Source: Astropecten irregularis
Lineage: Eukaryota > Echinodermata > Asteroidea > Paxillosida > Astropectinidae
Direction: 5' to 3'
Length of the DNA stretch: 64,000 nt
NCBI GenBank assembly: GCA_963971285.1
Contig: OZ020247.1
Coordinates: forward strand, 12,048,614-12,112,613
Under the pieces are notes generated by a model. The model was given only the letters and a program-made list of their open reading frames with translations. It had not been told where the DNA came from and did no database searches. Below, piece after piece: positions 1 to 64,000 of the stretch (position 1 is the first letter of the stretch; the number at the start of each line of letters is the position of its first letter). Both the position numbers and the translations under genes were made by a program.

Positions 1-2394
1 TTTCAAACTGTAGCGTAAAAAAGTGTCTCATAGTCTAAGTGCAGTCTTAATTGCGCCTGCTTCGCTGTTTTTCGGATAGCGTGTGGTGCTATACTTGGAT
101 TTTCGGCCATGAACATGTCTTTAAATGTTATTTAAGCCCATACCATCCTGTAGGTTACATCTGGGGCTACATTTCGTGCAAGTTTTAGCTCGATTGCCTC
201 AGTATTTGGGGAGAAATTTCAAACTCTTCCGTAAAAAAGTTTGTCATAGTCTAAGGGCAGTCTTAATCGCGCCTTCTTCGCTGTTTTCTCGTATAGCGTT
301 TCAGATCAATACTTGGATTTTCGGCCATGAACATGACTTTGGATTTTGGCACAGACCATACCATCCTGTAGGGTACATCTGGGGCTACATTTCGTGCAAG
401 TTTTAGCTTGATAGCCTCAGTATTTGGGGAGAAATTTCAAACTCTAGCATAAAAACGTGTGTCATAGTCTAAGTGCAGTCTTAATTGCGCCTGCTTCGCT
501 GTTTTCTCGCATAGCGTGTGGTGCTATACTTGGAATTTCGGCCATGGACATGACTTTGGATTTTGGCACAGGCCATACCATCCTGTAGGGTACATCTGGG
601 GCTACATTTCTTGCAAGTTTTAGCTCGATTGCGTCAGTATTTGGGGAGAAATTTTAAACTCTTCCGTAAAAAAGTTTGTCATAGTCTAAGGGCAGTCTTA
701 ATCGCGCCTTCTTCGCTGTTTTCTCGTATAGCATGTGGTGCTATACTTGGATTTTAGGCCATGAACATGACTTTGGATTTTACCACAGACCATACCATCC
801 TGTAGGTTACATCTGGGGCTACATTTCGTTCAAGTTTCAGATTGATAGCTTCAGTATTTGGGGAGAAATTTCAAACTCTAGCGTAAAAAAGTGTCTCATA
901 GTCTTAGTGTATAGTCTTAATTGCGCCTGCTCGGCTGTTTTCTCGCATAGCGTGTGGTGCTATACTTGGATTTTCGGCCAAGAACATGACTTTGGATTTC
1001 ACCACAGCCCATACCACCCTGTAGGGTACATCTGGGGCTACATTTCGTGCAAGTTTCAGATTGATAGCCTCAGTATTTGGGGAGAAATTTCAAACTCTAG
1101 CGTAAAAACGTGTGTCATAGTCTATAAGTGCAGTCTTAATTGCGCCTGCTTTTCTGTTTTCTCGCATACCGTGTGGTGCTATACTTGGATTTTCGGCCAT
1201 GAACATGACTTTGGATTTTAGCACAGGCCATACCATCCTGTAGGGTACATCTGGGGCTACATTTCATGCAAGTTTCAGATCGATAGCCTCAGTATTTGGG
1301 GAGATATTTCAAACTCTAGCGTAAAAAAGTGTGTCATAGTCTATAAGTGCAGTCTTAATTGCGCCTGCTTTTCTGTTTTCTCGCATAGCGTGTGGTGTTA
1401 TACTTGGAATTTCGGCCATGAACATGACTTTGGATTTTAGCACAGGCCATACCATCCTGTAGGGTACATCTGGGGCTACATTTCATGCAAGTTTCAGATC
1501 GATAGCCTCAGTATTTGGGGAGATATTTCAAACTCTAGCGTAAAAAAGTGTGTCATAGTCTATAAGTGCAGTCTTAATTGCGCCTGCTTTTCTGTTTTCT
1601 CGCATAGCGTGTGGTGTTATACTTGGAATTTCGGCCATGAACATGACTTTGGATTTCGGCTCAGCCCATACCATCCTGTAGGGTACATTTGGGGCTACAT
1701 TTCGTGCAGGTTTCAGCTCGATATCTTCAGTATTGGGGGAGAAATTTTAAACTCTAGCTTAAAAATTGTCTCATAGTGTAAGTGCTGTCTTAATTGCGCC
1801 TGCTTCATTGTTTTCTCGCATAGCATGTGGTGATATATTTGGATTTTTGGCCATAAACATGACTTTGTATTTCGTCACAGACCATACCATCCTGTAGGAT
1901 ATATCTGGGGCTACATTTCGTGCAAGTTTCAGCTCGATAGCTTCAGTATTGGGGGAGAAATTTCAAACTCGAACGTAAAAAAGTGTCTCATAGTCTAAGT
2001 GCAGTCTTAATTGCGCCTGCTTCTCTTTTTTCTCGCGTAGCGTGTGGTGTTATACTTGGATTTTCGGCCATGAACATGACTTTGGATTTTGGCACAGCCC
2101 ATACTTTCCTGTAGGGTACATCTGGGGCTTCATTTCGTGCAAGTTTCAGCTCGATAGCATCAGTATTGGGGGAGAAATGTCAAACTCTAGCGTACAAAAG
2201 TGTCTCATAGTCTAAGTGCAGTCTTAATTGCGCCTGCTTCGCTGTTTTCTCACATAGCGTGTGGTGCTATACTTGGATTTTCGGCCATGAACATGACTTT
2301 GGATTTTGGCACAGCCCCTACCATTCTGTAGGGTACATCTGGGGCTACATTTCGTGCAAGTTTCAGCTCGATAGCATCAGTATTGGGGGAGAAA
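1..2394. repeat. Satellite A 11-monomer higher-order unit, copy 1
   Basis: The first complete higher-order unit, eleven monomers. It starts at the distinctive monomer with AAACTGTAGCG, GTTTTTCGGATAGC and ATGTCTTTAAATGTTATTT. The same monomer returns at 2395 with a one-base difference in the T run before CGGATAGC. Confidence 0.85.
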
Positions 2395-4137
2395 TTTCAA
2401 ACTGTAGCGTAAAAAAGTGTCTCATAGTCTAAGTGCAGTCTTAATTGCGCCTGCTTCGCTGTTTTTTCGGATAGCGTGTGGTGCTATACTTGGATTTTCG
2501 GCCATGAACATGTCTTTAAATGTTATTTAAGCCCATACCATCCTGTAGGTTACATCTGGGGCTACATTTCGTGCAAGTTTTAGCTCGATTGCCTCAGTAT
2601 TTGGGGAGAAATTTCAAACTCTTCCGTAAAAAAGTTTGTCATAGTCTAAGGGCAGTCTTAATCGCGCCTTCTTCGCTGTTTTCTCGTATAGCGTTTCAGA
2701 TCAATACTTGGATTTTCGGCCATGAACATGACTTTGGATTTTGGCACAGACCATACCATCCTGTAGGGTACATCTGGGGCTACATTTCGTGCAAGTTTTA
2801 GCTTGATAGCCTCAGTATTTGGGGAGAAATTTCAAACTCTAGCATAAAAACGTGTGTCATAGTCTAAGTGCAGTCTTAATTGCGCCTGCTTCGCTGTTTT
2901 CTCGCATAGCGTGTGGTGCTATACTTGGAATTTCGGCCATGAACATGACTTTGGATTTTGGCACAGGCCATACCATCCTGTAGGGTACATCTGGGGCTAC
3001 ATTTCGTGCAAGTTTAAGCTCGATTGCGTCAGTATTTGGGGAGAAATTTTAAACTCTTCCGTAAAAAAGTTTGTCATAGTCTAAGGGCAGTCTTAATCGC
3101 GCCTTCTTCGCTGTTTTCTCGTATAGCATGTGGTGCTATACTTGGATTTTAGGCCATGAATATGACTTTGGATTTTACCACAGACCATACCATCCTGTAG
3201 GTTACATCTGGGGCTACATTTCGTTCAAGTTTCAGATTGATAGCTTCAGTATTTGGGGAGAAATTTCAAACTCTAGCGTAAAAAAGTGTCTCATAGTCTT
3301 AGTGTATAGTCTTAATTGCGCCTGCTCGGCTGTTTTCTCGCATAGCGTGTGGTGCTATACTTGGATTTTCGGCCAAGAACATGACTTTGGATTTCACCAC
3401 AGCCCATACCACCCTGTAGGGTACATCTGGGGCTACATTTCGTGCAAGTTTCAGATTGATAGCCTCAGTATTTGGGGAGAAATTTCAAACTCTAGCGTAA
3501 AAACGTGTGTCATAGTCTATAAGTGCAGTCTTAATTGCGCCTGCTTTTCTGTTTTCTCGCATACCGTGTGGTGCTATACTTGGATTTTCGGCCATGAACA
3601 TGACTTTGGATTTTAGCACAGGCCATACCATCCTGTAGGGTACATCTGGGGCAACATTTCATGCAAGTTTCAGATCGATAGCCTCAGTATTTGGGGAGAT
3701 ATTTCAAACTCTAGCGTAAAAAAGTGTGTCATAGTCTATAAGTGCAGTCTTAATTGCGCCTGCTTTTCTGTTTTCTCGCATAGCGTGTGGTGTTATACTT
3801 GGAATTTCGGCCATGAACATGACTTTGGATTTTGGCACAGCCCATACTTTCCTGTAGGGTACATCTGGGGCTTCATTTCGTGCAAGTTTCAGCTCGATAG
3901 CATCAGTATTGGGGGAGAAATGTCAAACTCTAGCGTACAAAAGTGTCTCATAGTCTAAGTGCAGTCTTAATTGCGCCTGCTTCGCTGTTTTCTCACATAG
4001 CGTGTGGTGCTATACTTGGATTTTCGGCCATGAACATGACTTTGGATTTTGGCACAGCCCCTACCATCCTGTAGGGTACATCTGGGGCTACATTTCGTGC
4101 AAGTTTCACCTCGATAGCATCAGTATTGGGGGAGAAA
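2395..4137. repeat. Satellite A 8-monomer derivative unit
   Basis: Begins with the same signature monomer as the 11-mer unit but is 652 bp (three monomers) shorter. After the GGGGCAACATTTC variant near 3650 it jumps directly to the CCCATACTTTCCTG monomer, skipping the CGGCTCAGCCC, ATATATTTGG and CTCTTTTTTCTCGCG monomers present in the 11-mer. Confidence 0.85.
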
Positions 4138-6532
4138 TTTCAAACTGTAGCGTAAAAAAGTGTCTCATAGTCTAAGTGCAGTCTTAATTGCGCCTGCTTC
4201 GCTGTTTTTTCGGATAGCGTGTGGTGCTATACTTGGATTTTCGGCCATGAACATGTCTTTAAATGTTATTTAAGCCCATACCATCCTGTAGGTTACATCT
4301 GGGGCTACATTTCGTGCAAGTTTTAGCTCGATTGCCTCAGTATTTGGGGAGAAATTTCAAACTCTTCCGTAAAAAAGTTTGTCATAGTCTAAGGGCAGTC
4401 TTAATCGCGCCTTCTTCGCTGTTTTCTCGTATAGCGTTTCAGATCAATACTTGGATTTTCGGCCATGAACATGACTTTGGATTTTGGCACAGACCATACC
4501 ATCCTGTAGGGTACATCTGGGGCTACATTTCGTGCAAGTTTTAGCTTGATAGCCTCAGTATTTGGGGAGAAATTTCAAACTCTAGCATAAAAACGTGTGT
4601 CATAGTCTAAGTGCAGTCTTAATTGCGCCTGCTTCGCTGTTTTCTCGCATAGCGTGTGGTGCTATACTTGGAATTTCGGCCATGAACATGACTTTGGATT
4701 TTGGCACAGGCCATACCATCCTGTAGGGTACATCTGGGGCTACATTTCGTGCAAGTTTTAGCTCGATTGCGTCAGTATTTGGGGAGAAATTTTAAACTCT
4801 TCCGTAAAAAAGTTTGTCATAGTCTAAGGGCAGTCTTAATCGCGCCTTCTTCGCTGTTTTCTCGTATAGCATGTGGTGCTATACTTGGATTTTCGGCCAT
4901 GAACATGACTTTGGATTTTACCACAGACCATACCATCCTGTAGGTTACATCTGGGGCTACATTTCGTTCAAGTTTCAGATTGATAGCTTCAGTATTTGGG
5001 GAGAAATTTCAAACTCTAGCGTAAAAAAGTGTCTCATAGTCTTAGTGTATAGTCTTAATTGCGCCTGCTCGGCTGTTTTCTCGCATAGCGTGTGGTGCTA
5101 TACTTGGATTTTCGGCCAAGAACATGACTTTGGATTTCACCACAGCCCATACCACCCTGTAGGGTACATCTGGGGCTACATTTCGTGCAAGTTTCAGATT
5201 GATAGCCTCAGTATTTGGGGAGAAATTTCAAACTCTAGCGTAAAAACGTGTGTCATAGTCTATAAGTGCAGTCTTAATTGCGCCTGCTTTTCTGTTTTCT
5301 CGCATACCGTGTGGTGCTATACTTGGATTTTCGGCCATGAACATGACTTTGGATTTTAGCACAGGCCATACCATCCTGTAGGGTACATCTGGGGCTACAT
5401 TTCATGCAAGTTTCAGATCGATAGCCTCAGTATTTGGGGAGATATTTCAAACTCTAGCGTAAAAAAGTGTGTCATAGTCTATAAGTGCAGTCTTAATTGC
5501 GCCTGCTTTTCTGTTTTCTCGCATAGCGTGTTGTGTTATACTTGGAATTTCGGCCATGAACATGACTTTGGATTTTAGCACAGGCCATACCATCCTGTAG
5601 GGTACATCTGGGGCTACATTTCATGCAAGTTTCAGATCGATAGCCTCAGTATTTGGGGAGATATTTCAAACTCTAGCGTAAAAAAGTGTGTCATAGTCTA
5701 TAAGTGCAGTCTTAATTGCGCCTGCTTTTCTGTTTTCTCGCATAGCGTGTGGTGTTATACTTGGAATTTCGGCCATGAACATGACTTTGGATTTCGGCTC
5801 AGCCCATACCATCCTGTAGGGTACATTTGGGGCTACATTTCGTGCAGGTTTCAGCTCGATATCTTCAGTATTGGGGGAGAAATTTTAAACTCTAGCTTAA
5901 AAATTGTCTCATAGTGTAAGTGCTGTCTTAATTGCGCCTGCTTCATTGTTTTCTCGCATAGCATGTGGTGATATATTTGGATTTTTGGCCATAAACATGA
6001 CTTTGTATTTCGTCACAGACCATACCATCCTGTAGGATATATCTGGGGCTACATTTCGTGCAAGTTTCAGCTCGATAGCTTCAGTATTGGGGGAGAAATT
6101 TCAAACTCGAACGTAAAAAAGTGTCTTATAGTCTAAGTGCAGTCTTAATTGCGCCTGCTTCTCTTTTTTCTCGCGTAGCGTGTGGTGTTATACTTGGATT
6201 TTCGGCCATGAACATGACTTTGGATTTTGGCACAGCCCATACTTTCCTGTAGGGTACATCTGGGGCTTCATTTCGTGCAAGTTTCAGCTCGATAGCATCA
6301 GTATTGGGGGAGAAATGTCAAACTCTAGCGTACAAAAGTGTCTCATAGTCTAAGTGCAGTCTTAATTGCGCCTGCTTCGCTGTTTTCTCACATAGCGTGT
6401 GGTGCTATACTTGGATTTTCGGCCATGAACATGACTTTGGATTTTGGCACAGCCCCTACCATCCTGTAGGGTACATCTGGGGCTACATTTCGTGCAAGTT
6501 TCAGCTCGATAGCATCAGTATTGGGGGAGAAA
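4138..6532. repeat. Satellite A 11-monomer higher-order unit, copy 2
   Basis: Full 2,395-bp unit with the three monomers missing from the preceding unit restored. It carries a private GTGTTGTGTTATAC variant near 5528 that is shared with the unit at 8928. Confidence 0.85.
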
Positions 6533-7184
6533 TTTCAAACTGTAGCGTAAAAAAGTGTCTCATAGTCTAAGTGCAGTCTTAATTGCGCCTGCTTCGCTGT
6601 TTTTTCGGATAGCGTGTGGTGCTATACTTGGATTTTCGGCCATGAACATGTCTTTAAATGTTATTTAAGCCCATACCATCCTGAAGGTTACATCTGGGGC
6701 TACATTTCGTGCAAGTTTTAGCTCGATTGCCTCAGTATTTGGGGAGAAATTTCAAACTCTTCCGTAAAAAAGTTTGTCATAGTCTAAGGGCAGTCTTAAT
6801 CGCGCCTTCTTCGCTGTTTTCTCGTATAGCGTTTCAGATCAATACTTGGATTTTCGGCCATGAACATGACTTTGGATTTTGGCACAGACCATACCATCCT
6901 GTAGGGTACATCTGTGGCTACATTTCGTGCAAGTTTTAGCTTGATAGCCTCAGTATTTGGGGAGAAATTTCAAACTCTAGCATAAAAACGTGTGTCATAG
7001 TCTAAGTGCAGTCTTAATTGCGCCTGCTTCGCTGTTTTCTCACATAGCGTGTGGTGCTATACTTGGATTTTCGGCCATGAACATGACTTTGGATTTTGGC
7101 ACAGCCCCTACCATTCTGTAGGGTACATCTGGGGCTACATTTCGTGCAAGTTTCAGCTCGATAGCATCAGTATTGGGGGAGAAA
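6533..7184. repeat. Satellite A 3-monomer partial unit
   Basis: Only three monomers (652 bp) separate two signature monomers here. The second contains the private variant CATCTGTGGCTACATT. The third changes class in mid-monomer near 7040 (TTTTCTCACATAGCG), which marks a recombination junction. Confidence 0.8.
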
Positions 7185-8927
7185 TTTCAAACTGTAGCGT
7201 AAAAAAGTGTCTCATAGTCTAAGTGCAGTCTTAATTGCGCCTGCTTCGCTGTTTTTTCGGATAGCGTGTGGTGCTATACTTGGATTTTCGGCCATGAACA
7301 TGTCTTTAAATGTTATTTAAGCCCATACCATCCTGTAGGTTACATCTGGGGCTACATTTCGTGCAAGTTTTAGCTCGATTGCCTCAGTATTTGGGGAGAA
7401 ATTTCAAACTCTTCCGTAAAAAAGTTTGTCATAGTCTAAGGGCAGTCTTAATCGCGCCTTCTTCGCTGTTTTCTCGTATAGCGTTTCAGATCAATACTTG
7501 GATTTTCGGCCATGAACATGACTTTGGATTTTGGCACAGACCATACCATCCTGTAGGGTACATCTGGGGCTACATTTCGTGCAAGTTTTAGCTTGATAGC
7601 CTCAGTATTTGGGGAGAAATTTCAAACTCTAGCATAAAAACGTGTGTCATAGTCTAAGTGCAGTCTTAATTGCGCCTGCTTCGCTGTTTTCTCGCATAGC
7701 GTGTGGTGCTATACTTGGAATTTCGGCCATGAACATGACTTTGGATTTTGGCACAGGCCATACCATCCTGTAGGGTACATCTGGGGCTACATTTCGTGCA
7801 AGTTTAAGCTCGATTGCGTCAGTATTTGGGGAGAAATTTTAAACTCTTCCGTAAAAAAGTTTGTCATAGTCTAAGGGCAGTCTTAATCGCGCCTTCTTCG
7901 CTGTTTTCTCGTATAGCATGTGGTGCTATACTTGGATTTTAGGCCATGAATATGACTTTGGATTTTACCACAGACCATACCATCCTGTAGGTTACATCTG
8001 GGGCTACATTTCGTTCAAGTTTCAGATTGATAGCTTCAGTATTTGGGGAGAAATTTCAAACTCTAGCGTAAAAAAGTGTCTCATAGTCTTAGTGTATAGT
8101 CTTAATTGCGCCTGCTCGGCTGTTTTCTCGCATAGCGTGTGGTGCTATACTTGGATTTTCGGCCAAGAACATGACTTTGGATTTCACCACAGCCCATACC
8201 ACCCTGTAGGGTACATCTGGGGCTACATTTCGTGCAAGTTTCAGATTGATAGCCTCAGTATTTGGGGAGAAATTTCAAACTCTAGCGTAAAAACGTGTGT
8301 CATAGTCTATAAGTGCAGTCTTAATTGCGCCTGCTTTTCTGTTTTCTCGCATACCGTGTGGTGCTATACTTGGATTTTCGGCCATGAACATGACTTTGGA
8401 TTTTAGCACAGGCCATACCATCCTGTAGGGTACATCTGGGGCAACATTTCATGCAAGTTTCAGATCGATAGCCTCAGTATTTGGGGAGATATTTCAAACT
8501 CTAGCGTAAAAAAGTGTGTCATAGTCTATAAGTGCAGTCTTAATTGCGCCTGCTTTTCTGTTTTCTCGCATAGCGTGTGGTGTTATACTTGGAATTTCGG
8601 CCATGAACATGACTTTGGATTTTGGCACAGCCCATACTTTCCTGTAGGGTACATCTGGGGCTTCATTTCGTGCAAGTTTCAGCTCGATAGCATCAGTATT
8701 GGGGGAGAAATGTCAAACTCTAGCGTACAAAAGTGTCTCATAGTCTAAGTGCAGTCTTAATTGCGCCTGCTTCGCTGTTTTCTCACATAGCGTGTGGTGC
8801 TATACTTGGATTTTCGGCCATGAACATGACTTTGGATTTTGGCACAGCCCCTACCATCCTGTAGGGTACATCTGGGGCTACATTTCGTGCAAGTTTCACC
8901 TCGATAGCATCAGTATTGGGGGAGAAA
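7185..8927. repeat. Satellite A 8-monomer derivative unit, second copy
   Basis: Lies 4,790 bp downstream of the unit at 2395 and shares its private variants, such as GGCCATGAATATGAC near 7944 and GGGGCAACATTTC near 8440. It therefore arose by copying that unit and not by a separate deletion. Confidence 0.85.
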
Positions 8928-11322
8928 TTTCAAACTGTAGCGTAAAAAAGTGTCTCATAGTCTAAGTGCAGTCTTAATTGCGCCTGCTTCGCTGTTTTTT
9001 CGGATAGCGTGTGGTGCTATACTTGGATTTTCGGCCATGAACATGTCTTTAAATGTTATTTAAGCCCATACCATCCTGTAGGTTACATCTGGGGCTACAT
9101 TTCGTGCAAGTTTTAGCTCGATTGCCTCAGTATTTGGGGAGAAATTTCAAACTCTTCCGTAAAAAAGTTTGTCATAGTCTAAGGGCAGTCTTAATCGCGC
9201 CTTCTTCGCTGTTTTCTCGTATAGCGTTTCAGATCAATACTTGGATTTTCGGCCATGAACATGACTTTGGATTTTGGCACAGACCATACCATCCTGTAGG
9301 GTACATCTGGGGCTACATTTCGTGCAAGTTTTAGCTTGATAGCCTCAGTATTTGGGGAGAAATTTCAAACTCTAGCATAAAAACGTGTGTCATAGTCTAA
9401 GTGCAGTCTTAATTGCGCCTGCTTCGCTGTTTTCTCGCATAGCGTGTGGTGCTATACTTGGAATTTCGGCCATGAACATGACTTTGGATTTTGGCACAGG
9501 CCATACCATCCTGTAGGGTACATCTGGGGCTACATTTCGTGCAAGTTTTAGCTCGATTGCGTCAGTATTTGGGGAGAAATTTTAAACTCTTCCGTAAAAA
9601 AGTTTGTCATAGTCTAAGGGCAGTCTTAATCGCGCCTTCTTCGCTGTTTTCTCGTATAGCATGTGGTGCTATACTTGGATTTTCGGCCATGAACATGACT
9701 TTGGATTTTACCACAGACCATACCATCCTGTAGGTTACATCTGGGGCTACATTTCGTTCAAGTTTCAGATTGATAGCTTCAGTATTTGGGGAGAAATTTC
9801 AAACTCTAGCGTAAAAAAGTGTCTCATAGTCTTAGTGTATAGTCTTAATTGCGCCTGCTCGGCTGTTTTCTCGCATAGCGTGTGGTGCTATACTTGGATT
9901 TTCGGCCAAGAACATGACTTTGGATTTCACCACAGCCCATACCACCCTGTAGGGTACATCTGGGGCTACATTTCGTGCAAGTTTCAGATTGATAGCCTCA
10001 GTATTTGGGGAGAAATTTCAAACTCTAGCGTAAAAACGTGTGTCATAGTCTATAAGTGCAGTCTTAATTGCGCCTGCTTTTCTGTTTTCTCGCATACCGT
10101 GTGGTGCTATACTTGGATTTTCGGCCATGAACATGACTTTGGATTTTAGCACAGGCCATACCATCCTGTAGGGTACATCTGGGGCTACATTTCATGCAAG
10201 TTTCAGATCGATAGCCTCAGTATTTGGGGAGATATTTCAAACTCTAGCGTAAAAAAGTGTGTCATAGTCTATAAGTGCAGTCTTAATTGCGCCTGCTTTT
10301 CTGTTTTCTCGCATAGCGTGTTGTGTTATACTTGGAATTTCGGCCATGAACATGACTTTGGATTTTAGCACAGGCCATACCATCCTGTAGGGTACATCTG
10401 GGGCTACATTTCATGCAAGTTTCAGATCGATAGCCTCAGTATTTGGGGAGATATTTCAAACTCTAGCGTAAAAAAGTGTGTCATAGTCTATAAGTGCAGT
10501 CTTAATTGCGCCTGCTTTTCTGTTTTCTCGCATAGCGTGTGGTGTTATACTTGGAATTTCGGCCATGAACATGACTTTGGATTTCGGCTCAGCCCATACC
10601 ATCCTGTAGGGTACATTTGGGGCTACATTTCGTGCAGGTTTCAGCTCGATATCTTCAGTATTGGGGGAGAAATTTTAAACTCTAGCTTAAAAATTGTCTC
10701 ATAGTGTAAGTGCTGTCTTAATTGCGCCTGCTTCATTGTTTTCTCGCATAGCATGTGGTGATATATTTGGATTTTTGGCCATAAACATGACTTTGTATTT
10801 CGTCACAGACCATACCATCCTGTAGGATATATCTGGGGCTACATTTCGTGCAAGTTTCAGCTCGATAGCTTCAGTATTGGGGGAGAAATTTCAAACTCGA
10901 ACGTAAAAAAGTGTCTTATAGTCTAAGTGCAGTCTTAATTGCGCCTGCTTCTCTTTTTTCTCGCGTAGCGTGTGGTGTTATACTTGGATTTTCGGCCATG
11001 AACATGACTTTGGATTTTGGCACAGCCCATACTTTCCTGTAGGGTACATCTGGGGCTTCATTTCGTGCAAGTTTCAGCTCGATAGCATCAGTATTGGGGG
11101 AGAAATGTCAAACTCTAGCGTACAAAAGTGTCTCATAGTCTAAGTGCAGTCTTAATTGCGCCTGCTTCGCTGTTTTCTCACATAGCGTGTGGTGCTATAC
11201 TTGGATTTTCGGCCATGAACATGACTTTGGATTTTGGCACAGCCCCTACCATCCTGTAGGGTACATCTGGGGCTACATTTCGTGCAAGTTTCAGCTCGAT
11301 AGCATCAGTATTGGGGGAGAAA
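8928..11322. repeat. Satellite A 11-monomer higher-order unit, copy 3
   Basis: Lies 4,790 bp downstream of the unit at 4138 and looks essentially identical to it, including the GTGTTGTGTTATAC and GTGTCTTATAGTC variants. Confidence 0.85.
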
Positions 11323-14300
11323 TTTCAAACTGTAGCGTAAAAAAGTGTCTCATAGTCTAAGTGCAGTCTTAATTGCGCCTGCTTCGCTGTTTTTTCGGAT
11401 AGCGTGTGGTGCTATACTTGGATTTTCGGCCATGAACATGTCTTTAAATGTTATTTAAGCCCATACCATCCTGAAGGTTACATCTGGGGCTACATTTCGT
11501 GCAAGTTTTAGCTCGATTGCCTCAGTATTTGGGGAGAAATTTCAAACTCTTCCGTAAAAAAGTTTGTCATAGTCTAAGGGCAGTCTTAATCGCGCCTTCT
11601 TCGCTGTTTTCTCGTATAGCGTTTCAGATCAATACTTGGATTTTCGGCCATGAACATGACTTTGGATTTTGGCACAGACCATACCATCCTGTAGGGTACA
11701 TCTGTGGCTACATTTCGTGCAAGTTTTAGCTTGATAGCCTCAGTATTTGGGGAGAAATTTCAAACTCTAGCATAAAAACGTGTGTCATAGTCTAAGTGCA
11801 GTCTTAATTGCGCCTGCTTCGCTGTTTTCTCGCATAGCGTGTGGTGCTATACTTGGAATTTCGGCCATGAACATGACTTTGGATTTTGGCACAGGCCATA
11901 CCATCCTGTAGGGTACATCTGGGGCTACATTTCGTGCAAGTTTTAGCTCGATTGCGTCAGTATTTGGGGAGAAATTTTAAACTCTTCCGTAAAAAAGTTT
12001 GTCATAGTCTAAGGGCAGTCTTAATCGCGCCTTCTTCGCTGTTTTCTCGTATAGCATGTGGTGCTATACTTGGATTTTAGGCCATGAACATGACTTTGGA
12101 TTTTACCACAGACCATACCATCCTGTAGGTTACATCTGGGGCTACATTTCGTTCAAGTTTCAGATTGATAGCTTCAGTATTTGGGGAGAAATTTCAAACT
12201 CTAGCGTAAAAACGTGTGTCATAGTCTATAAGTGCAGTCTTAATTGCGCCTGCTTTTCTGTTTTCTCGCATACCGTGTGGTGCTATACTTGGATTTTCGG
12301 CCATGAACATGACTTTGGATTTTAGCACAGGCCATACCATCCTGTAGGGTACATCTGGGGCTACATTTCATGCAAGTTTCAGATCAATAGCCTCAGTATT
12401 TGAGGAGAAATTTCAAACTCTAGCTTAAAAAAGTGTGTCATAGTCTAAGTGTATAATTATGTATAGTCTTAATTGCGCCTGCTTCGCTGTTTTCTCGCAT
12501 AACGTGTGGTGCTATACTTGGATTTTCGGCCATGAACATGACTTTGGATTTTGGCACAGGCCATACCATCCTGTAGGGTACATCTGGGGCTACATTTCGT
12601 GCAAGTTTTAGTTCGATAGCCTCAGTATTTGGGGAGATATTTCAAACTCGAGCGTAAAAAAGTGTGTCATAGTCTAAGTGCAGTCTTAATTGCGCCTGCT
12701 TCGCTGTTTTCTCGTATAGCGTGTGGGGCTATACTTGGATTTTCGGCCAAGAACATGACTTTGGATTTCACCACAGTCCACACCATCCTGTAGGGTCCAT
12801 CTGGGGCTACATTTTGTGCAAGTTTCAGATTGATAGCCTCAGTATTTGGGGAGAAATTTCAAACTCTAGCGTAAAAAAGTGTCTCATAGTCTTAGTGTAT
12901 AGTCTTAATTGCGCCTGCTCGGCTGTTTTCTCGCATAGCGTGTGGTGCTATACTTTGATTTTCGGCCAAGAACATGACGTTGGATTTCACCATAGCCCAT
13001 ACCACCCTGTAGGTTACATCTGGGGCTACATTTCGTGCAAGTTTTAGCTCGATTGCCTCAGTATTTGGGGAGAAATTTCAAACTCTTCCGTAAAAACGTT
13101 TGTCATAGTCTAAGGGCATTCTTAATCGCGCCTTCTTCGCTGTTTTCTCGTATAGCGTGTGGTGTTATACTTGGATTTTCGGCCATGAACATGACTTTGG
13201 ATTTTGGCACAGACCATAACATCCTGTAGGGTACATCTGGGGCTACATTTCGTGCAAGTTTCAGCTCGATAGCATCAGTATTGGGGGAGAAATTTCAAAC
13301 TCTAGCGTAAATAAGTGTCTCATAGTCTAAGTGCAGTCTTAATTGCGCCTGCCTCGCTGATTTCTCGCATAGCGTTTGGTGATATACTTGGATTTTCGGC
13401 CATGAACATGACTTTGGATTTCCACTCAGCCCATACCATCCTGTAGGGTACATCTGGGGCTACATTTCGGGCAAATGTCAGCTCGATAGCATCAGTATTG
13501 GGGGGAAATTTCAAACTCTAGCGTAAAAAAGTGTCTTATAGTCTAAGTGCAGTCTTAATTGCGCCTGCCTCGCTGATTTCTCGCATAGCGTTTGGTGATA
13601 TACTTGGATTTTCGGCCATGAACATGACTTTGGATTTCCACTCAGCCCATACCATCCTGTAGGGTACATCTGGGGCTACATTTCGTTCAAGTTTCAGATT
13701 GATAGCTTCAGTATTTGGGGAGAAATTTCAAACTCTAGCGTAAAAACGTGTGTCATAGTCTATAAGTGCAGTCTTAATTGCGCCTGCTTTTCTGTTTTCT
13801 CGCATACCGTGTGGTGCTATACTTGGATTTTCGGCCATGAACATGACTTTGGATTTTAGCACAGGCCATACCATCCTGTAGGGTACATCTGGGGCTACAT
13901 TTCATGCAAGTTTCAGATCAATAGCCTCAGTATTTGAGGAGAAATTTCAAACTCTAGCTTAAAAAAGTGTGTCATAGTCTAAGTGTATAATTATGTATAG
14001 TCTTAATTGCGCCTGCTTCGCTGTTTTCTCGCATAACGTGTGGTGCTATACTTGGATTTTCGGCCATGAACATGACTTTGGATTTTGGCACAGGCCATAC
14101 CATCCTGTAGGGTACATCTGGGGCTACATTTCGTGCAAGTTTTAGTTCGATAGCCTCAGTATTTGGGGAGATATTTCAAACTCGAGCGTAAAAAAGTGTG
14201 TCATAGTCTAAGTGCAGTCTTAATTGCGCCTGCTTCGCTGTTTTCTCGTATAGCGTGTGGGGCTATACTTGGATTTTCGGCCAAGAACATGACTTTGGAT

Positions 14301-14880
14301 TTCACCACAGTCCACACCATCCTGTAGGGTCCATCTGGGGCTACATTTTGTGCAAGTTTCAGATTGATAGCCTCAGTATTTGGGGAGAAATTTCAAACTC
14401 TAGCGTAAAAAAGTGTCTCATAGTCTTAGTGTATAGTCTTAATTGCGCCTGCTCGGCTGTTTTCTCGCATAGCGTGTGGTGCTATACTTTGATTTTCGGC
14501 CAAGAACATGACGTTGGATTTCACCATAGCCCATACCACCCTGTAGGTTACATCTGGGGCTACATTTCGTGCAAGTTTTAGCTCGATTGCCTCAGTATTT
14601 GGGGAGAAATTTCAAACTCTTCCGTAAAAAAGTTTGTCATAGTCTAAGGGCATTCTTAATCGCGCCTTCTTCGCTGTTTTCTCGTATAGCGTGTGGTGTT
14701 ATACTTGGATTTTCGGCCATGAACATGACTTTGGATTTTGGCACAGACCATAACATCCTGTAGGGTACATCTGGGGCTACATTTCGTGCAAGTTTCAGCT
14801 CGATAGCATCAGTATTGGGGGAGAAATTTCAAACTCTAGCGTAAATAAGTGTCTCATAGTCTAAGTGCAGTCTTAATTGC
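11020..14880. repeat. Long satellite A block, copy 1 (offset 10,590 bp)
   Basis: This 3.9-kb block recurs at 21610-25470 with a constant offset of 10,590 bp. Shared landmarks include the signature ATGTCTTTAAATG monomer, the CATCTGTGGCTAC variant, the TGTATAATTATGTATAG hinge and the CCACAGTCCACACC monomers. Edges are approximate. Confidence 0.8.
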
Positions 14881-17800
14881 GTCTGCCTCGCTGTTTTCTC
14901 GCATAACGTGTGGTGCTATACTTGGATTTTCGGCCATGAACATGACTTTGGATTTTAGCACAGGCCATACCATCCTGTAGGGTACATCTGGGGCTACATT
15001 TCATGCAAGTTTCAGATCAATAGCCTCAGTATTTGAGGAGAAATTTCAAACTCTAGCTTAAAAAAGTGTGTCATAGTCTAAGTGTATAATTATGTATAGT
15101 CTTAATTGCGCCTGCTTCGCTGTTTTCTCGCATAACGTGTGGTGCTATACTTGGATTTTCGGCCATGAACATGACTTTGGATTTTGGCACAGGCCATACC
15201 ATCCTGTAGGGTACATCTGGGGCTACATTTCGTGCAAGTTTTAGTTCGATAGCCTCAGTATTTGGGGAGATATTTCAAACTCGAGCGTAAAAAAGTGTGT
15301 CATAGTCTAAGTGCAGTCTTAATTGCGCCTGCTTCGCTGTTTTCTCGTATAGCGTGTGGGGCTATACTTGGATTTTCGGCCAAGAACATGACTTTGGATT
15401 TCACCACAGTCCACACCATCCTGTAGGGTCCATCTGGGGCTACATTTTGTGCAAGTTTCAGATTGATAGCCTCAGTATTTGGGGAGAAATTTCAAACTCT
15501 AGCGTAAAAAAGTGTCTCATAGTCTTAGTGTATAGTCTTAATTGCGCCTGCTCGGCTGTTTTCTCGCATAGCGTGTGGTGCTATACTTTGATTTTCGGCC
15601 AAGAACATGACGTTGGATTTCACCATAGCCCATACCACCCTGTAGGTTACATCTGGGGCTACATTTCGTGCAAGTTTTAGCTCGATTGCCTCAGTATTTG
15701 GGGAGAAATTTCAAACTCTTCCGTAAAAACGTTTGTCATAGTCTAAGGGCATTCTTAATCGCGCCTTCTTCGCTGTTTTCTCGTATAGCGTGTGGTGTTA
15801 TACTTGGATTTTCGGCCATGAACATGACTTTGGATTTTGGCACAGACCATAACATCCTGTAGGGTACATCTGGGGCTACATTTCGTGCAAGTTTCAGCTC
15901 GATAGCATCAGTATTGGGGGAGAAATTTCAAACTCTAGCGTAAATAAGTGTCTCATAGTCTAAGTGCAGTCTTAATTGCGCCTGCCTCGCTGATTTCTCG
16001 CATAGCGTTTGGTGATATACTTGGATTTTCGGCCATGAACATGACTTTGGATTTCCACTCAGCCCATACCATCCTGTAGGGTACATCTGGGGCTACATTT
16101 CGGGCAAATGTCAGCTCGATAGCATCAGTATTGGGGGAAAATTTCAAACTCTAGCGTAAAAAAGTGTCTTATAGTCTAAGTGCAGTCTTAATTGCGCCTG
16201 CCTCGCTGATTTCTCGCATAGCGTTTGGTGATATACTTGGATTTTCGGCCATGAACATGACTTTGGATTTCCACTCAGCCCATACCATCCTGTAGGGTAC
16301 ATCTGGGGCTACATTTCGTTCAAGTTTCAGATTGATAGCTTCAGTATTTGGGGAGAAATTTCAAACTCTAGCGTAAAAACGTGTGTCATAGTCTATAAGT
16401 GCAGTCTTAATTGCGCCTGCTTTTCTGTTTTCTCGCATACCGTGTGGTGCTATACTTGGATTTTCGGCCATGAACATGACTTTGGATTTTAGCACAGGCC
16501 ATACCATCCTGTAGGGTACATCTGGGGCTACATTTCATGCAAGTTTCAGATCAATAGCCTCAGTATTTGAGGAGAAATTTCAAACTCTAGCTTAAAAAAG
16601 TGTGTCATAGTCTAAGTGTATAATTATGTATAGTCTTAATTGCGCCTGCTTCGCTGTTTTCTCGCATAACGTGTGGTGCTATACTTGGATTTTCGGCCAT
16701 GAACATGACTTTGGATTTTGGCACAGGCCATACCATCCTGTAGGGTACATCTGGGGCTACATTTCGTGCAAGTTTTAGTTCGATAGCCTCAGTATTTGGG
16801 GAGATATTTCAAACTCGAGCGTAAAAAAGTGTGTCATAGTCTAAGTGCAGTCTTAATTGCGCCTGCTTCGCTGTTTTCTCGTATAGCGTGTGGGGCTATA
16901 CTTGGATTTTCGGCCAAGAACATGACTTTGGATTTCACCACAGTCCACACCATCCTGTAGGGTCCATCTGGGGCTACATTTTGTGCAAGTTTCAGATTGA
17001 TAGCCTCAGTATTTGGGGAGAAATTTCAAACTCTAGCGTAAAAAAGTGTCTCATAGTCTTAGTGTATAGTCTTAATTGCGCCTGCTCGGCTGTTTTCTCG
17101 CATAGCGTGTGGTGCTATACTTTGATTTTCGGCCAAGAACATGACGTTGGATTTCACCATAGCCCATACCACCCTGTAGGTTACATCTGGGGCTACATTT
17201 CGTGCAAGTTTTAGCTCGATTGCCTCAGTATTTGGGGAGAAATTTCAAACTCTTCCGTAAAAAAGTTTGTCATAGTCTAAGGGCATTCTTAATCGCGCCT
17301 TCTTCGCTGTTTTCTCGTATAGCGTGTGGTGTTATACTTGGATTTTCGGCCATGAACATGACTTTGGATTTTGGCACAGACCATAACATCCTGTAGGGTA
17401 CATCTGGGGCTACATTTCGTGCAAGTTTCAGCTCGATAGCATCAGTATTGGGGGAGAAATTTCAAACTCTAGCGTAAATAAGTGTCTCATAGTCTAAGTG
17501 CAGTCTTAATTGCGCCTGCCTCGCTGATTTCTCGCATAGCGTTTGGTGATATACTTGGATTTTCGGCCATGAACATGACTTTGGATTTCCACTCAGCCCA
17601 TACCATCCTGTAGGGTACATCTGGGGCTACATTTCGGGCAAATGTCAGCTCGATAGCATCAGTATTGGGGGAGAAATTTCAAACTCTAGCGTAAAAAGTG
17701 TCTTATAGTCTAAGTGCAGTCTTAATTGCGCCTGCCTCGCTGATTTCTCGCATAGCGTTTGGTGATATACTTGGATTTTCGGCCATGAACATGACTTTGG

Positions 17801-18300
17801 ATTTCCACTCAGCCCATACCATCCTGTAGGGTACATCTGGGGCTACATTTCGGGCAAATGTCAGCTCGATAGTTTCAGTATTGGGGGAGAAATTTCTAAC
17901 TCTAGCGTAAAAAAGTGTCTCATAGTCTAAGTGCAGTCTTAATTGCGCCTGCTTCTCTGCTTTCTCGCATAGCGTGTGGTGTTATACTTGGATTTTCGGC
18001 CATGAACATGCCTTTGGATTTTGGCACAGCCCACACCATCCTGTAGGGTAGATCTGGGGCTACATTTCATGCAAGTTTCAGCTCGATAGTTTCAGTATTG
18101 GGGGAGAAATTTCTAACTCTAGCGTAAAAAAGTGTCTCATAGTCTAAGTGCAGTCTTAATTGCGCCTGCTTCTCTGCTTTCTCGCATAGCGTGTGGTGTT
18201 ATACTTGGATTTTCGGCCATGAACATGACTTTGGATTTTGGCACAGCACCATACCATCCAGTAGGGTACATCTGGGGCTACATTTCGGGCAAATGTCAGC
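12380..18300. repeat. Satellite A sub-array with 7- and 5-monomer spacing
   Basis: A different higher-order pattern replaces the 11-mer here. The monomer class with GTGTGGGGCTATAC and CCACAGTCCACACC recurs at 12721, 14255, 15354 and 16888, that is at 1,534 (7 monomers), 1,099 (5) and 1,534 bp. Associated classes include the TGTATAATTATGTATAG hinge, GTTTGGTGATATACTTGG and TTCGGGCAAATGTCAGC. Confidence 0.8.
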
Positions 18301-18359
18301 TCGATAGTTTCAGTATTGGGGGAGAAATTTCTAACTCTAGCGTAAAAAAGTGTCTCATA

Positions 18360-20260
18360 GTCTAAGTGCAGTCTTAATTGCGCCTGCTTCTCTGTTTTCT
18401 CGCACAGCGTGTGGTGCTATACTTGGATTTTCGGCCATCAACATTACTTTGGATTTCGGCACCGGCCATTCAATTTTGTAGGGTACATCTGGGGCTACAT
18501 TTCGTGCAAGTTTCAGATCGATAGCCTCAGTATTTGGGGAGAAATTTCAAACTCTAGCGTAAAAACGTGTGTCATAGTCTAAGTGCAGTCTTAATTGCGC
18601 CTGCTTCACTGTTTTCTCGCATAGCTTGTGGTGCTATACTTGGAATTTCGGCCATGAACATGACTTTGGATTTCGGCTCAGCCCATACCATCCTGTAGGG
18701 TACATTTGGGGCTACATTTCGTGCAGGTTTCAGCTCGATATCTTCAGTATTGGGGGAGAAATTTTAAACTCTAGCGTAAAAAAGTGTGTCATAGTCTTAG
18801 TATAATTATAGTCTTAATTGCGCCTGCTTCGCTGTTTTCTCGCATAACGTGTGGTGCTATACTTGGATTTTCGGCCATGAACATGACTTTGGATTTTGGC
18901 ACAGGCCATACCATCCTGTAGGGTACATCTGGGGCTACATTTCATGCAAGTTTCAGATCAATAGCCTCAGTATTGGGGGAGAAATTTCAAACTCTAGCGT
19001 AAAAACGTGTGTCATAGTCTAAGTGCAGTCTTAGTTGCGCCTGCTTCGCTGTTTTCTCGCATAGCGTGTGGTGCTATACTTGGATTTTCGTCCAAGAACA
19101 TGACTTTGGATTTCACCACAGCCCATACCGTCCTGTAGGGTACATCTGGGACTACATTTCGTGCAAGTTTTAGCTCGATTGCCTCAGTATTTGGGGAGAA
19201 ATTTCAAACTCTTCCGTAAAAAGGTTTGTCATAGTCTAAGGGCATTCTTAATCGCGCCTTCTTCGCTGTTTTCTCGTATAGCGTGTGGTGCTATACTTGG
19301 ATTTTCGTCCAAGAACATGACTTTGGATTTCACCACAGCCCATACCGTCCTGTAGGGTACATCTGGGACTACATTTCGTGCAAGTTTTAGCTCGATTGCC
19401 TCAGTATTTGGGGAGAAATTTCAAACTCTAGCGTAAAAAAGTGTGTCATAGTCTTAGTATATAGTCTTAATTGCGCCTGCTTCGCTGTTTTCTCGCATAA
19501 CGTGTGGTGCTATACTTGGATTTTCGGCCATGAACATGACTTTGGATTTTGGCACAGACCATACCATCCTGTAGGGTACATCTGGGGCTACATTTCGTGC
19601 AAGTTTCAGATCGATAGCCTCAGTATTTGGGGAGAAATTTCAAACTATAGTGTAAAAAAAAGTGTCTCATAGTCTTAGTGCAGTCTTAATTGCGCCTGCT
19701 CGGCTGTTTTCTCGCATAGCGTGTGGGGCTATACTTGGATTTTCGGCCAAGAACATGACTTTGGATTTCACCACAGCCCACACCATCCTGTAGGGTCCAT
19801 CTGGGGCTACATTTTGTGCAAGTTTCAGATTGATAGCCTCAGTATTTGGGGAGAAATTTCAAACTCTAGCGTAAAAAATTGTGTCATAGTCTATAAGTGC
19901 AGTCTTAATTGCGCCTGCTTTTCTGTTTTCTCGCATACCGTGTGGTGCTATACTTGGATTTTCGGCCATGAACATGACTTTGGATTTTAGTACAGGCCAT
20001 ACCATCCTGTAGGGTACATCTGGGGCTACATTTCGTGCAAGTTTTAGATCAATAGCCTCAGTATTTGGGGAGAAATTTCAAACTCTAGCGTAAAAAAGTG
20101 TGTCATAGTCTTAGTATATAGTCTTAATTGCGCCTGCATCGCTGTTTTCTCGCATAACGTGTGGTGCTATACTTGGATTTTCGGCCATGAACATGACTTT
20201 GGATTTTGGCACAGGCCATACCATCCTGTAGGGTACATCTGGGGCTACATTTCGTGCAAG
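18360..20260. repeat. Satellite A block C, copy 1
   Basis: A monomer series running from the CTCGCACAGCGTG / ATCAACATTACTTTGG monomer, through GATTTTCGTCCAAGAACATG and a TGTAAAAAAAAGTG monomer, to the CCTGCATCGCTG monomer. It recurs near 25880 (offset 7,527) and 33975 (a further 8,113). Confidence 0.82.
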
Positions 20261-20928
20261 TTTCAGATTGATAGCCTCAGTATTTGGGGAGAAATTTCAA
20301 ACTCTAGCGTAAAAACGTGTGTCATAGTCTATAAGTGCAGTCTTAATTGCGCCTGCTTTTCTGTTTTCTCGCATACCGTGTGGTGCTATACTTGGATTTT
20401 CGGCCATGAACATGACTTTGGATTTTAGCACAGGCCATACCATCCTGTAGGGTACGTCTGGGGCTATATTTCATGCAAGTTTCAGATCGATAGCCTCAGT
20501 ATTTGGGGAGATATTTCAATTTCTAGCGTACAAAATGTGTCATAGTCTATAAGTGCAGTCTTAATTGCGCCTGCTTCGCTGTTTTCTCGCATAGCGTGTG
20601 GTGCTATACTTGGATTTTCGGCCAAGAACATGACTTTGGATTTCACCACAGCCCACACCATCCTGTAGAGTACATCTGGGGCTACATTTCGTGCAAGTTT
20701 CAGATTGATAGCCTCAGTATTTGGGGAGAAATTTCAAACTCTAGCGTAAAAAAGTGTGTCATAGTCTATAAGTGCAGTCTTAATTGCGCCTGCTTTTCTG
20801 TTTTCTCGCATAGCGTGTGGTGCTATACTTGGAATTTCGGCCATGAACATGACTTTGGATTTTGGCACAGGCCATACCATCCTGTAGGGTACATCAGGGG
20901 CTACATTTCCTGTAAGTTGTAGCTCGAT

Positions 20929-20936
20929 AGCCTAAG
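20929..20936 (+). repeat. 8-bp target-site duplication, left
   Basis: AGCCTAAG directly precedes the MITE and is repeated at 21234-21241 directly after it. Removing the element and one copy rebuilds a satellite A monomer, which normally reads AGCCTCAGTATT here. Confidence 0.9.
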
Positions 20937-21233
20937 CAGGCGCGGTTCTAGAGCCAAAATTTTTGGGGGGCTAGAAGAGCCATTATTTTTTGGGGGGGCT
21001 AGAAGACCCAATATTTTGGGTTCTTCTAACACTCGCTTCTGCTATGTCTTATTAGGGGTCGAAATAGATGCACATTATAGGCCACACAACGCGTTTTTTA
21101 TGTAATTGGCGCTTAATAACTGAAAAAATCCAGTATTTTCTAGAATTTTTTTTTTCACTTGCATTTTTTTTGGGGGGCTAGACACAATTTTTGGGGGGCT
21201 ACAGCCCCCTAGCCCCCCGTAGAACCGCGCCTG
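20937..21233. mobile_element. hAT-type MITE (non-autonomous, 297 bp)
   Basis: A short element inserted in satellite A. The ends are perfect 14-bp inverted repeats, CAGGCGCGGTTCTA. Just inside them lie several subterminal copies of GGGGGGCTAGA-like words in both orientations. An 8-bp target duplication (AGCCTAAG) flanks it. The 8-bp duplication and the CAG terminus are the usual marks of the hAT superfamily. There is no room for a transposase, so it would have been moved in trans. The sequence (runs of G, and TTTTTTTT near 21150) resembles nothing in the surrounding satellite. Confidence 0.9.
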
Positions 21234-21241
21234 AGCCTAAG
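21234..21241 (+). repeat. 8-bp target-site duplication, right
   Basis: AGCCTAAG, identical to 20929-20936. The satellite sequence continues from here as TATTGAGGG. Confidence 0.9.
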
Positions 21242-21276
21242 TATTGAGGGTGAAATTCCAAACTCTCACTTAAAAA

Positions 21277-21334
21277 AAGTGTCTCATGTTTTTAGTGCAG
21301 TCTTTTAAGACTGCACTAAAAACATGAGACACTT
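21277..21334. repeat. Perfect 28-bp fold-back inside a satellite monomer
   Basis: Left arm 21277-21304 and right arm 21307-21334 are exact reverse complements with only TT between them. The left arm is the normal monomer segment AAGTGTCTCAT...GTGCAGTCTT. The right arm replaces the AATTGCGCCTGC...TTTTCTC part of the monomer, after which the monomer resumes at CGCATTGCGTGTGG. This is what a template-switch (snap-back) replication error would leave. It could form a stable hairpin or cruciform. Confidence 0.93.
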
Positions 21335-21609
21335 CGCATTGCGTGTGGTGTTATACTTGGATTTTCGGCCATGAACATGACTTTGGATTTTGGCACAGGC
21401 CATACCATCCTGTAGGGTACATCTGGGGCTACATTTCGTGCAAGTTTTAGTTCGATAGCCTCAGTATTTAGGGAGATATTTCAAACTCTAGCGTAAAAAA
21501 GTGTGTCATAGTCTAAGTGCAGTCTTAATTGCACCTGCTTCGCTGTTTTCTCGCATAGCGTGTGGTGCTATACTTGGATTTTCGGCCATGAACATGACTT
21601 TGGATTTTA

Positions 21610-24600
21610 GCACAGCCCATACTTTCCTGTAGGGTACATCTGGGGCTTCATTTCGTGCAAGTTTCAGCTCGATAGCATCAGTATTGGGGGAGAAATGTCA
21701 AACTCTAGCGTACAAAAGTGTCTCATAGTCTAAGTGCAGTCTTAATTGCGCCTGCTTCGCTGTTTTCTCACATAGCGTGTGGTGCTATACTTGGATTTTC
21801 GGCCATGAACATGACTTTGGATTTTGGCACAGCCCCTACCATCCTGTAGGGTACATCTGGGGCTACATTTCGTGCAAGTTTCAGCTCGATAGCATCAGTA
21901 TTGGGGGAGAAATTTCAAACTGTAGCGTAAAAAAGTGTCTCATAGTCTAAGTGCAGTCTTAATTGCGCCTGCTTCGCTGTTTTTTCGGATAGCGTGTGGT
22001 GCTATACTTGGATTTTCGGCCATGAACATGTCTTTAAATGTTATTTAAGCCCATACCATCCTGTAGGTTACATCTGGGGCTACATTTCGTGCAAGTTTTA
22101 GCTCGATTGCCTCAGTATTTGGGGAGAAATTTCAAACTCTTCCGTAAAAAAGTTTGTCATAGTCTAAGGGCAGTCTTAATCGCGCCTTCTTCGCTGTTTT
22201 CTCGTATAGCGTTTCAGATCAATACTTGGATTTTCGGCCATGAACATGACTTTGGATTTTGGCACAGACCATACCATCCTGTAGGGTACATCTGTGGCTA
22301 CATTTCGTGCAAGTTTTAGCTTGATAGCCTCAGTATTTGGGGAGAAATTTCAAACTCTAGCATAAAAACGTGTGTCATAGTCTAAGTGCAGTCTTAATTG
22401 CGCCTGCTTCGCTGTTTTCTCGCATAGCGTGTGGTGCTATACTTGGAATTTCGGCCATGAACATGACTTTGGATTTTGGCACAGGCCATACCATCGTGTA
22501 GGGTACATCTGGGGCTACATTTCGTGCAAGTTTTAGCTCGATTGCGTCAGTATTTGGGGAGAAATTTTAAACTCTTCCGTAAAAAAGTTTGTCATAGTCT
22601 AAGGGCAGTCTTAATCGCGCCTTCTTCGCTGTTTTCTCGTATAGCATGTGGTGCTATACTTGGATTTTAGGCCATGAACATGACTTTGGATTTTACCACA
22701 GACCATACCATCCTGTAGGTTACATCTGGGGCTACATTTCGTTCAAGTTTCAGATTGATAGCTTCAGTATTTGGGGAGAAATTTCAAACTCTAGCGTAAA
22801 AACGTGTGTCATAGTCTATAAGTGCAGTCTTAATTGCGCCTGCTTTTCTGTTTTCTCGCATACCGTGTGGTGCTATACTTGGATTTTCGGCCATGAACAT
22901 GACTTTGGATTTTAGCACAGGCCATACCATCCTGTAGGGTACATCTGGGGCTACATTTCATGCAAGTTTCAGATCAATAGCCTCAGTATTTGAGGAGAAA
23001 TTTCAAACTCTAGCTTAAAAAAGTGTGTCATAGTCTAAGTGTATAATTATGTATAGTCTTAATTGCGCCTGCTTCGCTGTTTTCTCGCATAACGTGTGGT
23101 GCTATACTTGGATTTTCGGCCATGAACATGACTTTGGATTTTGGCACAGGCCATACCATCCTGTAGGGTACATCTGGGGCTACATTTCGTGCAAGTTTTA
23201 GTTCGATAGCCTCAGTATTTGGGGAGATATTTCAAACTCGAGCGTAAAAAAGTGTGTCATAGTCTAAGTGCAGTCTTAATTGCGCCTGCTTCGCTGTTTT
23301 CTCGTATAGCGTGTGGGGCTATACTTGGATTTTCGGCCAAGAACATGACTTTGGATTTCACCACAGTCCACACCATCCTGTAGGGTCCATCTGGGGCTAC
23401 ATTTTGTGCAAGTTTCAGATTGATAGCCTCAGTATTTGGGGAGAAATTTCAAACTCTAGCGTAAAAAAGTGTCTCATAGTCTTAGTGTATAGTCTTAATT
23501 GCGCCTGCTCGGCTGTTTTCTCGCATAGCGTGTGGTGCTATACTTTGATTTTCGGCCAAGAACATGACGTTGGATTTCACCATAGCCCATACCACCCTGT
23601 AGGTTACATCTGGGGCTACATTTCGTGCAAGTTTTAGCTCGATTGCCTCAGTATTTGGGGAGAAATTTCAAACTCTTCCGTAAAAAAGTTTGTCATAGTC
23701 TAAGGGCATTCTTAATCGCGCCTTCTTCGCTGTTTTCTCGTATAGCGTGTGGTGTTATACTTGGATTTTCGGCCATGAACATGACTTTTGATTTTGGCAC
23801 AGACCATAACATCCTGTAGGGTACATCTGGGGCTACATTTCGTGCAAGTTTCAGCTCGATAGCATCAGTATTGGGGGAGAAATTTCAAACTCTAGCGTAA
23901 ATAAGTGTCTCATAGTCTAAGTGCAGTCTTAATTGCGCCTGCCTCGCTGATTTCTCGCATAGCGTTTGGTGATATACTTGGATTTTCGGCCATGAACATG
24001 ACTTTGGATTTCCACTCAGCCCATACCATCCTGTAGGGTACATCTGGGGCTACATTTCGGGCAAATGTCAGCTCGATAGCATCAGTATTGGGGGAGAAAT
24101 TTCAAACTCTAGCGTAAAAAAGTGTCTTATAGTCTAAGTGCAGTCTTAATTGCGCCTGCCTCGCTGATTTCTCGCATAGCGTTTGGTGATATACTTGGAT
24201 TTTCGGCCATGAACATGACTTTGGATTTCCACTCAGCCCATACCATCCTGTAGGGTACATCTGGGGCTACATTTCGTTTAAGTTTCAGATTGATAGCTTC
24301 AGTATTTGGGGAGAAATTTCAAACTCTAGCGTAAAAACGTGTGTCATAGTCTATAAGTGCAGTCTTAATTGCGCCTGCTTTTCTGTTTTCTCGCATACCG
24401 TGTGGTGCTATACTTGGATTTTCGGCCATGAACATGACTTTGGATTTTAGCACAGGCCATACCATCCTGTAGGGTATACTGGGGCTACATTTCATGCAAG
24501 TTTCAGATCAATAGCCTCAGTATTTGAGGAGAAATTTCAAACTCTAGCTTAAAAAAGTGTGTCATAGTCTAAGTGTATAATTATGTATAGTCTTAATTGC

Positions 24601-25470
24601 GCCTGCTTCGCTGTTTTCTCGCATAACGTGTGGTGCTATACTTGGATTTTCGGCCATGAACATGACTTTGGATTTTGGCACAGGCCATACCATCCTGTAG
24701 GGTACATCTGGGGCTACATTTCGTGCAAGTTTTAGTTCGATAGCCTCAGTATTTGGGGAGATATTTCAAACTCGAGCGTAAAAAAGTGTGTCATAGTCTA
24801 AGTGCAGTCTTAATTGCGCCTGCTTCGCTGTTTTCTCGTATAGCGTGTGGGGCTATACTTGGATTTTCGGCCAAGAACATGACTTTGGATTTCACCACAG
24901 TCCACACCATCCTGTAGGGTCCATCTGGGGCTACATTTTGTGCAAGTTTCAGATTGATAGCCTCAGTATTTGGGGAGAAATTTCAAACTCTAGCGTAAAA
25001 AAGTGTCTCATAGTCTTAGTGTATAGTCTTAATTGCGCCTGCTCGGCTGTTTTCTCGCATAGCGTGTGGTGCTATACTTTGATTTTCGGCCAAGAACATG
25101 ACGTTGGATTTCACCATAGCCCATACCACCCTGTAGGTTACATCTGGGGCTACATTTCGTGCAAGTTTTAGCTCGATTGCCTCAGTATTTGGGGAGAAAT
25201 TTCAAACTCTTCCGTAAAAAAGTTTGTCATAGTCTAAGGGCATTCTTAATCGCGCCTTCTTCGCTGTTTTCTCGTATAGCGTGTGGTGTTATACTTGGAT
25301 TTTCGGCCATGAACATGACGTTGGATTTTGGCACAGACCATAACATCCTGTAGGGTACATCTGGGGCTACATTTCGTGCAAGTTTCAGCTCGATAGCATC
25401 AGTATTGGGGGAGAAATTTCAAACTCTAGCGTAAATAAGTGTCTCATAGTCTAAGTGCAGTCTTAATTGC
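21610..25470. repeat. Long satellite A block, copy 2 (offset 10,590 bp)
   Basis: Second copy of the block at 11020-14880. Small private changes separate the copies, for example CCATCGTGTAGG near 22493, GACTTTTGATTTTGG near 23783 and a lost CAT near 24476. The similarity ends inside a monomer near 25470, where one copy reads CTGATTTCTCGCATAGCG and the other CTGTTTTCTCGCATAACG. Confidence 0.8.
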
Positions 25471-25879
25471 GCCTGCCTCGCTGATTTCTCGCATAGCGTT
25501 TGGTGATATACTTGGATTTTCGGCCATGAACATGACTTTGGATTTCCACTCAGCCCATACCATCCTGTAGGGTACATCTGGGGCTACATTTCGGGCAAAT
25601 GTCAGCTCGATAGCATCAGTATTGGGGGAGAAATTTCAAACTCTAGCGTAAAAAAGTGTCTTATAGTCTAAGTGCAGTCTTAATTGCGCCTGCCTCGCTG
25701 ATTTCTCGCATAGCGTTTGGTGATATACTTGGATTTTCGGCCATGAACATGACTTTGGATTTCCACTCAGCCCATACCATCCTGTAGGGTACATCTGGGG
25801 CTACATTTCGGGCAAATGTCAGCTCGATAGTTTCAGTATTGGGGGAGAAATTTCTAACTCTAGCGTAAAAAAGTGTCTC

Positions 25880-27790
25880 ATAGTCTAAGTGCAGTCTTAA
25901 TTGCGCCTGCTTCTCTGTTTTCTCGCACAGCGTGTGGTGCTATACTTGGATTTTCGGCCATCAACATTACTTTGGATTTCGGCACCGGCCATTCAATTTT
26001 GTAGGGTACATCTGGGGCTACATTTCGTGCAAGTTTCAGATCGATAGCCTCAGTATTTGGGGAGAAATTTCAAACTCTAGCGTAAAAACGTGTGTCATAG
26101 TCTAAGTGCAGTCTTAATTGCGCCTGCTTCACTGTTTTCTCGCATAGCTTGTGTGTGGTGCTATACTTGGAATTTCGGCCATGAACATGACTTTGGATTT
26201 CGGCTCAGCCCATACCATCCTGTAGGGTACATTTGGGGCTACATTTCGTGCAGGTTTCAGCTCGATATCTTCAGTATTGGGGGAGAAATTTTAAACTCTA
26301 GCGTAAAAAAGTGTGTCATAGTCTTAGTATAATTATAGTCTTAATTACGCCTGCTTCGCTGTTTTCTCGCATAACGTGTGGTGCTATACTTGGATTTTCG
26401 GCCATGAACATGACTTTGGATTTTGGCACAGGCCATACCATCCTGTAGGGTACATCTGGGGCTACATTTCATGCAAGTTTCAGATCAATAGCCTCAGTAT
26501 TGGGGGAGAAATTTCAAACTCTAGCGTAAAAACGTGTGTCATAGTCTAAGTGCAGTCTTAGTTGCGCCTGCTTCGCTGTTTTCTCGCATAGCGTGTGGTG
26601 CTATACTTGGATTTTCGTCCAAGAACATGACTTTGGATTTCACCACAGCCCATACCGTCCTGTAGGGTACATCTGGGACTACATTTCGTGCAAGTTTTAG
26701 CTCGATTGCCTCAGTATTTGGGGAGAAATTTCAAACTCTTCCGTAAAAAGGTTTGTCATAGTCTAAGGGCATTCTTAATCGCGCCTTCTTCGCTGTTTTC
26801 TCGTATAGCGTGTGGTGCTATACTTGGATTTTCGTCCAAGAACATGACTTTGGATTTCACCACAGCCCATACCGTCCTGTAGGGTACATCTGGGACTACA
26901 TTTCGTGCAAGTTTTAGCTCGATTGCCTCAGTATTTGGGGAGAAATTTCAAACTCTAGCGTAAAAAAGTGTGTCATAGTCTTAGTATATAGTCTTAATTG
27001 CGCCTGCTTCGCTGTTTTCTCGCATAACGTGTGGTGCTATACTTGGATTTTCGGCCATGAACATGACTTTGGATTTTGGCACAGACCATACCATCCTGTA
27101 GGGTACATCTGGGGCTACATTTCGTGCAAGTTTCAGATCGATAGCCTCAGTATTTGGGGAGAAATTTCAAACTATAGTGTAAAAAAAAGTGTCTCATAGT
27201 CTTAGTGCAGTCTTAATTGCGCCTGCTCGGCTGTTTTCTCGCATAGCGTGTGGGGCTATACTTGGATTTTCGGCCAAGAACATGACTTTGGATTTCACCA
27301 CAGCCCACACCATCCTGTAGGGTCCATCTGGGGCTACATTTTGTGCAAGTTTCAGATTGATAGCCTCAGTATTTGGGGAGAAATTTCAAACTCTAGCGTA
27401 AAAAATTGTGTCATAGTCTATAAGTGCAGTCTTAATTGCGCCTGCTTTTCTGTTTTCTCGCATACCGTGTGGTGCTATACTTGGATTTTCGGCCATGAAC
27501 ATGACTTTGGATTTTAGTACAGGCCATACCATCCTGTAGGGTACATCTGGGGCTACATTTCGTGCAAGTTTTAGATCAATAGCCTCAGTATTTGGGGAGA
27601 AATTTCAAACTCTAGCGTAAAAAAGTGTGTCATAGTCTTAGTATATAGTCTTAATTGCGCCTGCATCGCTGTTTTCTCGCATAACGTGTGGTGCTATACT
27701 TGGATTTTCGGCCATGAACATGACTTTGGATTTTGGCACAGGCCATACCATCCTGTAGGGTACATCTGGGGCTACATTTCGTGCAAGTTT
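25880..27790. repeat. Satellite A block C, copy 2
   Basis: Same monomer series as 18360-20260. It has a private 4-bp expansion, GCTTGTGTGTGGTGC near 26147, which changes the offset from 7,523 to 7,527 bp. The trailing monomer continues with TTTTAGTTCGATAGCC, unlike copy 1. Confidence 0.82.
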
Positions 27791-27949
27791 TAGTTCGATA
27801 GCCTCAGTATTTAGGGAGATATTTCAAACTCTAGCGTAAAAAAGTGTGTCATAGTCTAAGTGCAGTCTTAATTGCGCCTGCTTCGCTGTTTTCTCGCATA
27901 GCGTGTGGTGCTATACTTGGATTTTCGGCCAAGAACATGACTTTGGATT

Positions 27950-30900
27950 TTAGCACAGGCCATACCATCCTGTAGGGTACATCTGGGGCTACATTTCATG
28001 CAAGTTTCAGATCAATAGCCTCAGTATTTGAGGAGAAATTTCAAACTCTAGCTTAAAAAAGTGTGTCATAGTCTAAGTGTATAATTATGTATAGTCTTAA
28101 TTGCGCCTGCTTCGCTGTTTTCTCGCATAACGTGTGGTGCTATACTTGGATTTTCGGCCATGAACATGACTTTGGATTTTGGCACAGGCCATACCATCCT
28201 GTAGGGTACATCTGGGGCTACATTTCGTGCAAGTTTTAGTTCGATAGCCTCAGTATTTGGGGAGATATTTCAAACTCGAGCGTAAAAAAGTGTGTCATAG
28301 TCTAAGTGCAGTCTTAATTGCGCCTGCTTCGCTGTTTTCTCGTATAGCGTGTGGGGCTATACTTGGATTTTCGGCCAAGAACATGACTTTGGATTTCACC
28401 ACAGTCCACACCATCCTGTAGGGTCCATCTGGGGCTACATTTTGTGCAAGTTTCAGATTGATAGCCTCAGTATTTGGGGAGAAATTTCAAACTCTAGCGT
28501 AAAAAAGTGTCTCATAGTCTTAGTGTATAGTCTTAATTGCGCCTGCTCGGCTGTTTTCTCGCATAGCGTGTGGTGCTATACTTTGATTTTCGGCCAAGAA
28601 CATGACGTTGGATTTCACCATAGCCCATACCACCCTGTAGGTTACATCTGGGGCTACATTTCGTGCAAGTTTTAGCTCGATTGCCTCAGTATTTGGGGAG
28701 AAATTTCAAACTCTTCCGTAAAAAAGTTTGTCATAGTCTAAGGGCATTCTTAATCGCGCCTTCTTCGCTGTTTTCTCGTATAGCGTGTGGTGTTATACTT
28801 GGATTTTCGGCCATGAACATGACGTTGGATTTTGGCACAGACCATAACATCCTGTAGGGTACATCTGGGGCTACATTTCGTGCAAGTTTCAGCTCGATAG
28901 CATCAGTATTGGGGGAGAAATTTCAAACTCTAGCGTAAATAAGTGTCTCATAGTCTAAGTGCAGTCTTAATTGCGCCTGCCTCGCTGATTTCTCGCATAG
29001 CGTTTGGTGATATACTTGGATTTTCGGCCATGAACATGACTTTGGATTTTAGCACAGGCCATACCATCCTGTAGGGTACATCTGGGGCTACATTTCATGC
29101 AAGTTTCAGATCAATAGCCTCAGTATTTGAGGAGAAATTTCAAACTCTAGCTTAAAAAAGTGTGTCATAGTCTAAGTGTATAATTATGTATAGTCTTAAT
29201 TGCGCCTGCTTCGCTGTTTTCTCGCATAACGTGTGGTGCTATACTTGGATTTTCGGCCATGAACATGACTTTGGATTTTGGCACAGGCCATACCATCCTG
29301 TAGGGTACATCTGGGGCTACATTTCGTGCAAGTTTTAGTTCGATAGCCTCAGTATTTGGGGAGATATTTCAAACTCTTCCGTAAAAAAGTTTGTCATAGT
29401 CTAAGGGCATTCTTAATCGCGCCTTCTTCGCTGTTTTCTCGTATAGCGTGTGGTGTTATACTTGGATTTTCGGCCATGAACATGACTTTGGATTTTGGCA
29501 CAGACCATAACATCCTGTAGGGTACATCTGGGGCTACATTTCGTGCAAGTTTCAGCTCGATAGCATCAGTATTGGGGGAGAAATTTCAAACTCTAGCGTA
29601 AATAAGTGTCTCATAGTCTAAGTGCAGTCTTAATTGCGCCTGCCTCGCTGATTTCTCGCATAGCGTTTGGTGATATACTTGGATTTTCGGCCATGAACAT
29701 GACTTTGGATTTCCACTCAGCCCATACCATCCTGTAGGGTACATCTGGGGCTACATTTCGGGCAAATGTCAGCTCGATAGCATCAGTATTGGGGGAGAAA
29801 TTTCAAACTCTAGCGTAAAAAAGTGTCTTATAGTCTAAGTGCAGTCTTAATTGCGCCTGCCTCGCTGATTTCTCGCATAGCGTTTGGTGATATACTTGGA
29901 TTTTCGGCCATGAACATGACTTTGGATTTCCACTCAGCCCATACCATCCTGTAGGGTACATCTGGGGCTACATTTCGTTCAAGTTTCAGATTGATAGCTT
30001 CAGTATTTGGGGAGAAATTTCAAACTCTAGCGTAAAAACGTGTGTCATAGTCTATAAGTGCAGTCTTAATTGCGCCTGCTTTTCTGTTTTCTCGCATACC
30101 GTGTGGTGCTATACTTGGATTTTCGGCCATGAACATGACTTTGGATTTTAGCACAGGCCATACCATCCTGTAGGGTACATCTGGGGCTACATTTCATGCA
30201 AGTTTCAGATCAATAGCCTCAGTATTTGAGGAGAAATTTCAAACTCTAGCTTAAAAAAGTGTGTCATAGTCTAAGTGTATAATTATGTATAGTCTTAATT
30301 GCGCCTGCTTCGCTGTTTTCTCGCATAACGTGTGGTGCTATACTTGGATTTTCGGCCATGAACATGACTTTGGATTTTGGCACAGGCCATACCATCCTGT
30401 AGGGTACATCTGGGGCTACATTTCGTGCAAGTTTTAGTTCGATAGCCTCAGTATTTGGGGAGATATTTCAAACTCGAGCGTAAAAAAGTGTGTCATAGTC
30501 TAAGTGCAGTCTTAATTGCGCCTGCTTCGCTGTTTTCTCGTATAGCGTGTGGGGCTATACTTGGATTTTCGGCCAAGAACATGACTTTGGATTTCACCAC
30601 AGTCCACACCATCCTGTAGGGTCCATCTGGGGCTACATTTTGTGCAAGTTTCAGATTGATAGCCTCAGTATTTGGGGAGAAATTTCAAACTCTAGCGTAA
30701 AAAAGTGTCTCATAGTCTTAGTGTATAGTCTTAATTGCGCCTGCTCGGCTGTTTTCTCGCATAGCGTGTGGTGCTATACTTTGATTTTCGGCCAAGAACA
30801 TGACGTTGGATTTCACCATAGCCCATACCACCCTGTAGGTAACATCTGGGGCTACATTTCGTGCAAGTTTTAGCTCGATTGCCTCAGTATTTGGGGAGAA

Positions 30901-33900
30901 ATTTCAAACTCTTCCGTAAAAAAGTTTGTCATAGTCTAAGGGCATTCTTAATCGCGCCTTCTTCGCTGTTTTCTCGTATAGCGTGTGGTGTTATACTTGG
31001 ATTTTCGGCCATGAACATGACGTTGGATTTTGGCACAGACCATAACATCCTGTAGGGTACATCTGGGGCTACATTTCGTGCAAGTTTCAGCTCGATAGCA
31101 TCAGTATTGGGGGAGAAATTTCAAACTCTAGCGTAAATAAGTGTCTCATAGTCTAAGTGCAGTCTTAATTGCGCCTGCCTCGCTGATTTCTCGCATAGCG
31201 TTTGGTGATATACTTGGATTTTCGGCCATGAACATGACTTTGGATTTCCACTCAGCCCATACCATCCTGTAGGGTACATCTGGGGCTACATTTCGGGCAA
31301 ATGTCAGCTCGATAGCATCAGTATTGGGGGAGAAATTTCAAACTCTAGCGTAAAAAAGTGTCTTATAGTCTAAGTGCAGTCTTAATTGCGCCTGCCTCGC
31401 TGATTTCTCGCATAGCGTTTGGTGATATACTTGGATTTTCGGCCATGAACATGACTTTGGATTTCCACTCAGCCCATACCATCCTGTAGGGTACATCTGG
31501 GGCTACATTTCGGGCAAATGTCAGCTCGATAGTTTCAGTATTGGGGGAGAAATTTCTAACTCTAGCGTAAAAAAGTGTGTCATAGTCTAAGTGTATAATT
31601 ATGTATAGTCTTAATTGCGCCTGCTTCGCTGTTTTCTCGCATAACGTGTGGTGCTATACTTGGATTTTCGGCCATGAACATGACTTTGGATTTTGGCACA
31701 GGCCATACCATCCTGTAGGGTACATCTGGGGCTACATTTCGTGCAAGTTTTAGTTCGATAGCCTCAGTATTTGGGGAGATATTTCAAACTCTTCCGTAAA
31801 AAAGTTTGTCATAGTCTAAGGGCATTCTTAATCGCGCCTTCTTCGCTGTTTTCTCGTATAGCGTGTGGTGTTATACTTGGATTTTCGGCCATGAACATGA
31901 CTTTGGATTTTGGCACAGACCATAACATCCTGTAGGGTACATCTGGGGCTACATTTCGTGCAAGTTTCAGCTCGATAGCATCAGTATTGGGGGAGAAATT
32001 TCAAACTCTAGCGTAAATAAGTGTCTCATAGTCTAAGTGCAGTCTTAATTGCGCCTGCCTCGCTGATTTCTCGCATAGCGTTTGGTGATATACTTGGATT
32101 TTCGGCCATGAACATGACTTTGGATTTCCACTCAGCCCATACCATCCTGTAGGGTACATCTGGGGCTACATTTCGGGCAAATGTCAGCTCGATAGCATCA
32201 GTATTGGGGGAGAAATTTCAAACTCTAGCGTAAAAAAGTGTCTTATAGTCTAAGTGCAGTCTTAATTGCGCCTGCCTCGCTGATTTCTCGCATAGCGTTT
32301 GGTGATATACTTGGATTTTCGGCCATGAACATGACTTTGGATTTCCACTCAGCCCATACCATCCTGTAGGGTACATCTGGGGCTACATTTCGTTCAAGTT
32401 TCAGATTGATAGCTTCAGTATTTGGGGAGAAATTTCAAACTCTAGCGTAAAAACGTGTGTCATAGTCTATAAGTGCAGTCTTAATTGCGCCTGCTTTTCT
32501 GTTTTCTCGCATACCGTGTGGTGCTATACTTGGATTTTCGGCCATGAACATGACTTTGGATTTTAGCACAGGCCATACCATCCTGTAGGGTACATCTGGG
32601 GCTACATTTCATGCAAGTTTCAGATCAATAGCCTCAGTATTTGAGGAGAAATTTCAAACTCTAGCTTAAAAAAGTGTGTCATAGTCTAAGTGTATAATTA
32701 TGTATAGTCTTAATTGCGCCTGCTTCGCTGTTTTCTCGCATAACGTGTGGTGCTATACTTGGATTTTCGGCCATGAACATGACTTTGGATTTTGGCACAG
32801 GCCATACCATCCTGTAGGGTACATCTGGGGCTACATTTCGTGCAAGTTTTAGTTCGATAGCCTCAGTATTTTGGGAGATATTTCAAACTCGAGCGTAAAA
32901 AAGTGTGTCATAGTCTAAGTGCAGTCTTAATTGCGCCTGCTTCGCTGTTTTCTCGTATAGCGTGTGGGGCTATACTTGGATTTTCGGCCAAGAACATGAC
33001 TTTGGATTTCACCACAGTCCACACCATCCTGTAGGGTCCATCTGGGGCTACATTTTGTGCAAGTTTCAGATTGATAGCCTCAGTATTTGGGGAGAAATTT
33101 CAAACTCTAGCGTAAAAAAGTGTCTCATAGTCTTAGTGTATAGTCTTAATTGCGCCTGCTCGGCTGTTTTCTCGCATAGCGTGTGGTGCTATACTTTGAT
33201 TTTCGGCCAAGAACATGACGTTGGATTTCACCATAGCCCATACCACCCTGTAGGTTACATCTGGGGCTACATTTCGTGCAAGTTTTAGCTCGATTGCCTC
33301 AGTATTTGGGGAGAAATTTCAAACTCTTCCGTAAAAAAGTTTGTCATAGTCTAAGGGCATTCTTAATCGCGCCTTCTTCGCTGTTTTCTCGTATAGCGTG
33401 TGGTGTTATACTTGGATTTTCGGCCATGAACATGACGTTGGATTTTGGCACAGACCATAACATCCTGTAGGGTACATCTGGGGCTACATTTCGTGCAAGT
33501 TTCAGCTCGATAGCATCAGTATTGGGGGAGAAATTTCAAACTCTAGCGTAAATAAGTGTCTCATAGTCTAAGTGCAGTCTTAATTGCGCCTGCCTCGCTG
33601 ATTTCTCGCATAGCGTTTGGTGATATACTTGGATTTTCGGCCATGAACATGACTTTGGATTTCCACTCAGCCCATACCATCCTGTAGGGTACATCTGGGG
33701 CTACATTTCGGGCAAATGTCAGCTCGATAGCATCAGTATTGGGGGAGAAATTTCAAACTCTAGCGTAAAAAAGTGTCTTATAGTCTAAGTGCAGTCTTAA
33801 TTGCGCCTGCCTCGCTGATTTCTCGCATAGCGTTTGGTGATATACTTGGATTTTCGGCCATGAACATGACTTTGGATTTCCACTCAGCCCATACCATCCT

Positions 33901-33970
33901 GTAGGGTACATCTGGGGCTACATTTCGGGCAAATGTCAGCTCGATAGTTTCAGTATTGGGGGAGAAATTT
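27950..33970. repeat. Satellite A sub-array with 10- and 11-monomer spacing
   Basis: The GTGTGGGGCTATAC / CCACAGTCCACACC monomer returns at 28349, 30547 and 32962, that is at 2,198 and 2,415 bp. The same monomer classes as in 12380-18300 are present but joined in another order, for example ATATTTCAAACTCTTCC junctions near 29370 and 31780. Read by eye, these are products of unequal exchange between related units. Confidence 0.75.
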
Positions 33971-33974
33971 CTAA

Positions 33975-35905
33975 CTCTAGCGTAAAAAAGTGTCTCATAG
34001 TCTAAGTGCAGTCTTAATTGCGCCTGCTTCTCTGTTTTCTCGCACAGCGTGTGGTGCTATACTTGGATTTTCGGCCATCAACATTACTTTGGATTTCGGC
34101 ACCGGCCATTCAATTTTGTAGGGTACATCTGGGGCTACATTTCGTGCAAGTTTCAGATCGATAGCCTCGTTATTTGGGGAGAAATTTCAAACTCTAGCGT
34201 AAAAACGTGTGTCATAGTCTAAGTGCAGTCTTAATTGCGCCTGCTTCACTGTTTTCTCGCATAGCTTGTGGTGCTATACTTGGAATTTCGGCCATGAACA
34301 TGACTTTGGATTTCGGCTCAGCCCATACCATCCTGTAGGGTACATTTGGGGCTACATTTCGTGCAGGTTTCAGCTCGATATCTTCAGTATTGGGGGAGAA
34401 ATTTTAAACTCTAGCGTAAAAAAGTGTGTCATAGTCTTAGTATAATTATAGTCTTAATTACGCCTGCTTCGCTGTTTTCTCGCATAACGTGTGGTGCTAT
34501 ACTTGGATTTTCGGCCATGAACATGACTTTGGATTTTGGCACAGGCCATACCATCCTGTAGGGTACATCTGGGGCTACATTTCATGCAAGTTTCAGATTA
34601 ATAGCCTCAGTATTGGGGGAGAAATTTCAAACTCTAGCGTAAAAACGTGTGTCATAGTCTAAGTGCAGTCTTAGTTGCGCCTGCTTCGCTGTTTTCTCGC
34701 ATAGCGTGTGGTGCTATACTTGGATTTTCGTCCAAGAACATGACTTTGGATTTCACCACAGCCCATACCGTCCTGTAGGGTACATCTGGGACTACATTTC
34801 GTGCAAGTTTTAGCTCGATTGCCTCAGTATTTGGGGAGAAATTTCAAACTCTTCCGTAAAAAGGTTTGTCATAGTCTAAGGGCATTCTTAATCGCGCCTT
34901 CTTCGCTGTTTTCTCGTATAGCGTGTGGTGCTATACTTGGATTTTCGTCCAAGAACATGACTTTGGATTTCACCACAGCCCATACCGTCCTGTAGGGTAC
35001 ATCTGGGACTACATTTCGTGCAAGTTTTAGCTCGATTGCCTCAGTATTTGGGGAGAAATTTCAAACTCTAGCGTAAAAAAGTGTGTCATAGTCTTAGTAT
35101 ATAGTCTTAATTGCGCCTGCTTCGCTGTTTTCTCGCATAACGTGTGGTGCTATACTTGGATTTTCGGCCATGAACATGACTTTGGATTTTGGCACAGACC
35201 ATACCATCCTGTAGGGTACATCTGGGGCTACATTTCGTGCAAGTTTCAGATCGATAGCCTCAGTATTTGGGGAGAAATTTCAAACTATAGTGTAAAAAAA
35301 AGTGTCTCATAGTCTTAGTGCAGTCTTAATTGCGCCTGCTCGGCTGTTTTCTCGCATAGCGTGTGGGGCTATACTTGGATTTTCGGCCAAGAACATGACT
35401 TTGGATTTCACCACAGCCCACACCATCCTGTAGGGTCCATCTGGGGCTACATTTTGTGCAAGTTTCAGATTGATAGCCTCAGTATTTGGGGAGAAATTTC
35501 AAACTCTAGCGTAAAAAATTGTGTCATAGTCTATAAGTGCAGTCTTAATTGCGCCTGCTTTTCTGTTTTCTCGCATACCGTGTGGTGCTATACTTGGATT
35601 TTCGGCCATGAACATGACTTTGGATTTTAGTACAGGCCATACCATCCTGTAGGGTACATCTGGGGCTACATTTCGTGCAAGTTTTAGATCAATAGCCTCA
35701 GTATTTGGGGAGAAATTTCAAACTCTAGCGTAAAAAAGTGTGTCATAGTCTTAGTATATAGTCTTAATTGCGCCTGCATCGCTGTTTTCTCGCATAACGT
35801 GTGGTGCTATACTTGGATTTTCGGCCATGAACATGACTTTGGATTTTGGCACAGGCCATACCATCCTGTAGGGTACATCTGGGGCTACATTTCGTGCAAG
35901 TTTTA
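33975..35905. repeat. Satellite A block C, copy 3
   Basis: Third copy of the block C series, 8,113 bp after copy 2. It shares TTAATTACGCCTGC with copy 2 but lacks copy 2's 4-bp GTGT expansion. Private changes include GCCTCGTTATTTGG near 34165 and TAACAAAGTGTG near 35950. Confidence 0.82.
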
Positions 35906-36370
35906 GTTCGATAGCCTCAGTATTTAGGGAGATATTTCAAACTCTAGCGTAACAAAGTGTGTCATAGTCTAAGTGCAGTCTTAATTGCGCCTGCTTCGCT
36001 GTTTTCTCGCATAGCGTGTGGTGCTATACTTGGATTTTCGGCCAAGAACATGACTTTGGATTTCACCACAGCCCATACTGTCCTGTAGGGTACATCTGGG
36101 ACTACATTCCGTGCAAGTTTTAGCTCGATAGCCTCAGTATTGAGGGAGAAATTTCAAACTCAAGCGTAAAAAAAGTGTCTCATAGTTTTAGTGCACGTCT
36201 TAATTGCGCCTGCTCGGCTGTTTTTTCGGATAGCGTGTGGTGCTTTACTTGGATTTTCGGCCATGAACATGACTTTGGATTTTGGCACAGGCCATACCAT
36301 TTTGTAGGGTACATATGGGGCTACATTTCGTGCAAGTTTCAGATCGATAGCGTCAGTATTTGGGGAGAAA

Positions 36371-36414
36371 TTTCAAACTGTAGCGTAAAAATAGCGTGTG
36401 GTTTTATACTTGGA
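36371..36414. repeat. Truncated terminal monomer of satellite A
   Basis: The last monomer reads TTTCAAACTGTAGCGTAAAAA and then jumps to TAGCGTGTGGTTTTATAC, missing the middle of the first half. It ends at TACTTGGA, after which sequence unrelated to the satellite begins (AACTGATGCAAGC). This is the true right edge of the array. Confidence 0.88.
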
Positions 36415-37095
36415 AACTGATGCAAGCTGATATCGAACATAATTATGACCCATGAGGGCGCTATTTTGTAAACAACCTTTCACGAGATGCACGCATGTTG
36501 TGAGAACAGCACAGCTCTTCGGTGAAATATTTGTCTCTTTTCTTGCCCGGAACTAAGCAGATTAGGCAATTTCCAGGTGAGATTGGTCTTGTGTTGACTA
36601 CAGATTATCTTGAATACATGTTTACCTCGAGACGAAGTATTTTTGTAGCTTTTTTGCAGCCGATTTTAAAAGTTTTATGACTGTCTGTACGTCTGACATG
36701 TCTGACAGTGACAAGTTGACAACACATTAAATGTAGGCCTACGTGTGCATTGTAATTTGTAGCTATGTTGTCTTCATCGTTAGCAAGTTAAGATCTAACA
36801 ACTCGCAACCAGTATTGAGGTCTAGAATAGCCCTTTTATCATTCCAAAAGCACTTTGAACATTTTACCATGGAGGTAGGAAAAGACCTACCTCCGGCTCC
36901 ATGATTTTACCAGCGTTCCCTTTGGCACAATCGCTGAGACAAATGTGTGACAATCTTGCCAGCATTTTCTAGTGCAGGGAGTCCACAGTGCATGAGTGTA
37001 CCCGTGTGCAGTGCAGTTATTTTCGTTGCTTGCGTGTTGAGTGTCATTCGTTGTGACTCTGTCCTTATCTATTCTTTGCCTTGAAACTAAAAACA
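36415..37095. other. Low-copy sequence right of satellite A
   Basis: No satellite sequence and no convincing coding frame. It contains TGTAGGCCTACGTG, an 8-bp direct repeat TCTGACATGTCTGACAG, and the small inverted repeat at 36861-36910. A 69-codon minus-strand frame at 36887-37096 has no recognisable features and is not called. Confidence 0.6.
36861..36910. repeat. Short imperfect inverted repeat (possible mini fold-back)
   Basis: The core stem is GGAGGTAGG (36871-36879) and CCTACCTCC (36886-36894) around AAAAGA. Outside it, ATTTTACCATGG pairs imperfectly with CTCCATGATTTTAC. The nested symmetry suggests a tiny fold-back element or a hairpin. No target duplication is evident. Confidence 0.6.
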
Positions 37096-37498
37096 CCTGG
37101 GGCCAATTTCATAGAGCTGCTTAGCATAAACATTCGCTTAGCATGACATTTCTGTCTTAATAAAAACAGGATTAACAACCAAACTTCCATGTGTTGTGTA
37201 TCACTTGTTATTTGGCTGCTGTTCGCTGACCACGAATATCAAATGGAATTTTCAATGGTGGTTTGTTTCGAAGCTGGTCAACTTGTACGCCGACCAACTC
37301 GTACGCCAACCAACTCGTACGCCGTTTGGTCAACTCGTACGCCATTCAACTCGTACGCCGAGTCAGCGTACGAGTTGGGGCGTACGAGTTGGTCGGCGTT
37401 CGAGTTGACCAGCATTTGTTTGTTTTATTGGACAAGAGCTTCTATTTTTGTGCTAAGCAATTTTTTGTGCTAAGCAGCTCTATGAAATTGGCCCCAGG
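37096..37498. mobile_element. 403-bp terminal-inverted-repeat element (non-autonomous)
   Basis: The two ends are perfect 31-bp inverted repeats (37096-37126 and 37468-37498) beginning CCTGGGGCCAATTTCATAGA. The true element probably starts at GGGGCC or GGCC, since the CCTG/CAGG outermost bases may be target sequence. A superfamily cannot be assigned because no clear direct target duplication is visible. The ends resemble an abundant repeat I associate with echinoderm genomes (memory-based, weak). The interior holds a separate hairpin of CAACTCGTACGCC repeats and no transposase. Confidence 0.8.
37273..37413. repeat. Hairpin of CAACTCGTACGCC repeats
   Basis: Five direct copies of a 13-bp word, CAACTCGTACGCC or a one-base variant, are followed by inverted copies (GCGTACGAGTTG twice, GGCGTTCGAGTTG once). 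The outermost arms GCTGGTCAAC (from 37273) and GTTGACCAGC (to 37413) are exact reverse complements. The whole core can fold into one long stem. Its CpG-rich GTACG content contrasts with the AT-rich remainder of the element. Confidence 0.85.
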
Positions 37499-37817
37499 CA
37501 ATATTAAGCGTGCTCACATAAAACAGGGATAGGACTATCAGCAGTTTGCATGAGGTTTGTTGATGGTAACTCTCTTCTTACACTTGTACTTCTTACTCTT
37601 CTATTGTAGAACATTCGGTGATAGTGTAGTTTAGACCACTTATTAAGCAGTTAATGGTTTTGAGCATTTCTGCTGTGAAATGTCACATCTTCGTTAGCGT
37701 TTTGCCCCATAATTTCCCTCACTGATTAAAAGCCCTGCCCACTTTCCACAAATTTAAGCTTAATATCCAAGAGTACTGTTGCCACCACCAAGATACATGT
37801 ACATGTATTTAGGTGAG

Positions 37818-38078
37818 TTACTTTACAAAAAGTGGTTTAAGCTGCAATTGGTGGCCAGTGGCCTTAATTACACTATTAGTTTGATACCAAACATTTTCTC
37901 CATTGACCACTTTGAATTTTGTCTGTATTTTGTTATTCCAGATTGGTAGGCCTTGGGCCAAAAATCCTAGAGCTCTTTTGAAGATGAAGACAGCGATAAA
38001 GTCCAGGAACTGCCTCATAACAGAGATTCGATCTTGTGAGTAGAACCCTTCATTACTCCATTTGAACGATTTTGACAT
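37818..38078 (-). pseudogene. Possible exon remnant with an IWNNK motif
   Basis: An 86-codon open frame on the minus strand in non-repeat DNA. Residues 20-43 read like a helix-forming segment (VMRQFLDFIAVFIFKRALGF) and are followed by GLPIWNNK at 43-50. An IWN(N/H)K motif in a similar setting occurs near the C-terminus of Rieske oxygenases of the cholesterol 7-desaturase (Neverland/DAF-36) family, from memory. The downstream residues do not clearly match that family. On the minus strand a plausible acceptor, GGTTATTTCAG, lies at about 38114-38124, but the frame just after it meets TAA. The piece may therefore be a decayed exon, a differently bounded exon, or chance. A homology search is required before the name is used. 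Confidence 0.25.
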
Positions 38079-38182
38079 GACCAGTCGTATAGGCCAAGGG
38101 CTCCAAAGTTGTTAACTGAAATAACCACCAAGAAAATTTGAAGATTTGTGGTTTAATGACTCAGCATGGTGTTCCCTAGTCT

Positions 38183-38228
38183 ATGTGATAGACACACTCG
38201 CCGTACAGCGAGCAAGCGCCTATCACAT
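38183..38228. repeat. Small nested hairpin
   Basis: Outer arms ATGTGATAG (38183-38191) and CTATCACAT (38220-38228), inner arms CTCGC (38197-38201) and GCGAG (38208-38212). It lies in non-repeat DNA with no gene nearby and may be fortuitous. Confidence 0.45.
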
Positions 38229-38384
38229 GCGTGCAGATCTCCTGATTAATTATGCAAACCAACCCAGCACTGACCGCTCTAAGTTATCCGTTGCATATTT
38301 TTGTACCTTGTTCTTTGAGACATCATCTCCTAGCAGTTTTTATAAATCTTAAAACTCATTTCAGATATAATTTAGACTTTCCAG

Positions 38385-38415
38385 AGTTTGCAAGAAAATT
38401 AGAAGAAGAAGTTAG
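38385..38415 (+). other. Degenerate, truncated exon-like module
   Basis: After CTTTCCAG the sequence AGTTTGCAAGAAAATTAG encodes the same start as the other copies (FARKLEEE) but runs into satellite monomer sequence at 38416 after GTTAG. It is more diverged than the internal copies, as expected for an old copy at the array edge. Confidence 0.65.
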
Positions 38416-39083
38416 TTTTCCCAACACCAAAAAATCTACTCTAACATCGGACTCACTTGAAATATATAAAAATTTGGCATTATCATCACGGGTCAAAAAG
38501 TTGGAGTTTTCACCAGGTCCGGACCTGTTAGACAACGGGCAGTTTTCACCAGGTCCGAACCTGACAGCAGGGGTCCCGGGTGCGAGACCTGAAACAGCAT
38601 AATTTTTTTTCCCAACACCAAAAAATCTTATCTGACATCAGACTCTCTTGAAATATATACAAATTTGGCATTATCATCACGGGTCAAAAAGATGGAGTTT
38701 TCACCAGGTCCAGACCTGTTAGCCAACGGGCAGTTTTCACCAGGTCCGGACCTGATAGCCAGGGGTCCCGAGTGCGAGACCCGAAACCGCATAAGTTTTC
38801 TTTCCTGACACCAAAAAATCTAATCTATCATCGGACTTGCTTGATATATATCAAAATTTAGCATTATCATCACGGGTCCAAAAGTTGGAGTTTTCACCAG
38901 GTCCGGACCTGTTAGCCAACGGGCAGTTTTCACCAGGTCCGGACCTGACAGCCAGGGGTCCCGGGTGTGAGACCCAAAACTGCATAATTTTTTTTCCTGG
39001 TGCTCAGGTCCGGACCTGTTCCAAACTGCCACTTTTTGATACTTGTCTGAAAACGTATTTCATATATTATTTTGACTCTTCAG

Positions 39084-39100
39084 AATTTTCGAGACTTGAA
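39084..39100 (+). other. Exon-like module, 5' part of transposon-split copy
   Basis: Seventeen bases following TGACTCTTCAG, of the FSRLEEE class. The copy is broken after TTGAA by the element at 39101 and resumes at 41035. Removing the element and one TTGAA gives 85 nt, the normal module length. Confidence 0.85.
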
Positions 39101-41034
39101 GTAGGTATCACAATGAATTTTTGAAAGTATTTAAATCTGATTTCTTTTGTATTTAGTCTTGAAGAGCATCTGAAAAGAAACATTTTGATATATCATATGT
39201 TAAATTTGGATGAATATTTTAGGAATTATGGTAATTTAACGGTCACCGAAATGGGCCAAAAAATGGCCTAATTAGCATAAATGAATAATTACCCATATTT
39301 ATGATGTCATATCTTTGAAACCGAGGTGGTAATCACATTAATATTACATAAATTAATAGTATCCATTACATAGTCATTGCCTATTTTTTTTCAGGTTCTT
39401 ACAAATAAAGGTTTTTTTCTACAATTTTTTTAATTTTATGAAAATCCTATTTTTGACACATGAAAAAATGGCCTTCCTGTTAAGCCGGGAATTGCGAGCG
39501 TCAGTTTTTTATGGATTTTCAACCCCAGCTATATAAAAAAGTACACACCCCAGGGACTTGAATTTTGGCACAAGTATAGTAGGTATGAAACACAATATAT
39601 TCTGAAATTTGGGGATATTTTGCCATTTAAATTACAATAAAATGAGCTTTTACAAATGGCTCTAAACAAATAAATTATAAGGGCTGCATGACGCATATCG
39701 CATGCATATCAATATGCATACTTTCCATGCATTTTCAGACGTGGCTAGATTGCAATCCCAGTATGCAGGTTCAGTTTTGATACACTGGTAGAAAGTATTA
39801 ATGTAAATCCTCTCTGTAAAATTGGAGCTTTATAATACATTCAATAAGTTGTAAACAGCTTTTAAAAATGACTCAAAACAATTAAATATGATGTGTATAT
39901 TGCGCGATGCGATATACAGTATGCGATCGCATACTGTATGCATACATGCATGCGATCGCACTTGGATATGGTTTTCTGTACGCGTAGGCCGAAGCGATGT
40001 ACCTTCGATGTGTTTTCCCTGGATCTTTTCATCCCTACCCCGAGTCAAAGTCCTGTGATTTCACCTCCAAAACGATCCTTAACTTCCATCCTCGGACCGA
40101 TTGAGAATCGGAAATTCCGATAATTACAAGATTTTGTCGCATTTTGTTGAAAAAACCCCCAACAAAATCACCCGGAAATGGGCACCGATACGATCGTCCG
40201 TGTTGTTGTCACGTTGTTGCATGCATGCATGCACTAAATGCACGTGCACTTAATGGCGCCGGATACCAGTGCCATAGCCGATGCGTTGGCGCTCACACTG
40301 ATCGTCGTCGCGACGACTGTTATCTGAACAACCACGCAAGCGTCCCCACAATCGGGTGTAAAGTACCGCGTGCTGAAATTTAGCTATTCAGTACACAGTC
40401 GTCGGCACGCACGTGCGCACACACTGGTGCACGTCTTAATGCATTAAAATGCAACGATCCGGGTTATCTCTCCCTGTTTGGGGGCTTTGCGCATGTGCGC
40501 TATCTTGTGGTTGGATTTGGCAATGGTCTTATCGAATTCGCTAGAAAATTCTCTTTCTTTTGATATGAAGTTGATGTCAAAATTACGTTCTTTTTTAGGA
40601 GAAAAATTAGGATGAAATCTTCAATTTTATTTTTCACAACTATTATATGGCCTACCCCCATCAAGTTTTATATCAAAATGAAGCGGAAAATGTCCTCTTG
40701 CTGACCGTGCCATTTTCAAAACAAATGGAGTTATGGCGACCGAGCGCCGTGCGCGAGAAATAGCGGTACGGTTTGGTGGTCAAAAACAGAAACGTTCAAA
40801 CATTGTGAATGGGTGAAAATACAGCGGTGATTGTGGGAACGTAGTATAATATGTAAGTGTCGGATTTTAATCAAACTTATATGAGAAGAAAGTAGACATA
40901 CAGAGCTTTCAAATGATACATAATTTTCCACGGAAAGAATTTTTTTTAATATGAAAATCGTCGATCAAAAAGTCGCATTTTGCGTGGTCAAACTGTGTGC
41001 GTCACGGTGCACGGCGCTCTACTGTGATACCTAC
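39101..41034. mobile_element. 1,934-bp DNA transposon, non-autonomous, family unassigned
   Basis: The ends are a 12-bp perfect inverted repeat, GTAGGTATCACA and TGTGATACCTAC. TTGAA is present directly on both sides (39096-39100 and 41035-41039), a 5-bp target duplication. The uninterrupted target GACTTGAAGAAGAAGCTAG occurs in every other copy of the exon-like module, so the insertion boundaries are exact. The interior is AT-rich on the left and has CpG-rich, GCATGC-rich sequence on the right. Only small open frames (up to 79 codons) are present and none looks like a transposase. The 5-bp duplication with these termini does not fit a superfamily I can name with confidence. Confidence 0.88.
39914..39939. 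repeat. 26-bp perfect palindrome centred on GCGATCGC
   Basis: ATACAGTATGCG followed by ATCGCATACTGTAT is fully self-complementary, with no spacer. It sits in a GCATGC/ATGCAT-rich part of the 1,934-bp transposon and could be an internal transposase-binding or structural site. Function is unknown. Confidence 0.8.
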
Positions 41035-41107
41035 TTGAAGAAGAAGCTAGTGGATCCATTGAAGATTATGGCAGGCTGTCAAGGTCTCGATCTAAATCAT
41101 CGCACAG
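41035..41107 (+). other. Exon-like module, 3' part of transposon-split copy
   Basis: Resumes at the duplicated TTGAA and runs to CACAG before GTATGATG. It completes the module begun at 39084. Confidence 0.85.
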
Positions 41108-42741
41108 GTATGATGTCTCAATTTTTTCCCAGATTCCAAAAAATCTAATTCGACACCAGACTCACTCGAAATATATCTGATTTTGGCATTATTGTCACGT
41201 GTCAAATAGTTGGAGTTTTCACCAGGTCCGGACCTGTTAGCCAACGGGCAGTTTTCACCAGGTCCGGACCTGATAGCCAGGGGTCCCGGGTGCGAGACCC
41301 GAAACGGCATAATTTTTTTTCCCAACACCAAAAAATCTACTCTAACATCGGACTCGCTTGAAATATATAAAAATTTGGCATTATCATCACGGGTCCAAAA
41401 GTTGGAGTTTTCACCAGGTCCGGACCTGTTAGCCAACGGGCAGTTTTCACCAGGTGCTTCCCTGATAGCCAGGGGTCCCGGGTGCGAGACCCGAAATGGC
41501 ATAATTTTTTTTCCAAACACCAAAAAATCTAATCTAACATCGGACTCGCTTGAAATATATAAAAATTTGGCATTATCATCATGGGTCCAAAAGTTGGAGT
41601 TTTCACCAGGTCCGAACCTGTTAGCCAACGGGCAGTTTTCACCAGGTCCGGACGTGATAGCCAGGGGTCCCGAGTACGAGACCCGAAACTGCATAATTTT
41701 TTTTCCTGACACCAAAAAATCTAATCTATCATCGGACTTGCTTGAAATATATCAAAATTTAGCATTATCATCACTGGTCCAAAAGTTGGAGTTTTCACCA
41801 GGTCCGGACCTGTTAGCCAACGGGCAGTTTTCACCAGGTCCGGACCTGACAGCCAGGGGTCCCGGGTGCGAGACCTGAAACGGCATAATTTTTTTTCCCA
41901 ACACCAAAAAATCTTATCTGACATCAGACTCTCTTGAAATATATAAAAATTTGGCATTATCATCACGGGTCAAAAAGATGGAGTTTTCACCAGGTCTGAA
42001 CCTGTGAGCCAACGGGCAGTTTTCACCAGGTCCGGACCTGACAGCCAGGGGTCCTGGGTGCGAGACCCGAAACGGCATCCCAACACCAAAAAATCTACTC
42101 TAACATCGGACTCGCTTGAAATATGTAAAAATTTGGCATTATCATCACGGGTCCAAAAGATGGAGTTTTCACCAGGGTCGGACCTGTTAGCCAACGGGCA
42201 GTTTTCACCAGGTCCGGACCTGACAGCCAGGGGTCCCGGGTGCAAGACCTGAAACGGCATAATTTTTTTTCCCAACACCAAAAAATCTTATCTGACATCA
42301 GACTCTCTTGAAATATATACAAATTTGGCATTATCATCCAAGTCAAAAAGATGGAGTTTTCACCAGGTCCAGACCTGTTAGCCAACGGGCAGTTTTCACC
42401 AGGTCCGGACCTGATAGCCAGGGGTCCCGAGTGCGAGACCCGAAACCGCATCAGTTTTTTTTCCTGACACCAAAAAATCTTATCTGACATCAGACTCTCT
42501 TGAAATATATACAAATTTGGCATTATCATCCAAGTCCAAAAGTTGGAGTTTTCACCAGGTCCGGACCTGTTAGCCAACGGGCAGTTTTCACCAGGTCCGG
42601 ACCTGACAGCCAGGGGTCCCGGGTGTGAGACCCAAAACTGCATAATTTTTTTTCCTGGCGCTCAGGTCCGGACCTGTTCCAAACTGCCACTTTTTGATAC
42701 TTGTCTGAAAACGTATTTCATATATTATTTTGACTCTTCAG

Positions 42742-42826
42742 AATTTGCGAGACTTGAAGAAGAAGCTAGTGGATCCATTGAAGATTATGGCAGGCTGTCA
42801 AGGTCTCGATCTAAATCATCGCACAG
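42742..42826 (+). other. Exon-like module, full copy (85 nt)
   Basis: Eighty-five nucleotides lie between TATTTTGACTCTTCAG and GTATGATGTC, that is between an acceptor-like AG with a T-rich run and a donor-like GT. Only one frame is open: two bases, 27 codons, two bases, so it would join a phase-1 intron to a phase-2 intron. It encodes a peptide with LEEEASGSIEDYG followed by the SR-rich RLSRSRSKSSH. The 3' flank (GTATGATGTCTCAATC) and 5' flank (GATACTTGTCTGAAAACG) are amplified along with it. I do not recognise the peptide. It may be a real exon of a host gene that was caught up in satellite amplification, or a chance open stretch. Confidence 0.5.
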
Positions 42827-44276
42827 GTATGATGTCTCAATCTTTTCCCAGATTCCAAAAAATCTAATTCGACACCAGACTCACTCGAAATATATCTGAT
42901 TTTGGCATTATTGTCACGTGTCAAATAGTTGGAGTTTTCACCAGGTCCGGACCTGTTAGCCAACGGGCAGTTTTCACCAGGTCCGGACCTGACAGCCAGG
43001 GGTCCCGGGTGCGAGACCTGAAACGGCATAATTTTTTTTCCCAACACCAAAAAATCTTATCTGACATCAGACTCTCTTGAAATATATAAAAATTTGGCAT
43101 TATCATCACTGGTCCAAAAGTTGGAGTTTTCACCAGGTCCGAACCTGTAAGCCAACGGGCAGTTTTCACCAGGTCCAGACCTGACAGCCAGTGGTCCCGG
43201 GTGCGAGACCTGAAACGCCAGAATATATTTTCCCAACACCAAAAAATCTACTCTAACATCGGACTCGCTTGAAATATGTAAAAATTTGGCATTATCATCA
43301 CGGGTCAAAAAATTGGAGTTTTCACCAGGTCCGGACCTGTTAGCCAACGGGGTTTTCACCAGGTCCGGACCTGACAGCCAGGGGTCCCGGGTGCAAGACC
43401 TGAAACGGCATAATTTTTTTTCCCAACACCAAAAAATCTTATCTGACATCAGACTCTCTTGAAATATATAAAAATTTGGCATTATCATCCAAGTCAAAAA
43501 GATGGAGTTTTCACCAGGTCCGGACCTGTTAGCCAACGGGCAGTTTTCACCAGGTGCTTCCCTGATAGCCAGGGGTCCCGGGTGCGAGACCCGAAATGGC
43601 ATAATTTTTTTTCCAAACACCAAAAAATCTAATCTAACATCGGACTCACTTGAAATATATAAAAATTTGGCATTATCATCATGGGTCCAAAAGTTGGAGT
43701 TTTCACCAGGTCCGAACCTGTTAGCCAACGGGCAGTTTTCACCAGGTCCGGACCTGATAGCCAGGGGTCCCGAGTGCGAGACCCGAAACCGCATAATTTT
43801 TTTTCCTGACACCAAAAAATCTAATCTATCATCGGACTTGCTTGAAATATATCAAAATTTAGCATTATCATCACTGGTCCAAAAGTTGGAGTTTTCACCA
43901 GGTCCGGACCTGTTAGCCAACGGGCAGTTTTCACCAGGTGCTTCCCTGATAGCCAGGGGTCCCGGGTGCGAGACCTGAAACGGCATAATTTTTTTTCCCA
44001 ACACCAAAAAATCTTATCTGACATCAGACTCTCTTGAAATATATAAAAACTTGGCATTATCATCACTGGTCCAAAAGTTGGAGTTTTCACCAGGTCCGGA
44101 CCTGTTGGCCAACGGACAGTTTTCACCAGGTCCGGACCTGATAGCCAGGGGTCCCGGGTGTGAGACCCAAAACTGCATAATTTTTTTTCCTGGCGCTCAG
44201 GTCCGGACCTGTTCCAAACTGCCACTTTTTGATACTTGTCTGAAAACGTATTTCATATATTATTTGGACTCTTCAG

Positions 44277-44361
44277 AATTTGCGAGACTTGAAGAAGAAG
44301 CTAGTGGATCCATTGAAGATTATGGCAGGCTGTCAAGGTCTCGATCTAAATTATCGCACAG
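44277..44361 (+). other. Exon-like module, full copy (85 nt)
   Basis: Same boundaries, following TATTTGGACTCTTCAG. One coding difference (AAATTATCG) changes SKSSH to SKLSH. This variant is shared with the copies at 54089 and 58889, which sit in duplicated blocks. Confidence 0.5.
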
Positions 44362-45046
44362 GTATGATGTCTCAATCTTTTCCCAGATTCCAAAAAATCT
44401 AATTCGACACCAGACTCACTCGAAATATATCTGATTTTGGCATTATTGTCACGTGTCAAATAGTTGGAGTTTTCACCAGGTCCGGACCTGTTAGCCAACG
44501 GGCAGTTTTCACCAGGTCCGGACCTGACAGCCAGGGGTCCCGGGTGCGAGACCTGAAACGGCATAATTTGTTTTCCCAACACCAAAAAATCTTATCTGAC
44601 ATCAGACTCTCTTGAAATCTATAACAATTTGGCATTATCATCACGGGTCAAAAAGATGGAGTTTTCATCAGGTCCGGACCTGTAAGCCAACCGGCAGTTT
44701 TCACCAGGTCCGGACCTGATAGCCAGGGATCCCGGGTGCGAGACCCGAAACGGCATAATTTTTTTTCCCAACACCAAAAAATCTTATCTTACATCAGACT
44801 CTCTTGAAATATATAAAAATTTGGCATTATCATCACGGGTCAAAAAGATGGAGTTTTCACCAGGTCCGGACCTGTTAGCCAACGGGCAGTTTTCACCAGG
44901 TCCGGACCTGACAGCCAGCGGTCCCGGGTGTGAGACCCAAAACTGCATAATTTTTTTTCCTGGTGCTCAGGTCCGATCCTGTTCCAAACTGCCACTTTTT
45001 GATACTTGTCTGAAAACGTATTTCATATATTATTTTGACTCTTCAG

Positions 45047-45131
45047 AATTTTCGAGACTTGAAGAAGAAGCTAGTGGATCCATTGAAGATTATGGCAGGC
45101 TGTCAAGGTCTCGATCTAAATCATCGCACAG
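45047..45131 (+). other. Exon-like module, full copy (85 nt)
   Basis: FSRLEEE class (AATTTTCGAGAC), 770 bp after the preceding copy. The paralogue 10,779 bp downstream is at 55826. Confidence 0.5.
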
Positions 45132-46573
45132 GTATGATGTCTCAATTTTTTCCCAGATTCCAAAAAATCTAATTCGACACCAGACTCACTCGAAATATAT
45201 CTGATTTTGGCATTATTGTCACGTGTCAAATAGTTGGAGTTTTCACCAGGTCCGGACCTGTTAGCCAATGGGCAGTTTTCACCAGGTCCGGACCTGATAG
45301 CCAGGGGTCCCGAGTGCGAGACCCGAAACGGCATAATTTTTTTTCCCAACACCAAAAAATCTACTCTAACATCGGACTCGCTTGAAATATATAAAAATTT
45401 GGCATTATCATCACGGGTCCAAAAGTTGGAGTTTTCACCAGGTCCGGACCTGTTAGCCAACGGGCAGTTTTCACCAGGTGCTTCCCTGATAGCCAGGGGT
45501 CCCGGGTGCGAGACCCGAAATGGCATAATTTTTTTTCCAAACACCAAAAAATCTAATCTAACATCGGACTCGCTTGAAATATATAAAAATTTGGCATTAT
45601 CATCATGGGTCCAAAAGTTGGAGTTTTCACCAGGTCCGAACCTGTTAGCCAACGGGCAGTTTTCACCAGGTCCGGACGTGATAGCCAGGGGTCCCGAGTG
45701 CGAGACCCGAAACTGCATAATTTTTTTTCCTGACACCAAAAAATCTAATCTATCATCGGACTTGCTTGAAATATATCAAAATTTGGCATTATCATCACGG
45801 GTCAAAAAGATGGAGTTTTCACCAGGTCTGAACCTGTGAGCCAACGGGCAGTTTTCACCAGGTCCGGACCTGACAGCCAGGGGTCCTGGGTGCGAGACCC
45901 GAAACGGCATCCCAACACCAAAAAATCTACTCTAACATCGGACTCGCTTGAAATATGTAAAAATTTGGCATTATCATCACGGGTCCAAAAGATGGAGTTT
46001 TCACCAGGGTCGGACCTGTTAGCCAACGGGCAGTTTTCACCAGGTCCGGACCTGACAGCCAGGGGTCCCGGGTGCAAGACCTGAAACGGCATAATTTTTT
46101 TTCCCAACACCAAAAAATCTTATCTGACATCAGACTCTCTTGAAATATATACAAATTTGGCATTATCATCCAAGTCAAAAAGATGGAGTTTTCACCAGGT
46201 CCAGACCTGTTAGCCAACGGGCAGTTTTCAGCAGGTCCGGACCTGATAGCCAGGGGTCCCGGGTGCGAGACCTGAAACGGCATCAGTTTTTTTTCCTGAC
46301 ACCAAAAAATCTTATCTGACATCAGACTCTCTTGAAATATATACAAATTTGGCATTATCATCCAAGTCCAAAAGTTGGAGTTTTCACCAGGTCCGGACCT
46401 GTTAGCCAACGGGCAGTTTTCACCAGGTCCGGACCTGACAGCCAGGGGTCCCGGGTGTGAGACCCAAAACTGCATAATTTTTTTTCCTGGCGCTCAGGTC
46501 CGGACCTGTTCCAAACTGCCACTTTTTGATACTTGTCTGAAAACGTATTTCATATATTATTTTGACTCTTCAG

Positions 46574-46658
46574 AATTTGCGAGACTTGAAGAAGAAGCTA
46601 GTGGATCCATTGAAGATTATGGCAGGCTGTCAAGGTCTCGATCTAAATCATCGCACAG
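46574..46658 (+). other. Exon-like module, full copy (85 nt)
   Basis: The last copy before the 6.2-kb insertion, which begins 72 bases further on in the module's downstream flank. Confidence 0.5.
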
Positions 46659-46729
46659 GTATGATGTCTCAATCTTTTCCCAGATTCCAAAAAATCTAAT
46701 TCGACACCAGACTCACTCGAAATATATCT

Positions 46730-46775
46730 GAGTCTACTGCATTCAACCTACCCCAGACGGTTACTACTATATGCA
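46730..46775 (+). repeat. 46-bp inverted repeat, left end of insertion
   Basis: Begins GAGTCTACTGCATTCAACC and ends ACTATATGCA. Its exact reverse complement is at 52580-52625. Inside it the homology with the right end continues to 46885 through GCCGCCATGATCGTCC. Confidence 0.93.
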
Positions 46776-46885
46776 AATTCCCCTGCGCCAATTTGCTGCT
46801 TCGCTGAAAAGACTTGATCAACCGTGGTGCACCCTGACCTCCCACAATGCATACCGACATAGCCGCCATGATCGTCCTTCTTTTC

Positions 46886-47592
46886 TCAGCGCCGCTATGA
46901 AACGGACGTGCCCTTCGTGGGCTCTTTCGATTTTCGAGTTTCCGTTTCCCGCTGCTCTTCCAAACTGTATAGACTTGATATTTTTCCTTTTTACTTATCT
47001 GATTAACCGTTACCAATAAACAGTGTTCTCTTGTGCGTTTGTTTTTGGTATTTTTCTCTCTCTTTTTCTTTGTGCATCCTACAGGTACCGTGATCCTACG
47101 TCGTCACGGTCTATACACCTCTACGTGATGCCGGGGTAACACAGCCGGCTCTGTGCTTACGACCCGATGAAAGGCCTATATGCGGGGGGAATGGATGAGA
47201 GTTTAACCTCATTCCCTCCGCGGTACAGCAAATCGGAATGGCCGAGTTTGGGTTCGTCCCCTCATTCCGGGCTACTGCTGCTACCACTGCCAGTCCGAAG
47301 GAATTCCGGGCGGTTAGATGCTAGGCATGCCTTGAAGGCTACGTGTCTAATTGTCCCGAAGAGGCCTACGGCCGGGGGTAGCTCGATACCACGGTCGCTA
47401 CCAGAGCGGAGGGAGAACGCTCGCTACCGGAGGCGACGAAGGATGCCGCCGCAACGAAATGACTGGCCCGGGCGTAACATGCTCCTTTTGTTTAGGAAAC
47501 ATTGTTACGACCCGCTCAACAGAGGCTCGCCCCGGATACGTTTTCCGGTCTCCCGAGCCGATATACTAGCTGTCTACGGGTAAGAGCCGTGA
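46886..47592. other. Left interior of insertion, no gene recognised
   Basis: Starts with a pyrimidine-rich stretch (TTTTTCTCTCTCTTTTTC near 47045) and then becomes GC-rich. A 138-codon frame at 47167-47583 lies in the same frame as the longer one that follows, separated by closely spaced stops. No motif was recognised. Confidence 0.5.
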
Positions 47593-47628
47593 TGACGTGC
47601 TTTTGCTCCCCATGTCTGCCGGGCTCGA

Positions 47629-48621
47629 TTGCGGACGTCAGAGAGATGCCCTGTCTGCGTCCAGCCTCCAGTGGTCCTAGCTTTTATTCTGCACACTCCA
47701 CGCCTTTGTCCGATGTACAAAGCCTCAGACATCAGTGTATATGAGCAGTGCTACAATCGTACCACCGCTACGCCCGAGCGAACACCATTGCGGACCTCAG
47801 AGAGATGTGCAGAGGCTCGAGCAGCCAATGAGCACCGTGACCCCACGTCCATTGTCTGGCTCTACCCAGACGGAAAGCCATGGAGAGTTCCATACACGGC
47901 TGAACTGCCAGACAGCTACTCCAGCCCGCACCATGCCACCGACTTCAACCCGCTACCATTAGCGGCCTCCAGTCGCCTACACAGGGCACGGTATGAAGGC
48001 TTACCTCGCCGAAGATCATGTGCTATAGCTGTGGGGGTGAGAGAAGCGATATGCCTACCACCCCTCAGTCTGTCGAGCACGATTGCGGACGTCAAAGGGA
48101 CGCTCCTTTACTACGTGGCCCAGCCGCATAGAGCTGAAAGCTTCAGGGGGTCACACACAAGACCCCTCAACAGGCCACACGGGGCATTACGCACGGCTTT
48201 GTTAGCCGCGCTACCAGACCCCCCTTCATTTGATACATGGATTGTCACACACACATCCTTGCTATTGTTGGGCTCTCCCCAAGCGGAAAGATGTGGAGAG
48301 ATCTACGTACACAGCTGCACGGCCCATCGTCCATACAAGCCAGGTCAACACCGTCGGCTTTGTTCCGTGATGCATCGGCGGCCACAATCAGTTGGACCAA
48401 CTACAGTACATGTATTACACCGACGTCCAGTGACGATTGCCGCCTGGACGCGCCCACTTATCTGGCCCTCTCCGCCCAGACCAAGCTCCATGGCGCAGTG
48501 TCTCTTTATTATAATAATAATGGACTCTTTTAATGCGCCGGTATCCGCCAAGCATGACGCTCATGGCACATATCTATTATTATCCTTGGTCAGCGGGCCA
48601 CAATTTACAGCATACATGTAA
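47629..48621 (+). CDS. Unassigned 330-codon open frame in insertion
   Basis: The longest open frame in the window. The frame is open from 47593; the first ATG is at 47629. The protein would be rich in Pro, Arg, Ser and His, with no signal peptide, membrane span or known catalytic motif that I can see. A CPVC pair sits near its start. Two stretches resemble each other, WLYPDGKPWR and the differently framed GLSPSGKMWR (from about 47854 and 48267), which suggests internal duplication of the DNA. It is too long to expect readily by chance at this composition, but C-rich, T-poor DNA favours open frames. It may be a decayed transposon protein or non-coding. The following frame at 48635 begins 13 bases after its stop in another frame. 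Confidence 0.3.
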   Translation: MRTSERCPVCVQPPVVLAFILHTPRLCPMYKASDISVYEQCYNRTTATPERTPLRTSERCAEARAANEHRDPTSIVWLYPDGKPWRVPYTAELPDSYSSPHHATDFNPLPLAASSRLHRARYEGLPRRRSCAIAVGVREAICLPPLSLSSTIADVKGTLLYYVAQPHRAESFRGSHTRPLNRPHGALRTALLAALPDPPSFDTWIVTHTSLLLLGSPQAERCGEIYVHSCTAHRPYKPGQHRRLCSVMHRRPQSVGPTTVHVLHRRPVTIAAWTRPLIWPSPPRPSSMAQCLFIIIIMDSFNAPVSAKHDAHGTYLLLSLVSGPQFTAYM

Positions 48622-48634
48622 TTCTTAGCTCGAG

Positions 48635-49210
48635 ATGGACTTTATACGAGCCTTTTCCGACCATCGCTCAACGAAAGCAGAGAGCCTCAACGCCTGCACC
48701 AACTCAGCCGCAATAGCCCTTTACGCAGCCGAGCCCAGCCGACTGTCACCCTCAGAGTCGGACTGTACCCACGGTCGGACTGTCTCAAGTCGAGTCGTTC
48801 CACTTCCACGGCCGACTTGTCCTGTCCTATCCATACTGGAATCTCACTTCAATCTGCTATACGCTGTACACGCACTTCGTACTGTACATGGATCCCTTCA
48901 TACTGTCCGGCTTTACTGGAGCGGAAACGATGCCGCCGGCTCGGCCCCAACTGCAGTCGACGCACCTTGGGCCGAGTTGGCCCGCGGACGACTTAAGGCT
49001 AAACTCTATGCTTCCACGGATGCATTGATGGATAATGCCGGTACTTTCTTCCTCGCGGAGCGGAAAGCTGCTAGGATTCCCATCTGCAGTTTTTTACCGC
49101 CCAATGGCCATGCCGGTCCGCACTATGTTCTCGGGCTCGGCCGCTTGCAGTCGACCTGCTTCATGGCGAGTTGTTCCCAGTCGAGTTGTCCAGTGCCCAT
49201 GGGCCGATAA
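48635..49210 (+). CDS. Unassigned 191-codon open frame in insertion
   Basis: A second open frame just downstream of the 330-codon frame, shifted by one base. It includes the segment PWAELARGRLKAKLYAS and a Cys-rich C-terminus (CFMASCSQSSC). No family was recognised. If the two frames are remnants of one protein, a frameshift lies between them; they could equally be fortuitous. Confidence 0.22.
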   Translation: MDFIRAFSDHRSTKAESLNACTNSAAIALYAAEPSRLSPSESDCTHGRTVSSRVVPLPRPTCPVLSILESHFNLLYAVHALRTVHGSLHTVRLYWSGNDAAGSAPTAVDAPWAELARGRLKAKLYASTDALMDNAGTFFLAERKAARIPICSFLPPNGHAGPHYVLGLGRLQSTCFMASCSQSSCPVPMGR

Positions 49211-49607
49211 CGCGTCCTACCTTAGCTCGACGCTACGGAGCGGTAACATGTACCCGAGACACGTACACTGAATCATCGTTCACCATCGCTACCGGAACGG
49301 GAAACTGCGAGAGTCCACACGCACTGCACGTAACTGTTCAACGACCACGCATCACTGCACTTCCGGGCGCATTGTACAACCGTCAACATTTACGGCTTGC
49401 ACACTACTACAATGACTACAGCCAAGACCGCTCCGTGGCTCCACATCGGTGACCTCGGCGACCCTGGCAGTCATTAGTGTACTACATGTATTCTGTTTGG
49501 ACGCTGGATAATGAATAGAGTGATAAAGGTGATTAAAATGCGAGCCTGCATTGACTCGAAATTCGGCTACCTCACTCGCCACGCATGTTGTCCTGAGGTC
49601 AAAGGTC

Positions 49608-49664
49608 ATACATGTGATAATACATGTACATGTTTTATACATGTGATAATACTTGTACATGTAC
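49608..49664. repeat. Two-copy minisatellite, 29-bp unit
   Basis: ATACATGTGATAATACATGT at 49608 and ATACATGTGATAATACTTGT at 49637 start two units of 29 bp rich in ACATGT. ACATGTACATGT words are frequent in several marine invertebrate genomes (general impression). Confidence 0.8.
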
Positions 49665-52579
49665 TGCTCACCACATAGAGGCCCGAAATATATTGGGTAC
49701 CGGGAGGTGACAATTCATCCTGATCTTGTTCTACCTCCATGACCTGACGGTGTTACATAGTCTGAGATGAACCATCACTACTTATCACGCTTGCAACATC
49801 TTCGGATCAGCTGACTTCCTCGCCTTCTCTCATCCTTATGCTTTGAAAAATGATAAACACTGAACAAAAGTATGGTATAGATTGGAATTTTCCTCCTTCC
49901 TTTCTGTCAAATTCTAGTTACATGGCGGCACTTATACAGTACCGAGTCACTACATGCCAAGGCAGGGAAGAACCCAGCATGCGTCAACCCAGCCTACCTC
50001 CACCGTCAACTCCACAAGCTCCCCGCTCGTTGCGGAATAGCTCCCGTTGACGGTTGGCAACAACATTGCAGAACTCCGAAGCACCCCTTTCGGACCTGCG
50101 GACTGATTTTCGACGTCCTTGAGGCCTTAAAACCCCCATCGGCGGAAAATACAAGGCAATTTTCTTCTCCATCGGCTCTACCCAGGACATTGAAGAATTA
50201 CCATGAATAGCTGTGGCCACAGTCCCTTCCACGAAGGTCAACATTTCCAGCTTATCATAACTACCAGTATGGCCGGCTCATGCCAGCCCTCAACACGCTG
50301 GCCCTATACCCAATGGGTATGGACCCCGTCGACACGTACCCCGCATCAAACAACCTCTGCGAGCATGACCGAAGTCGACTCGGGCCAGCCCAACGGTCCC
50401 CAGTTCCTTTCTGCAGATCGCAAACTTGGGGAACACACAGGGAATTCCGACGCCTTACGTCTGGCTGTCATTCCACATCATCGGATGAGTAGGTCATCTC
50501 TGCCAATGACCTTACACCTGCTGCCACACACAACAAGACACAGTCCAGAGTTTTCGACTCCTGGTTCCTACAAACCCCTGGAAGATGTCAAAACACCCCG
50601 CTCAGGATACCCTTAGCATCCTGAGCCTCGTGGCCCACAGGTCTTTATAGAGAATGGCAGTGACCCGACCCAACCAGGTCACATTCTCCTGGTATATGTA
50701 AACTCGCCCACAACGCCTGGCTTCTCGGCCCAGATCTCGGCGAAGGACCGAACTACGTGTTCAAATGGTCCACTCGGAGCAACCATTGGACATCACCGAC
50801 ATGACGAACGCTGGACGTCAGTCACATACCCAGCATAGGCGTGAAGTCCCGACTCCAAGAACTCCAACCCCACTACAAGGATCAACTTGGAATAGTTCCT
50901 GGTGAGGTTTGAACCCGTATCGTCCGGACTGGCGCAACGAGTAGGCCGCCACTCCGTACCAGCAATCGGAACCACAACCACTGTGAGATTCTTAGTAGCC
51001 CTGCAACACATATGCCAGCACTCTCAGTTATACCGAGAGCAAGCAAGAACATCTACACACCTACTCCTGACCTGTCACCCAGAGCGGATGGGTTGTGCCC
51101 CTCTGATCTGCGTCCCTGCCCTGGATCATCCAGGGGACGCCGGCAAGGACAACACCTCACTCCACCTTCCACTTCTCGACCGCCAATAACGACCCCACAG
51201 GTGGCCGCTGCGACCGAGACACTCGTCTGCCCTCCTACATAGCATGTATCATGTACAAGCCATCTTAGGCGCCCCATGTCGCCTCTAAGGACAGTACTGG
51301 CAGCGACTTACACCACGCACCGGACACACCCCTTCTCGTGCGTACGGGCAGGAAACTTCTCACCACCGTCGAGAGGCAAACTAAGGGGCTCGGCCTGGAC
51401 CAGTTGCGCAATGACCAGTCAATACTACCCGGGCCCGACACCCTCCACTTCACTTGGCTTGGGGCCTACGGCCCCCAAAACCAACACCCAACACGCTGGA
51501 CATCATACAAGGACCCTCACAGCGGGGCCTCACAACGAAGCCTCTGTCATGGCTACCCGGTGACTGTTTATACCTTCCCCGATGTGGTGCTACGAAGATG
51601 CTCCCTCTCCTTCTCCTACTAATACACCACTAACGGCTATGGCGGACCTCTGCCTACGCACCAGTCCACACCAGGCTCCAAGTTTCTTCTACCCGCAGCT
51701 ACAGGTCTGCTTGGACTACACACGATGTTTTCGAGGATGGCTCTCCCCTCTCAACCCATGTGGCCAATGCACACACCTCCTATGGGCCACGTTCAACCGA
51801 ATGGCCCCTAGCACACTACCGTGCATCTACTAACCTTCCTCCTGTCAGTGGTTACGCCTACGAGGACCAGTGAAATCAGGGCCCTATCGATAGCTGAATA
51901 CGCCGGATGCCACACAGCACTCGACTCCTTCCAACCATAGGCTTCCTCACCAAAACTGATGCCCTGTCTTCGAGCCACCAGACACCTCTGTATCATCTCG
52001 GACATCGCGCTCCGGTGACCCGTCAGGCAAGCTAGGGTGCCACGTCAGGGGTCTGATGTGGTACCTAGCCCAATCTAAGGACTTGAGAAGGAACCCCTCT
52101 CAGCCCTTCGCCACTACCACGAAGCCCAGCGTTGAAAGTCACGTTTATCCGCTGGATCGCCTCGACCGTCAAGTTTGCATGCCCAGTCTGCCCATCTAAA
52201 CCGGGCCAGCAAACCCACCGACACATCAAGACCCAAGATGCGAGAACAGTACTCGCATCCTGGTCCTATTTCTGAGTTCTGTCATCAGACTTGGACGAGG
52301 CAGCATGATGGAAATGTCCCCTCCATTTTCTCCTCTTGCTACCTGAGGGACGTCCTGCGGAGTGACTTAACTCATGTACGACAGGAAAATCCTGGCTTCA
52401 CCGACCTGGAAACCAGGATTCCTTCAGGCCTGCTGACAGATGGGCAAGACCTCCACGGAAGCTCTGCCCATGGCGAACTCACGATGGGCATTGTGCCCAT
52501 TATGCTAACCTGATTCATATCCACCAAACTTTCCTGGCTCTCCATGTAGCCAGCCCACCACCGTAACTCGGTGCCACTC
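49665..52579. other. Right interior of insertion, no gene recognised
   Basis: GC-rich DNA with many overlapping open frames of 60-137 codons on both strands, none with a recognisable motif. No satellite monomers, tandem repeats or RNA genes were seen. A GGTTCAAACCT word on the minus strand near 50910 looks like a tRNA B-box but lacks a convincing A-box. Confidence 0.5.
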
Positions 52580-52625
52580 TGCATATAGTAGTAACCGTCT
52601 GGGGTAGGTTGAATGCAGTAGACTC
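52580..52625 (-). repeat. 46-bp inverted repeat, right partner
   Basis: Exact reverse complement of 46730-46775, ending GCAGTAGACTC. It directly abuts and slightly overlaps the start of the MITE at 52624. Confidence 0.93.
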
Positions 52626-52903
52626 TCCCCCACCTGTTGTGGGTTGAGTCTACTAGTTCATACCTACCCCAGACGGTTGCGTCCCGCCCGTCCTCCCCAC
52701 TTCTGGCCTCGAGCCTCCTGGCTTCGAAAAGAAGGACGATCATGGCGGCTATGTCGGTATGCATTGTGGGAGGTCAGGGTGCACCACGGTTGATCAAGTC
52801 TTTTCAGCGAAGCAGCAAATTGGCGCAGGGGAATTTGCATATAGTAGTAACCGTCTGGGGTAGGTATGAACTAGTAGACTCAACCCACAACAGGTGGGGG
52901 AGA
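52624..52903. mobile_element. 280-bp MITE-like element with 55-bp inverted ends
   Basis: Perfect 55-bp inverted repeats at 52624-52678 and 52849-52903, beginning TCTCCCCCACCTGTTGTGGG. Further in, the ends contain CCTACCCCAGACGGTT, shared with the 46-bp repeats of the large insertion. The right half (from about 52726) is an inverted copy of the insertion's left end. This looks like a deletion derivative of the same transposon family, either nested in or forming the right end of the larger insertion. Confidence 0.85.
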
Positions 52904-54088
52904 TTTTGGCATTATTGTCACGTGTCAAATAGTTGGAGTTTTCACCAGGTCCGGACCTGTTAGCCAACGGGCAGTTTTCACCAGGTCCGGACCTGACAGC
53001 CAGGGGTCCCGGGTGCGAGACCTGAAACGGCATAATTTTTTTTCCCAACACCAAAAAATCTTATCTGACATCAGACTCTCTTGAAATATATAAAAATTTG
53101 GCATTATCATCACTGGTCCAAAAATTGGAGTTTTCACCAGGTCCGGACCTGTTAGCCAACGGGGTTTTCACCAGGTCCGGACCTGACAGCCAGGGGTCCC
53201 GGGTGCAAGACCTAAAACGGCATAATTTTTTTTCCCAACACCAAAAAATCTTATCTGACATCAGACTCTCTTGAAATATATAAAAATTTGGCATTATCAT
53301 CCAAGTCAAAAAGATGGAGTTTTCACCAGGTCCGGACCTGTTAGCCAACGGGCAGTTTTCACCAGGTGCTTCCCTGATAGCCAGGGGTCCCGGGTGCGAG
53401 ACCCGAAATGGCATAATTTTTTTTCCAAACACCAAAAAATCTAATCTAACATCGGACTCACTTGAAATATATAAAAATTTGGCATTATCATCATGGGTCC
53501 AAAAGTTGGAGTTTTCACCAGGTCCGAACCTGTTAGCCAACGGGCAGTTTTCACCAGGTCCGGACCTGATAGCCAGGGGTCCCGAGTGCGAGACCCGAAA
53601 CCGCATAATTTTTTTTCCTGACACCAAAAAATCTAATCTATCATCGGACTTGCTTGAAATATATCAAAATTTAGCATTATCATCACTGGTCCAAAAGTTG
53701 GAGTTTTCACCAGGTCCGGACCTGTTAGCCAACGGGCAGTTTTCACCAGGTGCTTCCCTGATAGCCAGGGGTCCCGGGTGCGAGACCTGAAACGGCATAA
53801 TTTTTTTTCCCAACACCAAAAAATCTTATCTGACATCAGACTCTCTTGAAATATATAAAAACTTGGCATTATCATCACTGGTCCAAAAGTTGGAGTTTTC
53901 ACCAGGTCCGGACCTGTTGGCCAACGGACAGTTTTCACCAGGTCCGGACCTGATAGCCAGGGGTCCCGGGTGTGAGACCCAAAACTACATAATTTTTTTT
54001 CCTGGCGCTCAGGTCCGGACCTGTTCCAAACTGCCACTTTTTGATACTTGTCTGAAAACGTATTTCATATATTATTTGGACTCTTCAG

Positions 54089-54173
54089 AATTTGCGAGAC
54101 TTGAAGAAGAAGCTAGTGGATCCATTGAAGATTATGGCAGGCTGTCAAGGTCTCGATCTAAATTATCGCACAG
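54089..54173 (+). other. Exon-like module, full copy (85 nt)
   Basis: SKLSH variant, paralogue of the copies at 44277 and 58889. Confidence 0.5.
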
Positions 54174-54858
54174 GTATGATGTCTCAATCTTTTCCCAGAT
54201 TCCAAAAAATCTAATTCGACACCAGACTCACTCGAAATATATCTGATTTTGGCATTATTGTCACGTGTCAAATAGTTGGAGTTTTCACCAGGTCCGGACC
54301 TGTTAGCCAACGGGCAGTTTTCACCAGGTCCGGACCTGACAGCCAGGGGTCCCGGGTGCGAGACCTGAAACGGCATAATTTTTTTTCCCAACACCAAAAA
54401 ATCTTATCTGACATCAGACTCTCTTGAAATATATAAAAATTTGGCATTATCATCACGGGTCAAAAAGATGGAGTTTTCACCATGTCCGGACCTGTTAGCC
54501 AACGGGCAGTTTTCACCAGGTCCGGACCTGATAGCCAGGGGTCCCGGGTGCGAGACCCGAAACGGCATAATTTTTTTTCCCAACACTAAAAAATCTACTC
54601 TAACATTGGACTCGCTTGAAATATATAAAAATTTGGCATTATCATCACGGGTCCAAAAGTTGGAGTTTTCACCAGGTCCGGACCTGTTGGCCAACGGACA
54701 GTTTTCACCAGGTCCGGACCTGATAGCCAGGGGTCCCGGGTGTGAGACCCAAAACTGCATAATTTTTTTTCCTGGCGCTCAGGTCCGGACCTGTTCCAAA
54801 CTGCCACTTTTTGATACTTGTCTGAAAACGTATTTCATATATTATTTTGACTCTTCAG

Positions 54859-54946
54859 AATTTGCAAGAAAACTTGAAGAAGAAGCTAGTGGATCCATTG
54901 AAGATTATGGCAGGCTGTCAAGGTCTCGATCTAAATCATCGCACAG
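54859..54946 (+). other. Exon-like module, full copy (88 nt)
   Basis: Carries AATTTGCAAGAAAACTTG, one extra codon (FARKLEEE in place of FARLEEE). The length change of exactly three bases keeps the frame and both intron phases. Confidence 0.5.
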
Positions 54947-55825
54947 GTATGATGTCTCAATCTTTTCCCAGATTCCAAAAAATCTAATTCGACACCAGAC
55001 TCACTCGAAATATATCTGATTTTGGCATTATTGTCACGTGTCAAATAGTTGGAGTTTTCACCAGGTCCGGACCTGTTAGCCAACGGGCAGTTTTCACCAG
55101 GTCCGGACCTGACAGCCAGTGGTCCCGGGTGCGAGACCTGAAACGGCAGAATATATTTTCCCAACACCAAAAAATCTACTCTACCATCGGACTCGCTTGA
55201 AATATATAAAAATTTGGCATTATCATCACGGGTCCAAAAGTTGGAGTTTTCACCAGGTCCGGACCTGTTAGCCAACGGGCAGTTTTCACCAGGTCCGGAC
55301 CTGATAGCCAGGGGTCCCGGGTGCGAGACCCGAAAACGGCATAATTTTCTTTTCCCAACACCAAAAAATCTAATCTGACATCGGACTCGCTTGAAATATA
55401 TAAAAATTTGGCATTATCATGACGGGTCAAATAGTTGGAGTTTTCACCAGGTCCGGACCTGTTAGCCAACGGGCAGTTTTCACCAGGTCCGAACCTGACA
55501 GCCAGGGGTCCCGGGTGCGAGACCCGAAACGGCATAATTTTTTTTCCCAACACCAAAAAATCTTATCTGACATCAGTCTCTCTTGAAATATATAAAAATT
55601 TGGCATTATCATCACGGGTCAAAAAGATGGAGTTTTCACCAGGTCCGGACCTGTTAGCCAACGGGCAGTTTTCACCAGGTCTGGACCTGATAGCCAGGGG
55701 TCCCGGGTGCGAGACCCAAAACGGCATAATTTTTTTTCCTGGTGCTCAGGTCCGATCCTGTTCCAAACTGCCACTTTTTGATACTTGTCTGAAAACGTAT
55801 TTCATATATTATTTTGACTCTTCAG

Positions 55826-55910
55826 AATTTTCGAGACTTGAAGAAGAAGCTAGTGGATCCATTGAAGATTATGGCAGGCTGTCAAGGTCTCGATCTAAAT
55901 CATCGCACAG
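55826..55910 (+). other. Exon-like module, full copy (85 nt)
   Basis: FSRLEEE class, paralogue of 45047. Confidence 0.5.
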
Positions 55911-57352
55911 GTATGATGTCTCAATTTTTTCCCAGATTCCAAAAAATCTAATTCGACACCAGACTCACTCGAAATATATCTGATTTTGGCATTATTGTCA
56001 CCTGTCAAATAGTTGGAGTTTTCACCAGGTCCGGACCTGTTAGCCAATGGGCAGTTTTCACCAGGTCCGGACCTGATAGCCAGGGGTCCCGGGTGCGAGA
56101 CCCGAAACGGCATAATTTTTTTTCCCAACACCAAAAAATCTACTCTAACATCGGACTCGCTTGAAATATATAAAAATTTGGCATTATCATCACGGGTCCA
56201 AAAGTTGGAGTTTTCACCAGGTCCGGACCTGTTAGCCAACGGGCAGTTTTCACCAGGTGCTTCCCTGATAGCCAGGGGTCCCGGGTGCGAGACCCGAAAT
56301 GGCATAATTTTTTTTCCAAACACCAAAAAATCTAATCTAACATCGGACTCGCTTGAAATATATAAAAATTTGGCATTATCATCATGGGTCCAAAAGTTGG
56401 AGTTTTCACCAGGTCCGAACCTGTTAGCCAAAGGGCAGTTTTCACCAGGTCCGGACGTGATAGCCAGGGGTCCCGAGTGCGAGACCCGAAACTGCATAAT
56501 TTTTTTTCCTGACACCAAAAAATCTAATCTATCATCGGACTTGCTTGAAATATATCAAAATTTGGCATTATCATCACGGGTCAAAAAGATGGAGTTTTCA
56601 CCAGGTCTGAACCTGTGAGCCAACGGGCAGTTTTCACCAGGTCCGGACCTGACAGCCAGGGGTCCTGGGTGCGAGACCCGAAACGGCATCCCAACACCAA
56701 AAAATCTACTCTAACATCGGACTCGCTTGAAATATGTAAAAATTTGGCATTATCATCACGGGTCCAAAAGATGGAGTTTTCACCAGGGTCGGACCTGTTA
56801 GCCAACGGGCAGTTTTCACCAGGTCCGGACCTGACAGCCAGGGGTCCCGGGTGCAAGACCTGAAACGGCATAATTTTTTTTCCCAACACCAAAAAATCTT
56901 ATCTGACATCAGACTCTCTTGAAATATATACAAATTTGGCATTATCATCCAAGTCAAAAAGATGGAGTTTTCACCAGGTCCAGACCTGTTAGCCAACGGG
57001 CAGTTTTCAGCAGGTCCGGACCTGATAGCCAGGGGTCCCGGGTGCGAGACCTGAAACGGCATCAGTTTTTTTTCCTGACACCAAAAAATCTTATCTGACA
57101 TCAGACTCTCTTGAAATATATACAAATTTGGCATTATCATCCAAGTCCAAAAGTTGGAGTTTTCACCAGGTCCGGACCTGTTAGCCAACGGGCAGTTTTC
57201 ACCAGGTCCGGACCTGACAGCCAGGGGTCCCGGGTGTGAGACCCAAAACTGCATAATTTTTTTTCCTGGCGCTCAGGTCCGGACCTGTTCCAAACTGCCA
57301 CTTTTTGATACTTGTCTGAAAACGTATTTCATATATTATTTTGACTCTTCAG

Positions 57353-57437
57353 AATTTGCGAGACTTGAAGAAGAAGCTAGTGGATCCATTGAAGATTATG
57401 GCAGGCTGTCAAGGTCTCGATCTAAATCATCGCACAG
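57353..57437 (+). other. Exon-like module, full copy (85 nt)
   Basis: Paralogue of 46574, identical in the module as far as read. Confidence 0.5.
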
Positions 57438-58888
57438 GTATGATGTCTCAATCTTTTCCCAGATTCCAAAAAATCTAATTCGACACCAGACTCACTCGAA
57501 ATATATCTGATTTTGGCATTATTGTCACGTGTCAAATAGTTGGAGTTTTCACCAGGTCCGGACCTGTTAGCCAACGGGCAGTTTTCACCAGGTCCGGACC
57601 TGACAGCCAGGGGTCCCGGGTGCGAGACCTGAAACGGCATAATTTTTTTTCCCAACACCAAAAAATCTTATCTGACATCAGACTCTCTTGAAATATATAA
57701 AAATTTGGCATTATCATCACTGGTCCAAAAGTTGGAGTTTTCACCAGGTCCGAACCTGTAAGCCAACGGGCAGTTTTCACCAGGTCCAGACCTGACAGCC
57801 AGTGGTCCCGGGTGCGAGACCTGAAACGCCAGAATATATTTTCCCAACACCAAAAAATCTACTCTAACATCGGACTCGCTTGAAATATGTAAAAATTTGG
57901 CATTATCATCACGGGTCAAAAAATTTGGAGTTTTCACCAGGTCCGGACCTGTTAGCCAACGGGGTTTTCACCAGGTCCGGACCTGACAGCCAGGGGTCCC
58001 GGGTGCAAGACCTAAAACGGCATAATTTTTTTTCCCAACACCAAAAAATCTTATCTGACATCAGACTCTCTTGAAATATATAAAAATTTGGCATTATCAT
58101 CCAAGTCAAAAAGATGGAGTTTTCACCAGGTCCGGACCTGTTAGCCAACGGGCAGTTTTCACCAGGTGCTTCCCTGATAGCCAGGGGTCCCGGGTGCGAG
58201 ACCCGAAATGGCATAATTTTTTTTCCAAACACCAAAAAATCTAATCTAACATCGGACTCACTTGAAATATATAAAAATTTGGCATTATCATCATGGGTCC
58301 AAAAGTTGGAGTTTTCACCAGGTCCGAACCTGTTAGCCAACGGGCAGTTTTCACCAGGTCCGGACCTGATAGCCAGGGGTCCCGAGTGCGAGACCCGAAA
58401 CCGCATAATTTTTTTTCCTGACACCAAAAAATCTAATCTATCATCGGACTTGCTTGAAATATATCAAAATTTAGCATTATCATCACTGGTCCAAAAGTTG
58501 GAGTTTTCACCAGGTCCGGACCTGTTAGCCAACGGGCAGTTTTCACCAGGTGCTTCCCTGATAGCCAGGGGTCCCGGGTGCGAGACCTGAAACGGCATAA
58601 TTTTTTTTCCCAACACCAAAAAATCTTATCTGACATCAGACTCTCTTGAAATATATAAAAACTTGGCATTATCATCACTGGTCCAAAAGTTGGAGTTTTC
58701 ACCAGGTCCGGACCTGTTGGCCAACGGACAGTTTTCACCAGGTCCGGACCTGATAGCCAGGGGTCCCGGGTGTGAGACCCAAAACTACATAATTTTTTTT
58801 CCTGGCGCTCAGGTCCGGACCTGTTCCAAACTGCCACTTTTTGATACTTGTCTGAAAACGTATTTCATATATTATTTGGACTCTTCAG

Positions 58889-58973
58889 AATTTGCGAGAC
58901 TTGAAGAAGAAGCTAGTGGATCCATTGAAGATTATGGCTGGCTGTCAAGGTCTCGATCTAAATTATCGCACAG
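58889..58973 (+). other. Exon-like module, full copy (85 nt)
   Basis: SKLSH variant with a private change giving YGWLSRSRS in place of YGRLSRSRS. The frame stays open. Confidence 0.5.
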
Positions 58974-59658
58974 GTATGATGTCTCAATCTTTTCCCAGAT
59001 TCCAAAAAATCTAATTCGACACCAGACTCACTCGAAATATATCTGATTTTGGCATTATTGTCACGTGTCAAATAGTTGGAGTTTTCACCAGGTCCGGACC
59101 TGTTAGCCAACGGGCAGTTTTCACCAGGTCCGGACCTGACAGCCAGGGGTCCCGGGTGCGAGACCTGAAACGGCATAATTTTTTTTCCCAACACCAAAAA
59201 ATCTTATCTGACATCAGACTCTCTTGAAATATATAAAAATTTGGCATTATCATCACGGGTCAAAAAGATGGAGTTTTCACCATGTCCGGACCTGTTAGCC
59301 AACGGGCAGTTTTCACCAGGTCCGGACCTGATAGCCAGGGGTCCCGGGTGCGAGACCCGAAACGGCATAATTTTTTTTCCCAACACTAAAAAATCTACTC
59401 TAACATTGGACTCGCTTGAAATATATAAAAATTTGGCATTATCATCACGGGTCCAAAAGTTGGAGTTTTCACCAGGTCCGGACCTGTTGGCCAACGGACA
59501 GTTTTCACCAGGTCCGGACCTGATAGCCAGGGGTCCCGGGTGTGAGACCCAAAACTGCATAATTTTTTTTCCTGGCGCTCAGGTCCGGACCTGTTCCAAA
59601 CTGCCACTTTTTGATACTTGTCTGAAAACGTATTTCATATATTATTTTGACTCTTCAG

Positions 59659-59746
59659 AATTTGCAAGAAAACTTGAAGAAGAAGCTAGTGGATCCATTG
59701 AAGATTATGGCAGGCTGTCAAGGTCTCGATCTAAATCATCGCACAG
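59659..59746 (+). other. Exon-like module, full copy (88 nt)
   Basis: FARKLEEE class, paralogue of 54859. Its downstream flank switches to satellite sequence (TTTTCCCAACACC) sooner than in the other copies, near 59765. Confidence 0.5.
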
Positions 59747-62122
59747 GTATGATGTCTCAATCTTTTCCCAACACCAAAAAATCTAATTCGACACCAGACT
59801 CACTCGAAATATATCTGATTTTGGCATTATTGTCACGTGTCAAATAGTTGGAGTTTTCACCAGGTCCGGACCTGTTAGCCAACGGGCAGTTTTCACCAGG
59901 TCCGGACCTGACAGCCAGTGGTCCCGGGTGCGAGACCTGAAACGGCAGAATATATTTTCCCAACACCAAAAAATCTACTCTACCATCGGACTCGCTTGAA
60001 ATATATAAAAATTTGGCATTATCATCACGGGTCCAAAAGTTGGAGTTTTCACCAGGTCCGGACCTGTTAGCCAACGGGCAGTTTTCACCAGGTCCGGACC
60101 TGACAGCCAGTGGTCCCGGGTGCAAAGACCTGAAACGGCAGAATATATTTTCCCAACACCAAAAAATCTAATCTGACATCGGACTCGCTTGAAATATATA
60201 AAAATTTGGCATTATCATGACGGGTCAAATAGTTGGAGTTTTCACCAGGTCCGGACCTGTTAGCCAACGGGCAGTTTTCACCAGGTCCGAACCTGACAGC
60301 CAGGGGTCCCGGGTGCGAGACCCGAAACGGCATAATTTTTTCTCCACACTCCAAAAAATCTAATCTCTCATCGGACTCGCTTGAAATATGTAAAAATTTG
60401 GCGTTATCATGACGGTTCAAAAAGTTGGAGTTTTCACCAGGTCCGGACCTGTTAGCCAACGGGCAGTTTTCACCAGGTCCGGACCTGATAGCCAGGGGTC
60501 CCGGGTGCGAGACCCGAAACGGCATAATTTTTTTTCCCAACACCAAAAAATCTTATCTGACATCAGTCTCTCTTGAAATATATAAAAATTTGGCATTATC
60601 ATCACGGGTCCAAAAGATGGAGTTTTCACCAGGTCCGGACCTGTTAGCCAACGGGCAGTTTTCACCAGGTCTGGACCTGATAGCCAGGGGTCCCGGGTGC
60701 GAGACCCGAAACGGCATAATTTTTTTTCCCAACACCAAAAAATCTACTCTAACATCGGACTCGCTTGAAATATATAAAAATTTGGCATTATCATCACGGG
60801 TCAAAAAGTTGGAGTTTTCACCAGGTCCGGACCTGATAGCCAGGGGTCCTGGGTGCGAGACCCGAAACGGCATAATTTTTTCTCTAGACTCCAAAAAATC
60901 TAATCTGACATCGGATTCGCTTGAAATATATAAAAATTTTGCATTATCATGACGGGTCAAATAGTTGGAGTTTTCACCAGGTCCGGACCTGTTAGCCAAC
61001 GGGCAGTTTTCACCAGGTCCGGACCTGACAGCCAGGGGTCCCGGGTGCGAGACCCGAAACGGCATAATTTTTTCTCCACACTCCAAAAAATCTAATCTGA
61101 CATCGGACTCGCTTGAAATATATAAAAATTTGGCATTATCATGACGGTTCAAAAAGTTGGAGTTTTCACCAGGTCCGGACCTGTTAGCCAACTGGCAGTT
61201 TTCACCAGGTCCGGACCTGACAGCCAGTGGTCCCGGGTGCGAGACCTGAAACGGCATAATTTTTTTTCCCAACACCAAAAAATCTTATCTGACATCAGAC
61301 TCTCTTGAAATATATAAAAATTTGGCATTATCATCCAAGTCAAAAAGATGGAGTTTTCACCAGGTCCGGACCTGTTAGCCAATGGGCAGTTTTCACCAGG
61401 TGCTTCCCTGATAGCCAGGGGTCCCGGGTGCGAGACCCGAAATGGCATAATTTTTTTTCCAAACACCAAAAAATCTAATCTAACATCGGACTCACTTGAA
61501 ATATATAAAAATTTGGCATTATCATCATGGGTCCAAAAGTTGGAGTTTTCACCAGGTCCGAACCTGTTAGCCAACGGGCAGTTTTCACCAGGTCCAGACC
61601 TGATAGCCAGGGGTCCCGAGTGCGAGACCCGAAACCGCATAATTTTTTTTCCTGACACCAAAAAATCTAATCTATCATCGGACTTGCTTGAAATATATCA
61701 AAATTTAGCATTATCATCACTGGTCCAAAAGTTGGAGTTTTGACCAGGTCCGGACCTGTTAGCCAACGGGCAGTTTTCACCAGGTGCTTCCCTGATAGCC
61801 AGGGGTCCCGGGTGCGAGACCTGAAACGGCATAATTTTTTTTCACAACACCAAAAAATCTTATCTGACATCAGACTCTCTTGAAATATATAAAAACTTGG
61901 CATTATCATCACTGGTCCAAAAGTTGGAGTTTTCACCAGGTCCGGACCTGTTGGCCAACGGACAGTTTTCACCAGGTCCGGACCTGATAGCCAGGGGTCC
62001 CGGGTGTGAGACCCAAAACTGCATAATTTTTTTTCCTGGCGCTCAGGTCCGGACCTGTTCCAAACTGCCACTTTTTGATACTTGTCTGAAAACGTATTTC
62101 ATATATTATTTTGACTCTTCAG

Positions 62123-62210
62123 AATTTGCAAGAAAACTTGAAGAAGAAGCTAGTGGATCCATTGAAGATTATGGCAGGCTGTCAAGGTCTCGATCTAAAT
62201 CATCGCACAG
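62123..62210 (+). other. Exon-like module, full copy (88 nt)
   Basis: FARKLEEE class, 2,464 bp after the previous module, the longest module-free run in this block. Confidence 0.5.
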
Positions 62211-63467
62211 GTATGATGTCTCAATCTTTTCCCAGATTCCAAAAAATCTAATTCGACACCAGACTCACTCGAAATATATCTGATTTTGGCATTATTGTCA
62301 CGTGTCAAATAGTTGGAGTTTTCTCCAGGTCCGGACCTGATAGCCAACGGGCAGTTTTCACCAGGTCCGGACCTGATAGCCAGGGGTCCCGAGTGCGAGA
62401 CCCGAAACCGCATAATTTTTTTCCTGACACCAAAAAATCGAATCTATCATCGGACTTGCTTGAAATATATCAAAATTTTCATAATCATCACTGGTCCAAA
62501 AGTTGGAGTTTTCACCAGGTCCGGACCTGTTAGCCAACGGGCAGTTTTCACCAGGTCCGGACCTGACAGCCAGGGGTCCCGGGTGCAAGACCTGAAACGG
62601 CATAATTTTTTTTCCCAACACCAAAAAATCTTATCTGACATCAGACTCTCTTGAAATCTATAAAAATTTGGCATTATCATCACGGGTCAAAAAGTTGGAG
62701 TTTTCTCCAGGTCCGGACCTGATAGCCAACGGGCAGTTTTCACCAGGTCCGGACCTGATAGCCAGGGGTCCCGGGTGCGAGACCCTAAACGGCATAATTT
62801 TTTTTCAGACTCGAAAAAATCTAATCCATCATCGGACTTGCTTGAAATATATCAAAATTTTCATAATCATCACTGGTCCAAAAGTTGGAGTTTTCACCAG
62901 GTCCTGACCTGTAAGCCAACGGGCAGTTTTCACCAGGTCCGGACCTGACAGCCAGGGGTCCCGGGTGCAAGACCTGAAACGGCATAATTTTTTTTCCCAA
63001 TACCAAAAAATCTTATCTGACATCAGACTCTCTTGAAATATATAAAAATTTGGCATTATCATCACGGGTCAAAAAGTTGGAGTTTTCTCCAGGTCCGGAC
63101 CTGATAGCCAACGGGCAGTTCTCACCAGGTCCGGACCTGATAGCCAGGGGTCCCGGGTGCGAGACCCGAAACGGCTTAATTTTTTTTCCCAACACCAAAA
63201 AATCTAATCTGACATCAGACTCTCTTGAAATATATCAAAATTTGGCATTATCATCATGGGTCAAAAAGTGGATGTTTTCACCAGGTCCGGACCTGATAGC
63301 CAACGGCCAGTTTTCACCAGGTCCGGACCTGATAGCCAGGGGTCCCGGGTGCGAGACCCGAAACCGCATAATTTTTTTTTCAGGCGCTCAGGTCGGGACC
63401 TGTTCCAAACTGCCACTTTTTGACACGTGTCTGAAAACTTATTTCATATATAATTTTGTCTTTTCAG

Positions 63468-63485
63468 AATTTGATAGAAAACTTT
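63468..63485 (+). other. Degenerate, truncated exon-like module
   Basis: After TCTTTTCAG the sequence AATTTGATAGAAAACT gives FDRKL and then runs directly into TTTTTTCCCAACACC of a satellite monomer. The upstream flank is also diverged (GACACGTGTCTGAAAAC). Confidence 0.6.
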
Positions 63486-63960
63486 TTTTCCCAACACCAA
63501 AAAATCTTATCTGACATCAGACTCTCTTGAAATATATAACAATTTGGCATTATCATCACGGGTCAAAAAGATGGAGTTTTCACCAGGTCCGGACCTGTTA
63601 GCCAACGGGCAGTTTTCACCAGGTCCGGAGCTGACAGCATGGGTCCCGGGTGCGAGACCTGAAACAGCATAATTTGTTTTCCCAACACCAAAAAATCTTA
63701 TCTTACATCAGACTCTCTTGAAATATATAAAAATTTGGCATTATCATCATGGGTCCAAAAGTTGGAGTTTTCACCAGGTCCGGACCTGTTAGCCAACGCG
63801 CAGTTTTCACCAGGTCCGGACCTGATAGCCAGGGGTCCCGGGTGTGAGACCCAAAACTGCATAATTTTTTTTCCTGGCGCTCAGGTCCGGACCTGTTCCA
63901 AACTGCCACTTTTTGATACTTGTCTGAAAACGTATTTCATATATTATTTTGACTCTTCAG

Positions 63961-64000
63961 AATTTGCAAGAAAACTTGAAGAAGAAGCTAGTGGATCCAT
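63961..64000 (+). other. Exon-like module, cut by window end
   Basis: Begins after TGACTCTTCAG with AATTTGCAAGAAAACTTG (88-nt class) and is still running, in frame, at GGATCCAT when the window ends. Confidence 0.5.

Follow-up and report, generated by a model that had tools for sequence, protein, structure and literature searches.

Can a satellite amplify a protein-coding exon, and are the resulting copies used by the gene in which they lie? This question is raised by a stretch of 64,000 nt from the sea star Astropecten irregularis (contig OZ020247.1, positions 12,048,614 to 12,112,613), referred to below as the window, in which a short open segment bounded by AG and GT recurs within a satellite. 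An earlier reading of the bare sequence (the original prediction) had proposed that a host exon was amplified with its flanking introns and an intronic satellite, giving a cassette of alternative exons.

Exon-like copies in the window

All module copies in the window lie on the plus strand. Eleven are complete and uninterrupted, eight of them 85 nt and three 88 nt long. Type a is found at 42742..42826, 46574..46658 and 57353..57437 and type c (A to S) at 45047..45131 and 55826..55910. Type b (S to L) occupies 44277..44361 and 54089..54173 and, with an additional R to W exchange, 58889..58973. The 88-nt type d, which has an extra K, lies at 54859..54946, 59659..59746 and 62123..62210. One further type d copy is cut by the window end (63961..64000) and is complete in the next locus. 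Another 85-nt copy is split into pieces of 18 nt (39084..39101) and 67 nt (41041..41107) by a 1.9-kb insertion (39102..41033) with 11-bp terminal inverted repeats (TAGGTATCACA) and a 7-bp target duplication (CTTGAAG). With these two, the copies add up to the thirteen of the original prediction. Besides these, two truncated copies have lost their 3' part into the satellite, a diverged one at 38385..38416 and a second diverged one (EFDRKL) at 63468..63483. The order of types along the window is c a b c a b d c a b d d x d. We counted 13 occurrences of ACTCTTCAG in the window, against a mean of 0.56 in shuffles, and 12 of CACAGGTATGATG.

The frame from phase 1 to phase 2 had been described as the open one, and it is indeed open in 11 of 11 copies; it is not the only one, however, as the frame from phase 0 to phase 1 is open in all 11 as well. 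Most of the 11 peptides end in RSRSKSSH as stated, but three end in RSKLSH, one of these being the copy with the R to W exchange. The differences among the 11 copies, described as missense or exactly one codon, comprise three missense changes and one codon indel, but also one silent change (GCG/GCA).

A satellite with higher-order structure as carrier

The modules are carried by a 192-bp satellite with higher-order structure (38416..64000, plus strand) that is interrupted by two insertions. Its 61 clean monomers in the window have a mean pairwise identity of 0.925, and the palindrome CAGGTCCGGACCTG is present in 121 copies in the window satellite. A 4833-bp block is duplicated, with 41400-46216 and 56011-60842 being 96.5% identical. 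The types a, b, c and d have spread along with their flanks in repeated blocks of 1.5 to 4.8 kb. In higher-order-repeat satellites, monomers are grouped into larger units that spread together. The 192-bp monomers follow this pattern, in that the larger units are more alike than monomers generally; unlike in the usual case, the larger unit here contains an open segment bounded by splice sites.

Selection on two features of the monomer was rejected. The palindrome is about as conserved as the rest of the monomer (0.955 vs 0.945). A 64-codon frame open in the monomer was rejected as a candidate, with a stop in 14 of 28 distinct 192-bp monomers and variable sites spread evenly over the codon positions. 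Viral contigs contained no match to a satellite 21-mer or an exon 20-mer, and 31 stretches matching a satellite 17-mer in bacterial genomes were attributed to chance. Scanning the window for Rfam families and tRNAs gave no match.

Extent of the array

The amplification of the module extends far beyond the window. Uniting the match list with the fetched DNA, we found at least 180 copies in 15 clusters in the 475.7-Mb genome. All copies found lie on one contig and one strand, spread over 1.82 Mb; the 150 scored matches, drawn from 451 first-look candidates, all fall on the plus strand of contig C10 between 10.777 and 12.590 Mb.

From this locus we fetched 78 full copies, chosen by a match spanning both splice sites. 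All 78 carry both AG and GT, although copies without these sites could escape this match rule. The original prediction that no copy contains a stop or has lost its AG or GT is true of the 11 window copies, but five of the 78 locus copies are broken, two by a stop and three by a one-base deletion. The 78 copies encode 18 different peptides, and 31 of them are identical.

CUSTOS exons on either side of the array

CUSTOS exon 1 precedes the repeat field in one copy and follows it in a second, and the single-copy 3' exons of CUSTOS lie beyond the right end of the field. At E 0.001, exon 1 is found twice in the 475.7-Mb genome (10765841 and 12602124, the left copy ending at 10765952), while the last exon and the middle exon G are found once each. 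Since 192-bp monomers follow both exon 1 copies and the module phases fit, a placement of the module in intron-1-type sequence of CUSTOS is supported.

Downstream of the array, a complete and compact CUSTOS model without the module can be assembled over putative exon joints. It matches the Pfam CUSTOS family (PF23999, family cut-off 27.4 bits) with 29.9 bits as a 235-aa query and with 32.5 bits as a 109-aa query made of exon 1R, exon G and the start of the last exon. The matches cover profile positions 114-245 and 114-175 of 264, leaving the first 113 positions unmatched. A direct search of the genome with PF23999 gave no match, and neither did its controls. Exon G and the last exon strongly resemble what we take to be a segment of human CUSTOS (0 of 5000 shuffles).

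The array exon does not appear to be part of the conserved family region. Its addition gives 29.7 bits, which is no rise, and putting it in the place of exon G abolishes the PF23999 match. Since the family score does not gain from it, the sequence of the array exon does not identify it as a descendant of a CUSTOS exon. Comparison of the array exon with another presumed human CUSTOS segment (PEF...KKL) was not significant (p 0.37-0.64), and homology to exon G was likewise rejected (protein shuffles p 0.68-0.86, best DNA E 1.4).

Reading frame and joining to the constant exons

The module runs from phase 1 to phase 2, which agrees with phase 1 of CUSTOS exon 1 on one side and phase 2 of the last exon on the other. 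Computed joining from exon 1 through a copy to the stop of the last exon stays in frame for 73 of the 78 copies. An 88-nt copy joined to the middle exon G is out of frame. When two of the 11 window copies are placed in series, the second reaches a stop in each of the 55 ordered pairs, which bears out the prediction that at most one copy per transcript would work. Computed joins in which the module is skipped or doubled give a truncated protein. Zero copies, with the middle exon skipped too, or two copies would therefore truncate CUSTOS. Provided that transcription from the left exon 1 crosses the field, inclusion of exactly one copy with exon G skipped would yield a CUSTOS variant of 226 residues with an RS-rich insert.

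These properties invite the idea of a working array, in which a very long CUSTOS pre-mRNA starts at the left exon 1, includes exactly one array copy and continues to the last exon, with the frame policing the choice. The phases fitting at both ends, the stop in every pair of window copies, the single strand of all copies found and the AG and GT in every fetched copy are all as such an array would have them. On the other hand, the copies lack clear constraint (see below), five of 78 are broken, 18 peptides with 31 identical copies leave little diversity to choose from, and a complete compact CUSTOS model lies downstream. We therefore regard a working array as quite improbable. Its most far-reaching form, a 1.84-Mb CUSTOS gene in which any single one of at least 180 asymmetric exons is spliced and the frame alone enforces one, seems more doubtful still; if true, growth of the satellite would keep renewing a pool of interchangeable exons while leaving the protein unchanged.

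Variation among the copies

The module copies vary like their flanking sequence, which is the pattern that the original prediction had named beforehand as speaking against it. The comparison of synonymous and nonsynonymous changes that it had suggested gave 8 of 61 possible synonymous and 16 of 197 possible nonsynonymous changes (Fisher p = 0.31). The corresponding ratio of 0.62 is not significantly below neutral.

When the oldest copies are included, the module shows 0.31 changes per site, compared with 0.50 and 1.22 in the upstream flank and 0.34 in the downstream flank, than which it is not less variable. The phase-1 frame contains a stop in 2 of 78 copies, the second open frame in 6 of 78. 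The smaller number of stops in the phase-1 frame, the lower variability relative to the upstream flank and the intact splice sites in all 78 copies are observations that run against a purely passive history.

The diverged copy at 38385 differs from the array by three changes in its first 27 exon nt, all silent, whereas the intron next to it differs at 8 of 38 (p about 0.008, on a basis of about 30 nt). This hints at a past coding constraint. The complete counterpart of this copy lies at genome position 12519389 and looks recombinant, since its 5' side is diverged and its 3' side array-like.

The silent-only changes in this 5' part also bear on whether the module was ever an exon. It could be satellite-associated DNA in which AG, GT and an open frame coincide by chance: each of the 11 window copies has two open frames, four random changes would leave the frame free of stops with a probability of about 0.8, and no Pfam family matched above cut-off. 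The silent changes argue against this, as does the site between CUSTOS exon 1 and the 3' exons with phases fitting at both ends, for which we estimate a chance of about 1 in 9. A module that was never an exon is, in our judgement, decidedly unlikely.

Probable amplification of an exon as a passenger of the satellite

Because of the copy number of at least 180, the CUSTOS flanks and the fit of the frame, the first part of the original prediction, amplification of an exon and its flanking intron with an intronic satellite, is well supported. Its second part, a working cassette of alternative exons, finds no support, since the copies vary like their flanks (ratio 0.62), five of 78 are broken and the compact CUSTOS downstream does without the module. 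The correct explanation is probably that an optional or relic exon of intron 1 was amplified passively, driven by the satellite. From the drift that resembles the flanks and from the broken copies we infer that the copies are passengers, that is, optional or relic exons. Most copies look like evolutionary passengers, and one may still be used.

The exon joints and the growth mechanism are inferred as follows. Intron 1 of CUSTOS would have held the module, 85-88 nt long and running from phase 1 to phase 2, along with 192-bp monomers. The intronic satellite would then have expanded by unequal exchange into a 1.8-Mb field and carried the module along.

A splice-ready open segment has become part of the larger repeat unit of a satellite and recurs in at least 180 copies over 1.8 Mb. 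Satellites are usually discussed separately from duplicated exons; here the two are combined beside a gene whose 3' exons are found once in the genome. If the copies are silent, the locus would be a natural experiment on how cells disregard hundreds of pseudo-exons that are almost perfect, provided that these are transcribed. If one copy is used, CUSTOS would be a gene in which the frame alone limits the choice to a single exon.

Origin of the module

The module might instead derive from a captured fragment of another gene, since lost or pseudogenised, of which the array would repeat one exon. A second exon-like piece is found at the starts of blocks (window 37942-38035, with an identical copy at 12518924). 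It has a canonical GTGAGT donor and is identical in two blocks over 94 of 94 nt, and its frame SSFEDEDSDKVQELPHNRDSI runs on across the junction, via an upstream acceptor, into YNLDFPEFARKLEEE. That continuing frame, however, contains two stops upstream, while the one stop-free frame of the piece meets an immediate stop at the joint with array copies, from which the upstream acceptor is absent. Joined to the module, the piece gave no family or structure match above cut-off in Pfam or PDB. We consider a captured fragment unlikely; it departs from passive amplification of an intron-1 exon solely in where the module came from, with the copies being passengers in either case, and the probabilities of the two overlap. 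The module alone also had nothing above cut-off in Pfam and PDB, which bears in part on the homologous exon whose absence the original prediction had counted against itself. A weak similarity to Helicase_PWI (E 0.12-0.16) was discarded, as it depends on reading the upstream piece through a change of frame.

Comparison with known systems

Mutually exclusive exon arrays such as those of Drosophila Dscam1 and sDscam resemble the locus in having tandem short coding units on one strand with constant 3' exons downstream. The 5' cassettes of Chelicerata sDscam come in numbers of up to at least 40, and evidence is given for both their transcripts and their promoters (PMC4835542). As in Dscam-type genes, the exon copies lie in tandem between constant exons, are bounded by splice sites (78 of 78) and can be joined in frame (73 of 78); the copies do not, however, appear to be retained and diversified by selection. 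Compared with sDscam as described there, our locus has at least 180 near-identical copies in a satellite, no clear sign of selection, and is known from DNA alone.

The KIV-2 units of LPA consist of two exons in 5.6 kb, make up as much as 70% of the protein and are included in series, according to the account in PMC11462820. Exon plus intron are amplified as a near-identical tandem unit within a gene in both cases. Serial inclusion here leads to a stop, so that the array does not behave as a coding VNTR of the kind outlined for LPA.

The Drosophila Y genes kl-3 and kl-5 have gigantic introns of simple repeats that were shown to be transcribed (PMC6508621), and they share with our locus the satellite of megabase scale between exons of one gene. 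The passages on these introns in PMC6508621 do not mention an exon carried in a satellite. Unlike the simple repeats described there, the satellite of A. irregularis, as read from its sequence, includes the exon-like module as a part of itself.

Genomic distribution of the module

The window is OZ020247.1:12048614-12112613 in a genome of 475.7 Mb and 168 contigs. When this genome was searched with the peptide of the module, an exon-like, SR-rich segment of 85 or 88 nt, 451 first-look candidates arose, of which 150 were scored; all 150 lie on OZ020247.1, on the + strand, between 10.777 and 12.590 Mb. The sequence read comprised the window, five 3-kb loci and 240 kb of the locus with its flanks. 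It holds 78 full copies, all on the + strand, of which 30 are absent from the 150 scored matches. The total is at least 180 copies in 15 clusters across 1.82 Mb, a lower bound, as the sequence read covers a minor part of this field. The acceptors of the 78 copies are CTTCAG (72), TTTCAG (5) and TTCCAG (1) and the donors CAG|GTATGA (75) and CAG|GTATGT (3), in a set that could have missed copies without an acceptor or donor. The phase-1 frame is broken in five of the 78, by a stop in two and a one-base deletion in three; the other open frame (phase 0 to 1) has a stop in six.

Module copies and satellite in the window

The window contains 11 uninterrupted modules, one further module cut by its end, two others that are truncated and diverged, and one split by a 1.9-kb insertion (39102-41033). 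We take this insertion, which has terminal inverted repeats of 11 bp and made a target duplication of 7 bp, to be hAT-like; the one reading frame compared with Pfam gave no family match. The original prediction gave the right number of copies and the right lengths, splice sites (acceptor and donor) and phase (1 to 2). It had also described a single open frame, which does not hold, since the phase 0 to 1 frame is likewise open in 11 of 11 copies. The differences among copies, said to be missense or one codon, do include three missense changes and one codon indel, but also one silent change. Four random changes would make no stop with a chance of ~0.8, and the open frame within the window therefore has almost no weight.

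The 192-bp satellite around the modules occupies the window from ~38.4 kb to its end. Its 61 clean monomers have an average pairwise identity of 0.925, and a 14-bp palindrome, CAGGTCCGGACCTG, occurs twice per consensus monomer and 121 times in the whole window. Monomer anchors are spaced 386-389 around a module, compared with 192 elsewhere, so each module fills the space of one monomer. Along the window, the module types (a; b, S to L; c, A to S; d, 88 nt with an extra K) run c a b c a b d c a b d d x d. The array also repeats blocks 1.5 to 4.8 kb long, with identities of 96 to 98.5%. Given this recurring order of four types and the repeated blocks, the module-bearing array is a higher-order repeat.

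The consensus monomer (64 codons; window 38416-64000) has one open frame per strand, and the + frame continues into the module, giving frames of >200 codons; a stop interrupts the monomer frame in 14 of 28 distinct monomers. The array also includes a DIRS-like element (46730-52903), whose terminal inverted repeats are 162 nt long (95%) and whose interior has a region complementary to the two ends (46 and 55 nt, 100%). The nine reading frames compared with Pfam gave nothing above the cut-off.

A CUSTOS gene beside the field

To the right of the field, on the + strand, lie three exons whose joints are predicted from splice consensus and frame: exon 1R (12602124-12602250), which begins MTDSDSSSDEEEKAKLKSATWPVF and has a GTAAGA donor in phase 1; exon G (12609652-12609751; 100 nt, phase 1 to 2; GFQLFSTSKPG...SSSD); and the last exon (from 12610484, phase 2; SDSEEERSKLESVAVSYDQIL...). 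Joined, they match Pfam CUSTOS at 29.9 bits for 235 aa, or at 32.5 bits when the first 109 aa are taken, against a cut-off of 27.4 bits. Exon G and the last exon account for the match, scoring 31.1 bits without exon 1R. Because the first 113 profile positions are unmatched, the model may be short of some exons. Custos is reported to bind beta-catenin and to be required for its nuclear entry (PMC5464927).

Across the whole genome (E 0.001), the last exon and exon G each occur once and exon 1 twice. The second exon 1 copy, exon 1L (10765841, + strand), is at the left edge of the field; it is shorter than exon 1R, with 78% protein identity. In this assembly, the + strand order is exon 1L, the 1.8 Mb field, exon 1R, exon G and last exon. 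A rhodopsin-type receptor and a triose-phosphate-transporter-type gene lie beyond the left edge of the field. Monomers of 192 bp stand behind both exon 1 copies, and a 973-bp stretch (87% identical) begins 37 bp past exon 1R and 2.2 kb past exon 1L.

With the predicted joints, exon 1L followed by one 88-nt copy and then by the last exon would encode 226 residues in frame, and 73 of the 78 copies arrive at the same stop. Skipping the copy yields 70 residues and doubling it 72; serial inclusion, which the original prediction took to be unworkable, leads to a stop soon past the joint in every one of the 55 ordered pairs formed from the 11 window copies. When an 88-nt copy was placed before exon G, no AG within the 140 bases inspected gave an in-frame joint, so the array copy and exon G would be mutually exclusive. 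Exon 1, exon G and the last exon form an open model even without an array copy.

Selection on the module

Two comparisons had been proposed as checks on selection. Between synonymous and nonsynonymous changes, the 75 copies with a length of 85 or 88 nt gave a ratio of 0.62 (Fisher p = 0.31; silent changes at 8 of 61 possible, amino-acid or stop changes at 16 of 197), which does not bear out selection. Against the flanks, module diversity in the 11 window copies (0.016) matches that upstream (0.0175) and downstream (0.009). With five old or frame-shifted copies left out, the module has 0.20 changes per site and the flanks 0.15-0.28; with these five kept in, the upstream flanks (0.50 and 1.22) are more variable than the module (0.31), whereas the downstream flank (0.34) is not.

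In the diverged copy at window 38385, the first 27 exon nt differ by three silent changes and none that is missense, while in the adjoining intron 8 of 38 positions are changed (p ~0.008). Its complete sister at 12519389 carries one missense change (A/V) immediately past these 27 nt; being diverged on its 5' side and array-like on its 3' side, it looks recombinant. The hint of past coding constraint therefore rests on ~30 nt.

Origin of the array

Growth of an intronic CUSTOS satellite with a carried exon is the most likely origin of the array. The satellite would once have lain in intron 1, adjacent to an optional or relic exon, and unequal exchange would have enlarged it, taking the exon along. 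At the opposite end of the field stands a duplicate exon 1. Less probably, the module was captured as part of another gene fragment; the odds of this overlap those of the intronic origin. The candidate fragment is an exon-like piece of 94 nt (window 37942-38035) that has canonical sites and recurs unchanged in another block (genome 12518924). The best peptide of this piece requires a frame change.

Three known systems are related: tandem exon arrays (PMC4835542), coding repeats that carry exons, such as LPA KIV-2 (PMC11462820), and gigantic introns filled with satellite (PMC6508621). The field differs from the first in selection and from the second in serial inclusion, a defining feature in each case. 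Titles and abstract openings yielded no case of an exon within hundreds of satellite units, which leaves its absence from print unproven.

Upstream of the array, 166 copies of a 217-bp satellite occupy window 1-36399 and stop just short of a non-repetitive piece preceding the array; at genome 12.517 Mb this satellite is again followed by a 99% identical copy of that piece. Two stretches, window 36424-36474 and 36524-36670, share ~80% identity with genome 12599450-12599705, which lies 2.4 kb upstream of exon 1R; they may represent a promoter or 5' leader that was copied. Short direct and inverted copies of the motif CAACTCGTACGCC are clustered at window 37260-37410.
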